From an uncultured Verrucomicrobia subdivision 3 bacterium (GTDB taxonomy: Bacteria > Verrucomicrobiota > Verrucomicrobiia > Limisphaerales > UBA8199), in the NCBI GenBank assembly GCA_903913865.1, contig CAIWMU010000087.1, forward strand, positions 1 to 44,717: 44,717 nt of DNA, written 5' to 3'. The position numbers and the translations under genes are program-made. How positions within the stretch are numbered: the first letter of the stretch is position 1; every line of letters begins with the position of its first letter. The notes beneath the pieces were generated by a model, which was not told the DNA's origin, ran no database searches, and saw nothing but the letters and a program-made list of their open reading frames with translations. This document shows, piece by piece, positions 1 through 44,717 of the stretch.

Positions 1-173
1 AAAATTCAAGGCCCCGTTGTTGTCTCTGGGAAAACCCAACAAACGCAGACTAAAACGTATACGTAAACCTCTTACCTAAAACAATTTGCAAATGAAACCC
101 TCACCGGGATTATCGGCCTGTCAGGGGGGAACATCAGTCGGGGGAGAAGCCGGCGGATCCACTTGCAGTTCAT

Positions 174-689
174 TTGATGGTTTCAACGAACTCCGGCCGG
201 ACCTGGGATTATTCCGCTGTGGTGGCCCGGGATCCGAAAGTCGGTTTCAACGAAGCATCCCTTCTGGAAACCCGGAGCGGGGCACTGATCGCGTTCATCC
301 GGACCGATAATTTCAAGGATCATACTGTGATAGCACGTTCCACGGATGGAGGGCGGACATTCAGCCCATGGCAGAATGCCGGGTTTCAAGGACATCCACA
401 CCATGCAATCAAATTGGCGGATCGTCGGGTGGTATTGGTTTATGGTTATCGTCACCCGCCGTTTGGAGTTCGGGCGCGGTTGCTGGACCCTGAGTGCAGC
501 GACTTGCCGCTGGCGAACGAATCCAAGTCCTGCCCGGAGGTTGTCCTGCGGGATGACGGGGGCAATGGTGATCTGGGATACCCTTGGGTTGTGACCGCAG
601 GGAAGAACAAGGTCCTGGTGGTATACTATTTTAACAAACAGAATGGAAACCGGCACATTGCCGGAACCATTTGTGAAGTCTGTAAGTAA
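174..689 (+). pseudogene. 5'-truncated sialidase (BNR/Asp-box) remnant
   Basis: The 171-residue open frame matches the C-terminal half of an exo-sialidase-like six-bladed propeller. Two Asp-box motifs are visible (STNSGRTW near residue 4, STDGGRTF near 57), followed by the GHPHHAIKLADRRVVLVYGYR stretch typical of this family. Full-length relatives are about 350-400 residues or more, and the N-terminal half is missing. The frame is closed upstream by TGA at 93-95 and TAA at about 51, and no convincing signal peptide or sialidase sequence appears in the other frames of bases 1-170. The family removes terminal sialic acids or related sugars. I read this as a decayed or truncated copy. An assembly break or frameshift close to the window edge is possible. 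The nominal start at 174 is TTG, with an in-frame ATG at 177. Confidence 0.6.
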
Positions 690-782
690 TTGTTGTTGAA
701 TAGTTTAATCCAACAAAGGCCCGGGACTGGATTTTCGACGTCTGCGGTGCGGGGGCTGGTCGGAAAACGGCACAAAAGTCAT

Positions 783-810
783 TTGACAGCGTTGTGGTTT
801 TTGTGATATT
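783..810 (+). promoter_or_regulatory. Candidate sigma70-type promoter for the four-domain secreted protein
   Basis: TTGACA at 783-788 is a perfect -35 consensus, followed after 16 bases by GATATT at 805-810. It lies in an AT-richer part of the 371-base gap between the sialidase remnant and the gene starting at 1061, leaving a leader of about 240 bases. The rest of this gap shows no gene. Confidence 0.4.
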
Positions 811-1060
811 TTCTACTACAATTCGCCATAGCTAAATATTCATACACTGAGTTTCGGTTATTGTGGCAGCCCCCATGGCGCAGGGTTTAACGACGGGGAC
901 ACACATTTGGAGAACAAAGCAGACCGGTAAGCTGAGTGCGCTGGGATTGTAATGAAGTTTGGGCCGTCAGAGGTCGAGGCTCCGGTCAGGGAGCGCCGAC
1001 CTCTGCCGACCTTGGCAGAAGTCGAGCCGGAGGCTTTCCGGCAACAAAGAAAAGAAAATC

Positions 1061-2806
1061 ATGTTAATCAGGAATACGAACAAACTTACGCGAACAATAA
1101 AAGCGTTACTAGGTGTTGGCCTGCTCTGCGGAGCCGGGCTAGGGGCCAAGGCGGATGACGTCGTTACATTTCAGGTGGACTTGAGCCGGTTCACGAACGC
1201 CCTGGGAGGGCAGGCGGCATCCTTCGTTGATGTTCGCGGTGCATTTAACAACTGGGGCGGCGGCTGGACGCTGGTGAACAACGGGGCCAGCGTTTACACC
1301 AACACTTTCACGGTTGTCGGTGCTGCAGCCAGTTCGCAGGAATACAAGTTTACCTATACCACATGCTCGGGCACGACCTGGGAAGACAATGATGCACCGG
1401 AAACCGTCGGCGGTGGCAATCGTCGTCTCACGCTAGTTGGTGGTGCTCAGCCATTGCCTGTCGTGCCGTTCTTCGCCCCGGGAGTGAAGCCCCCCATCAA
1501 TCTGGTGGGTGCAAACATTACCATCCGCTGTGATTTGACGGAACAGGTGCGGCTCGAGAACTTTCTGCCTGGGCAGCCGATTCGCGTCAGCGGTGGGCCT
1601 GCCGCTCTGACTGGTTGGGGGGATGGGGTGGATCTGACCAACAACCCGGCACTTCCCGGCGATGAAGCAAACATTTATTCAGCCGTGGTTAACATCTGCG
1701 GAACGCCGGGCACATCTGGCGGCGAGTTTAAGTTCCGGATGAACTTCGGATGGGAAGATACCGCCATCAACGACAACCGCACTTTCCTGTTTACAGGTCA
1801 GGATCAGGTTCTTCCGATCTATTATTATCGCGATCAGCCTATTGGCCCCCTCACAAACGGAACGATCACCTTCCGCGTGGATATGACTCCTCAAGTGCTC
1901 ACCAGTGGTTTTACGAATGGAGTGAGCACTGTGGGGATTGCAGGTAACATCAACAATTGGGGTCTGACTGAAATGACCAACAATCCCTCCCTCCCCGGGA
2001 CGGCAGCCAACATCTACTCCACGACGATCCCGTTGCCGGATGGCTTCACCACCACGGTTTCCAACTGGTCCCGCTTCAAGTTCCGCGCCAATGGTGGCTG
2101 GGAATCGGCGGCGATCTACGGTGTGGGCGGAAACAAGGACCGCCGTTTCTTCATTACGGGCGGAGATCAAGTGCTTCCCCTTGTGACCTACAATGACGCG
2201 TCTCTTTGCGACGTCATGCTCCAACCCACCCAAGTCACCATCTCGTTGCATCTGACCAACGGCACCCCTGACAAGAACGGGATTCCTTTCGACAGTGCCA
2301 ATGACAAGGTGCATATCAGCGGGGAATTCATTGGCTGGCCTGCCTGGAATAATCTTCTGCCTGAGTTGACCAACAATCCTGTTGGCAGCGACAACTATGA
2401 GATCGTTCTGGATCTCCCGGGTGGTGCATCGCGGCGCCTCCAATACAAGTTCGGCCTTGAAGGCCCGACTCATACCGGGGTGGACAATGAATCCGGTTTT
2501 CAACAGGACCATGTGAGCTACGTCCGCTCAGCCACAGGCTCTTACGTCGTCCATGCGGAGTTCGGCCTGACCTTCCTCCCCACCTTCGCCGAGACCCAAT
2601 TTGGCAATCTCACCATTGGCAAGGCCTCGGGCGGCACGGTTCCCGTCACGTGGGCCGGTTATCCCTGCACGACGCTCCAGACCCGTTCCAGCCTCGGCTC
2701 CGGGTCGTGGGTGGATCTGCCCGGCACGGACGCTACGAGCAAGACCAACTTTCCGGCCGCCGCTGGAAGCCGGTTTTTCCGGCTGCAGAAGCGTCCGCTG
2801 CCTTGA
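1061..2806 (+). CDS. Secreted protein with four carbohydrate-binding-like E-set domains
   Basis: The protein has 581 residues and starts at ATG 1061, which gives a proper signal peptide (Lys/Arg-rich start, hydrophobic stretch LLGVGLLCGAGLGAKA). An in-frame upstream start near 959 would add 34 residues without signal character. Four similar domains of about 110-120 residues follow. The first three open with V/I-T-F/I-R/Q-V/C-D and carry a G-FNNW/G-INNW-type motif, a TNNPxLPG loop and an EFKFR/RFKFR strand, then end in a QVLP strand. The fourth is more divergent (GEFIGWPAWN, LQYKFG). This resembles the Ig-like folds of CBM20/CBM48 and SusE/F-type glycan binders. The last 65 residues form the C-terminal domain shared with other exported proteins here (TTLQTRSSLGSGSW, ending RFFRLQKRPLP). 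No catalytic domain is visible. A glycan-binding surface role is inferred. Confidence 0.8.
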   Translation: MLIRNTNKLTRTIKALLGVGLLCGAGLGAKADDVVTFQVDLSRFTNALGGQAASFVDVRGAFNNWGGGWTLVNNGASVYTNTFTVVGAAASSQEYKFTYTTCSGTTWEDNDAPETVGGGNRRLTLVGGAQPLPVVPFFAPGVKPPINLVGANITIRCDLTEQVRLENFLPGQPIRVSGGPAALTGWGDGVDLTNNPALPGDEANIYSAVVNICGTPGTSGGEFKFRMNFGWEDTAINDNRTFLFTGQDQVLPIYYYRDQPIGPLTNGTITFRVDMTPQVLTSGFTNGVSTVGIAGNINNWGLTEMTNNPSLPGTAANIYSTTIPLPDGFTTTVSNWSRFKFRANGGWESAAIYGVGGNKDRRFFITGGDQVLPLVTYNDASLCDVMLQPTQVTISLHLTNGTPDKNGIPFDSANDKVHISGEFIGWPAWNNLLPELTNNPVGSDNYEIVLDLPGGASRRLQYKFGLEGPTHTGVDNESGFQQDHVSYVRSATGSYVVHAEFGLTFLPTFAETQFGNLTIGKASGGTVPVTWAGYPCTTLQTRSSLGSGSWVDLPGTDATSKTNFPAAAGSRFFRLQKRPLP

Positions 2807-2887
2807 GCAAAGGATTGTTGCCCCACACCTTTTTCCTGGCTGAAAGTTGCGGAATTCCGTTAACAAAAGCCGCTTAAAGGTCTGATC

Positions 2888-2928
2888 AAATCCTCCAATC
2901 CCCACTCCGGGGGTTGGAGGATTTTTTT
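2888..2928 (+). terminator. Rho-independent terminator
   Basis: AAATCCTCCAATCCCC (2888-2903) pairs with GGGGGTTGGAGGATTT around a five-base loop, with one imperfect position. The right arm runs into seven T residues (2922-2928). It lies 82 bases after the stop of the gene at 1061-2806 and between convergent genes, so it may also slow transcription arriving from the minus-strand aminotransferase. Confidence 0.85.
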
Positions 2929-3023
2929 GGCCGGGGATCCAGGTGTCCGATGGTTTTCCGGGAACGCCCGGATTACGCGGCTGTCATGGTTGAGGCAGTG
3001 GAAGATGCGGTTACTGTCCGGAC

Positions 3024-4256
3024 TCAACAGCCGGACAGGACCTTCAGAACAACACCCAGGCGTTGGTATTGCTCGATTCGGTTGTGAACCTGTGCCGAGA
3101 TTCGAAAATACCGGCGTGGGGGTGTCCCGAAGCGCATGAAGGGCACTTCGATGCGGCTTGTATCGTATAGTCGGGCCTGCATGGCGTCCAATTTGCCCTC
3201 AAATCGGGGTGGTTCAGCTTGCAGCGAGTCGGGCAGGGGGATTGTTGCCAGGGAGCCCAGCATTGATTCGGGGCAGGGGGGGACTACCCCCAGATGGTCG
3301 CACAAGGCCCGGCGAGCTGCCACCGCGAGGGCATGATTTGTGTCTCTCAGGGTATCCCATCCACCAGGAAGCAGACTTCCCATGAAACGCAGGGCTTCCC
3401 CCACGCAAAACCAGGGAGTTGGATCCTGGGTGCCTGCCCAGTCGAACCGGTCCTGAAAGGGAGTATGGCCAGGCCGCGGTCGATTGTTTCCATGGCTCAC
3501 GACGGGTGGTTGCACCCCGTCTTGAAAGTCCCCGCGCACCCAGAGAAACGCAGCACCCTTTGGTGCGCAGACCCATTTGTGGAGATTGCCCGTGTAGGCT
3601 GCGGGATTGAGTTGGGAGATGTTCAGATCCACCATCCCCGGGGCATGGGCGCCATCCACCATCGTTTCGACTCCCCGTTCCCGAAGAGCCGTAATGATCC
3701 GGCCGACCGGGAGGATTATGCCGGTGTCACTGGTGACATGGTCAATGAAGGCCAACCGTGTTCTTGGGGTGACTTTTCTCAGGAGTGCTTCAAGGATCTG
3801 GTCGGGCGATTGGATTGGGAACGGAATTTCAGCGACCACCATCAGGGCCCCTGACCTTCGGGCCGCCTCCACCAGGACGTTGCGGCAGGCATTATAATCC
3901 AGACTCGTTGTGAGCAACTCGTCGCCCGGACTTAGATCGAGGGATCGGACAAATGCATTCACTCCCGCCGTTGCGTTCTGAACGAATACCAGATCTGCGG
4001 GGCTGACGCTTAGAAACCCTGCCAGTTGGTTTCGCTCCGGGTCCAAACGTTCCTCCCAGTGCCTCCAGAGAAATTGCACAGGCTCCGCCTCCATCTCCAG
4101 GCGCAGCCTTTGTTGCAGATCCAGAACCGGAATCGGGCATGCTCCGAACGAGCCGTGATTTAGAAAGTCCACATCCGGGCGTAAACGCCAGTGCCGGGCG
4201 TGAACCGAGCCCCCGGTGACCTTATTTGATGCCTCGATGGTGTGGTTGGCTTGCAT
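3024..4256 (-). CDS. Class V aminotransferase, isopenicillin-N epimerase-like
   Basis: A 410-residue PLP enzyme of the class V (fold type I) family, full length for the CefD/isopenicillin-N epimerase-like branch. It shows the opening FLNHGSFG (about residues 31-38), the cofactor-binding VDGAHAPG with Asp201, and NLHKW with the Schiff-base Lys227. The C-terminal small domain ends in RRYFRIS. No signal peptide is present, so it should be cytoplasmic. Family members act as epimerases, cysteine desulfurases/lyases or aminotransferases, and the sequence does not settle the substrate. It is transcribed away from the 2221-residue protein gene across a gap of about 120 bases. A short hairpin (CGGCTT-gtg-AAGCCG, 4310-4324) sits in that gap without a T tract. 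Confidence 0.85.
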   Translation of the reverse strand: MQANHTIEASNKVTGGSVHARHWRLRPDVDFLNHGSFGACPIPVLDLQQRLRLEMEAEPVQFLWRHWEERLDPERNQLAGFLSVSPADLVFVQNATAGVNAFVRSLDLSPGDELLTTSLDYNACRNVLVEAARRSGALMVVAEIPFPIQSPDQILEALLRKVTPRTRLAFIDHVTSDTGIILPVGRIITALRERGVETMVDGAHAPGMVDLNISQLNPAAYTGNLHKWVCAPKGAAFLWVRGDFQDGVQPPVVSHGNNRPRPGHTPFQDRFDWAGTQDPTPWFCVGEALRFMGSLLPGGWDTLRDTNHALAVAARRALCDHLGVVPPCPESMLGSLATIPLPDSLQAEPPRFEGKLDAMQARLYDTSRIEVPFMRFGTPPRRYFRISAQVHNRIEQYQRLGVVLKVLSGC

Positions 4257-4379
4257 GAGGTGCTAGGTGTGGAAAAATTCCGAATGTACGATTGACTCAA
4301 GGGGTGTGCCGGCTTGTGAAGCCGAGGATGTCAGCGGCAGCCATGTCCTGTTCTGGTTGAATCCTGCTTGAAACGATCA

Positions 4380-7300
4380 TCAGGGTTTGCTTAAGCGGAA
4401 CAGGACCGCACCATTCGCCGGGTCCAGCGGGAGTGTGACACTGTTGTTCGTCACACCCTCCACTGGATACCAGTTGATGCCGAACCCTTCCGCAAGCGTG
4501 TTGGTCTGGCCCTCCAGAATGAAGTCGGAGTAATCCACGGACCAACTCAAGGTGATGGCATCGTGAGTGGTCAGGACTTGCAGAGTGGGCGGAGGCGGGA
4601 CCTCTGACATAACGACTGTGATTGTTCCGTCCACCAGCAACCGGGTCGTGTCCCACTTGAGTGTTGATGGCAGGACAGGCAATTCGATGGAGGCAAACTC
4701 CGTTGGGATGATGGCTCCGAACTCAAGGAGTTTGAATGAATCGCCAAGAGACAATCCATCGACTCCAATGTTCGTGACAGTCAGCGCCCCGCCGGTGGTC
4801 AGGGTTCCGGTGCAGAGGATCGCGTCATTAGTCCGGATCGGGTTCGCCTTGTTGATCTCAAGGGCAGTTGTTCCAGTTAGAAGGCAGTCACCTTGTATGG
4901 TGATCGCCCCTATTCCCATCCCAGGGGTGAGCAGGCCGCCCATTCTCAAATTGCCTTGTACTTTTCCATCGCCCGAAAGCTTCTGGTTCGCCCCCTGAAC
5001 CCAGCCTCCTGACAGGCTGGAGACATCCAGTATTCCGGCACTTTCGACGACGATATTGCTGCCTGAGACGATCGAGTTCGCCGCGATACAGAGGGTTCCT
5101 TGTGAGACGGTTGTGGTGCCCGCATAACTGTTCAGCCCTCTCAAAATGGCTGTGCCAGATCCGCTCTTTGTCAGCCCCCCCATGCCTCCGATTGCGTTCA
5201 CCACAACGATCAAGCCGCCCTGACTCCGTAGCGTGACTGTCTGGCCTGCCGTATTCCAATTGCCGCCCAGCCAAAGTCTTCCTTCATCAGCGGAAATAGT
5301 GGCAGCGCCGTTCAGGGACAACAGGCCATTCCAGGCATTGGAGCCTGCAATATTCCGCAAAGCCCCATTCCCGTCCGGACCAGCGCCGTTCATGAAGACT
5401 GATTCAGTCGCGATGGTTGTGTTGTTTGACAGACCGACCGACCCTCCTGAGTTGATATAGGTGGCAGATGTGGCGGTTCCCATGGCGTTGGAATGTGCCG
5501 CAATAAGGGTGCCCCCATTGACCGTTAGAAGGCCTGAAAACGAGTTTGACCCGGCAAGGACCTGTCTGCCCGTGCCGGATTTGGCCACGGCCAGAGTGCC
5601 AGTGCTGTTGTAGATGCCGCCGCTGTAAACACCATCCGCGTTGTCCAAACCCAGCGTGAGCGTGAAGGTGCTCCCGGAGACCATCGTGATTGCTCCCGCC
5701 CCTGGCGAGACGCTTTGGAGTGAGCCAACACTCTCAGCATCCCCGCTTCCGGTTGGGGCGATTCGGAAAGTGGAGAGGGGATTGAAGCGGATTGCGGATC
5801 CATTCGGAATGGTGCGGTTGCCGATGCTGTTGGTGGCCCCGATCTGCAGGACTGAGCCAGTCAGGATTTCGATGTCGCCGACAAAATCGTTCGCGATTCC
5901 TGAAGGCCTATCCAGCACCACCCGGCGTCCGGGGAAATAGGGACTGCTGATTCGCAACCCTCCCGTTCCGGTGATCCTGCCGGAGAACGAGGTGCGCAGG
6001 CTGGATCCGGCGCTGAGAGTCAGGTTCCGTGAGAGGTTGATCTGGCCGCTGAAAATGGCATTCGCACTGGATGTCACGAGATTGGCGGTTCCCAGTGAGG
6101 CCTGACCGGTCCCGTTTGTCGTGACATTAATCGTGTTGCCGCAAGTGATGGGGGTTGCCTGCAGCAACCGGACATCGCTCGATCCAGTCTGCAGGTCTCC
6201 GAGATCGACAGGGCCCGATCCCAGTGCGGAATTGTTCCCAATCGAGATCTGCCCGGCCCGAATGGTGGTTCCGCCGCTAAAGCCGCTTCCCCCGGAGAGG
6301 GTCAATATGCCTGAACCTGCTTTAATGAGTCCAAGCGTTGCGCCTGCCGCCCAAGTGCTGTTCATCAGCGTGCCAGAGAAGCTTCCGGAGCGGCCACTCT
6401 CCCCGACGGTGAGAAACCGGGAGCCATCGTTTCCAAAAACCATTCCACTTCCGCTCAACGACCCGATCGTGGCGTTGTGATTCCACAAGTCCATGCGACC
6501 GTTGAGAACGAAATCGGTATCCGGCATCTGGAGGTCGTCAGGGCCATTTACCTCCAATGCGGACGTGAGTCCTGCGCTTGCCAGGGTGAGGAACCCTTTG
6601 AAGGGATGGGCACCGTTCATGAGCAACCTGCTGGATCCACCCTTTGTAATCAGGCCCGATCCGAATAGTGTCCCATTGAGGGCAACATCTCCTCCTGCCA
6701 CAATCCCCAAACTCACTCCCGAATTGGTAACCGGCCCGGCCACCGCCAAGGTGCCGGAGGCGATGTTCCAAGTCTGGGACTCAGCCACGTGGATACTGCC
6801 CTGAACCACGTTGTTGCCGTAGTTCGTGAGCCCATTGAGCAGGGTCAATTCTCCGACAACCAGCGCAAGGTCTGAATTTGTGAGTTGAATCCATGATGCG
6901 AGAGCCAGTTGGTCGTTCGAGTTTGTCTTCTGTGCCTCCCCACCAAACACAATTCCTGAGCCGGGGGAAGGTGGGTCGGTCTCCCAATTCGCGGCAATAC
7001 TCCAGAGATTGGTCTCGCCAAGGCCAGTCCAGACGGCCGGGCTGAGGGTGTCCAAAATCATGACCGTGATGGTCGCCTCGGAGGTCTCGCGGGGGTAAAG
7101 CCCGCCACATCCGGAATCCTGAACGGCGACACGCAGTTCCGCAGTCGCTCCGGGCATGCCGCCGAGCAGGGATGCATCCACCAGAGTCAACTCCCCGGAG
7201 AGTGGATCCAGCAGGAATGAATTCGAGGGATTAGTCAGCAACTTGAAGGCTAGAAAATCCATCGACCCATCTGCCGCCTGTATCTTCCCGACCACCGTGC

Positions 7301-10300
7301 CATTCATGGACGCGGATGCGATGTGGAAGGTCTGGTTTGTTACCAGGGGTGGGCTGTTCAGATCCACGGGGGTGAGTGCGGTGGCGGGTATGATGTTCGT
7401 GCCTGTCAAACCCGGGCCGGCCCAGGCCACTTCAAGATGGTCATTTCCGATACCCTCTTTGTGGAGTATCTCGAGGTAATACCTGTTTCCCGCAATCAGA
7501 GGAAGTGCAGGGGATGTCTGGGACACTTGTGCGGTCCAAACTCCGTAGGCGGTGGATCCTGAAACGTAGGCAATTCTTGCGGCCCCGTCACTCTGATCGT
7601 TTGGAGAGAGGAGCAGGGCGGATGAATCGTCCGATGCGATAAAGAACGTGTAGTCACCGCTCTGGGGCGGGGTGATGAGTCCGCGGATTCGTGATCCGTA
7701 TGAATCGGTAAAATTGGTTCCCGCTGCCAGATTGGTGAGAGTCACTTGCAGGTTGGGGCGTCCAGGAAACGCAAGGTTGTTCGTGAGGTCTGCAACCGCT
7801 GTGCCACTCAGGATATTGGTCCAGATCTCCTGCCGGATGCCTGCGGCGATGGCACCCGGGTTCAGGATGGATACTGCAATTTGACTGGTCGCCGTGAGTG
7901 CGGGGATGCCTGAATCGGTCACGCTTACATATAACGTGTAGGCCCCGGCGGTGCGTGCCCGCAATTCGGCCTCACTTTTGACATAGATGAGGCCAGTGGT
8001 GGGTTGAATGCCGCAGAAGGCGGCGGCGGTGCCGCCCGCGATTGTGAAGCTCTGCGTGTCTCCCGGGTTCAGGTCGGTTACCTTCAGTTTGGCGATGGCA
8101 GATCCTTCAAATGCATCCAGAGAAACGCCGGTGGCGAGGCTCGCGATTTGTGGGCGGTAGTTGTAGGGTGCAGGGGTGAGGTACATGCCGGGAATTACAT
8201 TGGTCTGGTTGTCTGTCGCAGGACCGCTCCACGCAACGGAGAGGTGGTCTGATCCTCCCCCTTCTTTCATCCGTGCCTCGATGTAATATCCCTGACCTGC
8301 TGTCAGGTAAATGGCTCCGGACCTCTGGGTGGCGAATTTGGTCCACTCCCGTTGCCCGGTGTAGCCGGTGGATCCACTGATGTAGGCGATGCGGCTGATG
8401 CCGGCGCCGTTGGTGCTTCCGCTGAACCAGAGTTCGCTATTGTCATCGCTGGCTATCCAGAAGCGGTAGCTCCCGGAGATCGGAACGATCAGGCAGGTCC
8501 TGACGGCTCCGCCATAATTGTCTGCGCGGTTGGCGGGGGTCTCGAAACTGGTCAACGGCAGTTCAAGGTCTGCGTCACGAGGCCAGTGGGAATTCGTGGT
8601 CATGTTCACCACTAGCATGCCTGACCCGATACTCTCGTAAGTGGCGAACGTTGCAAGGCCTGGAGCAAAGGGGGTTGTGTTGGTGATGATGTTGATTGTA
8701 ACATACCCGGTCCCACTAAGGGGAATGGATCCGCTATCGGTTGCCACGACCTTGAGTGTATATTGGGTTTGGTTCGTGGTGCTTACCGGCTGGACCAGCC
8801 GCAGGATTCCCGTGGAATCCAGGGAGAACGTTCCATCGTTGCCGTCAGCGATGCTGAAGGACAACGTCTGGTTGCCGTCCAGGTCGGTGGCGCCGATCTT
8901 TCCAATCACGGTGCCGATTCTCGTGCCTTCGATCACCCCGTTGGTGACACTGGTCACGACCGGGGTGTCGTTGATGTTCGTAATTCCCACCACCACCCGC
9001 CGGTTGAGTTCGGTGAGATCCGGGTTTGCGAGATTCGTGATGTTGACGAAGAGTTCAAATTGGACCGTGAACATGGTGTTGCTCGCGAGCCTGTTGTAGT
9101 CCAGATAGGTTCCATCCGCCACCGCGAGGATCCCATTTGTGTCGATGGTAAAGGTGCCGCCGGTGTTTCCCGAAATGATGGCATAGTCGAGGGGGTCCGC
9201 CGGGCTTGATGCTGGGATTGGCCCCACGATAGTGCCTGCGGGCAGGTGCTCCGGAATGCTGAATCGGGTTGGCTGGCGTGCCCCGGCGACAGTCCCGGAC
9301 ATGCTGTAATAACCGAGGCTCCCGTAGCTGCTGAATCCGTTTGTCAGCATGTTCAAACGACCTGCCCCCGTAACCTTCAGTGCATAACTGCCAGCCGCCA
9401 CGGTCCTTGTAAGCACCGCCGAAAGGGTGGTTGTCGGGTTGCTGGTCGCAACGGCGACATCGTTGGAATCCGTCAGTGAAAGGGTGATCGCAAGATTGGC
9501 CCACGTCCCCACCGGGCTGGCCGTGATGCTCACAACGCCGCCACCGGTCTGGAACCGGAAGGCATCGCTGTCGCCTGTGCGCTCTATGTCGCCCTCGGCA
9601 AACACCGTGTTGTTCGAGTATATTTCAAGGTAACGGGCGAGGGCATATGTGGACCCGGTATCATCGATCCGGTAGGTGACGTTGTTGTTTTGCGTCACAA
9701 TGATGTTCAACTCGTCCTCTTTGTTATTCGCATCAAGGTATTCCCCCTTCGCCCAGGTGATCACATTTTGATAGTATCCCGCCCCCATGATCGGGCCCCA
9801 TCCTGTGACCCCGCTGCCGTGGCCTGAATAGTAGCCTGTGGCGCTGGTGCCCTGATGCCCCAACCCGACAGTATGACCCACCTCATGAGATCCCACCTCA
9901 CCTCCACTCTTGCCGCTTGTGTAGATGGACCAGCAGACGGTGTCGCTCCCCCAATCCCACGATCCGATGTAGGCCACCCCGGCGGCTCCGGCAGGCATGG
10001 CGGAGGTGGACGGTGTGAAGACGCACTTCTGGCGACTGTTTGCGGGAGCGTTTTGATAGACCTGAATGTCGGTGGTGACGTTGATGTTAAAGGGCATGTA
10101 GTCCTCAGCCACGCGCTTCCACAAGTCCTTGATGTCTGTGTTGTTTACTCCTGCCGGTGGATAACTCACACCGCCCCAGGTGGGGGTGTAGCCGCCGAAG
10201 AAATCAAGCAACATCACAGCCTTTGATCCCGGGTAACTTTGAAGGGAAATAATGTTGCTGTTGTAGCTGGGGAAAAAGTCAGGAACGAGATCGGGTCGGA

Positions 10301-11045
10301 GCGGAGGGGCAGGTTCAGGAGTTGTTCCCGGTGGGTATACGGAAGGATCCACAACAGGCATCGCAGTCGGGCTGTCCTCTGCGGTTTGCGGCGCCGGGTG
10401 TTCATTCCCATGCTCCGGGGCCTGATGGTCCATCAATGGCATTGTGAGGCAAATAACCTCATCCAGTTGCCTGCGCCAGAGTTGAGGGGAACCATCCCTG
10501 CCGGTCGGTTCGATTCTGTAGGCGGTTTTGCTCCCCCAGAATTCGATGACACCCGCCGCCAACCCGGCCTTGCTTCCCTCGGGAGGGGTCAGGATGAAAA
10601 ACTTCCCGGTTTCAGGCTCTGTCAACTCCCCTGACATATAAGTCAATTTTTCGTCACGAAATTGCCGTATCCGCAGGGTGCCAACGGCCGTTTTCCCATC
10701 CGTCAACGCAAAACGAACCGGGGTTCCCTCAGCAGAGCGGGAGAACTGGTCGATGAATCTGGGGTCCCAATCCCGGAAAGAGGTTCCCACTTGCTTCAGG
10801 GCAGCCGCGTAGGGATTTGTGAAAAAGTTCGTTGGGGCAGGGGAGGCGATCGCCTGCTTCTGGATACTGGCACTGCCGGTGCTGAGTGCGTGCTCTGGTC
10901 GTTGCTGGTTTGATAGGTTGACAGCCTGAACCTGCGTGATGCTCGAGCCCAAGCCGCCCCCTGGCCCGGCTGCTTGGCGATGGGAAAACAGCATCACAGC
11001 GGCGGCCAACCCGATGATGGCACCGACAACACCTCGTATTTTCAT
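4380..11045 (-). CDS. Giant secreted metzincin with cadherin, PA14 and autotransporter-type repeats
   Basis: A 2221-residue exported protein with an N-terminal hydrophobic segment (about residues 4-20). Near 275-430 is a metzincin-type zinc protease domain: HEVGHTVGLGH supplies His387, Glu388, His391 and His397, and a Met-turn (PIMGAGY, Met420) follows. Next come a PPC-like beta domain (about 470-570), cadherin-like repeats (590-800), a PA14 domain (about 800-965), another cadherin-like repeat, a second PA14 domain (about 1065-1205) and a further cadherin-like segment. From about 1335 to 2130 the chain is beta-helical with several autotransporter-associated repeats (IKAGSGILTLSGG near 1575, LTKSGSGTAILRG near 1960). 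The last 70 residues are the shared C-terminal domain, ending FRLSKP. No 12-strand autotransporter barrel is seen. It starts 19 bases after the C39-like peptidase gene and is probably cotranscribed with it. A cell-surface adhesin/protease is inferred. Confidence 0.85.
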   Translation of the reverse strand: MKIRGVVGAIIGLAAAVMLFSHRQAAGPGGGLGSSITQVQAVNLSNQQRPEHALSTGSASIQKQAIASPAPTNFFTNPYAAALKQVGTSFRDWDPRFIDQFSRSAEGTPVRFALTDGKTAVGTLRIRQFRDEKLTYMSGELTEPETGKFFILTPPEGSKAGLAAGVIEFWGSKTAYRIEPTGRDGSPQLWRRQLDEVICLTMPLMDHQAPEHGNEHPAPQTAEDSPTAMPVVDPSVYPPGTTPEPAPPLRPDLVPDFFPSYNSNIISLQSYPGSKAVMLLDFFGGYTPTWGGVSYPPAGVNNTDIKDLWKRVAEDYMPFNINVTTDIQVYQNAPANSRQKCVFTPSTSAMPAGAAGVAYIGSWDWGSDTVCWSIYTSGKSGGEVGSHEVGHTVGLGHQGTSATGYYSGHGSGVTGWGPIMGAGYYQNVITWAKGEYLDANNKEDELNIIVTQNNNVTYRIDDTGSTYALARYLEIYSNNTVFAEGDIERTGDSDAFRFQTGGGVVSITASPVGTWANLAITLSLTDSNDVAVATSNPTTTLSAVLTRTVAAGSYALKVTGAGRLNMLTNGFSSYGSLGYYSMSGTVAGARQPTRFSIPEHLPAGTIVGPIPASSPADPLDYAIISGNTGGTFTIDTNGILAVADGTYLDYNRLASNTMFTVQFELFVNITNLANPDLTELNRRVVVGITNINDTPVVTSVTNGVIEGTRIGTVIGKIGATDLDGNQTLSFSIADGNDGTFSLDSTGILRLVQPVSTTNQTQYTLKVVATDSGSIPLSGTGYVTINIITNTTPFAPGLATFATYESIGSGMLVVNMTTNSHWPRDADLELPLTSFETPANRADNYGGAVRTCLIVPISGSYRFWIASDDNSELWFSGSTNGAGISRIAYISGSTGYTGQREWTKFATQRSGAIYLTAGQGYYIEARMKEGGGSDHLSVAWSGPATDNQTNVIPGMYLTPAPYNYRPQIASLATGVSLDAFEGSAIAKLKVTDLNPGDTQSFTIAGGTAAAFCGIQPTTGLIYVKSEAELRARTAGAYTLYVSVTDSGIPALTATSQIAVSILNPGAIAAGIRQEIWTNILSGTAVADLTNNLAFPGRPNLQVTLTNLAAGTNFTDSYGSRIRGLITPPQSGDYTFFIASDDSSALLLSPNDQSDGAARIAYVSGSTAYGVWTAQVSQTSPALPLIAGNRYYLEILHKEGIGNDHLEVAWAGPGLTGTNIIPATALTPVDLNSPPLVTNQTFHIASASMNGTVVGKIQAADGSMDFLAFKLLTNPSNSFLLDPLSGELTLVDASLLGGMPGATAELRVAVQDSGCGGLYPRETSEATITVMILDTLSPAVWTGLGETNLWSIAANWETDPPSPGSGIVFGGEAQKTNSNDQLALASWIQLTNSDLALVVGELTLLNGLTNYGNNVVQGSIHVAESQTWNIASGTLAVAGPVTNSGVSLGIVAGGDVALNGTLFGSGLITKGGSSRLLMNGAHPFKGFLTLASAGLTSALEVNGPDDLQMPDTDFVLNGRMDLWNHNATIGSLSGSGMVFGNDGSRFLTVGESGRSGSFSGTLMNSTWAAGATLGLIKAGSGILTLSGGSGFSGGTTIRAGQISIGNNSALGSGPVDLGDLQTGSSDVRLLQATPITCGNTINVTTNGTGQASLGTANLVTSSANAIFSGQINLSRNLTLSAGSSLRTSFSGRITGTGGLRISSPYFPGRRVVLDRPSGIANDFVGDIEILTGSVLQIGATNSIGNRTIPNGSAIRFNPLSTFRIAPTGSGDAESVGSLQSVSPGAGAITMVSGSTFTLTLGLDNADGVYSGGIYNSTGTLAVAKSGTGRQVLAGSNSFSGLLTVNGGTLIAAHSNAMGTATSATYINSGGSVGLSNNTTIATESVFMNGAGPDGNGALRNIAGSNAWNGLLSLNGAATISADEGRLWLGGNWNTAGQTVTLRSQGGLIVVVNAIGGMGGLTKSGSGTAILRGLNSYAGTTTVSQGTLCIAANSIVSGSNIVVESAGILDVSSLSGGWVQGANQKLSGDGKVQGNLRMGGLLTPGMGIGAITIQGDCLLTGTTALEINKANPIRTNDAILCTGTLTTGGALTVTNIGVDGLSLGDSFKLLEFGAIIPTEFASIELPVLPSTLKWDTTRLLVDGTITVVMSEVPPPPTLQVLTTHDAITLSWSVDYSDFILEGQTNTLAEGFGINWYPVEGVTNNSVTLPLDPANGAVLFRLSKP

Positions 11046-11064
11046 GAATTATTTGGACCGAGTT

Positions 11065-12276
11065 TTAGTGGGATTGTCTATACTCCGGCCGCAGGCCATC
11101 AAAGTATTGATAGCGCTGCTTGGAGGACCAGGATGGCCAATGACCAAAATCATCCGCAGGAACCTTGGCATCCTCGGGGTAGATCAAATAAACCGTGTTC
11201 CTGGAGTAGGCCCAGGCATTCTCCAGATTCTTGCGCGGGAACACTTTTCGGACATTCTGCCGGGTGCCTCCATCGTTGATGATCGGATCCCCATCGGCCG
11301 TGAATCCCACACAAACGACGAGGTGCCCATTCGGGCCGGGACCTTTCCCTCGCAACCGGTCATAGCAAAGGGAAAGTCCAACGGGAAATCCGTGCAAAAT
11401 CCAGGATTCGATCTCAGGAATGCCCGAGAAGCGGGTGACACAGGCACGCAAGCCCTTGAGGGATCCGGGATAGGCTGTGTTGAAAGACCAGTTGCCTGTG
11501 CCCTTCCAGTTCGTGTCGAAGACTCCCGCCGCAACCTCGGGAACGTCCCTGTCCCAGGCCGGTTGGCGTGCATGGGCAGACCAGTAGGACATCATCATCG
11601 ATACGGTGGTCGGGCTGCAAAGCACATTCCCGTTCGGATAGTCCATCTGGCTCCGTTCCGGAACATCAATCAGCTTTCCCCATGCAAGCCGTCTGGGTGT
11701 GAGTCGCGGCGGGGTGGCCTCGTTGTTCAAAAGCGTGAAGCCCAGATATTTCAACCGGGGTTTTTGAGCGGGCGGACCGCCCATCGTGAGTCGGACCTGC
11801 AAGCGGTCGCACTGGTGGTCGAGCGTCAGCGTATCCGTGTCCACATTTCCCTGCTCATCCATTTGGTTGGGCACACTCGTTCGGGGATGCTCGCCGGGGG
11901 TTGGGGACCATAGCGCCATCGTGTAATAACGGCTGACCCTGGCCCGGCGAAAAGCCCTGACCTCCATTTTGATATAGGAGTTGGTCGGTGCATCCACATT
12001 CCAGGACATCACCAGTTCGTTCCACGTGATGGAAGGGGCAATTTCGGGCGAGATCCACATCATCTCCCCGGTCTCCGGTCCGGTATACTTGTAAAACCGT
12101 GAAAAGTCGGAGATGCCGATGAACTGGCTGCCGCGCCCATCGTGGGCCCATCCAGTGGTGATCCCGAAACAAAGGAGCGCAAGAAATATGGCAAGCCATC
12201 CTCCTGAAGAGGTCGAAGGCTGCCGGAACCCGATCTGCTTTACAGAACCTGAAATCATGTCAAAAAGTTGCTTCAA
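11065..12276 (-). CDS. Secreted C39-like cysteine peptidase
   Basis: A 403-residue protein with an N-terminal signal or anchor segment (hydrophobic WLAIFLALLCFGITTGWA, about residues 27-44) after a long polar start; Met7 is an alternative start. Residues about 50-190 form a beta-rich N-terminal region. The second half has the peptidase C39-like (C39_2) pattern: NVLCSPTTVSMM with Cys220, PNGHLVVCVGF with His318 and IINDGG with Asn334/Asp335, giving a papain-like Cys-His-Asn/Asp set. Gln210 could be the oxyanion residue. No ABC transporter domains are attached, unlike bacteriocin-exporting C39 proteins. It is the first gene of a minus-strand pair with the giant metzincin protein 19 bases downstream, so processing or turnover of surface proteins is plausible but not shown. 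Confidence 0.75.
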   Translation of the reverse strand: MKQLFDMISGSVKQIGFRQPSTSSGGWLAIFLALLCFGITTGWAHDGRGSQFIGISDFSRFYKYTGPETGEMMWISPEIAPSITWNELVMSWNVDAPTNSYIKMEVRAFRRARVSRYYTMALWSPTPGEHPRTSVPNQMDEQGNVDTDTLTLDHQCDRLQVRLTMGGPPAQKPRLKYLGFTLLNNEATPPRLTPRRLAWGKLIDVPERSQMDYPNGNVLCSPTTVSMMMSYWSAHARQPAWDRDVPEVAAGVFDTNWKGTGNWSFNTAYPGSLKGLRACVTRFSGIPEIESWILHGFPVGLSLCYDRLRGKGPGPNGHLVVCVGFTADGDPIINDGGTRQNVRKVFPRKNLENAWAYSRNTVYLIYPEDAKVPADDFGHWPSWSSKQRYQYFDGLRPEYRQSH

Positions 12277-12389
12277 CGGGCGATATCGCCCAATTCATCC
12301 TTTCAGCCTAGCAAAGAGGGGACTCCCCCGAAAGTGCGAATTCGTGGCAAAGGAGTTGACCGGAAGTTGGCTGCCCCGTTTACTTCCTC

Positions 12390-12761
12390 ATGCGTTTTTG
12401 GTCCTGGTGCCTGCTGTCCTTCGCTCTGGCCGCCTGCGGATGTGCGGGCGGCCGATCTCCTGCCGTCACCCCATCCTCCAAGGGTGGTTCTTCGTCCTCC
12501 GTCCGCAGTAACACACCTCCGCGAGTGGTTGCGAACCGGATTCTGGTTGGCAAGGTCATGAGGGCCCATGTGGCGGGAAAATTCATCGTCATCAGCTTTC
12601 CTCCGGGGCGAATGCCTCAGCTGGAACAGCTTTTTTCTATCTATCGGGGTGGTTTGATGGTCGGTCAAGCCAGGATCTCAGGCCCGCAGATGGATGATGC
12701 GATCGTTGCCGATCTTACTTCGGGCGAGGCTGAACCGGGTGACGAGGCTCGCGACCGGTGA
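12390..12761 (+). CDS. Small lipoprotein of verrucomicrobial type
   Basis: A 123-residue protein with a lipoprotein signal (MRFWSWCLLSFALAAC, lipid-bearing Cys about residue 16). A Ser/Gly/Pro-rich linker leads to a compact C-terminal domain of about 70 residues (ILVGKV...FPPGRMPQLEQLFSIYRGGLMVGQ...DDAIVADLTSGEAEPGDEARD). I know this pattern as a frequent short protein or domain in this phylum, with no assigned function. The gene is divergent from the C39-like peptidase gene; 113 bases separate them. A TTGACC box lies at 12356-12361, but the matching -10 position would fall almost on the start codon. Confidence 0.7.
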   Translation: MRFWSWCLLSFALAACGCAGGRSPAVTPSSKGGSSSSVRSNTPPRVVANRILVGKVMRAHVAGKFIVISFPPGRMPQLEQLFSIYRGGLMVGQARISGPQMDDAIVADLTSGEAEPGDEARDR

Positions 12762-12788
12762 CTGGAAGACAATTCTCCGCAGCAATGG

Positions 12789-12804
12789 AGTGGAAATTTC
12801 CACT
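12789..12804. repeat. Perfect 16-base palindrome between convergent genes
   Basis: AGTGGAAATTTCCACT is fully self-complementary and lies 27 bases after the lipoprotein stop and 15 bases beyond the end of the minus-strand gene at 12820. It could form a short hairpin (6-base stem, AATT loop) or be a protein-binding site. No T tract follows on either strand, so a classical terminator is unlikely. Confidence 0.5.
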
Positions 12805-12819
12805 GCCTGCCAGAGAGTG

Positions 12820-13146
12820 TCAATCCCCCTGAGGTTCTCCCGAAGACTGCTTAACCTTGCTGGTGGAGGTGCCGACCTGCTTCTGGTAGGGGGAATGCAG
12901 GTTGAAATAGATGCCGCAAAGCGGTGGTCCGGCGTCGGCCTGGCTCAGGATCACCGTGACGTGACGGTCCAGCGCGATTCCATGTCGGAGGTTCGGTCCG
13001 CGGCTGTCATACGCCTTGATGGCCTTCTTCAACAGTGAAAGCAGAGCATCCTTGAATTCCTCGGGAGTCTTGTCGATGCAGATGACGTAGAGGTCATAAG
13101 ACCTCAGCGCTTGAGCTATTTGCTCGCTGAACAGTTCTACAGTCAC
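12820..13146 (-). CDS. Small protein of unknown function
   Basis: A 108-residue soluble protein with no signal peptide or membrane segment. The first 50 residues look helical (LFSEQIAQALRS, FKDALLSLLKKAIKAY), followed by beta-type segments (RHVTVILSQ, LCGIYFNLH) and a polar tail. The frame has coding character and good hydrophobic periodicity, but I do not recognise the family. It is convergent with the lipoprotein gene and lies about 430 bases from the divergent gene at 13579. The bases 13147-13454 upstream contain no supported gene. Confidence 0.55.
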   Translation of the reverse strand: MTVELFSEQIAQALRSYDLYVICIDKTPEEFKDALLSLLKKAIKAYDSRGPNLRHGIALDRHVTVILSQADAGPPLCGIYFNLHSPYQKQVGTSTSKVKQSSGEPQGD

Positions 13147-13454
13147 AGGGCGAAGCTACCAGACAGGTTTGGACCGTGCACGAAAAAAAGCCTCTGAATT
13201 CCGACCATGCGCCCATAAACGTCGGGCAGGGGTGGTGGATGGGGGGGCTTACTCACAAACCCTGAGGGGATTGGATCAAATCCGGGGTTGGGGTTGCCTC
13301 GATAAAACCGGCAGCGAAATGGATTTATGTCTTTGCTGCTTTTAGGTGTTGAGGGCTTCGAAGCTACCAGGGGAGAATTGGTGATGGAGGAGCGGACGCC
13401 TTTGGATTTATGGGGTTGAGCCGGATTTCCTGAACTCCGGTTCGTGCCCTGCGG

Positions 13455-13472
13455 ATACCTCAATTGAGGTAT
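13455..13472. promoter_or_regulatory. 18-base perfect palindrome, candidate operator
   Basis: ATACCTCAATTGAGGTAT is perfectly self-complementary. Its last base is the first base of the proposed -35 box at 13472, the usual place for a repressor or activator site. Its core (CTCAATTGAG) recurs with one extra central base at 13533-13545. Confidence 0.5.
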
Positions 13473-13499
13473 TGTGAGATCGGTGCGGCATGTTAAAAT
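13472..13499 (+). promoter_or_regulatory. Candidate extended -10 promoter
   Basis: TTGTGA (13472-13477) is followed after 16 bases by TAAAAT (13494-13499), preceded by TGT, which makes an extended -10 (TGnTAAAAT). It lies about 80 bases before the start codon of the secreted protein gene at 13579 and between two related palindromes. Confidence 0.4.
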
Positions 13500-13532
13500 A
13501 GGCACTTGCCCGAATCAGTGTCCTCCTCGTGC

Positions 13533-13545
13533 GCTCAAATTGAGC
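13533..13545. promoter_or_regulatory. 13-base palindrome related to the upstream site
   Basis: GCTCAAATTGAGC is symmetric around its central A and shares the half site CTCAA/TTGAG with the palindrome at 13455-13472. The centres are about 76 bases apart, near seven helical turns. It would lie in the 5' leader about 30 bases after the expected transcription start. Confidence 0.4.
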
Positions 13546-13578
13546 TTGCCGGTGTGGACAGGTATTGTAGAACCAATA

Positions 13579-14808
13579 ATGAAAACCATGAAAAGATACA
13601 CCCCCCTCGTTGTTGTGGGCTTGATGCTTGCAGCAGTCCAACCTGCACTTGTTCACGCTCAATCGGTTCCTCTGGCGGACAGTTGGTCCGAATATGATCT
13701 GGAGCAGGACAAGGGTCAGTCGGTCAGCGGTCTTCTTACCTTGACGGGGCAGAGTTCAACCGGTTTCACCGGCACTGTTCGTACCAATTCAATTAACTCC
13801 ACGGTGGCAAATTTTCCACCCAAGAGCCAATACCTGCCGAGGATCTTCCAAACTTTCGCCAACCAGCCGATCACAAATAATGGGTCGAGAGTCACGGTGA
13901 GCTTTGACGTGGTAATGAACAGTCCTGTCCAAAACTATAACGTTGCGTTTCGCGTCTCGTTGGGGGATACAAATGCCAACAATGCAGTTCTGGCTGGTTT
14001 CGATCTCGGTGCCGCAGATGGGCAAAATGTTCTTTTTCGCTATGATAGATCCATCACCGCAAATACGAACTATCTGGATCCTTCCTCGGTTCTCGACCTG
14101 GTCACATTCAATAATTCGACACTCTGGTTTTTGTTCTCGCCCACCAACCTTGATTACAGTTGGGGGAGCTTTTGTGATGGTTCAGATAACTACGGCATTA
14201 CAGCCAGTAGCGCGAGCGGCAGCGCTCCGAACGGCGTAAACCTTGCACCTGGATCGAAGCACAGCTTCAGTTTTTCGGTTGAACGAACGCCTGGAGGACT
14301 GTTGCTGCGCAGTATTTGGGGAAACACCAATGGCGCGGGTGTGGTTGCCAGTCTTGGCTACCCCACGCCTGGAGGCGCGGGCGACGACAATAACGGACAG
14401 ATCAATCAAAACGGTAAGGTCGTCCCAATGAATAATATTAACTGCGTGGGGTTTTGCTTGTTTGGCACGGGAAGCAGTTCAGCACCATTTTTTGATTCAG
14501 GAAGCTATACCATCTCCAACCTCCGAGTGTGTTCAGGGTTTCCGATCACCGCGATCCAGAGGGACCCCGCATCAGGGGATATTGGGCTCACTTGGGAATC
14601 AAATCCTCGCGATTTCATCAATGGGGCTCTATATGATGTGCAATATACCACAAGTCTTACATCGCCCGGGTGGACATCACTGGCCGACACCAATATAGCG
14701 GTTCTGGATCCTTCGATGGACTTGCTTGGGGGGTTTTCGACAAGCTATACGGACTCTGCCCCTGTGGGCCCTGCGCGATTCTACCGCGTCCAAAAGACCT
14801 ATCCCTGA
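13579..14808 (+). CDS. Secreted protein of unknown function with shared C-terminal domain
   Basis: A 409-residue exported protein with a clear signal peptide (MKTMKRYTPLVVVGLMLAAVQPALVHA, cleavage before QSV). ATG 13579 gives the normal signal length; earlier in-frame codons add 35 residues without purpose. The body (about residues 30-335) is rich in Asn, Ser and Thr and alternates in beta-strand style, without a family I can name. A laminin-G/concanavalin-type jelly roll is possible. The last 75 residues are the C-terminal domain shared with other exported proteins here (YDVQYTTSLTSPGWTSL, ending RFYRVQKTYP). It is monocistronic, with a possible palindrome-flanked promoter upstream and a strong hairpin downstream. 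Confidence 0.7.
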   Translation: MKTMKRYTPLVVVGLMLAAVQPALVHAQSVPLADSWSEYDLEQDKGQSVSGLLTLTGQSSTGFTGTVRTNSINSTVANFPPKSQYLPRIFQTFANQPITNNGSRVTVSFDVVMNSPVQNYNVAFRVSLGDTNANNAVLAGFDLGAADGQNVLFRYDRSITANTNYLDPSSVLDLVTFNNSTLWFLFSPTNLDYSWGSFCDGSDNYGITASSASGSAPNGVNLAPGSKHSFSFSVERTPGGLLLRSIWGNTNGAGVVASLGYPTPGGAGDDNNGQINQNGKVVPMNNINCVGFCLFGTGSSSAPFFDSGSYTISNLRVCSGFPITAIQRDPASGDIGLTWESNPRDFINGALYDVQYTTSLTSPGWTSLADTNIAVLDPSMDLLGGFSTSYTDSAPVGPARFYRVQKTYP

Positions 14809-14820
14809 TTTAGGCACTCT

Positions 14821-14859
14821 CTTTGGAGGGGCGGGTGGTCTACTCCCGCCCCTCCAAAG
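14821..14859. terminator. Perfect 15-base-pair GC-rich hairpin between convergent genes
   Basis: CTTTGGAGGGGCGGG (14821-14835) pairs without mismatch with CCCGCCCCTCCAAAG (14845-14859) around a nine-base loop. It begins 12 bases after the stop of the plus-strand gene and 27 bases before the end of the convergent gene at 14887. Neither side has a T tract, so it may act as a bidirectional 3'-end stabiliser or as a non-canonical terminator. Confidence 0.6.
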
Positions 14860-14886
14860 AATCAAAAGAATGCCCCTAATCTTGAT

Positions 14887-15615
14887 TTAGGAATTCAGTC
14901 CCAGGGAGGTCCCAAAGAGTCGGCCGAGGGCGTTGAAGTTTGATCCGGTGCTGCTCCGGGCCATTGTGGAAAGCGGGTCATAGGCTGATCGGCGGAGTTC
15001 GACCAGTTCCCTGGTTCGTTCTGGCGTCCATAACCTGGACTCAATGGCCTCTGCGAGAAAATGTCGGCCATCCACGCAGAAAGTGCAGATGCTTGCTGAT
15101 GCGGGTTGACCGGCGAATTGACCCACCTCTGCCAGCGAATTCAGGATTTCAGGTTGGATTCCCTGAATCCCGTGAATGGGGGCCATCCAGAAGCACAGAA
15201 AGATTCCGTTCATCTCCGGCCAGCGGACCCTCAGCACAGAGAGGCTTTTCTCCAACTGGCTTACCCCCTTGAAAATGGTCGCACCCTGCTCACGGAACTT
15301 CATCTCCACCACGCATACCGGCTGGTTCGAAGACATCAGAACCGCATCCAACTCCCGGAACTCGAGGCATTCGGTCCCGTCGGTGTTCATGCGCCTGTAT
15401 TTGACAACCCGGTCTCTGGAGATCCACAGATCCTGTGCCAATCGCTGGCGGGCGCATTCCTCAAGCAAACTCAGCATTTTTTGGTAGTCTGCGACGTATG
15501 GATCCCCCGGTCTATGTTTGGGGTGGAGTTTTCGCATTCTCCGGCTCCACTCAACAAAGGAGGGATCCTGGTTTCCAACCAGCGAGACATCATAAACACG
15601 ATCCGTGCAATTCAT
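14887..15615 (-). CDS. PD-(D/E)XK nuclease-fold protein
   Basis: A 242-residue soluble protein. The core RELDAVL...VCVVEMKF places Asp90, Glu104 and Lys106 in the D-X(n)-E-X-K arrangement of restriction-endonuclease-like folds. Gln120 (VSQLEKS), in the following helix, fits the frequent extra polar position. The N-terminal helices (about 20-65) and C-terminal part have no recognised domain. The protein could be a nuclease or a catalytically modified relative; the three core residues are intact. Its gene begins 25 bases after the stop of the zinc-peptidase gene on the same strand, so the two are probably cotranscribed. No methyltransferase or restriction specificity subunit is near. The assignment rests on the motif alone. 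Confidence 0.55.
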   Translation of the reverse strand: MNCTDRVYDVSLVGNQDPSFVEWSRRMRKLHPKHRPGDPYVADYQKMLSLLEECARQRLAQDLWISRDRVVKYRRMNTDGTECLEFRELDAVLMSSNQPVCVVEMKFREQGATIFKGVSQLEKSLSVLRVRWPEMNGIFLCFWMAPIHGIQGIQPEILNSLAEVGQFAGQPASASICTFCVDGRHFLAEAIESRLWTPERTRELVELRRSAYDPLSTMARSSTGSNFNALGRLFGTSLGLNS

Positions 15616-15640
15616 AAAAGTGGTCTTCCGGGGGGCCTTC

Positions 15641-16606
15641 TTATGGATGAAGTTCTTGTTGTGCTTTGTTCAGTCGGCGGTTGAAGTCTGAGAGTTTGAG
15701 TTCCTTCCAATAGCGGACCTCCAGCATGGCTCGCCGAACGGCTTCTGGAGAGTAGGCAGTCAACCACGGTTGATGGGCGCGGTAGGGTTCCGGTTGTTGC
15801 GGCTGCATTTTGAGGAACACACCGAGGGCCGCCGGGTGTTGCTTTTGGACCCTGTTCAGGACCCGGTCGGTGTAATACTGTGCCAATCCCTCCGCCAGCC
15901 CCATTTCAACCCTGTTGAAGACGGTGGCGGGCCAGCGTCTGCCATCAATGTCCGCCCCAAGTTGTGTGTAGGCATGGGCCAGTTCATGGGTCAGCACCAC
16001 CACCGTCAGATCCTCCACTGTGCAGCCCATCCACTCGGCGCAAAGGCCTATCACCCCCCAGTAAAGGCGGATCCTGGCGCCGTTGATGGCGTATTCATCC
16101 GCAAACAATGCGCTAATATCAAACGAATAGACGCCAAGGCAGTCCTCGCTCACCGCCAGAACCGCCTTTATGGGGTCGCTTTCATCGAGACGCTTGAGGA
16201 GGGTATCGGCCCAATCCCTCACGGATCGAATCTCGGCTTCCGTTGCGCCTGTCCATTGGTCCGGGGCGGACCGCTGGGCGAGTTTTGCTCTCAAGGGGAT
16301 CAGGGCATCTGCTGAAGCCCGGGCTGATTCCAATGCAGCCCTCTCCCGCCCCAGCAGAAGAATTCTCTCCAAATCATCCGGGAAGGTAACATCCTCCAGA
16401 ATAACCGGGTGTCCTGGGGCTACCTCCACCGGCACTTGGACGTTTTTCCGGTCCTCCTCATCCGACTCGCCCTTGCGCATTGTAAGCCGGCACTCTCTCC
16501 GGAGCATCTCCTGCAAGATCGGTTTCGCATGACTGAGTGTCTTTTTTACCCGGTTTTCCACTTCCGGGGGAACCTTCTCAATAAGTTCTGTCAGTCGTAT
16601 TGGCAT
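15641..16606 (-). CDS. HELAH-type zinc metallopeptidase-like protein
   Basis: A 321-residue protein without a signal peptide. HELAHAYTQ gives zinc ligands His207 and His211 and catalytic Glu208. GLAEGLAQYY 28 residues later supplies Glu239, the third ligand expected of a gluzincin. The N-terminal 150 residues are helical and charged, with no named domain. The region 150-205 (VYSFDISALFADEYAINGARIRLYW) looks like the strands preceding the active-site helix. The lack of an export signal suggests an intracellular protease. It is upstream of, and probably cotranscribed with, the PD-(D/E)XK protein. I cannot name the family. Confidence 0.65.
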   Translation of the reverse strand: MPIRLTELIEKVPPEVENRVKKTLSHAKPILQEMLRRECRLTMRKGESDEEDRKNVQVPVEVAPGHPVILEDVTFPDDLERILLLGRERAALESARASADALIPLRAKLAQRSAPDQWTGATEAEIRSVRDWADTLLKRLDESDPIKAVLAVSEDCLGVYSFDISALFADEYAINGARIRLYWGVIGLCAEWMGCTVEDLTVVVLTHELAHAYTQLGADIDGRRWPATVFNRVEMGLAEGLAQYYTDRVLNRVQKQHPAALGVFLKMQPQQPEPYRAHQPWLTAYSPEAVRRAMLEVRYWKELKLSDFNRRLNKAQQELHP

Positions 16607-17062
16607 GGCTTGATCGGTTGGTGGTTGTGTCGGTAAGAGGGGTGGACGCGGTCTGGTTTATGAATCAGAAGTCTGGACGGGAGTGATGGAGCGACCTTTC
16701 AATGTCTGCAAACCGAATTTCAAGCTTCCCAAAACGGTGCGCCATCCCCACAGGCTGCCCAAACTGGCACGGTTACTCGCCCATGGCATGTCAGCATCTC
16801 GTCGGTTTTTGGTCCTCATGATGGGGGTAGTTTGGCAGATGGGGTGTGACAACCGCTGACACAGCCCTTTTATGCCAGGGTTTTTTTGTGTGCCTACCTT
16901 GTAGGGGGAGGGGAAGGTCTCCCCGTCAGGCGTTGCCTGCCAGGGCAATGGGGACAGTCTCGGGAGGAACATCAGCTACCCCCTGGCGTGCGCGTCCCCG
17001 CTCACTGGCAGCTCGTGAACTCCCCCACCGCCGACAGTGCACCCATTCGGAACGTAGAACCG
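16607..17062. other. Gene-poor gap with two competing short frames
   Basis: There is no convincing gene in these 456 bases. A plus-strand frame from ATG 16686 to TGA 16859 (57 residues) ends in a segment that looks like a lipoprotein leader (RRFLVLMMGVVWQMGCDNR). A 104-residue minus-strand frame covers 16658-16972. Neither has a good ribosome site or a family I recognise. A decayed lipoprotein gene or an intergenic repeat is possible. Confidence 0.3.
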
Positions 17063-18529
17063 TCAACTTACTTTGTCGCGAGCCTCCGCCCGGCGGGCGA
17101 GTTCCCTTGCCATGCCGCTGAAAATGACCGCATGAATGGGGTAGAGAAGATACCAATAAAGCAGCCCGCTCAGCCCGCGGGGGGCGAAGAAGGCGGTTTG
17201 GGACAGGCGCGACATGCCAGTTCCCATCGGTTCGGCCGTAAATTCCAACCAGGCCCGGCCTGGCACCTTCATCTCGGCACGCAGGCGCAGCAAACGTCCC
17301 GGCTCGACCGCTTCCACCCGCCAAAAGTCCACCACGTCACCTACCCGAACATCCTCCGGGTCACGCCGTCCACGGCGCAGTCCGACGCCGCCAATCATCC
17401 GGTCAAGAAATCCCCGCACGCGCCAGGACCAGTCCATGCATAGCCAGCCGGTTGTCCCTCCAAGGCGCACAAAGGTCTGATAAACGGATGCCGCAGAGGC
17501 GTGAACCAGGCGCTGGCGACGCTCCAGAATGAAGCCTTCCAGCGTCGTGAGCACCACGGGGGCAATATCTCCCTGGCTGCTGGACATGGCATCGCTCCAC
17601 GCGGTCTCGACGTGGCCGGTTTCCAGATTGGTCAGGGCCAGTCGCACGGCCGTGGCATAATCCAGCGGCTTGATCTGCGGGAAGAGCCGGAGGGCAATGT
17701 CATCCCTCACGACCACATCGTTGCGCAATCCCTGAATAAGCGGGCGTGCGATCGTCGCTGGCACCGGTGTGACGAGGTGCACCCAGTAGGAGGACAGCCG
17801 GGGAGTGAGCACCGGCACGGGCACCAGCCAGCGCTTAAGGCCGCGGGCTTTCGCATAGCCGCGCAGCAGGTCGCCGTAGGTTAGCACATCCGCTCCGCCG
17901 ATCTCGATGATGCGCCCCGTGCTCTCCGGGGTGTCGAGGGCCGCCACCAGGTAATCGAGGACATTGCGAATGGCGATCGGTTGGGCGCGTGTGTAGAGCC
18001 AGCGCGGGCAGATCATGACCGGGAGGCGCTCTGTCAGGTAACGGATGATTTCAAAGGAGAGGCTGCCGGAGCCCACAATGACCGGGGCCCGGAATTCGGT
18101 CACAGGAACGCCGCTCTCCCTCAGCACGGCACCCGTTTCCTGGCGGGAACGCAGATGACCGGAGAGCGCCGTGTCGGAATCTCCCAAGCCTCCAAGGTAA
18201 ATGATACGCCGCACCCCGGCGGCCTGCGCGGCTGTGGCGAAGTTGCGGGCCGCCAGCACATCGCGCTGCTCGAAGTCCTGTCCCGCCGCCATGCTGTGAA
18301 CCATGTAGAATGCCACTTCCACCCCCTTCATGGCTGCCGGCAGCGTCCCGCTGCGCAGACAATCTCCGGCTACCACCTCTATCTTGTCGAGCCAGGGCCT
18401 CCCTTGCAGCCGCGCGGGATCGCGCGCCAGGCAGCGCACGCGGAAGCCGGCCTCCAGCAGGCGCGGCACGAGCCGTCCGCCGATGTAGCCGGTCGCACCG
18501 GTGACGAGAACTGTTCGAGGCGTTGCCAT
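17063..18529 (-). CDS. SDR-family NAD(P)-binding protein fused to DUF2867
   Basis: A 488-residue protein from ATG 18529 (MATPRTVLVTGATGYIGG). In-frame starts at 18538 and 18619 add 3 or 30 residues; the shortest one opens directly on the Rossmann strand. The N-terminal half is an atypical/extended SDR (NmrA-like): GATGYIGG dinucleotide loop, Asp after the second strand (VVAGDC), and a YLGGLGD segment in place of a classical YxxxK. From about residue 330 the chain is a DUF2867 domain (SRPBCC-like, ILERRQRLVHASAASVYQTF...GWLCMDWSWRVRGFLDRMIGG), with a hydrophobic C-terminal stretch (LSGLLYWYLLYPIHAVIFSGMAREL). This SDR-DUF2867 fusion is known in bacteria, with no settled reaction. The gene is on its own, with no obvious partners. 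Confidence 0.8.
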   Translation of the reverse strand: MATPRTVLVTGATGYIGGRLVPRLLEAGFRVRCLARDPARLQGRPWLDKIEVVAGDCLRSGTLPAAMKGVEVAFYMVHSMAAGQDFEQRDVLAARNFATAAQAAGVRRIIYLGGLGDSDTALSGHLRSRQETGAVLRESGVPVTEFRAPVIVGSGSLSFEIIRYLTERLPVMICPRWLYTRAQPIAIRNVLDYLVAALDTPESTGRIIEIGGADVLTYGDLLRGYAKARGLKRWLVPVPVLTPRLSSYWVHLVTPVPATIARPLIQGLRNDVVVRDDIALRLFPQIKPLDYATAVRLALTNLETGHVETAWSDAMSSSQGDIAPVVLTTLEGFILERRQRLVHASAASVYQTFVRLGGTTGWLCMDWSWRVRGFLDRMIGGVGLRRGRRDPEDVRVGDVVDFWRVEAVEPGRLLRLRAEMKVPGRAWLEFTAEPMGTGMSRLSQTAFFAPRGLSGLLYWYLLYPIHAVIFSGMARELARRAEARDKVS

Positions 18530-18956
18530 GATAACCATACTGACCAAGTGGAGGGTGACGGAAAGTGGGGCCGAGTCAACGCAATGTGGCCGTCGTGGAG
18601 CTGTAACCCGAAGCCACACCGTTCCCTGGCGCGGCCAGATCCATTTCGCCTGCCGGACTACGCGCCCCAGGGTGTTTTCCCGACGCCAACATCACGATTT
18701 GCAGGTGATCTGTCCTTAGCCCGACGGTATGTTCGAGTGGCCACGCCGTCCAAGGCATGCGGGAAATCAAACTCAGCGCCAACATCAGAATGATCCGCCG
18801 GGTCCCGTCAGTCCGCGCCCGACGCATTTGCCCAATCTGACTCCTAATGCGTTGTGGATGGCAGAATCGGAAGGTTTTGGGATGCTCCTAAATTTGCTGG
18901 CCTGTCTGGTGCATCGGGCGCTTTACTCCCGGCATGGAGCTTGATTTCATGTGCCC
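18530..18956. other. Intergenic region without a supported gene
   Basis: These 427 bases separate the divergent SDR and nitrilase-like genes. Short open frames occur on both strands (for example plus 18729-18944), but they have no ribosome site, signal or recognisable motif. Promoters for both genes should be here; I saw no box pair worth naming. Confidence 0.4.
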
Positions 18957-19973
18957 ATGACATCCTTTTCAGCACCCCGCACCTCACGCGTCAGCCGGCG
19001 TTCTGCCATCCGCCTTGCTGCGCAGGTAGCCAGTGTGGCGGCTCTGGCGCGATTGCCAGCGATCGGGGAGCCGCCCAAGCAGGATCCTGCACCTCAAACC
19101 CCGGGTGCAAGCGCGGCGCCGGAGCAGAAATTCAGGGTTGCGACCTGCCAGTTCCCGGTCAGTGGCAAGCCTGTCGAAAATGCGAGGCATGTGCGGGACT
19201 TCATGCATCAGGCGGCGGCAGCAGGGGCGCATCTGTTGCACACGTCGGAGGCAGCGCTCTCCGGTTATCCTGGCACCGATCTCCCGTCGTTCGAAGGGTA
19301 TGATTGGGAACAGTTGCGTGCGGAGACATCGGAACTGCGGAAGGTGGCGAGAGCCCTGAACCTGTGGCTGGTGCTTGGCTCCGCGCATTTTTTGGATTCG
19401 ACGACCAAACCCACAAACTGCCTCTACCTGATCGATCCTGAGGGCCAGATCGCGGATCGATACGACAAATGTTTCTGCACCTCGACCGATCACAAGCATT
19501 ATTCCTCCGGCAACCGACTGGTCACTCGAACGATTCGGGGGGTGACGATCGGATTGGCGATCTGCTATGACGTCTGCTGGCCGCAGCTCTACATCGGCTA
19601 CCGCGAACGGGGTGCGAGCGTGATGATCCATTCCTTCCACAACGCACGATCCCGGGGTCCGAACTGCCTGGACATGCTGAATGTCCGGCAGGTGCCAACG
19701 CGCTGTGCAGACAACCGCATGTGGGCCGTATGTAACAACTCGGCACAGCCGTATTCCCATTGGGGCTCGTTCATCGCCCGCCCGGATGCCACCATCCCGA
19801 AGCAATTGGAAATCAACCGCCCGGGCATGCTGGTACACGATTTTCCGGACGGTCTCTCCCAGGGGGGGTGGTATCACAACCATCAACCCATGCGAAAGCG
19901 TGACGACGAAATCATGAGCTGGGGCAAGCCGAGCCAGCACCTGCGGCAGATGGATGGTCAGGCCGAGCCGTGA
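18957..19973 (+). CDS. Tat-exported carbon-nitrogen hydrolase (nitrilase superfamily)
   Basis: A 338-residue protein from ATG 18957; a GTG two codons upstream is also possible. The N-terminus is a twin-arginine signal (SRRSAIRLAAQVASVAALA), implying folding before export. Residues 59-330 form a nitrilase-superfamily alpha-beta-beta-alpha domain with the full catalytic set: Glu98 (TSEAALSGYP), Lys171 (RYDKCF) and Cys203 (LAICYDVCWP). The family hydrolyses amides or carbamoyl groups; most members are cytoplasmic. The substrate cannot be read from the sequence. The GC-rich upstream gap holds no partner gene, so it appears monocistronic. Confidence 0.85.
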   Translation: MTSFSAPRTSRVSRRSAIRLAAQVASVAALARLPAIGEPPKQDPAPQTPGASAAPEQKFRVATCQFPVSGKPVENARHVRDFMHQAAAAGAHLLHTSEAALSGYPGTDLPSFEGYDWEQLRAETSELRKVARALNLWLVLGSAHFLDSTTKPTNCLYLIDPEGQIADRYDKCFCTSTDHKHYSSGNRLVTRTIRGVTIGLAICYDVCWPQLYIGYRERGASVMIHSFHNARSRGPNCLDMLNVRQVPTRCADNRMWAVCNNSAQPYSHWGSFIARPDATIPKQLEINRPGMLVHDFPDGLSQGGWYHNHQPMRKRDDEIMSWGKPSQHLRQMDGQAEP

Positions 19974-20227
19974 CCGGGGGGCTTTGGATCGGCTGCACCC
20001 CGAAAAAGGGGCTCGCGACGTGTATGAATGCCTCAGTGACCAGGGTGGAGATGGGGGGCCTCGTTATCGTAGAAACTTTTAGCTGAGCCTCATGCTTTGT
20101 GGTGGTTTCGACGATCTGCATCAGGCCACGGTCTTCCAGCCCGGTCTCACTAGTCATGGGCAGCGGCAATCGTTGGTTGGCCGGTGAGACGACTTGGTGA
20201 TTCGGATGGACCGCGCATGGGTTGGCC

Positions 20228-22108
20228 CTATTGGGAAGTGGACTGAGCCGGCATGGCCTCGAGGTAAACCGTGCCGTTGGAATCCGTCCCGCCCTCAGAA
20301 CGGATGGCGGCCCGGATTTCGTATTTCGTTCCGGGGTGAAGCGCGTTCAATTCAAGGGTGTAGGTGTTGGCCTCGCTGGCTGTTCCGGTGACGCCACGAT
20401 GGGTGTCTGTGGAAACCGGCCTGCCGTTCGCGAGCAGTTCAACCCGCTGGATGCCGAGCCGGTGGGCGCCATGGGCGTAACGGAATGTGGTCACATATTT
20501 CCCGATGCCGGTCAGTTGCGATGTGATATCCCAGGAGCGCTGAGCGTATTGTTCAGTGACCTCCCGGGGTGTCCATTTGCCGACCGGCTGCATTGTGTGG
20601 TAATGGATGCCCATCTGGCGGAGACGCGGCAACTGGGCGTTCAGTCGTTTATGGAAGGCAGGCCAATCGCTGTTCGTGGCGGGTGACCAGGCGCGCTCTG
20701 CGATCGAAAGCAGCCGGGGAAACAATTGCCGGTCGACCCGCGCGGGCTCCCGGTCAATGTGGGACCAGAAGTTGGCCTGCAAACCGAGGATGTGCCCGGA
20801 AAGGGAGGGAGAGAGCCCGGCTACGGGATCGAAGGAGTAGGCTCTTTCCGCGCTAATGGCCTCGTAGGAGTAATCGAAATAGCAATGGCTGGTAGGCGAC
20901 ATCACAGCGTCATGGCCGGACTGGGTGGCCTCGCGAGCGCCGCCAATCCAATCCATGACGGCTGCATTCGGCGCGAGTCCACCCTGGAGGATTTCGCTCC
21001 AGCCAACCAGACGTCGGCCTTTGGCGTTGATGTGTTTCTCGATGCGCCGGAGGAAGTAGCTTTGGAGCTCGTGCTCGTTCTTGAGCCCTTCGGCCTTGAT
21101 GCGGGCCTGGCATTTTGGGCAGGTCTTCCAGCGTTCCTTGGGAGCTTCGTCGCCGCCGACATGTATGAATTGCGAGGGAAAGATCTCCACCACCTCATCG
21201 ATGACCTCCTGGAGGAGTCTGAAGGTGTCGTCATTACCGGCACAGAGGATGTCCGAGGTAATATCGGGGCCTTTGGCGAAGGGGAAGATGATGTCGGGGA
21301 TCTTGCCGCGACAGGACAGTTCGGGGTGGCAAACCAGAAGGGCGAGGCTATGTCCGGGCATTTCGATTTCAGGGACAATGGTTACACCCCGCAAAGAGGC
21401 GTAGGCGACCAGTTCCCGCAGCTCTGCCTGCGTGTAGGAACCCTGATGTGATTGGGGTTCGTTGAATTTGGGAGAGAACCGGGCGCCTTGATATGAGAGC
21501 TCGGGATGCTTCCTGATTTCGACGCGCCAGCCCTGATCGTCGGTGAGGTGGAGGTGCAGCACGTTGAGTTTGTGGAAGGCGATCCGGTCGATGGTTTTCC
21601 TGAGGTAGTCCAAGGATTGGAAGGTACGGGAACAGTCGAGCATCAGGCCGCGCCAGGCGAAGCGGGGCTGGTCGGTGATGGAAAGGCAGTGGATATTTGC
21701 CGGCAGTGTTTTTTGGGGAATGGCCTGGCGCAGAGTCTGGAGGCCATGGTAAAGGCCCGTGGGGGAACCTCCAATGAGGGTGATGCGGTCGGCGGTGATG
21801 TCGAGGCGGTAGGCTTCTGCGGGTAGATCAGGTTCGGCGGCCAGATGAATGGCATTGACCATACCGGAGCCGGTGCGAGCGCTGCGGATACCCAGTTGGG
21901 CGGCGGCGAGCTCGCCCACGGGGGCGAGGTCCCTGGCGCAGTCAATGGTCGTGTCGGCCGAAAGAGTAAACGAGCCGGGCAACAGCTGAACCTGCACGGG
22001 CTGGGGAACGAACTGAGGTGGTGGGGCATCAGCCGGTTCCGTGGATGCGCTTACAGCGTGGGCAAGAAAGAGGACAGCCAGTTGGAATGGGAGGATGTGG
22101 AATTGCAT
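20228..22108 (-). CDS. GH20 beta-N-acetylhexosaminidase, secreted
   Basis: A 626-residue protein from ATG 22108, which opens a signal peptide (MQFHILPFQLAVLFLAHAVSA). An in-frame start at 22198 would run into the preceding gene. The N-terminal GH20b domain occupies about 30-150. The GH20 barrel follows with RGLMLDCSR, LHLHLTDDQGWR and the catalytic Asp-Glu pair in HVGGDEAPKERW (Asp290 and Glu291). A substrate-lining Trp/Asp segment (WIGGAREA) is also present. A C-terminal beta domain (about 520-620) resembles carbohydrate-binding appendages. The enzyme removes terminal GlcNAc/GalNAc by substrate-assisted catalysis and is periplasmic or outside the cell. It starts 31 bases after the UroD-like gene on the same strand. 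Confidence 0.92.
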   Translation of the reverse strand: MQFHILPFQLAVLFLAHAVSASTEPADAPPPQFVPQPVQVQLLPGSFTLSADTTIDCARDLAPVGELAAAQLGIRSARTGSGMVNAIHLAAEPDLPAEAYRLDITADRITLIGGSPTGLYHGLQTLRQAIPQKTLPANIHCLSITDQPRFAWRGLMLDCSRTFQSLDYLRKTIDRIAFHKLNVLHLHLTDDQGWRVEIRKHPELSYQGARFSPKFNEPQSHQGSYTQAELRELVAYASLRGVTIVPEIEMPGHSLALLVCHPELSCRGKIPDIIFPFAKGPDITSDILCAGNDDTFRLLQEVIDEVVEIFPSQFIHVGGDEAPKERWKTCPKCQARIKAEGLKNEHELQSYFLRRIEKHINAKGRRLVGWSEILQGGLAPNAAVMDWIGGAREATQSGHDAVMSPTSHCYFDYSYEAISAERAYSFDPVAGLSPSLSGHILGLQANFWSHIDREPARVDRQLFPRLLSIAERAWSPATNSDWPAFHKRLNAQLPRLRQMGIHYHTMQPVGKWTPREVTEQYAQRSWDITSQLTGIGKYVTTFRYAHGAHRLGIQRVELLANGRPVSTDTHRGVTGTASEANTYTLELNALHPGTKYEIRAAIRSEGGTDSNGTVYLEAMPAQSTSQ

Positions 22109-22139
22109 TGGACTACGTACCAGATGTGGTGAAATCTGA

Positions 22140-23201
22140 CTAGGACCCGGTTGACATGCTGGTGGGATGGATGTCCTGTGCCTGCCTGGCAGCGGCAATC
22201 AAGGCATGGAGATTGGCAGCGGGCGTTTCCACCGCCAGAGTGCAGCCGGAACTCAGGACCAGGCGTTGATGCCCGGCGTGTCTGGCTGCCGCGATGATCC
22301 GGAGAGACTCTGCGCGTACGCTTTCGGGTGTTCCCTGGGCAAGGACGGACACCGGATCGATATTGCCCCACAGCGCGACCTCCGGGCCAACCACTCGACA
22401 GGCCTCTGCCATGGATACGGCGTGGTCGAGTTCGAGCACGTCGGCGCCGGAGGTTTTCATGAATGGCAGTATGGGCCTCGCATTGCCGCAGATGTGGAGG
22501 GAAACCGTTTTGCCCGTGGCGGCCTGCATGCACTTGATGAGTTGCCGTTCCGCCGGCAGAGCGATTTCCTGATAAAGGTCCGGCCCCAGCAATCCCGCTG
22601 GGGAATCGCCGCCGCTGAGCATGTGCGCCCCCGCGCGGCTGAGCGCCGATCCGTAGGCCAGGGCATAATCGGAACAGCGCGCCATTAACGCCTCCACGAA
22701 CGGCGGGTCGTCGTAGACTTTTAGCATGATTTCGTTGATGCCCATCAGCGCTGCGGCGAGCGAGAGGGGATACTGGTCAAAGCACGCGACAATAAACACG
22801 TCCTGGCCTAATACCTCCACCACCCGCACAAGGGCCTCCAGCATGAGGGGGTAGCGGCCCTGCGACGAGGGGTTCGGAGCGGGAATGCGGTCGATGTCGG
22901 CCGCGGATCGAATCATCGGCTCGTCCAGCCCGCCGAAGGGCTGATTATCCGCGAGTGGGCCGACTCTGGCACCCATGGCCTCGGCGCTGATCCAGGTCTC
23001 GGCCGAGAGCCAGACGGCATCCGGTTTGAACATTTCGTAATAGCGGATTACCGATTCCGCCAATATTTTAGCGTCGGTCGTGTATTGGCGAAGAGTATAG
23101 CCCGCGAGACCCGCGCAATAATGGACGGCGAGCGGGCCGGTGGGGATGCGTGGGGTGGGAAGCCCACGCAGTGCGGCGGTGACGAGTTGCTTGGAGGTCA
23201 T
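22140..23201 (-). CDS. Uroporphyrinogen decarboxylase/MtaA-type (UroD fold) protein
   Basis: A 353-residue cytoplasmic TIM-barrel protein of the URO-D family. LHICGN gives His236 and Cys238, and LVLSSGC gives Cys320. This His-X-Cys...Cys zinc set marks MtaA/CmuA-type cobamide methyltransferases rather than true haem-pathway HemE enzymes. Other family segments are visible (VACFDQYPLS, LSGGDSPAGLLGP, LWGNIDP). Methyl transfer from an O-methyl or methylamine substrate to a corrinoid carrier is the expected type of chemistry, but no corrinoid-binding protein is seen in the window. It lies between the AraC regulator gene and the GH20 gene on the same strand and is probably cotranscribed with GH20. 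Confidence 0.82.
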   Translation of the reverse strand: MTSKQLVTAALRGLPTPRIPTGPLAVHYCAGLAGYTLRQYTTDAKILAESVIRYYEMFKPDAVWLSAETWISAEAMGARVGPLADNQPFGGLDEPMIRSAADIDRIPAPNPSSQGRYPLMLEALVRVVEVLGQDVFIVACFDQYPLSLAAALMGINEIMLKVYDDPPFVEALMARCSDYALAYGSALSRAGAHMLSGGDSPAGLLGPDLYQEIALPAERQLIKCMQAATGKTVSLHICGNARPILPFMKTSGADVLELDHAVSMAEACRVVGPEVALWGNIDPVSVLAQGTPESVRAESLRIIAAARHAGHQRLVLSSGCTLAVETPAANLHALIAAARQAQDIHPTSMSTGS

Positions 23202-23237
23202 GATAGTCTGTCGGATGGGTTACTGCTGCGGGCTGCG

Positions 23238-23458
23238 TCATTGCGACTGGCCGCAGTAGAAGAACTGGTTGTGATTGTTCGTCGGCGAGTCGGGGGGCAT
23301 GAAGGCGCCGTTGGCGTCGGGCATGCATTTTTCACGCGCGGCTTCTCGTTGGGATACCGGCCGTGGGGGATGATCCTGACATTCTCCTTCTGCGGGAGGC
23401 CGGGGATGTCCTCTGGCTTCATTTCTGGCAGGAGATTCTTAATCGCGTTATGGATCAT
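23238..23458 (-). pseudogene. Possible small gene remnant between AraC and UroD genes
   Basis: The 288-base gap between the regulator and the UroD-like gene has protein-like stretches in two minus-strand frames. One runs from 23458 (PEMKPEDIPGLPQKENVRIIPHG...). Another ends at TGA 23238-23240 and includes a 28-residue run from ATG 23324 rich in Asn, Pro and Phe (PTNNHNQFFYCGQSQ). Neither makes a complete protein, which suggests a frameshifted or decayed gene. I recognise no family. Confidence 0.25.
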
Positions 23459-23489
23459 CCGAGGATTTCAGATGGGTCAAAAAGGGACT

Positions 23490-24392
23490 TCATTCAGCGA
23501 TCGTGCGCTTCCTTGATCGCATGGAGTTGGCCCGATATTTGGTTGGGGTCATCCCGAAGTGATGACGGAAACAGCGGCTGAAGTAGTTGGCGTCGAGCCA
23601 GCCCGCCATTGCCCCGACTTCACCAACCCCGATGTCGTCGCGCCGCAGGAGGGTGGTGGCCAACTCGAGTCGTCTGCGAGTCAGATAGGCCATGGGGGGG
23701 AGACCAACCACCTCGCGGAACAGGCGCACAAAGTAGGTGGGCTCGACGTGGGCATGGGCGGAAAGAGTGGCGAGGGTCCACGGATCGGCGGGTGCATCGT
23801 CGATGAGTTTCAAGGCGGATGCGACCGCCCGATGTGACTTAGAGTGGTTCTTTTCTGAATCAACTGTGACATTTCTTGCGAGGACACTGAGCACCTGCAC
23901 CAGAAGGCCAAGGTGGTCTCCGAAATGGCTCCGGAAGTCCTCTTTTGCGAGGGCACAAAGTTCGTCCAGAAGCCTGCGACACGGGGCAAACTCTTCTGGA
24001 GGGAGATGGACCGCAACCATTCCATGCTGTTTAGCTGACAATGGAATGGCCCAGAGCAGACGGCCCAGAAAAGGATCGTCCGCCATCCAGTTCAATTCAC
24101 GTCCGAGCAGCGTGGTATCGAAGCAGCAATTGTAGAGGGATAGGTTCTTTGCCTCGGCATATCCGTGCCATGCACCGGGGCGGAACAGGAAGACATCGCC
24201 CGACCCCGCGCGGGAGTCGCCGAGGATGCTGTGGTGGAGGCAGGATCCATTTGTGATGGCGGCGATCTCCACAAACTCATGGTCGTGAATTCTGTAATTG
24301 CCGTGTACGGGGTTGAACTTCGCGACGATCCGGCGGACCGATTGATGGTAATTGGTCCAGCCAATTTGCTTCGGGAGTGGCTGGTGTATCAT
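23490..24392 (-). CDS. AraC-family transcriptional regulator
   Basis: A 300-residue regulator. The N-terminal part is a cupin-like sensor ([25 protein letters not shown]). The C-terminal 100 residues hold the two helix-turn-helix motifs of the AraC/XylS family ([39 protein letters not shown], then [32 protein letters not shown]). Such proteins usually bind a sugar and activate catabolic genes. It is transcribed divergently from the pseudopilin gene that opens the ten-gene glycan cluster, with 119 bases between the starts. Control of that cluster, and perhaps of the UroD-GH20 pair downstream, is inferred from position. Confidence 0.88.
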
Positions 24393-24511
24393 GTGCGAAA
24401 ACTAAGGCACATTCATGCGCTGCTCAATCGAAATTTCAATTTTGTGCTAAAGAAAGCCAAGGGTGTCCTAACGTTCCCGGCCCTGGTTTGCTAAAGTATT
24501 GGGACACAGCC
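24393..24511. promoter_or_regulatory. Divergent control region with an 8-base direct repeat
   Basis: This AT-richer gap separates the AraC gene and the pseudopilin gene. TGCTAAAG occurs at 24445-24452 and again at 24489-24496, 44 bases apart (about four helical turns), in the same orientation. This spacing would suit direct-repeat binding by an AraC-type dimer. A small palindrome GAAATTTC lies at about 24430-24437. No convincing -35/-10 pair was seen, which would fit an activator-dependent promoter. Confidence 0.35.
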
Positions 24512-25369
24512 ATGAATCAGGATATGAAATCAGACCATCAGACAGCTGCTCCGCGTGCCTTTACGCTGATAGAGTTGCTGGTTGTGATTGCCATCATCGC
24601 GATCCTCGCCGCCATGCTGTTGCCGGCGCTCAACAAGGCCAAAGAGAAGGCCAAGACCATCAGTTGCCTCAGCAACCTGAAGCAGATTTCACTTGGTTCT
24701 GCCATGTATATCAATGACAGCCAGGGCACCCTTCATCCGCTCTACTTTCAGAAAGGCAGCCCGTTCATGCCATCCGAATTCAAATATGACACCAACTCCT
24801 ACGTGGTGCTGGATCCGGATAATTTCTGGTGGCAGGACCAGCTGCGGGCCAAGGGGTATTGTCCAGCGAAGGAGGTCTATAACTGTCCGACCGAGGCGCA
24901 GCAACTGGCCGGCGCGGTCAACGTGAACCACTCGCTGGGCATCGGGATGAACTGGCAGGAGTCGGCGACAATCGCTGCGAGCGGACAGTCATCCATTCCC
25001 TGGGTCAAGGAGATGATGGTCAAAACTCCCAGCACCTTTGTCATTTTTGCGGATGCCGGGGCCGTTACCTCCTCCACGGCTGGTGATCCCAACGCGGACA
25101 ACTGGGTGCCCGATTACGCTCTGGATAACGCCGCAGCCAGATATTCGGGTCAGGGCATTGGCTACTTTCGCACCCCAAGCGATACGGGCACTTATCTGGT
25201 GGGCTACCGTTCCGTGCCGCGTCATGGCAGGCGGGTCAATTTCGGATTCTTCGATGGCCATGCCGAAAACACAAAGAACAGCAAGGCGGGCTATCAGTTT
25301 TACAATCCCGGGTATTACAACGTCGGTGCCCCGCAACCGGCGGCTGCCTGGTGGGCCAGGAACCACTGA
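24512..25369 (+). CDS. PVC-type pseudopilin (type II secretion/type IV pilin-like)
   Basis: A 285-residue protein from ATG 24512. After a 16-residue charged leader comes the type III signal A^[28 protein letters not shown], with Phe17 as the expected first mature residue and Glu21 as the conserved Glu+5. The LLPAL motif in the helix is typical of PVC prepilin-like proteins. The globular part includes CLSNLKQI and ends with the family tail [17 protein letters not shown]. It should be cleaved by a prepilin peptidase and held in the inner membrane or assembled into a short pseudopilus. It is the first gene of the glycan-degradation cluster, 47 bases before the small lipoprotein gene. Confidence 0.9.
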
Positions 25370-25416
25370 CCAGGCGACACACCTCGGACACCAGGAGCAC
25401 GAAGCCAACTCTTACG

Positions 25417-25686
25417 ATGAAAACACCCTCGCTGTTCTTTTTGATTTGCACCCTGGCGGTTTGCGGGTGCGGAAAAAAGAGCGGACAACATTCCGGCGAG
25501 GCAACGATGTTTGAGCTGAATCAGGCTTTGTCGATCATGTCCATGGGTGGAAAGCACCCTCCCGCGAACGTCAATGACCTGACGAATTTCCCCTCGCTGC
25601 ATGGAAAATCTCTACCAAAGCCACCTGTGGGCCAGAAGCTGGTAATAGATCCTTCACAGGGTCGGGTCGTGTTTGTGGATCAATAG
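25417..25686 (+). CDS. Small lipoprotein
   Basis: An 89-residue protein with a lipoprotein-like leader (MKTPSLFFLICTLAVCGCGKK; the second Cys, after Gly, fits the lipobox best). The rest is a short soluble segment (NVNDLTNFPSLHGKSLPKPPVGQKLVIDPSQGRVVFVDQ). Similar short proteins accompany pseudopilin genes in this phylum, and the Asp-Leu-Thr-Asn/Pro-rich end resembles the globular tail of pseudopilins. Function is unknown. It lies between the pseudopilin gene and the repeat-protein gene with gaps of 47 and 60 bases, consistent with one transcript. Confidence 0.7.
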   Translation: MKTPSLFFLICTLAVCGCGKKSGQHSGEATMFELNQALSIMSMGGKHPPANVNDLTNFPSLHGKSLPKPPVGQKLVIDPSQGRVVFVDQ

Positions 25687-25746
25687 CAACGAGGGCAGTC
25701 GATACCAACCTCATCCGAAACCAAAAACAAAGTAGTAATAACCAAC

Positions 25747-28134
25747 ATGAAAAAAGACAGCAACAGATTGAAAGCGTTAGGCGGCGTCGCGATCGCTGCG
25801 TTAACGATGGCCGTGTCTGCAAAAGCGGATGCCTATTGGGGTGGAGTCTTCGACTCGGACTGGTCGAACCCGGGCAACTGGGGTGGGACCGGCGATCCCG
25901 CCAACGCTGCCGGTGCCACCATCATCAATCCCGGGAACAACCCTTGCATTGTCAGCTCCATTGGAAATAGCACCTCCGGCGATTGTTATATCTCCGTTGG
26001 CGTTGGGCTGAGTGTGGTGACTGGCGGGCACTTGACCATTGGGGCCAATTTCATCACCGGACAATGGGGGAACAGCACGCCTGTGACTGTCACGGGAGAG
26101 CTGACCATCAATGGTTACTTGCTTACAGGAAATGGGGGATTCGATGGGGATGTCAGCATCTCCTCCGGGGGGACGGTGCAGTCTGGCGCGCTTTCCATGA
26201 ACACAGCGGGTGGCGCGAAAATGGACATTTCAACGAACGGCACCTACATAACGGCCATTAGCCAGTTGGGAAACGTCAATTATTGGATTGCCAATAATGC
26301 CATCACTGCCAATGGCAATGTAGCAGGCTGGGCCATCAATGTGGACACCAACTCGATCGCCGACAAACTGAAGCTGACGGCGGTTTACACACCACCCCCG
26401 GCGGTTTCCACCAATTTCGTTTTCGACAACGGGGGAGGGGACAATATGTGGACCGGCACGCTGAATTGGAACCCCGACGGGCAGCCCGGCCTGATCGACA
26501 CCGCCACAGTGGCGGGAGGCGCATATGTGCTCCTCAATTCGGAGATTTCGGGCAACGTCGGCAAATTATCCGTTGGTGCTGTGAACGGTGAAGGTGCCGT
26601 GAACTTCAATCCCGGCTGCAAGGTCTCCTTCCGGGACGTGACCAACTCCCTGATCATCGGGGGGGTGGCCAACAGCGGCATCTATCCCAGTTACTGCATC
26701 TTCAACGGCGGCACCGTGGGCGCGATTGGTGACGTCATTATTGGCGGCAGCGATGGTCGGGCGGATGCCCGTCATTACGGCGGCAGTGTGAACATCGGGG
26801 GTTCCTTGCGTCTCGGTTCGTATCTCTACTCATCTCCAACCTCTCCCACGAACGCATCCCTGCGACTCATAGGCGGCGCGGGCGGTTTTGGATCGGTGGG
26901 CGGCGGCATTGAGATTGGTGACGCAGCAACACTCGCTTATGAATTCAACGGCGGCAGCACCGTGAAGACGCTGGTCACGGGTGGTGCGGTTACCATTTCG
27001 CAGGGTGCCGTTCTTGTGCTCGATGGGACGGGATATGCCGGTTCGTCCGGTGATATAACCCTCCTGCAAGGATCAGCAATCACTGGAACGTTCACGACGG
27101 TGGAATACACGAACTTTCCCAGTGGAATCAGCGCCAGCGTGAGCTACACGGCGACGCGATTGAAACTCTCCCTCGTGGTCAGCCAGCCGGACCTGGGTTT
27201 GACCATCACCAAGCTGGGCGGCGCAACCAATCTGATCACCTGGAACATGGGCAGTCTCATGACGGCTGCCAACATCGCGGGGCCGTGGCAGTTGGACCCG
27301 TGCGCCCGCTCGCCGCTGGTCGTTGTGGATGGTAGCGGCAGGAAGTTCTACAGGGGCGTGTTGCTCGGTGCCCTCTACCGCTACGACAACGAATCGGGAA
27401 ATAATTTGTGGACGACTCCGCTCAACTGGAATCCCGATGGGACGCCCGGTGCGGCGGATGATGTTGTGGTTGCAAACAGTCGCTCGGTGTATCTGACTTC
27501 GGATGCGGGCACCGTGGGGACGGTCCTTGTGGGCGACAGCGGCGGCAACGGAGCACTGAACATCTACAGTTCCATTGAGGTCACGAATCCCTGTCTCTCG
27601 GTGGTCGTCGGCGGCGCGTATGCCTCGCCGAACAACTACGTGAGTTACTACCGCCACCAGAACGGCGGCGTTCTCACCACAGCCGGGGATCTTGTGTTCG
27701 GTCGCAACGGTGGCAAGGTGGACGCGGAATTCGCCGGACCAGGCACACTCGCCGTTGGCGGAACGCTGAGGATTGGTTCCTACCTGTCAGCCGGTCAGTC
27801 CTTCTTTGTGCTGCCCGGCAGCGCGGGAACCATCACGGCAGGCGGCCTCGAGGTTGGCGGCGCAGGGGAACTGGTGTTTAACTTCAACGGCGAGGCCGTC
27901 TTGAAGACCATCACCGTTTCGGGTGGCGTGAACCTGCTTTCCGGCAGCCAGCTCACGATCAAAGGCAACGGCTATTCCAACGGTTCGGGCACCTACGATT
28001 ACACGTTGATCGCGGGCGGATCCCGAACGGGCACATTCACCTCAGTCAACGTGACCGGGTTCCCTGTGGCAGGGACGACGGCCGCAGTCGCCTACTCCGG
28101 AGGAGTTGTAACCCTCCGGGTGGTCGTGCCTTAA
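25747..28134 (+). CDS. Secreted beta-repeat protein with two copies of a 250-residue module
   Basis: A 795-residue exported protein with a signal peptide (MKKDSNRLKALGGVAIAALTMAVSAKA). The chain is Gly/Asn/Thr-rich and probably a right-handed beta-helix related to autotransporter-associated repeats. After an N-terminal part (30-220) come two homologous modules: about 224-477 (FVFDNGGGDNMWTGTLNWNP start) and about 544-795 (YRYDNESGNNLWTTPLNWNP start). Between them (480-540) is a copy of the shared C-terminal-type domain (GPWQL...KFYRGVLL). The same module opens the 1194-residue protein at the other end of the cluster. No catalytic residues or outer-membrane barrel are seen. A surface-bound glycan-binding or scaffold role is inferred. 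Confidence 0.78.
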   Translation: MKKDSNRLKALGGVAIAALTMAVSAKADAYWGGVFDSDWSNPGNWGGTGDPANAAGATIINPGNNPCIVSSIGNSTSGDCYISVGVGLSVVTGGHLTIGANFITGQWGNSTPVTVTGELTINGYLLTGNGGFDGDVSISSGGTVQSGALSMNTAGGAKMDISTNGTYITAISQLGNVNYWIANNAITANGNVAGWAINVDTNSIADKLKLTAVYTPPPAVSTNFVFDNGGGDNMWTGTLNWNPDGQPGLIDTATVAGGAYVLLNSEISGNVGKLSVGAVNGEGAVNFNPGCKVSFRDVTNSLIIGGVANSGIYPSYCIFNGGTVGAIGDVIIGGSDGRADARHYGGSVNIGGSLRLGSYLYSSPTSPTNASLRLIGGAGGFGSVGGGIEIGDAATLAYEFNGGSTVKTLVTGGAVTISQGAVLVLDGTGYAGSSGDITLLQGSAITGTFTTVEYTNFPSGISASVSYTATRLKLSLVVSQPDLGLTITKLGGATNLITWNMGSLMTAANIAGPWQLDPCARSPLVVVDGSGRKFYRGVLLGALYRYDNESGNNLWTTPLNWNPDGTPGAADDVVVANSRSVYLTSDAGTVGTVLVGDSGGNGALNIYSSIEVTNPCLSVVVGGAYASPNNYVSYYRHQNGGVLTTAGDLVFGRNGGKVDAEFAGPGTLAVGGTLRIGSYLSAGQSFFVLPGSAGTITAGGLEVGGAGELVFNFNGEAVLKTITVSGGVNLLSGSQLTIKGNGYSNGSGTYDYTLIAGGSRTGTFTSVNVTGFPVAGTTAAVAYSGGVVTLRVVVP

Positions 28135-28163
28135 TATACAAAGTCCGTCACAAAAAATTCATC

Positions 28164-28195
28164 GTCGGGGCGCGCACTTCGCTGCGCGCCCCGAC
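28164..28195. terminator. Perfect 12-base-pair GC hairpin inside the glycan cluster
   Basis: GTCGGGGCGCGC (28164-28175) pairs perfectly with GCGCGCCCCGAC (28184-28195) around an eight-base loop, 30 bases after the repeat-protein stop. No T tract follows. It may partly attenuate transcription or protect the 3' end of the upstream three-gene message. Confidence 0.5.
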
Positions 28196-28321
28196 CTGGT
28201 GGCAGATTGGAGAATTGAACTGCCGGATCCGGGTTGCTACCCTTCCGGCAGGAACCGGATGCAGCGGACCGCCCTTGTGGTGGTGTGCCGGGGAATCAAC
28301 CAGCAACCGTCGAAGATTCAA

Positions 28322-30106
28322 ATGATCACAAAGCAGTTTCCATCCATCGCAAAGGCTCGCATTTGCCGGGCGCCGGTCATCCGGTTTGTCACCACCCTGA
28401 TTGCGCTGCTCACAGCCGCCAGCTCCTTCGCGTTAGAATCCTCCGGCGTCAAGGCTGCCCCGGGGGGATTCAAGTATTTTGTAGGCATTGTTGGCAATCC
28501 ATCCGTGCCTGACATCAGCTGGAGCGACGAGCAGCTTGAGCAGATCAAGGCCCTGGGGGTGAACATGGTTCAGTTGAGCATCGCGTGGGGTGGAAAGCCG
28601 GCGAACGAGGTTCTGAACCTTGAGGATCTGGACAGGGAGCAGCGGGAGAAGTTTGCTTTCCGCATCCGGCAGGCAAAGAAGCACGGGCTGAAAACCATCG
28701 CCCAGTTTGGGATTCCGAGGATGATCAGGTTTGACCCGGTGCTGCCGGCCTGTGTGCTGGATCCTGAGGTGCAGAAGAAATATCAGGACCTGCTGACCGA
28801 TTTCATGAAATCCTTTCCGGAGGTGGACGATGTGATGGTTTACACCTTTGACCAGCAAGCCTGGCTCTGCAGTGAGTTCGGGCCGTGTCCACGGTGCAGC
28901 GGGGTTCCGCTGGATGACCGGGTTCCGGGCTTTTTGAATCTGCTGAACGAGACGATGCAGAAGTGCCGCCCGAACACGCGGTTGTGGTGGAAGCCCTGGG
29001 AGTTGTCCAAGGGACAGATCGTTGCCATTCTCGACAAGGTGAACCCCTCCCACTTCGGCCTGGTTTTGAATCCATCGACCAGCAACGAGGTTTATCCGTT
29101 CGACGACCGGTCGTTCAAAGCCGATCTTGGGGTGAAACGATTCGTGCAACTGTCCAGGGAGCGCAACATCCCGGTTCTGGGGGAATTCGATCACACGCTC
29201 TACAAACCGCTTTACATGATGGAGGATTTCTTCCCACGCCTCATCTATGAGCAGATGAAGGGGTGGAAGGAGATGGAGGGGGTGGTGGGGGTGAAGGAAT
29301 ACTACGGGTTTGCGCCGTCCACATTCTCGGTGAATGCCGCGATGTTGAAGGCGTGGATGAATGCTCCGAACGCACCGCTTTCCAAGCTGCTCGACACAAT
29401 CGCCGCGCCCTATGGATCCAAGGCTGCCCCGCTCATGATTCAAGCCTGGGAGTTTGTCACCCAGCATGTGCAGGCCTACCCGTGGGATGTCACTTATCTG
29501 ATCGGGCCCCTGGGTCTCGACCGCCATTGGTCCGGAACCCACGATTGGGATCCCGTAAACATTCCAAACGCCACATGGGACACACCGATCTGGAAGGCAA
29601 ACCGGCGTGCGAATTTCATGCTGACCCAGGACAAGACAGCACATCCGTGGCTCTTCGAGGACACGGGTTTGCGTCTTGAGGACTCCGCAGCCCTGGGATT
29701 CAAGGCGGTCGGGTTTTATGATCAGGCCATCGCGGCGGGCGGTCCCCGGGTTGCGGAGATCCGGACACAGAGGGAGATTGTGTGGAAGACAGCCCGCTCC
29801 CTTCGTGCGAAGTCCCTGCATTTCCTTGAAACACTCGCTGCACAAGATGCGCGCATGGCGCAGAGTGATGAAAAGCAGTTCAGCATCGTCACGAAGCGGC
29901 TGGAGGGGTTGCTCAGGAAGGATGTCGAAAATCAGGCTGGAAACGCGGCTGTGGCGCAAAAACTTGTCGAATTCCAACGGGATCCGAAGGTATGGATCAC
30001 AGAGAACCTGAACCCCGCCCGGGGTGGAACCGAATTCAAGAACCTTCCGGGGCATGAAACCCGGGCGACGGTTGACTGGAGCAAGTGGGTTCCAAAGCGG
30101 GATTGA
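28322..30106 (+). CDS. Secreted TIM-barrel glycosidase-like protein
   Basis: A 594-residue protein from ATG 28322. A signal sequence (VIRFVTTLIALLTAASSFA) follows a basic start; earlier in-frame codons add 41 residues without use. Strand-helix alternation suggests a (beta/alpha)8 barrel: LGVNMVQLSIAWGG, GLKTIAQFGIPR, DDVMVYTFDQQAWLCSEFGPCPRCSG, TRLWWKPWE, IPVLGEFDH, VVGVKEYYGF. The CPRC element after an acidic strand end recalls DUF4838/GH20- or GH67-like proteins, but I cannot place it in a numbered family. Candidate acids are Asp and Glu in YTFDQQ, KPWE, LGEFD and VKEYYG. The C-terminal 120 residues are helical. It sits in the ten-gene cluster 61 bases before the GH43-like lipoprotein gene. 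Confidence 0.65.
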   Translation: MITKQFPSIAKARICRAPVIRFVTTLIALLTAASSFALESSGVKAAPGGFKYFVGIVGNPSVPDISWSDEQLEQIKALGVNMVQLSIAWGGKPANEVLNLEDLDREQREKFAFRIRQAKKHGLKTIAQFGIPRMIRFDPVLPACVLDPEVQKKYQDLLTDFMKSFPEVDDVMVYTFDQQAWLCSEFGPCPRCSGVPLDDRVPGFLNLLNETMQKCRPNTRLWWKPWELSKGQIVAILDKVNPSHFGLVLNPSTSNEVYPFDDRSFKADLGVKRFVQLSRERNIPVLGEFDHTLYKPLYMMEDFFPRLIYEQMKGWKEMEGVVGVKEYYGFAPSTFSVNAAMLKAWMNAPNAPLSKLLDTIAAPYGSKAAPLMIQAWEFVTQHVQAYPWDVTYLIGPLGLDRHWSGTHDWDPVNIPNATWDTPIWKANRRANFMLTQDKTAHPWLFEDTGLRLEDSAALGFKAVGFYDQAIAAGGPRVAEIRTQREIVWKTARSLRAKSLHFLETLAAQDARMAQSDEKQFSIVTKRLEGLLRKDVENQAGNAAVAQKLVEFQRDPKVWITENLNPARGGTEFKNLPGHETRATVDWSKWVPKRD

Positions 30107-30167
30107 AGGCCTGGACCGGGCGGAAGGGTGGAATTGTCTATTGAAGACTAAGGCTGTTTTTTACACG

Positions 30168-31256
30168 ATGAACTCACGCTCATTCAAGGCAGTCTCCGCC
30201 TTTGTCATCCTGCTTGCCGTCAACCTTGTGGCAACCGGGTGCAGGAGTGGCCAGCCCGGTCCCAAGGTTGAGGAGAAGGTCTTGATGATCCCACGCGTGG
30301 CCAGGCCCTGGAGCGAGGCCCGGCGCCTGGTGGGGGACGGGCATCCGTTATACAGCGATTTTTCGCTGATCAAGGACAAGCGGGATCGGTGGCACTGCAT
30401 CGGCACGTTTGGGGAGAGCCCCGCCACTTATGGCAGCGGGTATGAGTTGGCGGATGGATATGCCCTATTCCACGCTGTCGGGGACTCTCTGGAGACCCCC
30501 ATGACCCTCCGTGACAAGATCCCGTATCAGATCGCATCTCCACAGGCGTTCATGTGGGCGCCAGGCACCATCTGGAACCGGGACCGAACGACGGCTTTTC
30601 TCTTCTATTTCCACTACCTTGGATCGTCCGAATTCAAGGAAAACTGTGTCCGGCTGCTGTCATCCAGTTCAGCCGATCTTGGGGAGTGGCGTCCCTATGG
30701 CGGGTCGCAGCTGGAGGAGGGGAACATGGCATTCCGCGAGCGGGATGACCGTGACTTTTGCGTGTTCCGGGACGAAAAACTGGGCAAATACCTCATTTAC
30801 TACGCCTGTGCAGGAACCTACCCGGGACTTCCCGGTCTTAACACAATCGTTCGTGTCCGCACATCTGGCGATCTTCTCCACTGGTCCGAGCCGGTGACCG
30901 TCATGGGGCCTCCCCCGGGTGGATACCAATGTGCCGAATCCCCCCTGGTGATTTACCGCAACGGCTACTACTACCTTTGGGTCAGCGGGATAGATTATAG
31001 CCGTGTCTCACTCTACATCTCGGAAGATCCCTTCAATTTCGGTGACCCCGCCGGGAACCGGATCGAGGAACAGCCGGGGCACGCACCGGAAATTATCTCC
31101 GACAAAGGGCGGGATTACATGGCCTGCTCCATGGTTTCATCAGTGCCGAGCGCAACGCCGGGGGCCAACGACCTTCATGGCATTCTGATTCAACCTGTGC
31201 GCTGGGACAAACCAGACCCCGGCATGGAAGCGCGGGTGACCCGCAGGCGGCAATGA
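30168..31256 (+). CDS. Lipoprotein with GH43/GH32-like five-bladed propeller
   Basis: A 362-residue protein from ATG 30168. The leader ends in a lipobox (LLAVNLVATGCRSG), so it should be membrane-anchored outside the cytoplasm. The body fits a five-bladed GH43/GH32-type glycosidase fold. PLYSDFSLIKDKRDRWHCIGTF carries the likely catalytic Asp. Repeated sheets follow (FLFYFHYLG, KYLIYYACAG, SPLVIYRNGYYYLWVSG), and GHAPEIISDKG supplies a candidate catalytic Glu. GH43 enzymes commonly act on arabinans or xylans, which agrees with the GH127 gene downstream, but the substrate is an inference. The gaps to its neighbours are 61 and about 54 bases. Confidence 0.68.
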   Translation: MNSRSFKAVSAFVILLAVNLVATGCRSGQPGPKVEEKVLMIPRVARPWSEARRLVGDGHPLYSDFSLIKDKRDRWHCIGTFGESPATYGSGYELADGYALFHAVGDSLETPMTLRDKIPYQIASPQAFMWAPGTIWNRDRTTAFLFYFHYLGSSEFKENCVRLLSSSSADLGEWRPYGGSQLEEGNMAFRERDDRDFCVFRDEKLGKYLIYYACAGTYPGLPGLNTIVRVRTSGDLLHWSEPVTVMGPPPGGYQCAESPLVIYRNGYYYLWVSGIDYSRVSLYISEDPFNFGDPAGNRIEEQPGHAPEIISDKGRDYMACSMVSSVPSATPGANDLHGILIQPVRWDKPDPGMEARVTRRRQ

Positions 31257-31310
31257 CATTCGCCCGCCCCCGCAAGAAAACTTCAGATGAAAGTCCCGGA
31301 AAGAATCCAA

Positions 31311-32711
31311 ATGAAGGATCAAGCAAGAGGCTGCGTGCCGATGATTCTCGCCGCCATCCTGGCGATGGTCGCCTGCCTCCCGGCTGCCTCCGCCGCCGGC
31401 CTGACCAACGCCACATCACCTGATCTTCATGCCAATGAAACATCCGCCCAACGGGACGCGCGGATGAAATGGTGGATGGAGGCCCGCTTCGGCATGTTTA
31501 TTCACTGGGACATGTCCAGCCTCGCGGGAACGGAAATCAGTTGGTCGCGCAAATCCACCAGGCCGCTGGACGTGGACAAAGCCCCTGCCGGATATGTCGA
31601 AGACCCCGTGTATGACCATCTCTACGAGAGGTTCAACCCGACAAATTTTAACGCCACAGAGTGGGTGCGACTGGCCCGGGCGGCGGGAATGAAATACATC
31701 GTCTTCACCGCGAAGCATCATGGAGGCTTTTGCATGTGGGACACGAAGCTGACCACTTATTCGATCATGAACACGCCATTCAAGCGCGATGTCGTGGGGG
31801 AACTGGCCGACGCATGCCACCAGGCCGGCATGCGTTTCGGACTTTATTATTCGCCGCGCGACTGGCATCAACCGGACTATGGCGTCGGTGACAACACCAA
31901 ATACACGACTTACATGAAAGGCCAGTTGACCGAGTTGCTGACGCGCTATGGAAGGATGGACTGCCTTTGGTTCGACGGTTTCGGAGCGGGCGACTCGATC
32001 AAGTGCTGGCACGCAGATGAGATTCTGGCGCTGGTCCGACGCTTGCAGCCTCACATCGTGATCAACAACCGCTGCGCGAACCTGTGGTTCCCGGGTAACA
32101 ATCCCCCCGGCGTGCCACCTTCGCTTGCGGCCGATCATGATACGCCTGAAGGAACCATCGGCGCGTTTCAAAATAATCGCCCGTGGGAAACCTGCCACAT
32201 GATCATCAATACCCCCGGTGGTTACGCCTGGTCGTATCGTTCCGATCAGACTTCCCTGCGCCCTTTCAGCGAATGCATTCAGATGCTGGCCGGTTGTGCG
32301 ACCGGAGACGGTAATTTGCTTCTCGATGTCGGGCCGAACGCGCTCGGCGAGATTCCAGCGGATCAAGCGGGGCGACTCCGGGAAATGGGCGGGTGGATGC
32401 GGAAGAATGGGGAGAGCATCTACGGTACCCGCGGCGGACCCTTCCACAACGGGGTGTGGGGTGGATCCACCTACGAGGGCAACAAGGTTTATCTGCATGT
32501 GTTCAAGTGGGACGGCGACCGCCGGGTTCTGCCGCCGCTGAAGGCCCGCATCGTCAAGTGCTCAGTGGAGTTTCAGCAAACCGCGGACGCCATTACCCTG
32601 AACTTGCCACCAGACAAACAGGACAAAACCGACACCGTCGTAACGCTGGAGCTTTCTGCTCCGGCAGCCGATGAGATGGCAGACGGCCTACCCTTGGGTG
32701 ATAAAAAGTGA
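31311..32711 (+). CDS. GH29 alpha-L-fucosidase, secreted
   Basis: A 466-residue protein. I chose ATG 31311 because GGAAAGAA at 31298-31305 is a well-placed ribosome site and the signal peptide then starts normally (MKDQARGCVPMILAAILAMVACLPAASA); ATG 31287 would add eight residues. The GH29 barrel is clear: WWMEARFGMFIHWDMSS, YIVFTAKHHGGFCMWDT, FGLYYSPRDWH and the nucleophile Asp222 in MDCLWFDGFG. The segment GDGNLLLDVGPNALGEIP is a further family hallmark. A short beta domain closes the protein. The general acid of GH29 is variable and I do not assign it. The enzyme releases alpha-linked L-fucose in the periplasm or outside. The GH78 gene starts seven bases after its stop. Confidence 0.93.
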   Translation: MKDQARGCVPMILAAILAMVACLPAASAAGLTNATSPDLHANETSAQRDARMKWWMEARFGMFIHWDMSSLAGTEISWSRKSTRPLDVDKAPAGYVEDPVYDHLYERFNPTNFNATEWVRLARAAGMKYIVFTAKHHGGFCMWDTKLTTYSIMNTPFKRDVVGELADACHQAGMRFGLYYSPRDWHQPDYGVGDNTKYTTYMKGQLTELLTRYGRMDCLWFDGFGAGDSIKCWHADEILALVRRLQPHIVINNRCANLWFPGNNPPGVPPSLAADHDTPEGTIGAFQNNRPWETCHMIINTPGGYAWSYRSDQTSLRPFSECIQMLAGCATGDGNLLLDVGPNALGEIPADQAGRLREMGGWMRKNGESIYGTRGGPFHNGVWGGSTYEGNKVYLHVFKWDGDRRVLPPLKARIVKCSVEFQQTADAITLNLPPDKQDKTDTVVTLELSAPAADEMADGLPLGDKK

Positions 32712-32718
32712 GCCACCC

Positions 32719-35700
32719 ATGACGACGATGAGAACAAACTGGATCGGAAAATTGGCGGGATTGCTGGCCCTGCTGACAACCGGCCCAACTTTGGCCGTGG
32801 CCGCACCAAAACTGGAGACGGCACAACTGCGTTGTGAGTACTTGCAGAATCCGTTGGGCATCGAAGTGACGAATCCGCGCCTCAGCTGGATCCTCAAGTC
32901 GGAGGTGCGCGGGCAGAAGCAGACCGCCTATCAAGTGCTGGTGGCTTCGAGTGAATCGTTGCTGAAACAGAACCACGGCGACTTGTGGGACAGCGGGAAG
33001 GTGTTGTCCGGGGATTCGGTGCTCGTGGCTTACCAGGGGGCACATCTGACATCGGGTCAGGAATGTTTCTGGAAGGTCCGCAGTTGGGATGTGGAAGGGA
33101 AGCCTGCTTCCTGGAGCCGGACGGCACTGTGGACGATGGGATTGCTCAATCCGGAGGAATGGCAGGCGGCCAGATGGATTGGCGAGGAGAAACGAGCGCC
33201 CGGATACAACTCAGAAGGTTACCAGTGGATTTGGTATCCTGAGGGCAGTCCGAATCTGGTTGCTCCCTCGGGGACCCGTTTCTTCCGCCGGAAGTTCACC
33301 GTGCCGTCCGGAAAACAGATCACGGCAGCAAACTTCAATCTCACCTGCGACAACGGATTCACGCTGTTCGTGAATGGGATTCGGGCGGGGCAGGGGACAA
33401 ATTGGACCCAGCCTCCGAAAATCGACATCAGGAGCCAGCTGATTCCGGGTGAGAACACTCTGGCGATTGCCGCAACGAATGTGGACAGTGCTGCCGGGCT
33501 TACGGGGAAGCTCACCGTTCAATTTGGAGACAGCACATCCCTGGTGATCTGGCTGGATGGAGCGTGGAAGGCCCTAAATCAGGAGATCACAAACTGGACT
33601 TCAGGGACCTTCGACGACCATGCCTGGCCCGCGGCTTTGGTGCTCGGGTCCATGGGTATGGCACCATGGGGTGGAGTCCGGTGGGACGAGGGAGCGCGAG
33701 TCTGGGTGCTGCCTCCATCGCCCTATTTGCGAAAGGAGTTCAAGGTTGCAAAGCCGATCCGCCGCGCGACGATCTACGCCACGGCGCTGGGAGCTTACGA
33801 ACTTCACATCAACGGCGCCCGGATGGGGGAGGACTATTTCAATCCGGGATGGCAGGAACTTCGCAAGCGGGTTTATTACCACACTTATGACGTCACGAAG
33901 ATGCTGCGGCAGGGGGATAACGCGATCGGGGGAATTCTGTCGGATGGCTGGTATTCCGGCTACATCTGGGCCGGTCGCGACACCTACGGCAATGTGCCGA
34001 AATTGCGTGTGCAGCTGAGAGTCGAGTATGCCGATGGGACGAGGGAGACCGTTGCAACCGATGAGACCTGGAAACTCTCCTACGGCCCTATCAGGGAAGG
34101 GGACGTGCAACAGGGCGAGACCTACGACGCTCGCCTTGAAATGCCCGGTTGGGACCGGGTTGGATTCGACGATTCCAGATGGCAGTCTGTTGCCGTTTCC
34201 GTGGTTACAAATCTTGTGCTTGGTGTTTCGCCGAGTCCGCCTGTGCGCAAACAACAGGAGATCAAGCCGGTAAAGCTGACGCAACCCCGCCCGGGAGTTT
34301 ATGTCTTCGACCTGGGCCAGAACATCGCTGGCTGGGCTCGAATAAAGGTCGCCGGCAAGCGGGGGACAAAGATCGTCCTTCGCATTTCCGGGATGCTGAA
34401 TCCTGATGGAACAATCTACACGGACTATCTGCGGGAAGCCCGGGCGGTTGACACCTACTATCTCAAAGGGGACGGCGCCGAGGTCTGGGAGCCGAGCACC
34501 ACTTATCACGGATTTCAATATGTGGAGGTGACGGGTCTTCCGGGGCGGCCGGAGCTTGGCGACCTTGCCGGGATCGAGTGTAATTCAACCCTGGCAACGA
34601 CCGGCATGTTTGAGTGTTCGGATGCCCGGGTGAACAGGCTCTACAGCAACGCTCTTTGGACGATGCGGGACAATCTGGTGGACGTTCCCACGGGTTGCGC
34701 AGACAGGGCGGAGCGGCTGGGGTGGTGCGCCAAGACCCCGCTCGTCAAAACGTGGACGTATGCATTGGACATGGGAGGCTTCCTCTCCAAGTGGATGGTT
34801 GATCTCGTGGATTCGCAATCCCTGAGTGCCAACGAGTCTGGTGCCGCCTTCATGCAAGTTGCCCCGTTCTGGGGCGACATTGAGTCGCCCGGCTGGTCGG
34901 ACGATGGCATCGCGGTTCCCTATGGTCTCTACAAGGCCTACGGAGATACCGGCATCATTCGCAAACATTACGATGCGATGGCTCGCTACATCGGATATCT
35001 CCAAAGCAAACTCGTGGACAACTTGCGGCCCGCAAATCTGAGGATTGCCGCTGACACCAATTTTGTTGGCTACGGTGACTGGCTGGCCATCACCCAGAAC
35101 AGGGAAGGCAATGCCGACATCTTCAACACGCTGTTGAACGGAGCCTCGGTGAAGATGATGGCGGAAATGGCGGAGGCCATCGGCAGGACAGCCGACGCGG
35201 AGGCCTATCGCAGCGTGTTCAAGAATATGCAGACGGCGTTTGATAAGGCCTATGTGTCTTCCCAGGGGGTGGTCCGGGACGATAGCCAGATGGAATATGC
35301 TTTGGCGTTGTATTATGGCTTCATCCCAACGAACAAGGTATCCATGGCCGTCTCCAATCTAGTCAACGACATCCTGAACAAGAGTCATCAGCAGACTTTT
35401 GCCGATGCGCTCGGGAAGAACCCCATGATTCCACCGGGACACTTGACCACCGGCTTTCATGGTTCCCGGGCCTTGCTGCCGGTCCTTAGCCAATACGGGC
35501 GCAACGACGTGGCCTACGGGCTCCTGCTTACAGACACCTATCCCGCCTGGCTTTACCCGGTCAAACTCGGTGCCACCAGTAGTTGGGAACGATGGGACGG
35601 GTGGACTCCGGATAAAGGTTTTCAAGATGCCCGCATGAACTCGTTTAGCATGCCCGATTTGATGGCCTCCGTGAGCGAGTGGCTGTTCTGCCATGTGGGT

Positions 35701-36060
35701 GGCATTGATCAACGAGGCACGGCGTTCAAGGACATCGTGATCAAGCCATATATCGGGTCAGGTTTAACCTGGGCCCGGGCCTCCTATGCCAGCATTCACG
35801 GAACCATCGCGGTGCGGTGGGAAAAGAGGGGCAAGGATCTGGTCATGGACGTCACAATCCCCGCGAACACCTCGGCAACCGTGATCCTTCCCGGCAAGGG
35901 TAATGCAACGTTTCATGAGAGTGGGAAGGTGCTCTGGTCCAAGGGGGAACAGCGGAAGAGAATGCAGGGAATCTCCTGGGTCAGGCCGACTCTGCACGGG
36001 GTGGAAGTCGCGGTCGGATCCGGCACCTACAGGTTTCGGATAGAAGGAAGTGGCTTGTGA
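32719..36060 (+). CDS. GH78 alpha-L-rhamnosidase, secreted, with altered acid motif
   Basis: An 1113-residue protein from ATG 32719 with a signal peptide (cleavage after AVAA, near residue 29). Domain order: Ig-like rhamnosidase domain (about 35-130), an inserted beta-sandwich (about 180-300), the Bac_rhamnosid_N lectin-like domain (about 340-520), a concanavalin-like domain (530-620), the (alpha/alpha)6 catalytic domain (620-970) and a C-terminal beta domain. The general acid Glu665 (ADRAERLGW) and the base-side Glu957 (SSWERWDGW) are present. The family consensus DCPxRDERLGWTGD reads here as G-C-A-D-R-A-E-R-L-G-W-C-A-K, so two normally conserved aspartates are Gly659 and Lys672. It could be an active enzyme with shifted specificity. 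It lies tightly between the GH29 gene and the (alpha/alpha)6 glycosidase gene. Confidence 0.9.
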   Translation: MTTMRTNWIGKLAGLLALLTTGPTLAVAAPKLETAQLRCEYLQNPLGIEVTNPRLSWILKSEVRGQKQTAYQVLVASSESLLKQNHGDLWDSGKVLSGDSVLVAYQGAHLTSGQECFWKVRSWDVEGKPASWSRTALWTMGLLNPEEWQAARWIGEEKRAPGYNSEGYQWIWYPEGSPNLVAPSGTRFFRRKFTVPSGKQITAANFNLTCDNGFTLFVNGIRAGQGTNWTQPPKIDIRSQLIPGENTLAIAATNVDSAAGLTGKLTVQFGDSTSLVIWLDGAWKALNQEITNWTSGTFDDHAWPAALVLGSMGMAPWGGVRWDEGARVWVLPPSPYLRKEFKVAKPIRRATIYATALGAYELHINGARMGEDYFNPGWQELRKRVYYHTYDVTKMLRQGDNAIGGILSDGWYSGYIWAGRDTYGNVPKLRVQLRVEYADGTRETVATDETWKLSYGPIREGDVQQGETYDARLEMPGWDRVGFDDSRWQSVAVSVVTNLVLGVSPSPPVRKQQEIKPVKLTQPRPGVYVFDLGQNIAGWARIKVAGKRGTKIVLRISGMLNPDGTIYTDYLREARAVDTYYLKGDGAEVWEPSTTYHGFQYVEVTGLPGRPELGDLAGIECNSTLATTGMFECSDARVNRLYSNALWTMRDNLVDVPTGCADRAERLGWCAKTPLVKTWTYALDMGGFLSKWMVDLVDSQSLSANESGAAFMQVAPFWGDIESPGWSDDGIAVPYGLYKAYGDTGIIRKHYDAMARYIGYLQSKLVDNLRPANLRIAADTNFVGYGDWLAITQNREGNADIFNTLLNGASVKMMAEMAEAIGRTADAEAYRSVFKNMQTAFDKAYVSSQGVVRDDSQMEYALALYYGFIPTNKVSMAVSNLVNDILNKSHQQTFADALGKNPMIPPGHLTTGFHGSRALLPVLSQYGRNDVAYGLLLTDTYPAWLYPVKLGATSSWERWDGWTPDKGFQDARMNSFSMPDLMASVSEWLFCHVGGIDQRGTAFKDIVIKPYIGSGLTWARASYASIHGTIAVRWEKRGKDLVMDVTIPANTSATVILPGKGNATFHESGKVLWSKGEQRKRMQGISWVRPTLHGVEVAVGSGTYRFRIEGSGL

Positions 36061-36160
36061 CACCCGCCCAGGCACCTCTCCAGGGTCTTGTGGGGGCGTT
36101 TTCATGCGAGAATGGCATTCCCTATTCTCCTGTCGTCCATCTGGGGAAACTTCAAGGTCG

Positions 36161-36168
36161 AGGGGAGG
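36161..36168 (+). promoter_or_regulatory. Strong ribosome binding site fixing the start of the (alpha/alpha)6 glycosidase
   Basis: AGGGGAGG lies seven bases before ATG 36176. It decides against the in-frame start at 36050, which would overlap the GH78 gene. Strong Shine-Dalgarno sites are uncommon in this window. Confidence 0.7.
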
Positions 36169-36175
36169 TCGCCTG

Positions 36176-38485
36176 ATGAATCGGAACCTGGGTTGTGCAA
36201 TGGCCATCGCAGTGGGGTTGCTCACTGGATTCGGGGCAATGGCCGACACCATCACCGGACCATGGAGGAGGACCCTTCAAGAGGCCGCTTTTGTGAAGGA
36301 GGGGATGGATCGTTTCCGCAATTCTCAGTATGAATACGAATGCCTGGGGCTTGGGGGCACGGTGCTGCGGGTCGGTTCCCACGGGTTTGGCCTGCCGGGG
36401 GCTGTGGGTATCAATACCAACGGATTTCTGAGGCACGAGCCCTACCTTTCATATCAATACTGGTGGGACGAAGAGGCTCACCGGCATCTTCCTTATGAAC
36501 TAACCGGTGGTTATGGTCCCAATCTGGAACCCGGCGAGGTGTCGAGCTTTCGACATCATCTGGATATTCTCACCGGTTTGCTGACCATCGATCTGGGTCT
36601 GCGTTGCGCCGGGGTTCAGGGTGCGACGAATGTGTTTCGGAGCCGCAGGGAGATGTTCGTCACCCCGGAAGGGGTTCTGGTCATTCGCGTCACGGATGCA
36701 TCCGACGCACCCATGCCATTTCAGGTGCAGGTGGGGACAAACCGGAAGGTCCGGGTGTATCTGAACCAGGGTTACTATGGGAAGGAGCATGATGGGTGGA
36801 GCGGAACAGGCATTGCGAAGCCGGGCGGCATGGTCGTCGTTGCGAGTCGGCCACGGTCCTGCTTGGCCACGCTGGCGGTAGCGTGCGAGGGGGATCGTTC
36901 CTCGACTGACTCGAGCGCTTTTCGATCGGGTGCAACGCGGTCGGGAGATCGGATGACCTTTTACATTGCCCCCGGTTCATCCTACGAGAGTGCCGATCCG
37001 GTTGCGGCGGCATGGAAAAAGGTGGAGTTGATCCGCTCCCGGGGGTATGAGGCTGCGCGTCGGGAGACTGAAAAATGGTGGAAGGGGTTCCATGGGAGGT
37101 CTGAAGTCCGCCTGCCGGAGCGCGATCTGGCGCGATGGTTTGCACGTTCGACCTATTATCTCGGGGTCTATTTTGGCAACACGGACGTTCCGCCGGGATG
37201 CAACGGCACCAGTGTCGAGAGTTTTGCCGGGGCAATTTGTCCTGAATACGACATGGTTTTGAATCAAATGGCGCTCCTTTACGGAAATCATTTTGATGAA
37301 GCCCGACGGGTCGCCGGCTGGCTGGGTAGGGCGTTGCCCCGGGCGGAGCGCTACGCTCTGGAGGGTCTGAGCCTGCACAAGATTTCAACGAAATACAGTG
37401 GCGGGGCAAAGTTCGGCCCCCTCATGGGTTATGATGGAACGATCCTCATTCCGCCCACTCAAGGGGAGGGGGTTTGGGCCCACGAGGACTTTTCCGGGAA
37501 TAACGCGGCACTGATGGCGCTGAATTACATCGACTGGAGCGGGGATACCCGTAAGGAGAAACCGGCACAGCGGCTCCTGAAGGGGACCACCCAGGTATCA
37601 GTGGAGGATCTGGAGTGGAGGTCCGACTTTGGTGCCTATCTGAACAAGTCCATGCCTGCCACGGTTCAGCAGGCTGGAACACTTTTTGGCCTGAGGGAAT
37701 CGGTTCGTCGCGGCGTTGCGGACAAGGGGTGGGAGGAGATCATGGGTAAAGTTCTTCTGCCCACGGCGGATTACAAGGGTGGGAGAGTCCTGACTGTGGG
37801 CCCCGGTGCGACCCCGGTTCAGCATTCAGGCGATGCCACGTGGTTGTGCCCGGTATGGTGGTATGGGGTGATGGCGGAGGATGATCCGATTGTCCGGCGG
37901 AGTTATGAACTGTTTCGCACGTCGAAGACTGGCAACTATGTTTTCAACAATGGTTGGATGGGGGTGATCGCGTCGAAGTTGCGCGATGGCGACGAGGCCC
38001 GGCGCTGGGCCATGAGGTTTGTTCAGCCCGGAGTCACCCTGTTCGACGACACTTGTTTCGGTGAGTTGGTCAGTGACTTTGAGGATTTCAAGAAGACTCC
38101 CGAGGTGGCAGCACACGCCTCGTTGGTTTGCAACATCACCCAGATGCTGTTGGACCCGGATGACGAAAAATCGATCACGGTCTTTGGGGCCATTCCCCTT
38201 GAGTGGGAGCAGAAGGGCGTCGCCTTCAAGAATCTTGCCGCAAGGGGAAGTCTCCTCGTTTCGGGTGAATTCACACCCCGGAGAGTCCGTGTGGTGCTGG
38301 AGAATCGTTCAGATCGGAATTGCACCAGAATGCTGCGCGTGCGCCTCCCTATGGGCCTGACCAGTCCGCGATCATCCGGGAGGGGACTGCGCATTGAGGG
38401 AGCGTGGGCTGTCATCCCCGCCTTGCAACTTCCAGCCAAACGAAAAGTGGATTTTACATTGGAACCGCAGCCAAACCACAGATAA
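36176..38485 (+). CDS. Secreted (alpha/alpha)6-barrel glycosidase, GH95/GH65-like
   Basis: A 769-residue protein with signal MNRNLGCAMAIAVGLLTGFGAMA. The N-terminal 270 residues form a beta-supersandwich (LGGTVLRVG, SSFRHHLDILTGLLTIDLGL, REMFVTPEGVLVIRV). A helical barrel follows (ARWFARSTYYLGVYFG, YDMVLNQMALLYGNHFDEARRVAGWLG, WAHEDFSGNNAALMALNYI), with a C-terminal beta domain. This architecture is shared by GH95, GH65 and related families. Motifs that would fix the family are not clear, so a-L-fucosidase/galactosidase (GH95) is only the best guess. Candidate acids are in CPEYD, HEDFSGN and DDTCFGEL. A 115-base gap separates it from the GH78 gene. Confidence 0.72.
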   Translation: MNRNLGCAMAIAVGLLTGFGAMADTITGPWRRTLQEAAFVKEGMDRFRNSQYEYECLGLGGTVLRVGSHGFGLPGAVGINTNGFLRHEPYLSYQYWWDEEAHRHLPYELTGGYGPNLEPGEVSSFRHHLDILTGLLTIDLGLRCAGVQGATNVFRSRREMFVTPEGVLVIRVTDASDAPMPFQVQVGTNRKVRVYLNQGYYGKEHDGWSGTGIAKPGGMVVVASRPRSCLATLAVACEGDRSSTDSSAFRSGATRSGDRMTFYIAPGSSYESADPVAAAWKKVELIRSRGYEAARRETEKWWKGFHGRSEVRLPERDLARWFARSTYYLGVYFGNTDVPPGCNGTSVESFAGAICPEYDMVLNQMALLYGNHFDEARRVAGWLGRALPRAERYALEGLSLHKISTKYSGGAKFGPLMGYDGTILIPPTQGEGVWAHEDFSGNNAALMALNYIDWSGDTRKEKPAQRLLKGTTQVSVEDLEWRSDFGAYLNKSMPATVQQAGTLFGLRESVRRGVADKGWEEIMGKVLLPTADYKGGRVLTVGPGATPVQHSGDATWLCPVWWYGVMAEDDPIVRRSYELFRTSKTGNYVFNNGWMGVIASKLRDGDEARRWAMRFVQPGVTLFDDTCFGELVSDFEDFKKTPEVAAHASLVCNITQMLLDPDDEKSITVFGAIPLEWEQKGVAFKNLAARGSLLVSGEFTPRRVRVVLENRSDRNCTRMLRVRLPMGLTSPRSSGRGLRIEGAWAVIPALQLPAKRKVDFTLEPQPNHR

Positions 38486-38499
38486 CTGCCATTAACCAT

Positions 38500-40569
38500 A
38501 TGATTGAGACAAGAATGCCGGAAATCAGCCGCCCGGGCATGCTCCATGGGAACAAACTTGGATCGCGGCAGATCCATCTCCTTGCAGCACTGGGGATGGT
38601 TGTCGCGTTGACATCCGGCCGTCCTGCAGCATCCGCCGAACACTCCTCCCCAGCCTCGGGGCGGGCAACGGCAGTTCAAGCATCCCTCGCGCCCGTCGTT
38701 CCTGATCAGTGCACGCCCCTTGAGATTGGCCGGGTGAGGCTTTCAGGGCTGCTCGGGAAACATGTCGATTTTCTACCCAACCGGCTCCTGAAAGGTCAAC
38801 GCGAGGCTTACGCTGCAGTGTTTGAAAACCCTGGCGACACAAACAGCTGGCGGGCGGAGCACATCGGGAAGTGGCTCGAAACAGCGTGCAACGCGATGGC
38901 TTATTCGCATGATGCACGGCTGGGGCGCGCAGTGAATGGTGTGGTGGACCGGCTCATCCAGCTGCAACAGCCTGACGGGTGGCTCGGCTCCTACGCGCCC
39001 GGATATCGATTCCACAAGTATGACTGGAAGGGGAATCAGGGAAAAAAGTATGAGCCGTTCTGGGACGGTCCATTCTACGATGTCTGGTGCCACTATCTCA
39101 CCATGGGGGGACTGATCAGGTGCTACGAAACCACCGGGAACCTGCAGGCACTGGACGCAGCGAAAAAGATCGCCGACCTGCTCATCGCCACCTTTGGTCC
39201 TGGCAGGCAGGATTTGATGCTCATCAATCACGACCATGGTTTCGGGCCGGGTGTGGGGGTGCTCCCTGTTTCAAAATTGTATCTTCTTACCGGGGATTCG
39301 CGGTATCGTGATTTCGCAAAGTACATCACCACCCAATACGGCCGGACCGGGAAGGTTCCGATCACGATGACCGGAATTCAGGATGATCGTTACCCGTTCC
39401 CCGATTGGGCGCAGATCAAACATTGCGAGTTTGAACTTTGTCTTGCGGGGATGTGCCAGCTTTACCGGGGAACAGGGGAACCTCAATTTTTTGCAACGGC
39501 CCGCAACATCTACGAAGGCTATTTCGCGCCGTTGAATGACACCATGTCACTGCACGGGTTCAAGACTCCCCCGCCGGGGATGCGGGTGCCCGATACCTAT
39601 TATGGGTTTCTGGAGACGTGTGACATCGTGCCGATGCTGCGGTGGTATGTTGAGATGGCGCGCATCACGGGTGACTCGAAATATTTGGACGCTGTGGAGT
39701 GGAATCTCTACAACTCACTGCTCTCGCGGGATCTTCCGGATGGGAGGGTGTGGCCGGGAGTGGATGAGCCGAAGAGCGACTTTTTCCATTGCTGCTACAG
39801 CATGCTGGCGGTCGGCATTTCTTATGTTCCGAACTGGGCCTATTTTACCACCTCGAAAGGGATCATCGTGAATCTTTACGAATCCTCGACCGCGTCAATC
39901 CGGGTTGCGGGTCAGAGCGTTAAGATCCGGCAAACCACTGAATATCCGCTTGATGGAACCGTGAAGTTGAGTGTTGAACCTGAGAAGACAGCGGTGTTTG
40001 ACCTCCTGCTGCGAATTCCAAAGTGGTGCAGGGGTGCCAGCGTTTCGGTCAACGGCAGTGCCGTTGAAGGGGTGGTGCCGGGGGAATTTCTCAGGATCAG
40101 CCGCGAGTGGAAGCGGTCAAACAGGGTCACCCTGAGTTTTGACATGGGAACCCGTGCGGTTCGTCGCAGTTTTGAAAAAAATGGAGGGGTTCCGGAGGTC
40201 ACATTGGAGAGGGGTCCGCTCCTTCTGGCACTTACCACGAAACTCAATCCGGGAATCGAATTGGAGAGCGTCATCCCAACCGTCGGGTCCGGGGGATTTG
40301 TGGAGTGTCGTGCGATGTTGAAGCCCAAGGCTGTCAAAGCGAATACCATGCGCTTCATGGTCGGTGCCACAATGGGAGGGGCGGGCATCGGAAATGACCC
40401 TGCGGGCCAGGCTTCGATTATCATGACCCCCTACGCCTTTAGCGGCGTAAGTGACAAGCCTGTGCCCAAACCCAGGGAGGGCGTGTTCAACGTCTATTCA
40501 GAGGATGGGGTTGGAAAATCGGTGAAAGTGGAGTTCCCACTGTCGCGGACCGGCAACGCGATCAGGTGA
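38500..40569 (+). CDS. GH127 beta-L-arabinofuranosidase (DUF1680), secreted
   Basis: A 689-residue protein from ATG 38500, 14 bases after the previous stop; ATG 38515 is an alternative. The signal is IHLLAALGMVVALTSGRPAASA after a polar start. The helical barrel and zinc site of GH127 are complete: GFLETCDIVPML gives Glu372 and Cys374, and FFHCCYSML gives Cys431 and Cys432, matching the Glu-Cys-Cys-Cys set of the bifidobacterial enzyme, where one Cys of the CC pair is the nucleophile. Further hallmarks are DGWLGSY, WCHYLTMGGLIRCYETTG and LLLRIPKWCRGASVSVNG. C-terminal beta domains follow from about residue 460. The enzyme removes beta-L-arabinofuranose. Some DUF1680 relatives act on other sugars, so the exact substrate is inferred. 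Confidence 0.88.
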   Translation: MIETRMPEISRPGMLHGNKLGSRQIHLLAALGMVVALTSGRPAASAEHSSPASGRATAVQASLAPVVPDQCTPLEIGRVRLSGLLGKHVDFLPNRLLKGQREAYAAVFENPGDTNSWRAEHIGKWLETACNAMAYSHDARLGRAVNGVVDRLIQLQQPDGWLGSYAPGYRFHKYDWKGNQGKKYEPFWDGPFYDVWCHYLTMGGLIRCYETTGNLQALDAAKKIADLLIATFGPGRQDLMLINHDHGFGPGVGVLPVSKLYLLTGDSRYRDFAKYITTQYGRTGKVPITMTGIQDDRYPFPDWAQIKHCEFELCLAGMCQLYRGTGEPQFFATARNIYEGYFAPLNDTMSLHGFKTPPPGMRVPDTYYGFLETCDIVPMLRWYVEMARITGDSKYLDAVEWNLYNSLLSRDLPDGRVWPGVDEPKSDFFHCCYSMLAVGISYVPNWAYFTTSKGIIVNLYESSTASIRVAGQSVKIRQTTEYPLDGTVKLSVEPEKTAVFDLLLRIPKWCRGASVSVNGSAVEGVVPGEFLRISREWKRSNRVTLSFDMGTRAVRRSFEKNGGVPEVTLERGPLLLALTTKLNPGIELESVIPTVGSGGFVECRAMLKPKAVKANTMRFMVGATMGGAGIGNDPAGQASIIMTPYAFSGVSDKPVPKPREGVFNVYSEDGVGKSVKVEFPLSRTGNAIR

Positions 40570-40578
40570 CCCCTCACG

Positions 40579-43500
40579 ATGAAGGTGAAAATAGAATCGC
40601 GACCTTGGCTCTCCGACAACCTGATCGGATCAAGGATTTGTGGATTGCTGATGGCAATTCTTGTGGCCCTGGCTTTTCCCGGGGTATCCGCCCGGGCCGT
40701 TGAAAGGACATTTGACAATCAGTCAGGGAACGGACTCTGGCTGACTCCCGCGAATTGGAGTCCGGACGGGTTGCCGGGACAGTTTGATCCGGTGCGGATA
40801 GAGGGGGGGATGTCTGTGGTCGTTGGTGGAAATGCCGGCTGGGTTTATTCCGGCACCGTTGGCGGGAGCAACGGGCCGGGCGTGCTCACCATCAATCCGG
40901 GTGGAACCGCCTACGGGGTCTCATTCCGTGATCCGGCGTGTTCACTGATCATCGGCGGGACAGCCACTGCCAGTGCGGGGGCGAGCGGCTACAACCACAT
41001 CAGCGGCACCATGGACACCGTCGGCGACTTCATCATTGGCGGGAGTGGGGGGCTGGCTGTCGCAAAGTTCCAGGCAGGGAACATCTGGGTGGGTGGGACT
41101 TTGCGGCTGGGCTCGTATCTATATCCCTCGAATACCACACCGTCCCGTGCAGTTCTCAGGCTGATTGGTGGCAGTGGTGGATTCACACACATCGGCGCTC
41201 TTGAAATCGGGCGGGCGGGCACTCTTGCCTATGAGTTTGCAGGCGGGGGTGCCATCAAGCCCATGCTCGTCACAAGCAACATAGCCCTTTTGCCTGGGGC
41301 ATCACTCCTGGTCGATGGCACGGGCTATACAGGAGGGGTGGCGATGTTCACCCTGATGCAGGGGAGTTCGCTCACCGGAGCGTTCAGCTCGGTGGGCTTT
41401 ACAAACTTCCCCGCATCGGCAGCCCCCAGCGTGGTTCATGCAAACGGGAGGGTCCTCCTGCTGGTGGGGCAGAGCATGAATCCGGACACTGTCCCGGCGG
41501 GACTGCGACTTGTCACTCCCGCCAGTTACAGCTTTGGCTGTGCTGCGGGAACTGGCGGTTCAGTGTGGTTTGGCGAGTTCGGATCCCAGCAACTTAGGAA
41601 GTGGGCTAAGAACGGTCAGGTGGAGGTGGTCAAAAGCGGGATGGCTGGGATCTTCACACTGACCACGGACAGGAGCAGTAACCTGTTTGTCGGTCTTGAA
41701 CTCGGAGACCAGAACAACCCCGGCAGGATTCTGCGGATCATGCCGGATGGAAGCGAAAGTTGCGTCGTGTCGAACATCACCCGACCGAGGCAGTTGACCA
41801 CCGATCGGGCTGGCAACCTCTACTTCGCGACCGAGTCCCCGCCCCGAATCTCCCGTTGGAACCGGACCTCAGGTGCGATTGATATTCTCGGCAGGGACAA
41901 CATCGCGGTGAATCCCGAGGGGGTGGCTGTTGCGGAGGATGGCACGGTCTATTTCAGCAGCTATGGAAGCCCCGAGGCGGGTGTGGCGGGAACACTTCAA
42001 CGGATCTCCACGAACGGCACGATCACGACCCTCGTGTCAGATTTTGCGATTGGCCGGGCACGCGGCATCGTGCTGGATGAGGCACATGGCTGCCTCTACC
42101 TTTGCAGCGAGGCGGACATGGAGGACCACGGGAACTCAGGGTTGCTGATTCGGTTTCAGATTTCCAGCGGCAGTTGGACGAGGGTGGTGCAGGGACTCGA
42201 TTACCCCCAGTTTCCCTGTCTTGGGGGGGATGGGCGGATTTACTTTTCCCTGGCCCGGGAAGATTGGCTTGTGGCATATGATCCGGCAGCTGTGACTGTT
42301 GAGGAGACATGGCCCGGGATGAGCAATGTGGGGTCAGCGGTGGGTGGAGGCACGTGGGGCCAGGGCAGGTCAGGGAGCCGGCTGAAGATCAATGTCGGGG
42401 GAGGTCTCATGTTCGATGGCAACGTCCAGGCTGCGGCGTCCGGCGGAACGGTGCATGGCTGGCTGAGTATCCCTGCGAGTCAGTTGACCCTGGTCACGAA
42501 TCAAATCATGGGATGGAACGGGCGCATCTGGCAGCCAAACCCGTTCAGTGGCATCTTCGAATTGCCAGACATCACCTATGAGGCGGACTCGGGATCCTGT
42601 TTGATTGCTGCCGTTGCGCGGCGAGGGCATGGAGGTGTCCGCTGGCCCATGACGTTCCCGGGAACCATCAATGAAACTCCTGCAGCAGGATTCAGCGAGG
42701 CACCCGCCAGCCTGCTGGTTTACTTTTCCTGGAGCACGAATGACCGTCCGGCGACTCTGCTATCGCCCCCTTATCGTGAGGCTGGTGGCGGGATGACCAT
42801 TCTCAAGGGGGGTGGTCCCGGATGGATTTACAACGACAGTTTGTGGTCTCCCGCAGGACAGACCTGGTTGAACGGCGGGAACTATCACCCACCCGATCCT
42901 TCTGCCTGGGCCGAGCTGGATTTGGGTGCCTACTGTGGAAAATCCAAATACATTTATGCGGGTTGGCACGTGAACGGCCCTTTTCGGCCCCACGCCACCC
43001 GCTATGTCATTTATGACTCCATTGCCGACAGGATGCAGGCTGTCCTGGATCAGACCAAACACGCCGACGGAATAAATCACGGCAACGACACGTTTTCGGG
43101 TTGGCGCCTGCTCGGTGGCGGAAAGATCAATATCACCCCCAGCACCCGGCTCTGGATTTCCGTCGATGCATCTGTTGCGGCCACTGAATACCTGCAAAGC
43201 GACGCGGTGCTGCTTTCGGACCACCCGATCGTGGATGACATCGGGATGGGGGCAACTGGGAATTTCGAGTTCAACACGCCGTTGTCCGTGGCGAGTTCCG
43301 GGCCAACCGGGGTGGGTCACCACTGGGGCATGCAGGGACTAGGGGCACAATACACGACCACAACGAATCGCTTTGTGGAAATTCGTCTTGATGCGGCCGC
43401 CTTTCCGGATGCGTTGCCGGGCTATTACAACTTGGAGGTTTCGTGGGTTTACACCGGCAGCGATGGGGTGAATGCCAGCAGTGCCCGCTATTCGCTGAAT

Positions 43501-44163
43501 GGGGCACAACTACCGGACAGCATCAATCAAAACCGGTCGGCAACAAACCAGAGCGGGTCCTTCGTTGCGGGAAACTCGATCGGCTCGTGGTCCGGATTTT
43601 ACCGGCTCAGCGAGCCTTGTTATTTTTCCGGGACGAACCCCATTTCTGTCAGGTTGAGCTATCCACGGGACATCCACACCGGCAGGCTCGTTGTGGACAT
43701 GGTTCGGTTCGTGCCGCTGGGGAACAGCGATGATTCCGATGCCGACGGGCTTCCCGATGGGTGGATGATGGACAATTTCGGACATCGCACAGCCAGGCTT
43801 GATGACCAGTCGAGCTCAGGCGACTCTCCGGCCGGTGATGGGGTTCCCAATCTCGTGAAGTATGCCCTCGGCCTTAACGCCATGATCCATGGCACGAGGG
43901 ATCGACTGACATCGGGAACCCTTACAGGCGCGCAGCCACTGTTCCTGTCGCTCACCTACACCCGCCCTGAGCCACCACCGGAAGGGTTGATGTATACGGT
44001 CGAACTGTCTTCCTCGCTATTCCCTGCGGTTTGGAGAACAAACGAAACGAGCGTTGTGGGTAATACTGTGAGCAACGGATTAAGGACCATCATCACCCGC
44101 GACATCCAGCCTGTAGGGACCGCCCCGCAGCGCTATATCCGCTTCAAAGTATCGCGGCCATGA
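40579..44163 (+). CDS. Secreted 1194-residue protein: beta-repeat module, propeller, golvesin-like domain
   Basis: The start ATG 40579 is nine bases after GH127. A signal segment (GLLMAILVALAFPGVSARA) ends near residue 40. Residues 43-299 repeat the module found twice in the 795-residue protein (FDNQSGNGLWLTPANWSPDG, LRLIGGSGGF, GTLAYEF). A six-bladed NHL/SMP-30-like propeller follows (about 308-570: GIFTLTTDRSSNLFVG, QLTTDRAGNLYFATE, PEGVAVAEDGTVYFSS). The middle (570-890) is beta-rich with no name. About 898-1050 resembles a golvesin-type C-terminal domain. DSDADGLPDGWMMDNFG with a GDGVPNLVKYALG repeat (1052-1090) is a calcium-binding-type linker common in this phylum, and the shared C-terminal domain ends IRFKVSRP. 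It is the last gene of the cluster. A surface binding role is inferred. Confidence 0.75.
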   Translation: MKVKIESRPWLSDNLIGSRICGLLMAILVALAFPGVSARAVERTFDNQSGNGLWLTPANWSPDGLPGQFDPVRIEGGMSVVVGGNAGWVYSGTVGGSNGPGVLTINPGGTAYGVSFRDPACSLIIGGTATASAGASGYNHISGTMDTVGDFIIGGSGGLAVAKFQAGNIWVGGTLRLGSYLYPSNTTPSRAVLRLIGGSGGFTHIGALEIGRAGTLAYEFAGGGAIKPMLVTSNIALLPGASLLVDGTGYTGGVAMFTLMQGSSLTGAFSSVGFTNFPASAAPSVVHANGRVLLLVGQSMNPDTVPAGLRLVTPASYSFGCAAGTGGSVWFGEFGSQQLRKWAKNGQVEVVKSGMAGIFTLTTDRSSNLFVGLELGDQNNPGRILRIMPDGSESCVVSNITRPRQLTTDRAGNLYFATESPPRISRWNRTSGAIDILGRDNIAVNPEGVAVAEDGTVYFSSYGSPEAGVAGTLQRISTNGTITTLVSDFAIGRARGIVLDEAHGCLYLCSEADMEDHGNSGLLIRFQISSGSWTRVVQGLDYPQFPCLGGDGRIYFSLAREDWLVAYDPAAVTVEETWPGMSNVGSAVGGGTWGQGRSGSRLKINVGGGLMFDGNVQAAASGGTVHGWLSIPASQLTLVTNQIMGWNGRIWQPNPFSGIFELPDITYEADSGSCLIAAVARRGHGGVRWPMTFPGTINETPAAGFSEAPASLLVYFSWSTNDRPATLLSPPYREAGGGMTILKGGGPGWIYNDSLWSPAGQTWLNGGNYHPPDPSAWAELDLGAYCGKSKYIYAGWHVNGPFRPHATRYVIYDSIADRMQAVLDQTKHADGINHGNDTFSGWRLLGGGKINITPSTRLWISVDASVAATEYLQSDAVLLSDHPIVDDIGMGATGNFEFNTPLSVASSGPTGVGHHWGMQGLGAQYTTTTNRFVEIRLDAAAFPDALPGYYNLEVSWVYTGSDGVNASSARYSLNGAQLPDSINQNRSATNQSGSFVAGNSIGSWSGFYRLSEPCYFSGTNPISVRLSYPRDIHTGRLVVDMVRFVPLGNSDDSDADGLPDGWMMDNFGHRTARLDDQSSSGDSPAGDGVPNLVKYALGLNAMIHGTRDRLTSGTLTGAQPLFLSLTYTRPEPPPEGLMYTVELSSSLFPAVWRTNETSVVGNTVSNGLRTIITRDIQPVGTAPQRYIRFKVSRP

Positions 44164-44622
44164 GGGCAGTTTGAATCTGAGGATTATCGCCAGTCCGATG
44201 AGAAGTTCCGATGACGAAAGCGTAAAACAGATTTGCTTCGGCCTACGCTGTTGTTCAACCGGGATCGCAACTGCGCCGTGGGAAATACTGACCGAATGGA
44301 TGTCCTGTTCAAGCGACCGTATCCGGATACGACCAGTCCACGCGACAGGCTGTCCCCGGCGGTCACACAGTGTAGCCCATTTCGCGTTGTAAATGTCGCC
44401 ATTCCCGATGTGGAGTTGGGGACGGATGCGATCCCCCTCCGGTGCCCGGATTTCACGTTCCGGTGTCGATGGGGAGACCGGAGGGGGGCATAAAAATGTA
44501 TACTTGTTTATTGTTGCGCGATTAACGGTTCGCTGGAGAAATAACAAAAACACCTACACGCTGCCAGGAATTATTGATATTCATGGTGTGGTAATGTGGA
44601 TTAAGTGGGATTAAAATAAATG
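44164..44622. other. Intergenic region after the glycan cluster
   Basis: No gene is supported here. A minus-strand frame covers 44080-44553 but overlaps the end of the previous gene and has no signal or motif I recognise. From about 44490 the base composition becomes clearly AT-rich, which fits an upstream control region for the gene starting at 44676. No terminator hairpin was found just after 44163. Confidence 0.4.
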
Positions 44623-44650
44623 TTGCGCTTTTCGTGGGATCCGGTATAAA
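44623..44650 (+). promoter_or_regulatory. Candidate sigma70-type promoter
   Basis: TTGCGC (44623-44628) and TATAAA (44645-44650) are separated by 16 bases. The pair lies in AT-rich DNA 25 bases before a gene start with a good ribosome site. Confidence 0.5.
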
Positions 44651-44675
44651 TGGAGAACGAATCCTAAGGAGTTGG

Positions 44676-44717
44676 ATGTGGAGATGTGGCGGAAAGGGCT
44701 TTAGGATCAGCGGATTA
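44676..44717 (+). CDS. Start of a gene cut by the window edge
   Basis: ATG 44676 follows AAGGAG (44666-44671) by four bases and lies just behind a good promoter. The frame stays open for 14 codons (MWRCGGKGFRISGL) to the edge. Function cannot be judged from this much sequence. Its transcription would start anew after the glycan cluster. Confidence 0.4.
   Translation, partial: MWRCGGKGFRISGL

What the first reader, a model, noticed from the sequence alone, without database searches (positions are those of the whole stretch)
25747..44163. A 250-residue module repeated at both ends of the cluster
The 795-residue protein carries two copies (coding 26416-27178 and 27376-28131), and the 1194-residue protein carries one (40705-41475). 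All begin with F/Y-D-N-x-x-G-x-x-x-x-W followed by NW-x-PDG-x-PG, share an I/V-x-GG...GGTLRLGSYL-type core, and end with a G-x-GY...TGTF/GAF-type stretch. LRLIGG-x-GGF and TLAYEF are nearly identical in two copies. Bracketing the enzymes suggests partner surface proteins for the same glycan, and the module may be an undescribed binding domain.
Basis: seen in the sequence. Interest (0 to 1): 0.6.

Follow-up and report, generated by a model that had tools for sequence, protein, structure and literature searches.

The report
Swappable beta-helix modules in sugar-degradation cluster
A verrucomicrobial sugar-degrading gene cluster carries a repeated, previously unclassified protein module that looks like the end of an autotransporter without its membrane anchor, and that in one relative is fused to a sugar-cutting enzyme, so it may hold enzymes or sugar chains outside the cell.

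Summary
The three ~255-residue copies are real: 37-45% identical end to end, E 4e-40 to 1e-63. They form a narrow family of their own: a profile of the three copies finds full-length relatives (289-360 bits) in one of 57 other genomes; over 320 order genomes strong matches (222-413 bits) occur in three, and the next score is 32 bits. Nothing in Pfam, NCBIfam or PDB sequences matches the module usefully. The model (pLDDT 82.5) is a beta-helix that aligns end to end with the C-terminal part of autotransporter passengers, autochaperone region included (Z 14.7-16), but without a barrel.

The setting is a polysaccharide-degradation locus (GH43-like, GH29, GH78, GH127) with regulator, pseudopilin and small lipoprotein. 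Related loci swap modules: one fuses it to a GH43-like enzyme, others use different solenoid modules. Best reading: secreted, exchangeable display or binding modules. Glycan binding is inferred. 'Bracketing' is not conserved. The fold is generic; the family, its tandem barrel-less form and the enzyme fusion are new to me.

The parts
23490..24392 (-). AraC-type regulator, divergent from the cluster
   Evidence: Pfam HTH_18, AraC_binding; homologs by reading beside the solenoid genes in L028, L079 and L097
24512..25369 (+). PulG/GspG-like pseudopilin (open frame from 24377; likely start 24512, by reading)
   Evidence: Pfam N_methyl; NCBIfam prepilin N-terminal domain TIGR02532; homologs by reading in L028, L029, L030, L080; coordinates
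25417..25686 (+). small conserved lipoprotein, 89 aa, lipobox-like end of the signal (by reading)
   Evidence: read in the gap before P0001; homologs of 88-89 aa in the corresponding gaps of G053 C4 (L027/L028), L029, L030 and L080; coordinates
25747..28134 (+). 795-aa protein P0001: signal peptide (by reading), type B module, two copies of the 255-aa module
   Evidence: same B-A-A order in L027 and L030
25831..26400 (+). type B solenoid-like module (~190 aa)
   Evidence: not resolved in the structure model (pLDDT under 50)
26413..27177 (+). module copy 1
   Evidence: structure model m9c6b1f4bd251
27178..27372 (+). linker between copies
   Evidence: low confidence in the model
27373..28131 (+). 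module copy 2, ends the protein
28322..30106 (+). secreted enzyme-like protein without a Pfam, NCBIfam or PDB sequence match; used as marker of the locus (open frame from 28199)
30168..31256 (+). GH43-like protein with a lipoprotein-like signal (open frame from 30024; start by reading)
   Evidence: Pfam PF04616, 37.9 bits; homolog of the enzyme part of the L029 fusion, 63% identity
31287..32711 (+). GH29 alpha-L-fucosidase family
   Evidence: Pfam PF01120
32671..36060 (+). GH78 alpha-L-rhamnosidase family
   Evidence: Pfam Bac_rhamnosid domains
36050..38485 (+). 811-aa protein without a Pfam, NCBIfam or PDB sequence match; homologs by reading in related loci
38404..40569 (+). GH127 beta-L-arabinofuranosidase family
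   Evidence: Pfam PF07944, PF20736
40579..44163 (+). 1194-aa protein P0002: one module copy, a Vgb/NHL-like propeller, unassigned C-terminal part
   Evidence: 68% identical over 1050 aa to a G125 protein
40702..41475 (+). module copy 3
41506..41994 (+). stretch matched by the Vgb_lyase propeller profile
   Evidence: E 7.7e-8, 31.9 bits, below Pfam's cut-off of 50

Best explanation
The module is a compact beta-helix, shaped like the C-terminal end of an autotransporter passenger with its autochaperone-like cap, but with no outer-membrane barrel. It is exported by a Sec-type signal peptide and then probably crosses the outer membrane with the help of the type II-like pseudopilin encoded just upstream. 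Outside the cell it serves as an exchangeable accessory module of one polysaccharide-degradation locus. It is strung in tandem (type B, A, A in P0001) or placed in front of an effector domain (propeller in P0002, GH43-like enzyme in the G053 fusion). Its likely job is to hold the glycan or the enzymes at the cell surface or in the matrix, the task that surface glycan-binding proteins have in Bacteroidota loci (recalled). Shown: homology, the predicted fold, conservation, locus association, module swapping, one enzyme fusion. Inferred: the secretion route, surface location, glycan contact.
For: Family of its own: the three-row window profile finds G053's three copies at 289-360 bits, and other genomes give 31 bits or less. 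The eight-row profile gives nine matches of 222-413 bits in 3 of 320 order genomes, next best 31.7 bits; eight of those nine are rows of the profile or the same record as one, and at most 8 candidates a genome were scored. Fold: pLDDT 82.5, pTM 0.85; VIA aligns residues 1-255 to passenger C-termini, EspC Z 16.0 (3.2 A, 204 aligned), IcsA Z 15.6 (4.0 A, 208), pertactin Z 14.8, EspP Z 14.7; the IcsA autochaperone fragment 3ml3 matches residues 106-255, Z 9.8, 2.8 A, 129 aligned. The two-copy protein is kept in three genomes of three families; dN and dS (NG86) against L030 are 0.11 and 0.84 for copy 1, 0.12 and 0.98 for copy 2. Locus association: module A in 3 and type B in 5 of 320 genomes, all within the 7 genomes whose marker enzyme is 75-83% identical to the window's, the window's genome included. 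Fusion B-B-A-GH43 in one frame of 1067 aa; its enzyme part is 63% identical to the window's separate GH43-like protein. Module swap in front of the propeller: type C, C in L027. Type B alone with PEP-CTERM beside AraC in G011 (Pfam) and G255 (by reading). In another verrucomicrobiote a pulG-like pseudopilin lies in an alginate gene cluster and a pseudopilin is among the genes over-expressed on alginate (PMC13274419, passages).
Against: No binding data, and no match to a carbohydrate-binding family in Pfam or NCBIfam. Of the 48 invariant positions 22 are glycine; an exposed aromatic platform was not shown. Foldseek alone gave no match under E 1e-3 (best 3.7e-3). Two genomes hold the marker enzyme with neither module found (G046, G009), so the enzyme does not need them. 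P0001 and P0002 have no PEP-CTERM match, and I found no other anchor. In profile comparisons the border between distant relatives and generic solenoids is gradual (58.0 against 53.3).
Confidence: 0.5

Rival explanations
1. The module is only a rigid spacer or adhesin-like wall element, with no glycan specificity; it lifts attached domains away from the cell or builds matrix.
For: 22 of 48 invariant residues are glycine; the best folds are autotransporter passengers and adhesins, with tapirin and yeast Awp domains among the rows; different solenoid modules stand at comparable places in related loci.
Against: Among 320 order genomes, type B and module A are confined to genomes with this enzyme locus; a general spacer would be expected more widely.
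Confidence: 0.25
2. The module is a catalytic beta-helix, such as a polysaccharide lyase or epimerase.
For: PL3 pectate lyases and phage tailspikes appear among the fold matches at Z about 10. D107, R133, E167 and K185 are invariant in all eight copies, and by reading R133 and E167 sit at equivalent places of successive GxLxIG-like rungs.
Against: Autotransporter passengers score higher (best ten Z 13.5-16.0). R133 and E167 are not kept in the distant relatives L032, L034 and L035 or, by reading, L083. No enzyme family matches by sequence.
Confidence: 0.1
3. The module is mainly an export and folding device: its autochaperone-like cap drives outer-membrane passage of the attached domain.
For: Alignment to the autochaperone region; in several autotransporters that region is required for secretion and folding (PMC5767081, abstract and passages); adjacent pseudopilin.
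Against: In P0001 the modules are nearly the whole mature protein, apart from type B and a linker, with no evident cargo. The GH43-like homolog in the window has a lipoprotein-like signal and no module.
Confidence: 0.12

Closest known systems
Autotransporter passenger C-terminus with autochaperone (IcsA, EspP, EspC, pertactin)
   Same: Predicted beta-helix aligned over residues 1-255 with the passenger's C-terminal end, autochaperone region included.
   Different: No barrel match in either protein and none in the own genome, which is 95% complete (PF03797); identity in the best structural alignments only 11-17%; the module repeats in tandem and precedes other domains.
PATR and PEP-CTERM solenoid proteins of Verrucomicrobiota
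   Same: Shared N-terminal cap W...NWxPxGxPg.
   Different: Those matches score 20-32 bits and are mostly partial, many in long repeat proteins; P0001 has no PATR or PEP-CTERM match.
Relatives in front of sulfatases (L032, L034, L035)
   Same: Profile comparison with their alignment 97.8%, E 9.7e-13, 165 columns aligned, cap and C-terminal motifs; sulfatase domain follows (Pfam for L034 and L035; L032 by reading).
   Different: About 60 residues shorter in L032 and L034; a three-row profile of them reaches the window only at the cap, 30.8 bits, and L034 alone aligned only at the cap.
SusD-like and surface glycan-binding proteins of Bacteroidota loci (recalled)
   Same: Proposed role only: accessory surface proteins coded beside glycoside hydrolases.
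   Different: No SusD or TonB-receptor match among the cluster proteins scanned; predicted fold differs (SusD fold recalled).

Membership tests
Autotransporter (type Va secretion) | beta-helical passenger | tested here: met
   model and VIA matches, Z 14.7-16.0 for the best four; predicted, not solved
Autotransporter (type Va secretion) | C-terminal outer-membrane beta-barrel in the same protein | tested here: not met
   P0001 ends with module copy 2; no Autotransporter match in P0001 or P0002; 0 PF03797 matches in the own genome at E 1e-3
Autochaperone domain type 1 | structural match to the ~110-135-residue cap at the passenger's C-terminus | tested here: inconclusive
   IcsA fragment 3ml3 aligned to residues 106-255, Z 9.8, 2.8 A, 129 aligned; no Pfam sequence match of the module; chaperone function untested
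PATR (PF12951) | Pfam match | tested here: not met
   0 families at E 1 for P0001 and no PATR for P0002; PATR is found in another window protein, 4380-11045
PEP-CTERM surface proteins | C-terminal PEP-CTERM signal | tested here: not met
   no match in P0001 or P0002; present in the type-B-only protein of G011; 17 matches in the own genome
Carbohydrate-binding module | sequence match to a known family | tested here: not met
   no match of the module in Pfam or NCBIfam; CAZy/dbCAN was not available
Carbohydrate-binding module | fusion to a carbohydrate-active catalytic domain | tested here: met
   1067-aa B-B-A-GH43 protein in G053; one protein in one genome; the Pfam GH43 match there is 27.9 bits, under the cut-off of 32.2
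Carbohydrate-binding module | binds glycan | not testable with these tools
   needs purified protein
Beta-helix polysaccharide lyase | catalytic residues of a known family | tested here: inconclusive
   no sequence match; coordinates of the model were not available for mapping residues

The most novel reading that the evidence does not exclude
Verrucomicrobiota have detached the C-terminal, self-folding end of autotransporter passengers from its membrane barrel and turned it into interchangeable display cassettes. Each such polysaccharide locus pairs the cassettes with its own pseudopilin and small lipoprotein, and mixes them with propellers or enzymes. Together they would form a secretion-and-capture system that stands in for SusD-type glycan-binding proteins.
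Probability: 0.3. Interest if true: 0.7.

Novelty: new variant of a known kind. Interest (0 to 1): 0.45.

Why it matters
How Verrucomicrobiota hold and attack complex polysaccharides outside the cell is, in my judgement, poorly known. This locus offers a recurring set (pseudopilin, small lipoprotein, solenoid protein, enzyme) and a natural fusion of the module to an enzyme, so the role of such solenoid proteins can be tested directly. The module and two conserved enzyme-like proteins have no match in Pfam or NCBIfam.

Tried and rejected
Generic autotransporter similarity as the whole story: rejected. Generic hits are weak and mostly partial (16 of 58 genomes at E 1e-3, of which only the window's genome and G053 strong; 21 of 320 at E 1e-5, of which three strong). 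In profile comparisons eight generic solenoid stretches scored 40.6-53.3, two stretches of the window's own PATR protein 21.5 and 19.0, and the sulfatase and G491 relatives 58.0-77.3; shuffled copies reached 24.3 at most. The border is therefore gradual, with L031 (52.2) and L010 (53.3) close to L035 (58.0). One further stretch (L011) gave a one-column alignment, probably cut in the wrong frame; I dropped it.

Module types as one family: profile comparison joins B and C (99.5%, E 2.3e-22) but not A with B (36.7%) or A with C (11.5%).

Other weak matches in the own genome: P0001 as query also hit C37 (27.4 bits, residues 412-536) and C97 (22.7 bits, residues 483-575), in good part the linker; the module profile did not list them.

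Viral contigs: 0 relatives from 52 and 77 pattern matches. The BFVD fold search gave one row near E 1e-3, an autotransporter-like phage protein at TM 0.23, and nothing convincing. Sulfatase-type relatives look rare: 2 of 387 phylum genomes at E 1e-6, one of them the window itself (at most 7 candidates a genome scored).

Horizontal transfer: RpoB identities among G000, G053 and G125 are 85-88% and the marker enzyme's are 80-86%. This is not decisive and I do not claim it. No tree was built.

Promoter and terminator scan found no excess over shuffles. Full-length P0001 folded poorly (pLDDT 56.5; residues 1-234 under 50), so type B has no tested fold.

Papers: searches for pseudopilin or PulG with Verrucomicrobia loci, DUF1559/PEP-CTERM/autotransporter, freshwater Verrucomicrobia, beta-helix passengers, glycan-binding and Limisphaerales listed nothing whose title or shown start of abstract describes this module. 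I saw search listings, and found-term passages of PMC5615132, PMC7356697, PMC13274419, PMC5767081 and PMC4960237; the term search in PMC8857213 found nothing. No paper was read whole.
Full report
OBSERVATION. The 795-aa protein P0001 (25747-28134) and the 1194-aa protein P0002 (40579-44163) are intact open frames. They carry three copies of a module of about 255 residues at 26413-27177, 27373-28131 and 40702-41475. Copies 2 and 3 are 41% and 45% identical to copy 1 over the whole length. BLASTP E-values between copies are 4e-40 to 1e-63, and 3000 composition-shuffled sequences gave at most 3.1 bits (9.3 for a single domain) against 129-189 bits for the real copies. A different module (type B, 25831-26400) precedes the two copies in P0001.

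A SEPARATE FAMILY. No Pfam or NCBIfam profile matches the module at E 1 (P0002's matches lie outside it), and no PDB sequence matches usefully (the single profile hit, a malate dehydrogenase at E 0.018, is taken as chance). In the own genome only the three copies match the profile strongly; one more stretch matches at the N-terminal cap with 20.5 bits. A profile of the three window copies found full-length copies in one of 57 other genomes, G053, at 289-360 bits; the rest gave 31 bits or less. A profile of eight copies over 320 genomes of the order gives nine matches of 222-413 bits in three genomes (the window's G000, G053 and G125), and the next score is 31.7 bits. Eight of these nine are rows of the profile or the same record as one, so the gap, not the high scores, is the evidence; at most 8 candidates per genome were scored. 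The three genomes belong to three families. In 387 phylum genomes only G000 and G053 match strongly; G491 has 58.7 bits and G429 38.3. The one close hit in the named genome collection, L030 (an uncultured Verrucomicrobia MAG, 80% identity), has the coordinates of the G125 match and is taken as the same record, so I count it once.

FOLD. AlphaFold2 gives a confident all-beta solenoid for the module alone (pLDDT 82.5, pTM 0.85, eight sequences; residues 7-18 and 140-143 are weak). VIA-align matches residues 1-255 to the C-terminal end of autotransporter passengers: EspC 761-1000 (Z 16.0, 3.2 A, 204 aligned), IcsA 501-738 (Z 15.6, 4.0 A, 208), pertactin 299-535 (Z 14.8), EspP 726-995 (Z 14.7). 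The IcsA autochaperone fragment matches residues 106-255 (Z 9.8, 2.8 A, 129 aligned). Foldseek alone is weak (best E 3.7e-3, the autotransporter Ssp). Neither protein has an autotransporter-barrel match, and the barrel family has no match in the genome. Among autotransporters the autochaperone is described as tied to beta-helical passengers (PMC5767081, abstract and passages). That study looked at autotransporters only; a barrel-less tandem version is unusual if the structural match is meaningful.

THE LOCUS. Between the two proteins lie a GH43-like protein, GH29, GH78 and GH127 families, and two proteins with no family or PDB match. Upstream lie an AraC regulator, a PulG/GspG-like pseudopilin and an 89-aa lipoprotein-like protein; homologs of 88-89 aa are present in each of the five gaps that I read, the window's included. 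A pulG-like pseudopilin in a verrucomicrobial alginate cluster is reported in PMC13274419 (passages).

MODULE SWAPPING. In G053 (L027) the P0001 ortholog has the same B-A-A order, but the propeller protein there carries two type C modules. A second G053 locus (L029) holds a B-C-propeller protein (by reading) and a 1067-aa B-B-A-GH43 fusion; the fusion's enzyme part is 63% identical to the window's separate GH43-like protein, though its Pfam match is under the cut-off. G125 has the P0001 ortholog (L030) and a P0002-like protein, 68% identical, whose module is incomplete near the contig's end. G011 (L079) has a B-C-propeller protein, and G255 (L080) a propeller protein with two C-like modules, the first incomplete. 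In both, a type-B-only protein with a PEP-CTERM end lies beside AraC (G011 by Pfam; G255 by reading). The own genome has 17 PEP-CTERM matches and an exosortase.

CO-OCCURRENCE. The marker enzyme at 28322-30103 has matches in 10 of 320 order genomes. Seven are close (75-83% identical to the window's, the window's genome included); three are distant (33-41%: G078, G121, G305) and left out of the count. Module A is in 3 and type B in 5 of the 320 genomes, all within those 7 (hypergeometric 6.5e-6 and 7.7e-10). Genomes are not independent, the genes are neighbours, and capped numbers of candidates were scored (8 for module A, 10 for type B and 4 for the enzyme per genome). G046 and G009 have the enzyme and neither module. 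Enzyme copies beside B-A-A proteins (G000, G125, G053 first locus) are 80-86% identical to each other, and those of G011, G255 and the second G053 locus 85-88%; but cross-group values run from 75% to 82%, so the two groups overlap.

SELECTION. NG86 dN and dS between the window and L030 are 0.11 and 0.84 for copy 1, and 0.12 and 0.98 for copy 2, which points to purifying selection on both. Copies 1 and 2 keep their own orthologs (75-80% and 71-79% identical) while differing from each other (about 40%), so the duplication predates the split of these loci.

MECHANISM. Best reading (0.5): secreted accessory beta-helix modules that display or bind, strung together or placed before effector domains, and exported with the pseudopilin's help. 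The fusion, the locus confinement and the swapping support an accessory role. The secretion route, the surface location and glycan contact are inference. Rivals are a plain spacer (0.25), an export device (0.12) and a catalytic beta-helix (0.1). The invariant D107, R133, E167 and K185, two of them on successive rungs by reading, are candidates for a site, but I could not map them on coordinates.

RELATION TO KNOWN KINDS. It is built like the end of an autotransporter but is not one: the barrel test failed. It shares a cap with PATR and PEP-CTERM solenoid proteins, with a gradual border in profile scores. Distant relatives stand before sulfatases in an Akkermansia-labelled MAG (L032), a Verrucomicrobiia MAG (L034) and a Planctomycetota MAG (L035), and one lies in a 1126-aa LamG protein of G491.

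Noticed in passing
28322-30106: Secreted enzyme-like protein with no Pfam, NCBIfam or PDB sequence match, 75-83% identical in six other order genomes; possible undescribed glycoside hydrolase family.
   Followed up: partly
36050-38485: 811-aa protein with no Pfam, NCBIfam or PDB sequence match, with homologs by reading in L027, L029 and L030; another candidate enzyme family.
   Followed up: partly
25417-25686: Small 89-aa lipoprotein-like protein conserved in five of five gaps read, between pseudopilin and solenoid protein or enzyme; function unknown.
   Followed up: partly
4380-11045 (minus): 2221-aa protein with metalloprotease-like, cadherin, PA14 and PATR matches: a large adhesin-like protein with a solenoid cap.
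   Followed up: no
L079 1350-2153 and L097: Type-B-only solenoid proteins with PEP-CTERM ends beside the AraC regulator in G011 and G255.
   Followed up: partly
L029 3873-7537: Two further distant paralogs (33% and 36%) of the marker enzyme lie next to each other in the second G053 locus.
   Followed up: no
20228-23201 (minus): A GH20-like beta-hexosaminidase and a uroporphyrinogen-decarboxylase-like protein (named by recall from the sequence) lie just upstream of the cluster.
   Followed up: no
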